From a virus: 21,912 nt of DNA. Under the pieces are notes generated by a model. It was not told the origin of the DNA and made no database searches. It was given only the letters and a program-made list of their open reading frames with translations. The DNA is taken from positions 1 to 21,912 of the IMG/VR virus record IMGVR_UViG_3300044858_005737. One strand, given 5' to 3'. The position numbers and the translations under genes were made by a program. Each line of letters opens with the position of its first letter. The stretch's first letter is position 1. Positions 1-21,912 of the stretch are shown one piece after another.

Positions 1-378
1 CAGGAGACGTGGGACCGCCAGATGGATGAAGATATTCGGCCTGTGCTGTTCGCAATCGTCAACGACTCATTTGAGGCCAAGAAGACGCTTCGCTTCAATG
101 CCGGACTACAAGTGAAGTCACTTGTGGCATCGGATGTTGCAACAGCAATTGATGCACAAATCCAGCGAATCAATCAAGTAAACGAGCTCATGATGGCAAA
201 AATCATTGATGCAGCGAATGCAATTACGCAGACAAAGTCAGAATCAACAGATGAGCAAAAGCAGTCAGCCCTTCGTCGTGAGATAATCGAAACATACGCC
301 AATTTCATGGCCAAAGACCAGCAGGAAATGGCTGACGATGAAGCACGAGTCTCTTGGTTCATTGGTCAAGTGAATTAG
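1..378 (+). CDS. C-terminal end of a phage head gene, left-truncated (possible portal protein)
   Basis: The reading frame is open from base 1 and ends at TAG 376-378, so the window holds only the last 125 codons. An ATG at 22 exists, but the frame continues upstream and the only Shine-Dalgarno-like sequence (AGGAG at 2-6) lies 15 bases from it, too far. I therefore read this as the tail of a longer protein. The visible part is helical and polar, with a long predicted amphipathic or coiled-coil stretch rich in Gln, Glu, Asp and Lys, no cysteine and no membrane segment. HK97-type phages commonly order their genes portal, protease, capsid, and the next gene starts with a prohead protease, so a portal C-terminus is the positional guess. 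No portal motif is visible in this fragment. It carries no LSSGxR motif. Confidence 0.75.
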   Translation, partial: QETWDRQMDEDIRPVLFAIVNDSFEAKKTLRFNAGLQVKSLVASDVATAIDAQIQRINQVNELMMAKIIDAANAITQTKSESTDEQKQSALRREIIETYANFMAKDQQEMADDEARVSWFIGQVN

Positions 379-412
379 CGACCAATTTCAGTAAACGGAC
401 AATCCATATTGG
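361..412 (+). promoter_or_regulatory. Inverted repeat spanning the stop codon of the first gene, with a competing third arm
   Basis: ATTGGTC (361-367) and GACCAAT (380-386) are a perfect 7-bp inverted repeat with a 12-base loop that contains the TAG stop of the upstream gene. A second ATTGG at 408-412 could pair with the same CCAAT arm (382-386), so two mutually exclusive hairpins can be drawn. No U-tract follows, so it is not a canonical intrinsic terminator. It might be an RNA processing or weak regulatory element, or chance. Confidence 0.25.
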
Positions 413-483
413 AAATACTTGCAGTAGAGCCATAACCAGTGGTTTATTATTTCGTGAGACGTTAAAAGAAAGCACCCAAATCG

Positions 484-1011
484 ATGTCATTTGATTCGTT
501 TGAATACAAAACAACATCTGAGTACGCCGAGAGCGTGAAAGCCGGCGCCATCAACCTTGATGAGGCTCAGGGAATTGTTGAGTGTTTTGTTGCTGGCATC
601 GGCAACAAGGACAGCGTTGGCGACATTGTCTCAAGCGGAGCGTTCACGAAGAGCCTGATGCGTCGCAAGCCACGTGTCGTTTGGGGCCACAACTGGAATG
701 ACCCAATCGGCAAGGTGCTTGAGATCTACGAAGTTGGCCCGAACGACAGGCGCCTACCACTAAAGATGAAGATGGCCGGAATTGGTGGCCTCTTTGCTCG
801 CGTCCAGTTCAACCTTCAGTCCGAAAAGGGCCGCGAGGCATTTGCCAATGTTGCATTCTTTGGTGAGGAGCAGGAGTGGTCAATTGGCTACAAGACACTC
901 CGCGCGCAGTATGACCAGAAGTCTCAAGCCAACATCATCCACGAACTTGAACTATACGAAGTGTCGCCAGTCCTCCATGGCGCAAACCAACTAACTGGCA
1001 CAATTTCGGTC
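484..1011 (+). other. HK97-type prohead (head maturation) protease domain of polyprotein 1
   Basis: Residues about 1-176 carry the pattern of caudoviral prohead serine proteases: GDIVSSGAF near residue 50, a His in the VVWGHNW strand (H69), a Ser in EWSIGYKT (S133), and the closing strand ELYEVSPVLHGAN (about 155-167). H69 and S133 are the likely catalytic His/Ser pair of the herpesvirus-assemblin-like fold, and an acidic residue in the H-E-L-E segment (153-156) may complete the site. Family members cut scaffold, capsid delta domains and internal head proteins once the prohead is assembled, and then cut themselves. The domain heads a 3322-residue protein, so it may act in cis on the rest of the chain. 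Confidence 0.88.
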
Positions 1012-4000
1012 AAGGCTGACGACCCATACGCAATGGACCCAATGTATGGTCCAGCGACGACAATGGTGAAGCCGAAGCCAGAGCCAGATGCAATGGCGAT
1101 GCAGAAAATGATGGAAACGCAGTTGAGCGAAATGCTCGGCATGAAGGTGTCCGTCGTTGAGTTTGATGAGCAAAACGTCACATACGCAAAGCCAGATGCC
1201 GATGGCGGAATGCAGAAGTACAAGTGCCCATACATGCGCGATGGTGGGCGATTTATGTTTGGCGCTCCAAAGCCGGTAATTATTGCTCCAGCGGCCGGTG
1301 TTCCAGTTATGCCGAATATGCCAATGCCGGCAAACGAGCCACAGCGAGTTATGCGCCCAACGCAGATGCCGGGAATTCCAGTGGCCATTAAGCCAGGTAC
1401 GTCTGGAATGGTCATGGTTCCGCTTCCTCCAGTTCAGTACGAGAACCAACCAGCACAGGGTCCAGTTGACAAGAACAACCTTGACAAAGAAGAGGCCGAC
1501 CTACGCGATGCTCTTCTAAAGATCGTTAAGCGCCATGGCAGGTTCAATGAAGATTCGTCTGGTGTATGGGCTGGTTACAAGCCGGCAGCAGAGAACTACG
1601 TCGCAAAGATTGGCGTGAAGTGCGCAAACTGCGTCTTCTACGAGGGCGGCAGCACGTGCAAGATCATCGCAATCCCAGTTGAGCCAGAGGGCAAGTGCAG
1701 ATTTGCCGTCATCCCTAAGGGCGTCGTGGTTGCCGACCCAATGGCAAAAAAGCAGTACGACATGGAGAGTGGCGCCGACGAGCAGGATTACGTAGAGGAA
1801 CTTGAAGAGAAGTACCCCGGTGAACTCGCTGTTGCCGCTGTTCGCGGAGCACTGAAGCGCCGAAGGGGCAAGAACAGCAAGTACAAGATGCTGAGCGAGT
1901 ATGGATCGTCCGACGACAAGGGTGACATGCCATATGTCATTCCAGTGACGCCGAACGAGGCATTTGCCGTAAAGCAGGCACTTGACCCGATCTTTGACTA
2001 CTACCGCGCAGAGACATTCGTTGACATTGATGGAATCATCATCAAGTCAGGCGCATCGTTTGACATGATTGAAGCAGTTGACAACGCGCTTCAGAATGTA
2101 AAAAAAAAAGCGCTAAGTAAGCCGGAGGAAAAGTCACTCGGCTACCGAATCGGCAGGGCCGTCGGCAGTCGCCTCGCAGATCGCCCATCAATTGGCAGGG
2201 GTGGTAAGGGGCGCCGACGTGGGCTTGATGTTGATCTGCCAACCGGAGGGAATCCGGGTTCGCGCAAGCCAACGGGTAGCAACTTTGACCCAGACAATGA
2301 CGGGTGGGTTGACGAAGGAACGACAAGACCGCGATTCGTTGGCGCAAGAACACCTCAGCCAAATGCAGCAGCAGCAAGAACGGTGGCTCCGCAACAAGAA
2401 AGACGATCAGTTGCTGACCGCCTAGCGAGTTCGCGCGACCTAAATCGCCACGGCCTGCCAAATGAAAATCCAGACATGTTGGATCCGCGTGAGGCGGAAA
2501 AGCGCCGTGAGTTTGATGGAATTTCAAACAACTGGCTCAAGTCAGGTAGCGGCTGGAAATCAAAGCCACGCAAGGAAGGCGACAGGACAAGCAGCCCTGA
2601 TTTACTACGCGGACGCGAACTCGGCGAAAACCAAGCGCGACTTTCTTGGAATGGCTCACGCACCGGAAATCTGCGGAGACCCAGAGGGTTTGACGAGCAG
2701 GATAGGTCATCCGATGATTACTTTGACTGGTATTACGGCCATGTCAACAGGATGGGTTCCTTCCTGTCCGCCCTCAACAGAATGGATCCGGCAACCGCAA
2801 AGCGCCGGATATCTCCAGACGAAAAGCGCGGTATTGAGGAATCAATAATTGACAGCGTTGCGTCCAAGGTTCCCGATCTATCCGGCAATAGACAGGAAGA
2901 CGAACGCCTCAAGATGTGGCTTGAGATGAACGGCTTTGATGGCCGTCTCTCATCTGGTCAGCGCAATAAAGAACCAAAGAAATTCACCGAGCGCGCAGTT
3001 GTGCCATTTGATCCATACGGCGATGACTTTGACCCAGATAACCCATACGGGGATGAGAATGAGCCATTCCAGTTCGGCGGAAGATCAGGCGAAGACTTCT
3101 ATGACATGGTCATTGAAGAATTCCTTGGTCCCGAGGCACCACGCGATCGCATGTCGTCAGGACGCCGTCAAGACGATGAACGGGCAACAGATGAGGAACT
3201 CCTTCGTGATTATGAAGAGCAGGTCAGGCTTGGTAAGGCTGGTCCGCCAACCGATGAAGAGCTTGAGCAGGAATATCAGCAGTGGGTCAATAAGTTCCTT
3301 GATGAACGAGAGTTAGATGAGCCGATTCGCCCATCTGATAAAGAACTCATGGCCGAATATGAGCGCATGATCGAAGAGGGTGAATTGCGCCCACCGACTG
3401 ACGAGGAACTTGAAGCAGAGTACCAAGACAGACTACGTCGCGGCGAAATTGACGAATCGGGCGAAGATGCAAGAAATGATATTGGCCGCCTATCGTCCGG
3501 CTATCGCTCCTACCTCGCCCAGCCAGAGGAGCGTCGGACTCCAAGGCAGGTACAGAAATACGATGGCTATGTTGCCGCATCGCTTTCATCGGGTAAGCGC
3601 AAGCCATCAGCACCAGCAAATGCTGATGAGCAAGGCGAATTGATTCTAAAGGGATCGCCGAAACTACAGGAAATTTACGATCGTTTTTCGGAGGAAGTAA
3701 TTGCTGCGCTTGAAGCAGCGATGCAGGATCCGACTGGTGTGAAGTGGGAAATTCCATGGCGCACAACGAGCGCACCACGTAACCCGGTCACTGAAAAGCC
3801 ATATACCGGAATTCGCTATAACTTGGTCTTGCTGAACGCGGTCAAGATGAGCCGTGGATACGATACCTCCAAGTGGGCCGGTGCCGCACAGTGGAGGCGC
3901 CGCAACCAGATGCTTCGTGGTGACCGTAGTGCTGTTGTGGAAATTGATGAGGAGCGTGGCGTTGACATTCTTGTTCCACAGGTAGTTGATGGCCGCAAGA

Positions 4001-7000
4001 CAGGCAACTATTACGTGCGACGCGTCTACAACGTCGCAGACGTAAAGGGCCTACCTGAGAGCGAATACAAGAAGGAAGAACCAATTAACCCAGATCAAGC
4101 CGCAAAGGAACTTGATCAGGCAATCAACAATGAGATTCGGCCAAAGATCAAAACCGGCTCGGATGATGGCGCATTCTATAGGCCAAGTGAAGATGTCATT
4201 TACATGCCCGACTTTGAGTCGTTTGTGAGTGCAGAGAGATATTACTCAACCCTCCTGCACGAAACGACTCACTGGACTGGGCACCCAACAAGAAACGACA
4301 GACCGCAGAGAAATCTCTTTGGCACACCAGAGTATGCCTATGAGGAACTCATTGCTGAAATCGGAGCATCGCAGGCGCTGTCGCTATTCGGACTGACACT
4401 TGGCCCACGCGAAGACCACGTTCAATACCTGAAGAGTTGGGTTAGCTTGCTCCGCGAAGACAAGGACGCACTCCGTAGGGCAGTGGATGAGGCGCAAGAA
4501 GCAGTTGACGCGATGCTTGAGAAGTCGCCGACAATGCGCCGCTTCTACGGCGTCCAAGAGTCAGAAGTCACGGCAAGACGCGAGGGATTTAGGCGCCGCA
4601 AAATCGGCGTTGAACTCCCAATGGCCGAAGGCATGGAGGGGAGCGAAAGGATCAAGGGCGGCAAGAAAGCCGGCAAGATGCCGACTAGCGGTCCAGTTTC
4701 TGGATACCCGACAGAGATGCTGTCTAGTGGTCGTCGTCTCAGTGCAGGACAGCGAGACTCTCTCCCGACACATGCAAGTGGACTCTCTCGGGAAGAACGC
4801 GATATCTACGAGCCATTTGGCGCTTCGCAGAGGGGTAGAGATGGCCGAGTCATGGACCTCGGTGGACGTCTCTCAAGTGGCGCTAAGCGCGGCCCAATAA
4901 AGGACAGAAACGGCAAGGGAGAGATTGAACGTACACCGGATGATGTCTCGGTGCGTGAAATATTTGATTTTTCCTTTGATCCGACCGACCAGCAGCGCGA
5001 CATTCTTGACACGCTTCTCGCAGTTGTGTTTGGCAAAACTGGAAAGAAGACGGGTGTCGTATCAGTATCTGCAGGCGCCGGAACCGGAAAGACAACAACA
5101 CTCAAGACAGTAATGAAGGGGATTGACAGGCTATTTGATTTTGGAATATTTGATCGACTGAAGGGCGATGCCAAAGACAAGGCAATAGCAGATAAAAAAG
5201 ACTATCTTGACAAGTTTTATCCGGAGATGATCAAGAAGGCAATCAAAGATGCCAAGATTTCCGGAAAGACCAAACTCGCCAATCTCAGCGACGATGAATT
5301 TTCAACAGTCATAAAGTCGCTCCAAAGCGAAGCAAAGAAACTCAAGGGCTTTTACATCGTGTTCGGCAAGAAGAACGAAGAGGACGCCGATGTTGAGTTC
5401 CCGGAGAACACTGCCGCCTCCACGCTTCAAAAACTTGCGTGGTGGGGTCTTAGGAGGGGCATCGGCGACGAACTATACGGTCGCGGAATGCGCAAGAAAA
5501 TTGCGCTCGGCATGCTCAAGAAGCGCAAGCACCCAAAGTCAAAGGCTGGTCCAAAAAAAGTCACCTTTGTAGACGCACAGGGTAATGAAGTTGAGTTTGA
5601 CGGAATGAATCCAGGTTGGAGAGAACTTGGGTACAAGATGGTTACCAACGGAATCAGCGTTGATAAATATCTTGATCTAGAGAAGCGTGCAGAAGAAATC
5701 GCAACAAGACTTCGCGCAGGAGAACAAATACCGGATGCAGAGAACCCATTTGCACAGACAGTAAATGGACAGCGTTATCTCTTGACCAACTCTCAGTTGG
5801 GGTCAGTTCTGTTTCGCGCACTCAGCAACTTCCTGCTGAGCGGCGACGATGAGCCCTCGGCTAAGCACTTCATGAATACAAAAGTGCAGGAAGAACAACT
5901 TCAGTACAAAATCAACAATGGAATTACTGTTGCCGCCGATGATATCTCGTACCCCGAAATCAGCCAACTTGCTGTTGATGCGATCAAAAAACTCTGGGAC
6001 GACATGCGCGATGATAATAGTTCGCTACTCCCACACCAAGGCGCTGTTGAGAAACTATGGGCACTAACACGCCCGTCGCTCAAGTCAAGCCCCGGCATGA
6101 TTCAGCATGCAAGCAAGGAGCAGGTGCGTGTTCCGCAAGCATCAGGGCTCCTAAAGCGCGCAGAAGAAGAAGCAAAGAGAATATTCAATGGAAAAATTGA
6201 CGATTTCAAGATTGCAGAAGCGATGGCCTCGCTCGTAATTGAGCCAGGTGACCTTGATGGAAAGAAAGCCAAAGATTTCACTGGATATGTGGTAATCAGC
6301 GCAAATCGTTCGCCAAATGGTCAGTGGACAATGACCGTTGCCAAGCCATATGGAGCAGACCCAAAGGACCCCGCAGCGCTAACAATGATTGACGAAGCCC
6401 AAGACATGAACGAAGTCATGCTCAGGGTGCTGCAGGATAATGCCGATGAGGTCCCTCTCGTTATGGTGGGAGACCCGCGACAAGCAATCATGGCTTGGCG
6501 TGGAGCAATGGACGTGTTGTCTGCCACGGATGCAGATTACGGATTGGCGCTTACTGAGTCATTCCGCTACGGGCCACTGATTGCTCACATGGCAAACATA
6601 ATTCTGGCGCAAGGGAACTTGGATGACCTTGATACCAAGGGCGAACGCACATTTGCACACGTTGTCGGTAGGGCCGATGACCTCATTAAAAAACTATTTA
6701 CATTTGAGGGAATTGGTGGAGAAGACAAGCTCCAAGAGCGTGTGTCGCATATTCAACACGTATTCCAGACTGAACTTGCGGAACTTGCGGCTGCCCGTCC
6801 AGAACTTGGCATCAAGAAAGATTCCGATGGTCTCTACAAGTTAACTGAATTGCGGAGTAGGGACAAAACTGCATTTGAGAATGCCGCAAGAGAATTCCGC
6901 GACATGCTTACTACTAGGGCACAGGGAACATTCATCGGCCCGGACGATGATGTTGATGCAATTCTTACAGCAACGAATGCTGGGATTATTGACGCTGCTA

Positions 7001-10000
7001 TTCAGTTTGCGCTCAGCCCTGCGGGTCAACGTTCTCGTGTTGGTGGAAAGCCAACGGCTGTTGTCATTCCGGCAAGTAGATGGAAAGAAATGGTTGATCT
7101 ACTTCGTCATGTTCAGTACGTTCAGCAGCAAGACAAATCAAAGTGGACAAAGCCAGAGCCATCATCGCTAATCGGAGATGAGTGGGAGTGGGACAAGATT
7201 AAAGGCATGACAAATTCGTCTCAGCATGGACCACTGCGTGCACTATTGAATCTCGTAACAAAGCCAATTGCCGGCGAAGATAAACCATTCAGCGCAAGCA
7301 CATGGCTAAAAATGTTCCAAGAAACAAGGACAGACACACCACTTGAAGGTGCGCCACTTCCAATTCAATTCATAAAGTCAAGAAAAGAACTGCGACTTAC
7401 TGATCTGGTTGATCACCCAGAAAGGAACGGCGACAATCTCGCTGGTGCAGACTTGGCAAAAATTGCCGCACGAACAGGAAAAGGCCAAGGCCAAGGAACG
7501 GGAGATCAGTCAAAGAGTCGCGAGGCGCGCTACAACATAATCCCAGATCCATTGAGCGCTGATACTAAACGAGTTTATTACACACTTGACTTCTCGGAAG
7601 ACGACGCATGGAACGGCCGTGTGTTCATAAGTGGAGGTGGCGCTGCAGGCGCCAAGCAGGATAAACAACGTAATACACAAGGCGGTGTCGGCCAATATCA
7701 CGATGATATTCAACGTGCAGTTCAAAAACTCATTGATGACGGCGTAATAACAGCCAGCGAAGCACGCTTCATGCCAGAAATATCCAAAATCAAGACCAGG
7801 GACGGTGAGTCACGCGCTGAAGACGCATTCGTCATTCAGGGATCTGGACGCACCGAAGCAGAACGCAATGACAGGACAGCCTTCATCGTGTCGCGTATTG
7901 GGACGATGGTTAGACAGAGCGCCTCCGGACAAGTTGGCGACATGGAGATCATGACGGCAACTACCGCCAAGGGCAAAGAGTGGGATCGCGTGAGGCTATG
8001 GAAAGACTTCACGCCACCGCAAAAGCCTTTTAAGTGGGATACGGCGTCACCGGAAGAACGCGAAAGACAGGTCGCCAAGACACTTGACTTCTTGACTCCT
8101 CTTGCTGATGGGCGGATGAAGAAGAAGGCAATTTCCCAGATATATGGGATTCCAATGAAGGATCTGGATCGGTACAGTAGGCAGGGAGCACAGGGAAGGG
8201 CCGCCCTGCGGGATCTTCTTAAGCCGCTTGTTGAAGAAAGACTCAAGACGACAAATGCAATAGAGGGCGTTGATTACAGGGAGAAACTCAATCTCCACTA
8301 TGTAGCCATAACGCGCGCCAAGAGAGCTCTTGACATGGGCGCTGCTATGTACAAGATTTACCTTCAGGATGCCAATGAAGTACGTAAGTACGAAAAATCA
8401 ATTGAGGAAGGTCTCGGCGAGGTTGACGAAAACGGAAACCCACGCATTCTTCCTGGCGCAAAGAAACCATCGTATTGGAATCTTCCAAAATCATATGCGG
8501 ATAGGGCGGACGATGATCCGATCTTTGATCCAGATGCTGACGGCGGTGAGCCAATCGGTGATCTACCAACAGTAGATGAGACTCCAGAACAACCAAAGAA
8601 AGGTCGTGGTCGGCCAAAGGCTGAAGAGGATGAAGACATTGTTGGCGGTCCACAATTTGATGACGACGAGGACGAAGATAGTGGGCCAAGTGACAACATT
8701 GATCTTGATAGCGAAGATGATGATGGTGACGAAGCATCGCAAGCATTGTCTTCTGGAAGAAGAGCAGTAGGCGGCGCATCTCCGCGCCCAAGTGCAACTG
8801 GTAGAACTCGTGTCGGCGAACCGGAGCGCACGCTTTCATCCGGTGTCGGCCCACGACTAAGGGAAAGAGGCGAGGCAGCCGGAAGGCCAGCGGCCATGGG
8901 TGGCCGCAGCGGGAGAATGATCAACCGCCTATCCAGCGGGAATCGCAATCTCCAAGTTCCCTCTTACCTATCCGGCCTAGGTGATGAAATTGACGACGAA
9001 GACGTAGCAAGGGCAGCGAATGTATGGAGGGGAATCAGGAATACTGGAATTCCACTGACCATGACAGGTGCGGAGTCCGGCGCAGAGCGGCAACAGAAAT
9101 TTGACCGCGCAATGAAGTCGGTTGGGAGCCAAGTCAAGCAAGGCGGACAAGTCACAGTTGGTGATGTCAGCAAAAACGATCCAGAAGACGCCGCATCCAA
9201 TACCTGGATGCTCCCAGTGTCGCGCCTAATGGAAACACTACGAGTTCCGCTCAACTTTGATGTAGAGCGAGACGAATCTGGTGCGATAGTTAGCACACGG
9301 GCTACGCAGACGCGCTCAATAAACGCAGACGAACTGGCGACGATGCTTGGTCTTCCTCCGCAGGAAGCACAAAAACTCAGGGATCCGCAGGCCGGAATAT
9401 CACACGACGACGTACGGCGTCTGGTTGCCGCTATAGCAAATAGCGACGACTTCCCGGCTTGGCAATACTTCGGTTCGGTCAGTTTCCGTACTGCTGGCCG
9501 TGACGCTGTTGCCCAAAGAGGCGTGATAGGCGAGAACATGAATCGCCGTCTCATGAGAGACAGATTCATTATTGAAACTTTCGGAGAGGACGCCTATCCT
9601 CACTGGTACGACAGAGACGAAGGTCAGTACATCAGCCCAGAAGAGTATGCCGACCTCGGCGAGGTGAGCCCATCTGCCAAGTTCCGTGCGTTTGGTTCAT
9701 TTGAGCGCTCTGCCGGCGAACCCACACGGACCCCGTTCTCCGGTGCGGAGGTGGAAATTATGACCAGAGATTATATTGATGCCATGCGCGGAGACGAAGG
9801 CAGGCCAACGCCGATAACGGTCAGCAAAGCTGAAGGAGCGGAAATCAGGAGCAGTTACCCACTAGACAGCCTCCTTGACCATCTCGGCATTGCCCGCGAC
9901 GAGAATTGGACAGAAGAACTGCGCAAACGGATGCAGGCTGCATTTGATACCGACAAAGTTGGCCTATCCGGAACGAACCCAACAGAGCGTAGGGATTGGC

Positions 10001-10452
10001 AACGCAGAGGAATCCCGACGAGCGTGGTGAGGGAGATGATCCGCACGGGGATGATTGACAGTGCCGCAACAGTCTGGGGCGATGAGGGTCTTGACTCACA
10101 AATTCGCAGGACTACGAACAACGTCTACGAAGCCCTCATTGACTTCATCAACAAGAATGCTCCAACTGGCAAGGCACCGACGACAAGGCTCAAGGACGAG
10201 ATTGCGGGAGCCTCAAACCTCGCAGTGACCCTGCCGCGTGCTGCCAGCAGGAAGAACCGTACGTATTCGGCCAACAACCCCAATGAGAACCTGGTTTCCC
10301 AAGACGCAATGCAGGCAATGGTTGACAGGCTGAACGAGAAACTCGGCACGAATTTCACTATTGACGATGTATTCAGTGACGAGCAACTCCGCGCAGCCGA
10401 CGAACGACTCCGTGGTGGCGTTACGTCATGGAGCAAAGGAAAACAAACCTAG
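484..10452 (+). CDS. Giant polyprotein 1: prohead protease - ArdC - SF1 helicase fusion (polyvalent protein)
   Basis: One continuous frame of 3322 codons. The start is ATG 484: an in-frame TAA at 463-465 excludes anything earlier, and the protease fold begins within the first 30 residues. The ribosome site is weak (AGAAAG, 467-472). Order of parts: HK97-type prohead protease (about 1-176); Pro/Met-rich linker; four-cysteine domain (about 350-410); basic linker with an EF-hand-like loop (602-611); acidic linkers with TDEEL repeats (902-990); ArdC antirestriction/zincin (about 1050-1390, HETTH 1259-1263); UvrD-type SF1 helicase (about 1490-2660); AT-hook and acidic tract (about 2705-2753); unknown C-terminal domain (about 2830-3322). 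Nine LSSGxR-like motifs punctuate the linkers. Typical prohead proteases are only a few hundred residues, so this is an extreme fusion. Likely role: head maturation plus an injected counter-defence cargo, by analogy with polyvalent proteins and P1 Dar proteins. A run of ten A's at 2100-2109 could produce a short form of about 545 residues. Confidence 0.9.
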   Translation: MSFDSFEYKTTSEYAESVKAGAINLDEAQGIVECFVAGIGNKDSVGDIVSSGAFTKSLMRRKPRVVWGHNWNDPIGKVLEIYEVGPNDRRLPLKMKMAGIGGLFARVQFNLQSEKGREAFANVAFFGEEQEWSIGYKTLRAQYDQKSQANIIHELELYEVSPVLHGANQLTGTISVKADDPYAMDPMYGPATTMVKPKPEPDAMAMQKMMETQLSEMLGMKVSVVEFDEQNVTYAKPDADGGMQKYKCPYMRDGGRFMFGAPKPVIIAPAAGVPVMPNMPMPANEPQRVMRPTQMPGIPVAIKPGTSGMVMVPLPPVQYENQPAQGPVDKNNLDKEEADLRDALLKIVKRHGRFNEDSSGVWAGYKPAAENYVAKIGVKCANCVFYEGGSTCKIIAIPVEPEGKCRFAVIPKGVVVADPMAKKQYDMESGADEQDYVEELEEKYPGELAVAAVRGALKRRRGKNSKYKMLSEYGSSDDKGDMPYVIPVTPNEAFAVKQALDPIFDYYRAETFVDIDGIIIKSGASFDMIEAVDNALQNVKKKALSKPEEKSLGYRIGRAVGSRLADRPSIGRGGKGRRRGLDVDLPTGGNPGSRKPTGSNFDPDNDGWVDEGTTRPRFVGARTPQPNAAAARTVAPQQERRSVADRLASSRDLNRHGLPNENPDMLDPREAEKRREFDGISNNWLKSGSGWKSKPRKEGDRTSSPDLLRGRELGENQARLSWNGSRTGNLRRPRGFDEQDRSSDDYFDWYYGHVNRMGSFLSALNRMDPATAKRRISPDEKRGIEESIIDSVASKVPDLSGNRQEDERLKMWLEMNGFDGRLSSGQRNKEPKKFTERAVVPFDPYGDDFDPDNPYGDENEPFQFGGRSGEDFYDMVIEEFLGPEAPRDRMSSGRRQDDERATDEELLRDYEEQVRLGKAGPPTDEELEQEYQQWVNKFLDERELDEPIRPSDKELMAEYERMIEEGELRPPTDEELEAEYQDRLRRGEIDESGEDARNDIGRLSSGYRSYLAQPEERRTPRQVQKYDGYVAASLSSGKRKPSAPANADEQGELILKGSPKLQEIYDRFSEEVIAALEAAMQDPTGVKWEIPWRTTSAPRNPVTEKPYTGIRYNLVLLNAVKMSRGYDTSKWAGAAQWRRRNQMLRGDRSAVVEIDEERGVDILVPQVVDGRKTGNYYVRRVYNVADVKGLPESEYKKEEPINPDQAAKELDQAINNEIRPKIKTGSDDGAFYRPSEDVIYMPDFESFVSAERYYSTLLHETTHWTGHPTRNDRPQRNLFGTPEYAYEELIAEIGASQALSLFGLTLGPREDHVQYLKSWVSLLREDKDALRRAVDEAQEAVDAMLEKSPTMRRFYGVQESEVTARREGFRRRKIGVELPMAEGMEGSERIKGGKKAGKMPTSGPVSGYPTEMLSSGRRLSAGQRDSLPTHASGLSREERDIYEPFGASQRGRDGRVMDLGGRLSSGAKRGPIKDRNGKGEIERTPDDVSVREIFDFSFDPTDQQRDILDTLLAVVFGKTGKKTGVVSVSAGAGTGKTTTLKTVMKGIDRLFDFGIFDRLKGDAKDKAIADKKDYLDKFYPEMIKKAIKDAKISGKTKLANLSDDEFSTVIKSLQSEAKKLKGFYIVFGKKNEEDADVEFPENTAASTLQKLAWWGLRRGIGDELYGRGMRKKIALGMLKKRKHPKSKAGPKKVTFVDAQGNEVEFDGMNPGWRELGYKMVTNGISVDKYLDLEKRAEEIATRLRAGEQIPDAENPFAQTVNGQRYLLTNSQLGSVLFRALSNFLLSGDDEPSAKHFMNTKVQEEQLQYKINNGITVAADDISYPEISQLAVDAIKKLWDDMRDDNSSLLPHQGAVEKLWALTRPSLKSSPGMIQHASKEQVRVPQASGLLKRAEEEAKRIFNGKIDDFKIAEAMASLVIEPGDLDGKKAKDFTGYVVISANRSPNGQWTMTVAKPYGADPKDPAALTMIDEAQDMNEVMLRVLQDNADEVPLVMVGDPRQAIMAWRGAMDVLSATDADYGLALTESFRYGPLIAHMANIILAQGNLDDLDTKGERTFAHVVGRADDLIKKLFTFEGIGGEDKLQERVSHIQHVFQTELAELAAARPELGIKKDSDGLYKLTELRSRDKTAFENAAREFRDMLTTRAQGTFIGPDDDVDAILTATNAGIIDAAIQFALSPAGQRSRVGGKPTAVVIPASRWKEMVDLLRHVQYVQQQDKSKWTKPEPSSLIGDEWEWDKIKGMTNSSQHGPLRALLNLVTKPIAGEDKPFSASTWLKMFQETRTDTPLEGAPLPIQFIKSRKELRLTDLVDHPERNGDNLAGADLAKIAARTGKGQGQGTGDQSKSREARYNIIPDPLSADTKRVYYTLDFSEDDAWNGRVFISGGGAAGAKQDKQRNTQGGVGQYHDDIQRAVQKLIDDGVITASEARFMPEISKIKTRDGESRAEDAFVIQGSGRTEAERNDRTAFIVSRIGTMVRQSASGQVGDMEIMTATTAKGKEWDRVRLWKDFTPPQKPFKWDTASPEERERQVAKTLDFLTPLADGRMKKKAISQIYGIPMKDLDRYSRQGAQGRAALRDLLKPLVEERLKTTNAIEGVDYREKLNLHYVAITRAKRALDMGAAMYKIYLQDANEVRKYEKSIEEGLGEVDENGNPRILPGAKKPSYWNLPKSYADRADDDPIFDPDADGGEPIGDLPTVDETPEQPKKGRGRPKAEEDEDIVGGPQFDDDEDEDSGPSDNIDLDSEDDDGDEASQALSSGRRAVGGASPRPSATGRTRVGEPERTLSSGVGPRLRERGEAAGRPAAMGGRSGRMINRLSSGNRNLQVPSYLSGLGDEIDDEDVARAANVWRGIRNTGIPLTMTGAESGAERQQKFDRAMKSVGSQVKQGGQVTVGDVSKNDPEDAASNTWMLPVSRLMETLRVPLNFDVERDESGAIVSTRATQTRSINADELATMLGLPPQEAQKLRDPQAGISHDDVRRLVAAIANSDDFPAWQYFGSVSFRTAGRDAVAQRGVIGENMNRRLMRDRFIIETFGEDAYPHWYDRDEGQYISPEEYADLGEVSPSAKFRAFGSFERSAGEPTRTPFSGAEVEIMTRDYIDAMRGDEGRPTPITVSKAEGAEIRSSYPLDSLLDHLGIARDENWTEELRKRMQAAFDTDKVGLSGTNPTERRDWQRRGIPTSVVREMIRTGMIDSAATVWGDEGLDSQIRRTTNNVYEALIDFINKNAPTGKAPTTRLKDEIAGASNLAVTLPRAASRKNRTYSANNPNENLVSQDAMQAMVDRLNEKLGTNFTIDDVFSDEQLRAADERLRGGVTSWSKGKQT
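1531..1713 (+). other. Four-cysteine domain following the protease
   Basis: Residues about 350-410 hold C380-x2-C383-x8-C392-x12-C405, in a context resembling small Fe-S (HiPIP-like) or zinc modules that I associate with actinophage head proteases. A helical lead-in with KIVKRHGRF and WAGYKPAAENYV precedes it. The metal is unknown. The module sits before the A-run at 2100, so a slippage product would still contain it. Confidence 0.5.
2100..2129 (+). promoter_or_regulatory. Ten-A slippery run with immediate stops in both other frames, followed by GGAGGA
   Basis: Bases 2100-2109 are ten consecutive A's, read in the main frame as the end of a Val codon plus AAA AAA AAA. In the +1 frame TAA lies at 2114-2116; in the -1 frame TAA lies at 2118-2120. 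Ribosomal or polymerase slippage would therefore end the protein at about residue 542-545, releasing the protease and cysteine domain without the ArdC-helicase part. GGAGGA (2124-2129) follows directly, but no usable start codon stands at the right distance after it. The run is visible; programmed slippage is inference. Confidence 0.4.
3187..3453 (+). repeat. TDEEL acidic helical repeats in polyprotein 1
   Basis: Residues 902-990 contain four related units beginning TDEELLRDYEE, TDEELEQEYQQ, SDKELMAEYER and TDEELEAEYQD, spaced by about 20-30 residues and each ending in a short Gly/Pro turn. They lie between the LSSG motifs at residues 890 and 1003. The unit looks like a charged helical hairpin, perhaps a spacer or a scaffold-binding element. 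The DNA copies have diverged. Confidence 0.75.
3631..4653 (+). other. ArdC-type antirestriction domain (ssDNA-binding plus zincin metallopeptidase)
   Basis: Residues about 1050-1390 follow the ArdC layout. The N-terminal half has the DUF1738-like signature (IYDRFSEEVIAALE, a Trp-rich WEIPWR segment, GIRYNLVLLN and a W-G-A-A-Q-W run). The C-terminal half is a zincin with FYRPSEDVIYMPD, then HETTHWTGH giving H1259-E1260-x-x-H1263, and YEELIAEIGA with E1288 or E1292 as the probable third zinc ligand. A helical tail (HVQYLKSWVSLL) closes it, as in the family. ArdC proteins protect incoming DNA from restriction during transfer, and many occur inside polyvalent phage proteins. The catalytic residues appear intact. 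LSSGxR motifs flank the domain at 1034 and 1413, so cutting there would release a unit of about 380 residues. Confidence 0.88.
4951..8463 (+). other. SF1A (UvrD/Rep-like) DNA helicase domain with large insertions
   Basis: Residues about 1490-2660 contain the full motif set: Q motif PTDQQ (near Q1503), Walker A GAGTGKTT (K1536), motif II DEAQD (1970-1974), motif III GDPRQAIMAWRGA (from G1996), motif IV SFRYG (R2028), motif V TTAKGKEWD (about 2493-2501) and motif VI HYVAITRAKRAL (R2611). All catalytic residues are present, so an active 3'-5' ATP-dependent translocase is expected. About 434 residues separate motifs I and II, roughly twice the UvrD spacing, and IV-V is also expanded, so there are big inserted subdomains. 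No nuclease motif is visible. Possible jobs: unwinding or repair of injected DNA, or an antirestriction motor like the helicase part of P1 DarB. Confidence 0.9.
8596..8742 (+). other. AT-hook plus acidic linker after the helicase
   Basis: KKGRGRPK contains an AT-hook core (R-G-R-P at residues 2708-2711), a minor-groove binding element for AT-rich DNA. A long Asp/Glu tract follows, up to the LSSG motif at residue 2755. Being attached to the helicase side of that motif, the hook would stay with the helicase after cleavage and could tether it to packaged DNA. The motif is short, so its function is inferred. Confidence 0.5.
8971..10449 (+). other. Unknown C-terminal domain of polyprotein 1
   Basis: Residues about 2830-3322 are not recognised. 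The segment is globular-looking, with mixed charge, few prolines, no cysteine and no membrane helix. Notable stretches are a likely helix-turn-helix-like segment around INADELATMLGL, aromatic-rich AYPHWYD and FPAWQYFG, and a second DNA-binding-like stretch IPTSVVREMIRTG. It follows the last LSSGxR motif (residue 2816), so cleavage there would free it as a protein of about 500 residues. It might be a DNA-binding partner of the helicase, but nothing in the sequence proves it. Confidence 0.35.
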
Positions 10453-10507
10453 ACAAGAAAGATAAACGGCAAAACATACTAATTCACCAGTCGTAGACAT
10501 GGTAGGT

Positions 10508-10528
10508 TATACTTAAATTCCGAAATTT
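10508..10528 (+). promoter_or_regulatory. Possible -10 element and small inverted repeat before gene 3
   Basis: TATACT (10508-10513) matches the sigma-70 -10 consensus at five of six positions, but no good -35 stands 16-18 bases upstream. It overlaps a small AAATT/AATTT inverted repeat (10515-10519 and 10524-10528). The 119-base gap is the largest intergenic space in the window, so a promoter for the abundant-looking gene 3 is reasonable but weakly supported. Confidence 0.25.
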
Positions 10529-10562
10529 AGTTGTCTGAAATATGACACAAGGTCGCAAAAGC

Positions 10563-10567
10563 AGGAG
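10563..10567 (+). promoter_or_regulatory. Ribosome binding site deciding the start of gene 3
   Basis: AGGAG ends four bases before ATG 10572. The in-frame ATG at 10542 has only A/T-rich sequence upstream and no Shine-Dalgarno, so 10572 is the preferred start. Confidence 0.65.
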
Positions 10568-10571
10568 CGTT

Positions 10572-12140
10572 ATGGCATACAACGAGAAAGCAACTGTCAG
10601 CATTGACGCAGAGGGTGAAGTCCTCAAGTGCGCCAAGGGTGCTGCTCCTGGTGAGTGCGGGTACGTCAAGGGTGCGCCAATTTGCGCCAAGTGCGGTGCG
10701 ACACCAGTCGAAATGAAGATGGTTCCAGTTGCCGAGGACGAGATGATGGACGACGAAGAGATGATGGACGACGAGGAGATGACCGAAGAGGAGATGGCCG
10801 CGAAGAAGACGAAGCGCATGGCCAAGCGCTCCTCCAAGGGCATGGGCATGAAGCCTCCAATGGCCGATGGCGAGATGATGGATGACGAAGAAGAGATGTC
10901 CGACGATGAGGACATGATGGACGATGAGGACGTAATGACTCCCGTCAAGTCCAAGAAGATGATGAAGAAGAAGTCCAAGGGAATGAAGAAGCGCAAGGCC
11001 ATGGGCGGAGCCATGATGTCCGATGACGAAGAGGACATGGACGAAGAGGAGATGGAAGACACCGAGGAAGCCATGGATGAGGCCGAAGAGGCCATGGATG
11101 ACATGGAAGAAATGGTGGATGACGAACTTGAGGAGATGGAAGACGAAGAGGATGAAGAGGACGAAGAAGATGCCGAAATGGGCACGAAGTCCTTCTCTGC
11201 CAAGGATCCATACTGGAACGAGGTGCGCAGTGCGCGCATTCGCTCCATGGGGATGAAGGCTTCCGACCTCGGTTCACTCGGCTATGTCTGCGCGCTTGAG
11301 CGCAAGGCTTACCCCGGTTCTGCTCCTGTCTGTGCTGACTGCCCCGGTGGCTGTGTTGCAGAGAAGGGCATGCCAGGCATTCTCCATGCTGAGGGTCTCG
11401 CTGAGAAGATGTTCAACGGCACGGTCGTTGACTCTGGCTACTCGCCGGATGCCGACATGTTCGTGGTTGATGTTCAGACCAAGGATGGGCGTGTCAATGA
11501 AGTATTCATTGACGGAACAAACGCCCAGATGATGGGTTTCCACCGTCTGGATCGCTCCGCCTACGACGTCAAGTCGGCATATGATGGCTACAAGTTGATT
11601 GACTTCACTCAGGCTGCGGAGATTGCAGTCAAGTCAATTGACGGCAGCGTCATCGCGGTTGAGCCGGACGTGTTTGAGGGCTTTGATGCCTACGCGGTTG
11701 AGATTGAGGGCTTTGACGGCAAGTCGTACGACGTGTTCGTCGGTCTTGACGGCGAAGTACTCGGCTATGACCGCTACGAACTTGACGAGGCCGAGGAGAT
11801 TGAGGCTGAGGCTGCAGAACTTGCCCTCAAGCGTGCGTTCTCTGAGGATCGCCGCATGGAACTGGCGAAGGAGGGCATGGCCCTTCCGGACGGTTCGTAC
11901 CCAATCGTCAACGAGTCGGATCTACGCAATGCAATTCAGGCATTCGGACGCGCCAAGGACAAGGAAGCGGCCAAGAAGCACATCATGAAGAGAGCGCGAG
12001 CCCTCAAACTTGAGAGCCTCATTCCAGCCAACTGGATGGCCGGTGCCGATGAGAAGATCGCGTCAGTGACAGATGATGCCGAGTTCATGGCTGCAATCGC
12101 TGAGTTCCAACTGCTTGAAGACCAGATCGACGAAAACTAG
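10572..12140 (+). CDS. Acidic Met/Lys-rich head-associated protein with cysteine clusters, PepSY-like and DUF6582-like parts
   Basis: A protein of 522 residues from ATG 10572 (the longer ATG 10542 lacks a ribosome site). Four parts are visible. (i) A cysteine cluster, C20-x8-C29-x8-C38-x2-C41. (ii) Residues about 51-205, made almost entirely of Asp, Glu, Met and Lys, with repeated MMDDEEM units and basic KKSKGMKKRK patches. (iii) A second cysteine cluster (C240, C254, C257, C261), echoing GAPICAKC with SAPVCADC, then a PepSY-like alpha/beta segment (about 340-403). (iv) A tail of about 425-488 (LPDGSYPI, DLRNAIQAFGRAK, KHIMKRARALKL) resembling the DUF6582 module. The position between the protease fusion and the next giant gene, and the scaffold-like charge, suggest a scaffolding or internal head protein; a Zn-binding role for the cysteines is possible. 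It lacks any LSSGxR motif. TAG 12138-12140 overlaps the ribosome site of the next gene, so translation is probably coupled. Confidence 0.85.
   Translation: MAYNEKATVSIDAEGEVLKCAKGAAPGECGYVKGAPICAKCGATPVEMKMVPVAEDEMMDDEEMMDDEEMTEEEMAAKKTKRMAKRSSKGMGMKPPMADGEMMDDEEEMSDDEDMMDDEDVMTPVKSKKMMKKKSKGMKKRKAMGGAMMSDDEEDMDEEEMEDTEEAMDEAEEAMDDMEEMVDDELEEMEDEEDEEDEEDAEMGTKSFSAKDPYWNEVRSARIRSMGMKASDLGSLGYVCALERKAYPGSAPVCADCPGGCVAEKGMPGILHAEGLAEKMFNGTVVDSGYSPDADMFVVDVQTKDGRVNEVFIDGTNAQMMGFHRLDRSAYDVKSAYDGYKLIDFTQAAEIAVKSIDGSVIAVEPDVFEGFDAYAVEIEGFDGKSYDVFVGLDGEVLGYDRYELDEAEEIEAEAAELALKRAFSEDRRMELAKEGMALPDGSYPIVNESDLRNAIQAFGRAKDKEAAKKHIMKRARALKLESLIPANWMAGADEKIASVTDDAEFMAAIAEFQLLEDQIDEN
10740..10938 (+). repeat. 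Short acidic MMDDEE repeats in gene 3
   Basis: GATGATGGACGACGA-type units recur at least four times (about 10741, 10759, 10876, 10915), coding for MMDDEE or MMDDED. The DNA is nearly identical between the first two copies, so recent expansion by slippage is likely. Confidence 0.7.
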
Positions 12141-12143
12141 GAG
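12139..12143 (+). promoter_or_regulatory. Ribosome binding site of polyprotein 2, overlapping the gene 3 stop
   Basis: AGGAG shares its first two bases with the TAG stop of gene 3 and lies six bases before ATG 12150. This is a strong site with ideal spacing and fixes the start of the second giant gene. It also implies co-transcription and translational coupling. Confidence 0.85.
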
Positions 12144-12149
12144 TGCCCT

Positions 12150-15100
12150 ATGGCCGACAGAGGGCGTAGGGTAGAGAGGCACATACTCTCTAAGCGCCTT
12201 ATTGTTGACGACTATCTCGCGGTCAACCACAACGACCGTGCGGTGGCATTCAAGCAGGCAATCAACGCATCGCTGAGTACATCGGCGCTCAATCCCGATG
12301 TCGCAACAAAGGCGGCGATGGGAATGGGTGGGCCAAACAGCGACGATACGGACAACAGGAAGCGCGAATTTTCCGCAGATGCACGTCCAGGAGTTGAGAC
12401 CAACGAACGCGGCTGGCGCTGGGAGACGGCGAAATCGCGTGAGCCCGGCGACCAACTATTTCTGTTCCCCTCTTACAGAAGCAGAAAGTCACTTAGCACT
12501 GAGCCAAACTTTGGCTGGTTGCCAAATGAGCCGGAGGATTATTCCTCATTTGAGGAAATGCTTGAGCGCGTTAGGAACAAGCCATCCGTAAAGATCACCA
12601 AGTATCCGGTAAACCCCAAGACCGATGACATAAACCGTGATGCAGGGGTTGACATTGATCCATTTTCGATCATGTCCGGCATGTCGTATGAGGAGCGCAA
12701 AAAGCGCAGAGAAGAAAAAAAAAGCAATAAAAACGAAATAAAAACAAAGAATCTTGGCAGGTCATTAAAGGACCGCATCCCCGGCGGAACGCTCGTTGCG
12801 CGCGCCGCCGCGATGGCCGGTGTTGTCATTGATGAACGCAATAAATTCCGGTGCCCACCCGGCACCCCTGCCGCAAACCAGTTCACCGATCGCACTGGTA
12901 GCAACTGCTTTGGCTTCAGCCCGTCGCGTTTTGGACGTTTTGCTGCCCAAATGGCGCGAGAGGTCTACCCAGAGGGCGCTGACCCGAGTGGTCTACGTGG
13001 TGGGGTTCGTGGCCTATTTGACTTCCTTTATACCGGCAGAGGTTCGTACAGCGCACCAGAAGATTTTGGCCGTACTCCGTATTTTGATCCAGTTACCGGT
13101 GAGCCAAATGCTCCCATGGATTGGAGAACCGCAGATCCACCACAAGGAAAGCGATGGATCAAGAACGGTTTTGCAAATGCGCAAGACAAGGTTGCTGCGA
13201 ATAAGGCCCAAGTACTGAGCCTTCAGCAGAGACTTGGAGTTGACACCAGCGACGAAGCACGCCGGACAAATGCCGACCTTGAAGAGACGATAGAAAAATT
13301 ACGTCAATCTGGTGAGTGGGATGTCCAACTCCAGTCACTGACAGGCACTGGCGGCAAGAGAATGACCGAGCGCCAGGTTGAAGACTTTGTACGCGCGCGT
13401 CTTGAGTCAACGCCAGGGTGGCTCAATCTATCCAAGCAGGAGCAGGACATACTCGTCCAAGCCGACAAGGTTCGGTACTACCAGACCGAGCGAGGCGTAA
13501 TCGAAGGAATTCTAACCCAGTACGCGGAAAATCCAGAACTTGTACGCAACGTTGGAATTATCTCACTTCAGCCGATGCCAAGAAGGGGGATGGTTGACGA
13601 GGCAAGTACCGCTTTCTATGGCTCAGGTAGCAACTTGCGTGCCATCGTAAACATCAACATTGAAGAGATAATGAGCAACCAAGAGGCAATGTTGCCGAAC
13701 ATGGGGCCAAACGAGCGACTGGCAATCGCGGCAGTTGGAACACGCACCGATGCGGAGGCCAGTAAGGCAGTTGCTGATTTCTTGGTGTCATCCGACGTTG
13801 CTGCTCGCGCAATGGCCGGAATGATTGATGGCGCATACTCGTTCGCGGCGCATATTGGGCATCATGAAATTGGGCACGTACTTCAGGGCGCAGTGTTCAT
13901 GGAGAACATCAGGGAAAGTCTTGCTGCCAAGGGGTACATAGAAGTTCCTCTCTTCAAGCGAGATGGTTCTCCGGATCTTGATTCAGCAGGAATTCAAAAA
14001 GTTGCGCGAGTTACGTCAATGGACCAACTTACTGGCGGTCAATTGATTCAACTCATGCAAGGAATGTCAAAGGAAATACATCCTGCTGATGTTGACGATG
14101 TAATGCGGCGCGCGTCCGTTGTATCGCTTCTTGCTGGAAACTATCCAGACCAATATAAAGCAGATGGAAACGATCCAGTCTGGCTGCTTGAACTTAGCGC
14201 CGAACTACACGCACTACGTTCACAGGGTTTGTTTACCGGAGAAGACCTTGATGCAGTGAACAAGTTTCTTGAATGGCAGGACGGACCGGCAGATCAGGCA
14301 GTCCAGAGACGGCGCGCAGAGTTTGACGCCGCAGAGGCCGCACGTGAAGAAGCGGAGTCGTTCACACCCGACGAACCGACAGAGGTAGATATTGATCCAG
14401 CATCCGTGACGCCAGCGGAACTTGAGGAGATATACAAAGACCGGCTTAGCGACTATAGGGACGCAACCGCCGCTCGCCTGATGCAGGCCGAGGAGATGAT
14501 TGAGCAACTAGACGAACGACAGACGATCAGTTTCGGCTCCGAGATGGAAGTGGGGATGCTTGAAGTTGACGAAGAAGTCAATGCGATAACCGAGAGAATC
14601 CGGAGCATTGTTGGTGACAAACTCGCTGAGGATGGCTCCATCAAGATGGATGAACTTAGCGAAGAGTTGCAAAAAGAAATCATGCAACTTCAGTTCCAGC
14701 GACAAATCAAGGCCCTTGATCGCTCGCTCTACGACAAGGTTGCTGGAAGAACGCGCGATTCTTGGCAGAAGAGATACTCGGGCGTCGGCAAGAGCCGTGG
14801 TGCCCGCCAGCGATGGGACATCCTCATGGAAGATGAGTTGCTGCGTGCTGGATGGGACAGGAAGACGAAGAAGCGACTCCAGACCCCTGATGCTGACTCT
14901 CCTGATGCCGACGTGCCGGAAAATACCGTAGATCTCCAGTCGGTAAACGACAGTGTCCGTGAGTCGCTAAAGAAGGCTACGCCAGATCAGATTAAGAAAA
15001 AGATCATCAATAAGTACAAAGAACGCGCGCTGATAAAGGATAAGACCTCGGACGACTATCTCATTGCGACAGAAGAACTGGATGCAATGAGCAATGAGTA

Positions 15101-18100
15101 TTTGTTGAAGTTACGTGCATCAGGCGATAAGCGGCGCACCGACACAATCCGTAAGGAACTCGTCCAAGAGGTTGAGGCATCTGTTCGTCCAAAGAAGAAG
15201 GACCTCAAGAAGTTCAAATCGCGCGACGACATCAAGGAAAGCGCGAAGAAGGAACGGGCCACGCACCGCCGCAAACTGACCAAGGAACAAAGGGATGCAG
15301 TATCGGAACTTGGGACATTTGAAGATGCCGAGATTCTCAGGATGCTTGACCCCCGCGAGCAGGTAGCAGCCGGACGTGCGATAAACAGGAACAACGCAAG
15401 GCTCAAGCGCCTTGGTATGAAGGCTGATCCAAAGTCAAAGGATGAGGGCTCGCTTGAAGAGCAGGTTGAAAACATCCTCATCCCAGCCATGGAGGCTATT
15501 GATAAAACAAGCGTTGACCAGCCGTTTGAAATGGAGACAGTGATGGAGATTGACCCATCACTCGTTTCTGGGCGCGCAATAGGCACAGAGCTTGAGATGA
15601 ACGGATTCACCATTGGCACTCAGATGGTCAATGGCAAGAGCCAAATTGACGTTCCAAAGACCGGACCGGGCGGACAAAAAGCACGTCGCGTCGTGGTTAC
15701 CGTCAAGGCCGGTGACCGTGGCATGTTCACCAGTAGGCAGAAGGGAGACGATAGGGATATCTTCACAATGCCCCCCGGCCGCATGCGGATCATCGGCCGC
15801 GATCCAGATGGAACGGTCAGAGTTGAATTTGTTCACCAGTCGGATACACAGGAAGTTGTTGGAAAACTCGCAGTCACAATAGGTGATGGAACCGACGACG
15901 CAATTTGGAGAAAAGGCCAGCAGAAAAAACTCCAGAAGATATTTGACCGTTACGTCGTGTCCTCTGGGGATAGAGGCGACTCACGTGTCGGTCCACGCGA
16001 CAGTGGTGATAGCGAGATCCGCGATACGAGCACTGCAGTAGTTGATTCAGTAGCGGAAATGGGTGGCTCATTTGCCGAGCCAATTGACGATCTTGATGGA
16101 ACAGATTCTCCTGAGGCTGGTCGTCTCTCGTCTGGCGCGCGTCAAGCAGGCCCAACAAGCCCAATCACCCGCGAGGCACAGGAGGCAAAGCGCGCACGTC
16201 TCGCTGATGCCGTCCAGACACGTCGTCTGCAAACAACTGAACGAAGGAAACAGGAACTAGATACTGCAGACAAGCGCGTCACCGAGATGCGTGCAGCAAT
16301 TGAACATTATGACAGAACAGGTGAATGGCGTGGAGGCGAGTATGGAATCAGCCGCACCATCCATAATGAAGATGACCGTTTGGACACTGCATTAGATCTT
16401 GACGACAAAACTGACCAGACAAATTGGACCAGAGAGGAACTTGAGTCATTCTTCCGCGAAGACTTTATACAGAGTAATCCTGGCGCAACTGAAGAGCAAA
16501 TCCGTGAACGAGTGTCCGCCAGGATGTCTTCATTTAGGGATTCGCTCTCACGGAAACTTGATCTATATGAGAAAGAAGCACGACTAAAGAAACACAACCT
16601 TGAGGCAGAAGCACAAAGGCGCAGTCAGAATACGATAGATATTGAGGATCTTCCCGATGAAGTTGTTGACATGCTTGCGGCAGAGAGTGCGCATATAGGT
16701 AGTCTTGCAAAAGAAAAGCAAGATCAGTTATTTTCAACTGGTGATCCATCTACAAAAGCGGTAGTACATAGCGGCGCGGCCGAACTTGCTGGAGGGGTAA
16801 TCGATCCAAGTAGGTCGGTTGGGACAGAAAGTGGAGGTGGCGATGCAATAATGTCCGACACAGCCCAAATTAACAGAAATCAGGCCGCGTATGCACGTGA
16901 ACAACTGCGCAAGACTAAAACACGAATCTCAGGAATGGGAGATATTCGTGCATGGCTTGAATCGGATGATGATGAAATTGTTTTCACTTCAATGGATGAG
17001 TTGGAAAATGTACCATTAACAATTAATGGCACAAATATACGTGGAGTCATGCAGGACTCCGGTCGTGTTGTTCTGAGGAAATCAGAACTTTCAAAATCCG
17101 AACGTCGTTCAATTGAAGATTTTGTTAGTGAAGCGGAAGAAGCTGAACTGCTTAAAACAATAACCAAACTAGAGAAAGCAGCGGAGATTCTTGAGCGAAA
17201 CGACAATCAATATATGTCTGTTCATTCACGAATCAGCCCTGAGGGGATTGGATTTGCGAAATCGCCGGGTTATTACGGTAGGCATGCATACAAAGTTGTT
17301 CCCAGTGATGTAGCCGAGTATCCATTACTTGGAGAAATGGAAAGAGGTACGAATCCAGTAATCAAAGACGAACTCATGGAAAGGCGCTGGAAAACACAAG
17401 CAGCGCGCGGCGCGACGCACCTTGTTATTGGCAAAACTGACGAAGATATTGTAGACATTATGGAAGCGTCTGATGAGCGTCAAATACTCTCACGCCTTGC
17501 TCCGGTCATTGGTATTTCTACGCCGGTTCCCGCATCAATTGCCTACAACCCAAACGCAGGCAGTTCTGGAATGGGACCAAGTAAAACTCAAGAAATGGGA
17601 CTTCTTACTCAAAAAACAGGACCAGCAATCATTGCCCGCGCCCTGAAGCAACTCAAGCGCGACGGTCGCGTTGACATGGATACGGTTCTCTCCGATCCGA
17701 CGCTGGCACCGGATGACATGCCATCAGCATCACTTAGTTCTGGACGGCGCGGTGAAGGACCTACTGCTGGTAGTGGAGTATCCCGTGCTCTCGGCATGGC
17801 TGCTGGCGGAACAATCAGAAGCCGTGCGACGGGGAAGGTAGTAGACAAGATCTTGGAAAGGACCGGCGCTGACGAAGATACAAAAGCCAATGTAAAAGTC
17901 GGTCTTGGATTGATTTCCGCCTTTGGTGCCGGTGGTCCTGCTGGTGCGGCGACGTACGTTGCTGTTGAAGCCGCAAGAAGAGGCGGCAGGGATCTTGCTG
18001 AATTCGTGGTTGACGAACTCGTAGAGCGCGGCAGAATGACCCCCGAGCAAGCCGGTAGAGCCATGGACGCCGTTGACAGGATTGCTCCTAATGGCCTTCC

Positions 18101-21100
18101 GGATGGAGCCAAGAGAAAACTTGGGCAGGCATTCACCGAAGCAGCAGACCTACTGGAGCGGGTAAATACACCAGAGAACAGGGCAAGACTCGCAGAAATG
18201 AGCGACGATGCCATTGATTCAGTTGTTGAGAAAGCGAGAAGCGCCAAGGAGGGCGTCCGCGAAATAACCGATACCACGGTTGAGAGCCTGCGCGATCTTG
18301 GTAGTTCGGCGCGGGAACTCGGTGGCTCTGCAAGGGAGAAACTGCGTGGGGTGCGCACGCGAGTCATGGGGCCGGGTGCAGCCAGAGTTGACGGATCCGG
18401 GCCCAAACTGTCTTCCGGATCGCGTATTGCAGAACTCCCAACGCCAAGGGAAATCGCATCACGCCGAGAAGTTGTACGTAGCAGAGCGGTCGCTGCTGAT
18501 AAAGAACGCGGAGAAGCAGTTGACAGGGCTACCAAGACCGTTGATGGGCTCAAGAAGGCGCTTGACGAGTTTGAGAGAACCGGGGAGTGGAGGGGTGGTG
18601 ACTATGGTGTAGGGACATTACCCGATACGGTTCCGGAAAATACTTCCCTAGAAGAAGCGTCCGCCAAGGCGAGTAATCGGTCCATGCAGGAACTCATGCA
18701 GATCCTGAAAACTGCACCACCGCAAAATGCGACGCCAGAGCAAATAAAAGAGGCGGAAGAAAAGACAAAACAAGCACTTCGGGCGCGCGTTGAAAAAACA
18801 ATCAGCCTTTGGGAGAAGGACAAGCGCGTGCGTCAGCACAACCTTGAGTCTTCCCGTCTACGCCGCGAACAGGGAACAATTGACATTGAAGACATACCGG
18901 ATGATGTTCGTGCTGAACTCATCGCCGAGGGCGGCGCACTCCTTGATGCTGCATATCAGGATCGGTCAGTACTGGATCCAATATTCTCCACTGGCAGTGA
19001 TTCTTCGCGCGTGGTTATCCATCAAGGACCAGACACGCTCAAGGACGGAGTTATTTCACCAAACGTAAATTTTGGTTCAACAGAGTCGGGATCGCTAGGT
19101 GGAAATACCGCAGCAGTAAATGCAATTGGCGCGCAACGTTTCTACGAGCGCCATGAACGCCGTGTAAGGCAAAGGCGCAATCTTGGAGATATCCGCCGGT
19201 TGCTTGATGGGGAAGTTGACAGAATTGAGATTGACGACCAATCAATCCGCGCAGACCTTGAGGGGCTGATACCTGGATATAGCAGTGCCAATACCAGCCT
19301 CACCAGAGACCAGATCAATGGCCTTACGCCGGCTCAACGCAATTCGCTTCTCAATCAGTATGCAAGCAAAGAGAAACTTGACCGACTAGACACAGATATT
19401 TCAAAGTCGCAAAAAACATATGATGTGTTGAAGAGCAACGATGGACAGCATCAGTCGGCATATTCGGACCCAGTGAGCGGTGTTGCCGGTGGCTATTACG
19501 GTCGTTACGCCCAAACAACGACAATTCCGAAAGACGTTGCCGATATCGCCCCAGAATGGGAAGGCGGCGTACGAGGAGAGAAAACCAAGATAAACGACCC
19601 AGATGCCTATAAGCGCTGGCAAAGCGCCATGCGCGGCGGTCACTTTGTTGTCGTTGGCGAGCGCGGCAGTGAAATAACGCAAGACTGGGGTCCAAGTGAC
19701 GAGGCTCAAATCATCGCTCCTAAAAAACCGATTATTGGAATTTCTGGACAATTAAACCCAGGCAAAGGACAGATCAGCGGCACCAGCAGTGATGGACAGA
19801 AAATATCTATGGCTATTGCCGCACGCGCAATGGAGCAATACAGACGAGATGGCCGTGTAGACCCAGAGACTGTTCTTGCAGATCGCTCGCTAGTTCCGGA
19901 ACTTGCCAGTATTGACATCACAGGTCGCTCCGAGCGCGCCATTGAAGAACTCCGCGCCGCAGAGAAATCCGCCCATAATCCGTGGATAACGACAAAAGAT
20001 CTGATCAGCATCTCCACGAAACAGGAGAAGCCCAACACAAAGCCGGACGAACTAGTCCTCGGCCAAGAAACTCGGTCTCAGCGCAAGAAAGAGCGCATGG
20101 CGATTGTCGGCAAGGCGATATATGAACTCAAGCAGATAATTGGTGGGGCGACATCTAAGGAATTCCCTGGCGTCACCCGTGCTGACATAGACCCAAAGAT
20201 CGTGCGCCTATTGATGAAGGAGCCGCTAGAGGTTCTCAATGCACGACTTGAAAAGGCCGCAATGAGGATGCACATGGGCTTTGACCGGCGTGTGCGCGTG
20301 CGAATGACAGAAGATGACCTAATGAACTTTGGCAAGACCGGCTCAGTTCGGGCAGGTGGGACAAACAGTAGTTCGCAGCCATCACGACGACTTGAGCGCC
20401 TCATGCGGATGGACCCCGAATATCGTGAATCACGCTCGGCAAGGTCAATGGCCGGAAACAAGATTGCCCCCGTTTCTGGGACTGACAGCGCTGTATCACA
20501 GGGCCTGAAAATGGCGCAAATGATCCTTGAGTCTGGCAAAACTCTGTCAAACATGTCCGATGAACAGATACAGGATACGTTCAGCGGCGAAGTCTCTAGA
20601 AAAGATAACAATAGAAACGATAGAGAATCAGACCCAGTCTACCTAACCAAGAATCGTGCAATTGCGGTTGCGATACTTGCACTTGGCGAGAAGGTTGAAC
20701 TTCAGCCAAGTTCGACAACCGGAAAAATCATCCCTCAGCAGTTGGTGAGCGAGGCAACATCTGGCGCACTGCTACTCGTGTCCAAGGATTCTGATGAATG
20801 GCGCGACTTTGCTGAAAAAATCGGCTTGCCAAGTGACGAGCGCGCCACAAATGAAGAAATGGACGATGCGCTAACCAACTTCATTGAAACCTACAACATC
20901 AACTTCTGCTCAATGCCACAAGCCAGCGGGAATATCCTGTGCATCAGTGGAGTTGAGGTTGACAGAAATGAAATGCCACAACTCGTCGGTAATCCAATTG
21001 ACGGTAAGAGCGTTGCTGGAAGAATGTTCATTGACGGCATGCTTGACGGAACATGGAAGTCCAAGTTCGCAGACGAACTGGCAGAGTCGCGCGAGAAACT

Positions 21101-21912
21101 GCGTGCTGCAAGAAATTCGCGAGATGAAGACAACACGGAACACAATATTGCCATTGTTGATGCAATACAGCGGCGCGTTGCCGCGCTGGAACAGAAGGAA
21201 CTCCAATACAGGAAACTATCTGCACGTCACGACAATCCACAGGGAAAGAGTGCCGACGAGGTGCGTGAGCAGGAGAGTGCAATAACGACTGCGATTGATG
21301 AGTTTGAGGACAAACTCAGCGATCTTCGTTTCACGGGCAATACGCGTCAAGCGGAAATTGACAAAGTCAATGACCAAATCAACGCGGCAAATGAGCGACT
21401 TGACATATTGCGCTCAATGAAGACCGGAAAACTGACGGACGAAGAAAGATCGTGGTTGTATCAGAATACGGATTGGTCTTCGGTTACCGTTGATGCCCAG
21501 CCGCTGTTCTTGGAGTTTGCCGCCAAGGCCTTGGACAAGGCCAACATTGCACAAAGCGATCCAACCCCCGTTGACCCGCTTGACCTACAGCCAACACAAC
21601 TGAATGTCAGCGCGACAAAGGTAAATGAGTATGCGCAGAACATCTTCATGGAGGTGGAGATCATCTCTGACATCCTGAAGGCAAAAGGCCTCTATCCGGG
21701 AACCGATGAGTATGCGGCGGCACTGTCCAAGGAACTCATGGATAACCCAATTGGGACGCGGATCGTCGTTGCAAGGAATGGACAGATAATTGACGGCCAC
21801 CACAAGTGGGCGGCAACAATCATGGTCAACGAATCGCTGCCCGACAACGAAAAGTTGCCAATACTCGTCTCCGAAATTGATGCTGACGTAATAACAGCAC
21901 TATCACTGGCAA
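12150..21912 (+). CDS. Giant polyprotein 2: metallopeptidase, ART-like, duplicated modules, ParB-like (right-truncated)
   Basis: I translated this frame from ATG 12150 to the right edge and found no stop: 3254 codons are visible and the C-terminus is missing. A strong AGGAG supports the start. Because it has no stop in the window, an ORF list requiring one would miss it. Parts in order: a polar N-terminal region with CPPGTPAANQFTD and a second Cys (near residues 235-255); a zincin peptidase (HEIGH, 572-576); long Lys/Glu helical stretches (about 700-1100); an ART-like segment (about 1105-1232); LSSGAR at 1326; module A; LSSGRR at 1862; a hydrophobic small module; LSSGSR at 2087; module B; an unrecognised region with NFC and LC cysteines (2920, 2931) and MPQ; long helices; and a ParB/Srx-like domain with DGHHKWAA (3215-3222). 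This is a polyvalent-protein architecture, probably a maturation-cleaved, injected cargo. It has no serine protease of its own and would be cut by polyprotein 1. Confidence 0.9.
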   Translation, partial: MADRGRRVERHILSKRLIVDDYLAVNHNDRAVAFKQAINASLSTSALNPDVATKAAMGMGGPNSDDTDNRKREFSADARPGVETNERGWRWETAKSREPGDQLFLFPSYRSRKSLSTEPNFGWLPNEPEDYSSFEEMLERVRNKPSVKITKYPVNPKTDDINRDAGVDIDPFSIMSGMSYEERKKRREEKKSNKNEIKTKNLGRSLKDRIPGGTLVARAAAMAGVVIDERNKFRCPPGTPAANQFTDRTGSNCFGFSPSRFGRFAAQMAREVYPEGADPSGLRGGVRGLFDFLYTGRGSYSAPEDFGRTPYFDPVTGEPNAPMDWRTADPPQGKRWIKNGFANAQDKVAANKAQVLSLQQRLGVDTSDEARRTNADLEETIEKLRQSGEWDVQLQSLTGTGGKRMTERQVEDFVRARLESTPGWLNLSKQEQDILVQADKVRYYQTERGVIEGILTQYAENPELVRNVGIISLQPMPRRGMVDEASTAFYGSGSNLRAIVNINIEEIMSNQEAMLPNMGPNERLAIAAVGTRTDAEASKAVADFLVSSDVAARAMAGMIDGAYSFAAHIGHHEIGHVLQGAVFMENIRESLAAKGYIEVPLFKRDGSPDLDSAGIQKVARVTSMDQLTGGQLIQLMQGMSKEIHPADVDDVMRRASVVSLLAGNYPDQYKADGNDPVWLLELSAELHALRSQGLFTGEDLDAVNKFLEWQDGPADQAVQRRRAEFDAAEAAREEAESFTPDEPTEVDIDPASVTPAELEEIYKDRLSDYRDATAARLMQAEEMIEQLDERQTISFGSEMEVGMLEVDEEVNAITERIRSIVGDKLAEDGSIKMDELSEELQKEIMQLQFQRQIKALDRSLYDKVAGRTRDSWQKRYSGVGKSRGARQRWDILMEDELLRAGWDRKTKKRLQTPDADSPDADVPENTVDLQSVNDSVRESLKKATPDQIKKKIINKYKERALIKDKTSDDYLIATEELDAMSNEYLLKLRASGDKRRTDTIRKELVQEVEASVRPKKKDLKKFKSRDDIKESAKKERATHRRKLTKEQRDAVSELGTFEDAEILRMLDPREQVAAGRAINRNNARLKRLGMKADPKSKDEGSLEEQVENILIPAMEAIDKTSVDQPFEMETVMEIDPSLVSGRAIGTELEMNGFTIGTQMVNGKSQIDVPKTGPGGQKARRVVVTVKAGDRGMFTSRQKGDDRDIFTMPPGRMRIIGRDPDGTVRVEFVHQSDTQEVVGKLAVTIGDGTDDAIWRKGQQKKLQKIFDRYVVSSGDRGDSRVGPRDSGDSEIRDTSTAVVDSVAEMGGSFAEPIDDLDGTDSPEAGRLSSGARQAGPTSPITREAQEAKRARLADAVQTRRLQTTERRKQELDTADKRVTEMRAAIEHYDRTGEWRGGEYGISRTIHNEDDRLDTALDLDDKTDQTNWTREELESFFREDFIQSNPGATEEQIRERVSARMSSFRDSLSRKLDLYEKEARLKKHNLEAEAQRRSQNTIDIEDLPDEVVDMLAAESAHIGSLAKEKQDQLFSTGDPSTKAVVHSGAAELAGGVIDPSRSVGTESGGGDAIMSDTAQINRNQAAYAREQLRKTKTRISGMGDIRAWLESDDDEIVFTSMDELENVPLTINGTNIRGVMQDSGRVVLRKSELSKSERRSIEDFVSEAEEAELLKTITKLEKAAEILERNDNQYMSVHSRISPEGIGFAKSPGYYGRHAYKVVPSDVAEYPLLGEMERGTNPVIKDELMERRWKTQAARGATHLVIGKTDEDIVDIMEASDERQILSRLAPVIGISTPVPASIAYNPNAGSSGMGPSKTQEMGLLTQKTGPAIIARALKQLKRDGRVDMDTVLSDPTLAPDDMPSASLSSGRRGEGPTAGSGVSRALGMAAGGTIRSRATGKVVDKILERTGADEDTKANVKVGLGLISAFGAGGPAGAATYVAVEAARRGGRDLAEFVVDELVERGRMTPEQAGRAMDAVDRIAPNGLPDGAKRKLGQAFTEAADLLERVNTPENRARLAEMSDDAIDSVVEKARSAKEGVREITDTTVESLRDLGSSARELGGSAREKLRGVRTRVMGPGAARVDGSGPKLSSGSRIAELPTPREIASRREVVRSRAVAADKERGEAVDRATKTVDGLKKALDEFERTGEWRGGDYGVGTLPDTVPENTSLEEASAKASNRSMQELMQILKTAPPQNATPEQIKEAEEKTKQALRARVEKTISLWEKDKRVRQHNLESSRLRREQGTIDIEDIPDDVRAELIAEGGALLDAAYQDRSVLDPIFSTGSDSSRVVIHQGPDTLKDGVISPNVNFGSTESGSLGGNTAAVNAIGAQRFYERHERRVRQRRNLGDIRRLLDGEVDRIEIDDQSIRADLEGLIPGYSSANTSLTRDQINGLTPAQRNSLLNQYASKEKLDRLDTDISKSQKTYDVLKSNDGQHQSAYSDPVSGVAGGYYGRYAQTTTIPKDVADIAPEWEGGVRGEKTKINDPDAYKRWQSAMRGGHFVVVGERGSEITQDWGPSDEAQIIAPKKPIIGISGQLNPGKGQISGTSSDGQKISMAIAARAMEQYRRDGRVDPETVLADRSLVPELASIDITGRSERAIEELRAAEKSAHNPWITTKDLISISTKQEKPNTKPDELVLGQETRSQRKKERMAIVGKAIYELKQIIGGATSKEFPGVTRADIDPKIVRLLMKEPLEVLNARLEKAAMRMHMGFDRRVRVRMTEDDLMNFGKTGSVRAGGTNSSSQPSRRLERLMRMDPEYRESRSARSMAGNKIAPVSGTDSAVSQGLKMAQMILESGKTLSNMSDEQIQDTFSGEVSRKDNNRNDRESDPVYLTKNRAIAVAILALGEKVELQPSSTTGKIIPQQLVSEATSGALLLVSKDSDEWRDFAEKIGLPSDERATNEEMDDALTNFIETYNINFCSMPQASGNILCISGVEVDRNEMPQLVGNPIDGKSVAGRMFIDGMLDGTWKSKFADELAESREKLRAARNSRDEDNTEHNIAIVDAIQRRVAALEQKELQYRKLSARHDNPQGKSADEVREQESAITTAIDEFEDKLSDLRFTGNTRQAEIDKVNDQINAANERLDILRSMKTGKLTDEERSWLYQNTDWSSVTVDAQPLFLEFAAKALDKANIAQSDPTPVDPLDLQPTQLNVSATKVNEYAQNIFMEVEIISDILKAKGLYPGTDEYAAALSKELMDNPIGTRIVVARNGQIIDGHHKWAATIMVNESLPDNEKLPILVSEIDADVITALSLA
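12715..12741 (+). promoter_or_regulatory. Nine-A slippery run in polyprotein 2 with close stops in both other frames
   Basis: Bases 12715-12723 are nine A's inside an A-rich Lys/Asn stretch (about residues 186-200). The -1 frame stops at TAA 12728-12730 and the +1 frame at TAA 12739-12741. Slippage would yield an N-terminal fragment of about 193-197 residues. It parallels the ten-A run in polyprotein 1, but the A-rich context makes chance more likely here. Confidence 0.3.
13587..14249 (+). other. Zincin-type metallopeptidase domain of polyprotein 2
   Basis: GHHEIGHVLQG gives the HExxH zinc motif H572-E573-x-x-H576 (13863-13877). About 110 residues on, LLELSAELHALRSQGL offers E681 or E685 as the third ligand, on the E-x-x-x-E-x-x-A pattern seen in zincins. 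Upstream strands include AIVNINIEE and the FYGSGSNLR turn. Polyvalent proteins often carry such peptidases, thought either to process the polyprotein or to act on host targets. It has no visible secretion signal. A second processing enzyme besides the prohead protease is therefore possible. Confidence 0.7.
14250..15461 (+). other. Charged helical spacer region of polyprotein 2
   Basis: Residues about 701-1104 are dominated by Lys, Arg, Glu and Asp with long predicted helices, probably coiled coil in part (around VDEEVNAITERIRSI and ELSEELQKEIMQLQF). A basic run RPKKKDLKKFKSRDD lies near residues 1015-1029. No family is recognised. It could be a DNA-contacting spacer. Confidence 0.35.
15462..15845 (+). 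other. ADP-ribosyltransferase-like segment, apparently without catalytic residues
   Basis: Residues about 1105-1232 follow the order of strands in ARTs of the ADP-ribosyltransferase exoenzyme type: an AMEAIDKTS helix, a METVMEI strand where RG is expected, GTELEMNGFTIGT where the STS motif is expected, a VVVTVKAGDRGMF strand, and DDRDIFTMPPG where E-x-E-x-x-x-P-x-G is expected. The fold pattern is suggestive, but the Arg, STS and Glu residues are replaced, so it may be an inactive binding module. It could also be an unrelated beta-domain. Confidence 0.35.
16125..17732 (+). repeat. Module A of a diverged duplication in polyprotein 2
   Basis: Residues 1326-1861 begin exactly with LSSGAR and end at the next LSSGRR. 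Landmarks shared with module B are an N-terminal Arg/Glu coiled coil, RTGEWRGGEYG, KKHNLEAE, TIDIEDLPDEV, FSTGDPS then VVHSGAAELAGGVIDP, GYYGRHAY, and a closing LKRDGRVDMDTVLSDPTL. Identity is moderate, so the duplication is old. Function unknown. The H-S-G and Y-Y-G elements faintly recall H-Y-E-type ADP-ribosyltransferases, a weak guess. Its central part (about 16950-17350) is visibly richer in A/T than the flanks. Confidence 0.8.
17733..18407 (+). other. Small LSSG-flanked module with a hydrophobic Gly/Ala-rich helix
   Basis: Residues 1862-2086 form a unit of about 225 residues between two LSSGxR motifs. It contains GLGLISAFGAGGPAGAATYVAV (split here as GLGLISAFGAG and GPAGAATYVAV, about residues 1918-1940), the most hydrophobic stretch seen in either giant protein, followed by amphipathic helices and a basic end. 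A membrane-inserting or pore-forming peptide is conceivable, as is a buried helical hairpin. It separates the two copies of the duplicated module. Confidence 0.4.
18408..19920 (+). repeat. Module B of the diverged duplication in polyprotein 2
   Basis: Residues 2087-about 2590 begin with LSSGSR and repeat the landmarks of module A: RTGEWRGGDYG, RQHNLESS, TIDIEDIPDDV, FSTGSDS then VVIHQGPDTLKDGVISP, GGYYGRYAQ, GGHFVVVG, and a closing YRRDGRVDPETVLADRSL. No LSSGxR is visible at its C-terminal end. The conserved landmarks are likely to be structural or active-site positions; the enzyme class is unknown. Confidence 0.8.
19921..21590 (+). other. Unrecognised region between module B and the ParB-like domain
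   Basis: Residues about 2591-3147. First half: Arg/Lys-rich helices, including KEFPGVTRADID and VRVRMTEDDLMNFG. Middle: NRAIAVAILALGEKVEL, then two cysteines (C2920 in NFC, C2931 in ILC) ahead of EVDRNEMPQLVG, and AGRMFIDGMLDG. Last part: heptad-like coiled coil (about 2980-3110). The F-C, L-C and R-x-x-M-P-Q order reminds me of a conserved block in other large phage proteins, often before ParB-like domains, but I cannot name the family. Confidence 0.35.
21591..21912 (+). other. ParB/Srx-like domain at the window edge (cut off)
   Basis: Residues about 3148-3254 include TRIVVARNGQIIDGHHKWAA, where D3215-G-H-H-K-W-A-A matches the [DE]-G-x-H-R-x-x-A core of the ParB/sulfiredoxin fold, here with Lys for Arg. 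ParB-like domains in phage polyvalent proteins act as nucleases or CTP/ATP-binding DNA clamps. The next strand, LPILVSEID, fits the fold. The domain probably continues beyond the window. Confidence 0.7.

Follow-up and report, generated by a model that had tools for sequence, protein, structure and literature searches.

Introduction

Why does one short peptide, LSSG, recur between the domains of two giant proteins of a single phage, and what reads it? The window analyzed here is a stretch of 21,912 nucleotides from a virus (IMG/VR record IMGVR_UViG_3300044858_005737) that encodes giant 1 (P0001, 3322 residues), giant 2 (P0002) and a third protein, P0003. A first-pass annotation, made from the sequence alone, took LSSGxR to be the site of a prohead protease at the start of giant 1 and both giants to be precursors of several virion proteins. 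Related arrangements have been described as polyvalent proteins, giant multidomain phage chains with ArdC-N, MPTase and helicase domains, some relatives adding an exonuclease and a GNAT domain; the survey of these proteins in phages and conjugative elements proposes in general terms that such chains are processed by built-in peptidases (Iyer et al. 2017, PMC5512222). Judged by sequence comparison across related phages, LSSG is a family-wide signal under selection that lies between modules of several giant proteins. We estimate a probability of roughly 0.68 that it is the processing signal of a polyvalent-protein (polyprotein) system cut by a phage-encoded protease, with the S78 protease as the leading candidate.

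Results

All features below lie on the plus strand and are given in window coordinates. Giant 1 does begin with a prohead protease: a Peptidase_S78 domain (residues 31–174 of 3322; 574–1005) is recognized by Pfam (E 7e-11, 42.9 bits against a cut-off of 21) and by PHROG as a head maturation protease (E 1e-26). H69 and S133, which we take to be the catalytic His and Ser, are invariant across 22 aligned sequences, and at least 544 S78 relatives occur among the matched stretches. Downstream follow a basic tag module containing DPDNDGWVDEGTTRPRFVG (2119–2373), an ArdcN domain matched by Pfam (residues 1063–1147; 3670–3924), an MPTase-PolyVal zincin (residues 1215–1334; 4126–4485; Pfam E 2e-34) and a UvrD/SF1-type helicase region recognized in pieces by Pfam and PHROG (approximately residues 1496–2618; 4969–8337), so that the ArdC and helicase assignments of the first-pass annotation stand as well. 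With S78, ArdcN, MPTase-PolyVal and UvrD helicase joined in one chain, P0001 has the domain make-up of a polyvalent protein, several disparate catalytic or DNA-binding domains in a single phage product. A module related to the basic tag forms the extreme N-terminus of a third giant in related phages, which carries RNase_T exonuclease and GNAT domains; the tag is a candidate capsid-targeting segment.

Giant 2 extends past the window end and has an open frame of 3857 codons in an identical IMG/VR contig. Its N-terminal region forms a zincin-like domain (12834–14384) with an HExxH near base 13863 and invariant Glu residues downstream. The module duplication proposed earlier for this protein is borne out: copy A (16125–17714) and copy B (18408–19901) are 32% identical across about 540 aligned columns, and the alignment starts at LSSG itself in both. 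Another contig, G004, encodes a third giant with a cassette related to copy B, and there too motifs bound the cassette. P0003 (10542–12140), a Cys/acidic protein conserved at 62–71%, lacks the motif, and a search for its relatives in bacterial and archaeal genomes found none. That the giants are encoded within the head gene block is no more than a hint that they are packaged in the virion and delivered into the host.

Our recount of [LM]SSG agrees with the twelve copies reported before, nine in giant 1 and three in giant 2. Motif 1 (GRLSSGQR, 2947–2958, residue 822) follows a predicted helix ending at residue 815, in a stretch with pLDDT below 50, and is succeeded by motif 2 (DRMSSGRR, 3151–3162, residue 890), motif 3 (GRLSSGYR, 3490–3501, residue 1003) and motif 4 (ASLSSGKR, 3583–3594, residue 1034), the last directly upstream of ArdcN. 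Motif 5 (EMLSSGRR, 4720–4731, residue 1413) has the MPTase on one side and the helicase on the other, and motif 6 (GRLSSGAK, 4870–4881, residue 1463) lies directly ahead of the helicase. The linker behind the helicase holds motif 7 (QALSSGRR, 8746–8757, residue 2755), followed by motif 8 (RTLSSGVG, 8833–8844, residue 2784), whose +2 residue is not basic, and motif 9 (NRLSSGNR, 8929–8940, residue 2816), ahead of the C-terminal part of giant 1. In giant 2, motif 10 (GRLSSGAR, 16125–16136, residue 1326) and motif 12 (PKLSSGSR, 18408–18419, residue 2087) start module copies A and B, and motif 11 (ASLSSGRR, 17733–17744, residue 1862) lies directly downstream of copy A. The second residue after Gly is Arg in ten copies, Lys in one and neither in one; Arg directly precedes the motif in six.

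Chance, biased composition or recent duplication of one DNA segment could each in principle multiply a tetrapeptide, and the earlier expectation of well under one chance occurrence proved correct: across 2000 residue shuffles, [LM]SSG appeared 0.25 times on average and at most three times, and the eleven copies with [RK] at +2 compare with a shuffled mean of 0.04 and maximum of 2. As previously claimed, no two copies share a four-codon spelling; each of the twelve has a 12-base sequence of its own. LSSG occurs 336 times in 54 giants from related phages (161,080 residues), whereas its permutations that do not overlap with LSSG occur 2–7 times each, and in a hold-out set it was the top or a near-top tetrapeptide in six of seven independent loci. 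Only the slightly raised sharing of codons between copies (0.305 versus 0.226) favors duplication, and the unrelated flanks, with 7.2% identity between copies against 7.1% expected, rule it out as the origin of the copies. We regard this set of explanations as refuted, with negligible residual probability. The motif resembles the RLSSGLR segment of flagellin, a likeness that we set aside because the motif sits in linkers and becomes FSSG or GMRS in other lineages.

The comparison also redefines the signal. What the first-pass annotation called LSSGxR is a real, selected linear signal, yet the +2 Arg is confined to the lineage of the window and a few others, and we rejected it as part of the signal. 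Some lineages exchange the motif uniformly for SLSSG, GLSSG, FSSG, GMRS/GLRS or GLAS, leaving a family core of a hydrophobic residue (L/M/F), usually S/A/R, and an invariant Ser; a Gly precedes or follows. The variant is fairly uniform inside one genome and differs between lineages; the mutual information between lineage and the −1 residue is 1.12 bits, against a maximum of 0.75 in 2000 shuffles. One motif is common to the three giants and the tape-measure protein. A search of the open-access literature for a description of the motif found none.

Copies sit in divergent, disorder-prone, low-coverage linkers and border shared cassettes, with 6.5 per 1000 residues in the flanks versus 1.3 inside. 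The annotated placement between domains thus extends to homologues: the annotation had named absence of the motif from their domain boundaries as evidence against its reading, and the check came out in its favor, the motif being present at module boundaries. In the third giants the first copy lies 32–61 residues past the tag in all eight cases where the tag pattern was located. In the giants of the family, Pro is never found at +1 (16 expected) and once at −1 (16 expected), and Asp or Glu occupies −1 twice (57 expected). These flanks look like protease subsites, with Pro excluded at +1 and acidic residues nearly excluded at −1. Such exclusion is also possible in conserved linear binding motifs.

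The motif might instead be bound and not cut, as a repeated signal for docking or packing that a capsid, scaffold or chaperone protein reads, either to load cargo or to hold unfolded linkers for ejection. Disordered linkers with short repeated motifs are typical docking sites, and the tape-measure protein also has copies. We nevertheless find this quite unlikely, as the copies punctuate modules and bound shared cassettes rather than occurring once per protein, the obvious partners, the major capsid protein and P0003, stay conserved while the motif changes, and a separate tag module already resembles a targeting signal. From the sequence pattern, LSSG most likely marks protease cut points that separate each giant chain into proteins.

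Which enzyme would make these cuts is a separate matter, and for the S78 protease the odds are, in our judgment, slightly short of even. The expected substrate of an S78 protease is the major capsid protein, and a tape-measure protein is normally assembled outside the head. The wider search suggested by the first-pass annotation recovered the motif in related phages, but not in the major capsid protein, which also shows no co-variation with motif changes; a conserved KDV[YF][ST] near its HK97-equivalent site is only a possibility as a cut site. The S78 domain keeps 74–91% identity to the window's copy across lineages with differing motifs. S78 residue 97 tracked the −1 class perfectly in 29 sequences and then failed as a specificity determinant in the hold-out, where two loci with Arg at −1 carry Ile (L227) and Val (L272). 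Distance-matrix correlations of the motif with S78, zincin or P0003 vary in sign and strength with the lineage set, and an AlphaFold model of S78 with its linkers, mostly of low confidence, had no significant match in the PDB. The annotation's reading is partly supported; its assignment of the sites to S78 is unproven, since the major capsid protein neither carries nor tracks the motif, the tape measure carries it, the co-varying residue failed and the giant 2 zincin is equally universal.

This zincin, or the MPTase domains of the giants, could cut the same sites in the head or after injection, as Iyer et al. (2017) suggested for polyvalent proteins in general; this would keep the cleavage reading and change the enzyme. 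All full-length giant 2 proteins examined have an HExxH near residues 530–650, also in lineages without a giant 1 MPTase, and H344, E345, H348, E453 and E457 are invariant in 23 aligned sequences. Zincin divergence (about 31–42% identity to the window's) is closer to the pattern of the motif, and its partial correlation with motif distance is the strongest (0.47, all 27 lineages; not within the LSSG class), although it may come from a single deep split. A zincin would also account for the sites found in possibly injected proteins, the tape measure among them. Against it, its AlphaFold structure had no significant match in the PDB, and the giant 1 MPTase is undetected in several lineages bearing the motif. 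We consider a metallopeptidase rather unlikely as the cutter. Very improbable, in our view, is a host protease acting after injection, with variants reflecting different hosts: the variants are lineage-specific and every motif protein could enter the cell, but the phages encode conserved peptidases of their own. We know of no host protease with an LSSG-like site.

Discussion

We infer cleavage, its timing and its enzyme from these patterns. In the mechanism that we favor, LSSG would punctuate the disordered linkers of three giants per phage and of the tape-measure protein, and a phage-encoded protease would read it in an extended groove (approximately residues −3 to +2) and cut, by analogy presumably after the invariant Ser. 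The cuts would part the tag and protease section from the cargo, and cargo modules from one another, ahead of injection or in its course. Among the candidate enzymes the S78 prohead protease of giant 1 leads; it may act in the manner of T4 gp21 or SPN3US gp245 on their core and injected proteins. A fuller scenario, which we put forward tentatively and with the odds against it, has three giant precursors (about 2,000–4,500 residues) with some 15–30 copies of one signal, cut by the fused prohead protease to release separately acting injected proteins, and signal and reader specificity would have shifted together several times.

The T4 gp21 cleavage motif is short and its middle position is free, as is that of the motif described here. 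In T4, gp21 trims proteins of the core as well as internal proteins, and the likeness extends to a protease in the head operon, a targeting segment at the N-terminus that precedes the cut site, and injected cargo (PMC9958956). Unlike in T4, the signal is hydrophobic-x-Ser(-Gly) with no Glu, there are many sites per chain, and the protease is fused to cargo. In SPN3US, nine proteins are cleaved by gp245 behind a short motif of the A-x-E type, some propeptides at several sites (PMC10052503); this phiKZ-type system shares the use of one short motif in several proteins, here three giants and the tape measure, but differs in its A-x-E motif, its separate substrate genes and the lack of module-by-module punctuation. 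The absence of the shared motif from the major capsid protein sets the present family apart from prohead proteases of both the T4 and SPN3US types. Bendigovirus phages of Gordonia (Hanem, DalanDe, GMA6) encode an S78 capsid maturation protease that is 40–43% identical in the protease region, along with a related major capsid protein and the C-terminal domain of P0003; there, protease and C-terminal domain are fused in one ORF, unlike here, and no repeated motif was seen in DalanDe. Gordonia and Brevibacterium are the hosts of the nearest cultured relatives seen, and the host of the present family is perhaps an actinobacterium.

Polyvalent proteins are reported to carry their assemblin-like peptidase, when present, always at the C-terminus (PMC5512222), whereas here S78 is N-terminal (residues 31–174 of 3322). 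The C-terminal rule summarizes the known cases and is no part of the definition of the class; giant 1 is therefore a variant. The accessible part of that survey describes no common processing motif, unlike the one motif in three giants and a tape measure found here.

That polyvalent proteins of phages are processed into active pieces has been proposed in general terms; the motif makes of this a concrete prediction that names hundreds of sites across many genomes. If it is true, the motif sites would show all together where dozens of unknown effector modules begin and end, and the lineage-specific motif changes would be a natural experiment on protease specificity. If the fused protease is the reader, these phages would use a polyprotein economy previously undescribed in tailed phages.

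A recurrent short motif in the giant proteins

The first-pass annotation described twelve copies of [LM]SSG in two giant proteins of the window, giant 1 (P0001, 3322 residues) and giant 2 (P0002), and its positions, codon diversity and counts of Arg at −1 and +2 relative to the four-residue core were all confirmed. Residue shuffling of both giants yields a mean of 0.25 copies and a maximum of 3 (2000 trials). Giant 1 comprises Peptidase_S78 (the prohead protease domain, S78), ArdcN, MPTase-PolyVal and UvrD-type helicase segments; giant 2 contains a duplicated module, and the alignment of both copies begins at LSSG itself.

The window is part of a virus record, and an identical contig of 32.7 kb is present in IMG/VR, where relatives share 38–41% identity with it over the ArdC/MPTase region. 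A profile search with P0003, a conserved Cys/acidic protein (window 10542-12140), retrieved 78 loci (38 non-redundant), most of which again contain LSSG. In 54 giants of LSSG-class lineages, totalling 161,080 residues and partly from close relatives so that not all copies are independent, LSSG is found 336 times, and non-overlapping permutations (SLSG, LSGS, GSSL, LGSS, SSLG and others) occur 2–7 times each. GLSS and SGLS are more frequent because they overlap genuine GLSSG/SGLSSG sites, and few variants are tolerated (LASG 27, FSSG 20, MSSG 11). An unbiased k-mer scan without a motif seed puts LSSG, or a pattern overlapping it, at the top in almost all LSSG-class lineages. Among S78 loci fetched afterwards as a hold-out, 11 were independent of the first set and seven of these held >1400 residues of giant; in six of the seven, LSSG ranked first or nearly first among 4-mers. 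That the motif is real and under selection is practically certain.

Some lineages carry recurrent substitutes: SLSSG (L052, L055, L085, L094), GLSSG (L068, G at −1 in 14/14 copies), FSSG (L043/G036), an F/L mix of the FSSG type (L059/L084, separate from L043/G036 by overall similarity), G[MLF]RS (L075, L076, L078, L098), G[FL]SS (L077, L096), GL[RS]S (L097), GLAS (L099, 11 copies) and G[FL]AS (L100); L072/L074 show a weak G[FM]xS pattern and nothing stronger. Common to these variants is a hydrophobic-x-Ser core with Gly directly before or after. Copies agree within genomes above chance (MI 1.12 bits versus a maximum of 0.75 in shuffles, which only partly remove the contribution of common descent), similarly so when each close clade supplies one lineage. 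Their flanks are unrelated (identity 7.2% versus 7.1% expected) and codons are shared only mildly. Such uniformity with unrelated flanks is what would be expected if each phage had a single trans-acting reader.

Distribution among proteins and modules

In fully read records, copies concentrate in three giants (the third being a further giant of related phages) and the tape-measure protein; other isolated matches occur at about the chance rate, some in short doubtful ORFs. In the tape measure, the R/K and F lineages have copies close to residue 45 and most lineages have them close to residue 590; several of these copies match the lineage variant, for example FASG where the giants have FSSG, and SLASG in one case where they have SLSSG. 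Contig G004 is an exception, with KLSSG in its giants and KRFSSG near residue 49 of its tape measure. P0003 carries no copy in the phages checked. Nor does the major capsid protein (MCP), where the motif had been thought worth seeking; MCP is 72–90% identical to that of contig G005 and does not vary with the motif.

Roughly where HK97 is processed, MCP has a conserved KD[VI][YF][ST] (e.g. P0005; L006 13501-14928), which reads KDVFSSG in Gordonia phage Hanem. In the cultured Microbacterium phages Cece and Big4 (L195 10290-17126, L196 10278-17149) another motif recurs, TAS[AVS], possibly an analogous cut site, with 5–6 copies in the capsid maturation protease or its homologue and 2 in the capsid protein, in its N-terminal part; other TASA permutations are nearly absent.

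The earlier observation that copies lie between domains extends to homologues. In the surroundings of 264 copies, homologue coverage is lower (rank 0.33 versus 0.47) and disorder tendency higher (0.70 versus 0.51) than at control SS/SG sites of the same proteins, p-values not being literal because copies are not independent. Where modules are common to different giants, copy density is 6.5 per 1000 residues in the flanks versus 1.3 inside. The clearest bounded case is the giant-2 module, recurring in the third giant of G004 (residues 2846-3336), whose first residue falls on one motif and which ends 16 residues short of the next.

A basic module ending in DPDNDGW.DEG comes after S78 in the giant 1 of several lineages, the window's among them (2119-2373), and forms the extreme N-terminus of third giants (L192, L018; PS[IL]G...RRRG...PTGG.PG.R.PTGS..DPDNDGW.DEG). 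From its DxDxDG to the first motif are 32–61 residues in the eight third giants where the search pattern located it, and 220 in the window. This tag is a candidate capsid-targeting sequence.

Probable cleavage and the candidate enzymes

Across 347 flanks, position −1 is usually occupied by R, K, S or G and hardly ever by an acidic residue; +1 lacks Pro altogether, −1 and +2 nearly lack it, and −2 and +3 are enriched in it. From sequence, these flanks read like those fitting a protease groove. Taken together with the S78 in the same chain, the tag before the first site and the presence of modules between sites, this makes cleavage the best reading, and we put the probability that a phage-encoded protease cuts the sites at roughly two in three; that the motif is bound, not cut, seems unlikely. 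Hydrophobic-x-Ser recalls the sites of T4 gp21, and by comparison with these and SPN3US gp245 sites the cut would fall after the Ser. The hydrophobic-x-Ser pattern likewise resembles the gp245 motif, A-x-E (PMC10052503).

As the cutter, S78 was proposed by the first-pass annotation, and we would give it slightly under an even chance. It is found in nearly every lineage whose relevant DNA was covered, with His69 and Ser133 invariant in aligned sequences, and head-operon precedent also speaks for it; against it stand the lack of MCP co-variation, the sites in the tape measure and its nearly unchanging sequence. Residue 97 of S78 perfectly tracked the −1 class in 29 sequences but was contradicted by two hold-out lineages and therefore rejected as specificity determinant. 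Distance correlations of the motif with S78, with the giant-2 zincin (below) or with P0003 give answers that differ between lineage sets. A less probable cutter is the zincin, a metallopeptidase-like domain in the N-terminal part of giant 2 (HExxH at window 13863-13877, without Pfam assignment). All full-length giant 2 proteins examined have this HExxH, and the Glu downstream of it is invariant in 23 aligned sequences. The giant-1 MPTase is unlikely as general reader because it went undetected in several motif-bearing lineages.

Relation to known systems

Giant 2 also holds a Cys module, RCPPGTPAANQFTD..G.NCFG (window about 12850-12930); relatives have a related module, RCPEGYQ.GGRFTD....TCG, in a distinct protein encoded further downstream (G005 38136-40202). 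In Gordonia phages (L007 8623-13524), the C-terminal domain of P0003 (FGRAKDKEAAKKHI; P0003 at window 10542-12140) follows S78 in a single fusion protein, whereas in the window family the polyvalent insertion separates the two.

In the open-access literature searched, no mention of the motif was found. The window family is a polyvalent-protein system as described by Iyer et al. 2017 (PMC5512222), who proposed that MPTases and, in proteins that have them, assemblin-like peptidases carry out the processing; the latter are there always C-terminal, whereas S78 is N-terminal here. Here, moreover, a common candidate processing signal is visible at the sequence level in all three giants and in the tape-measure protein.
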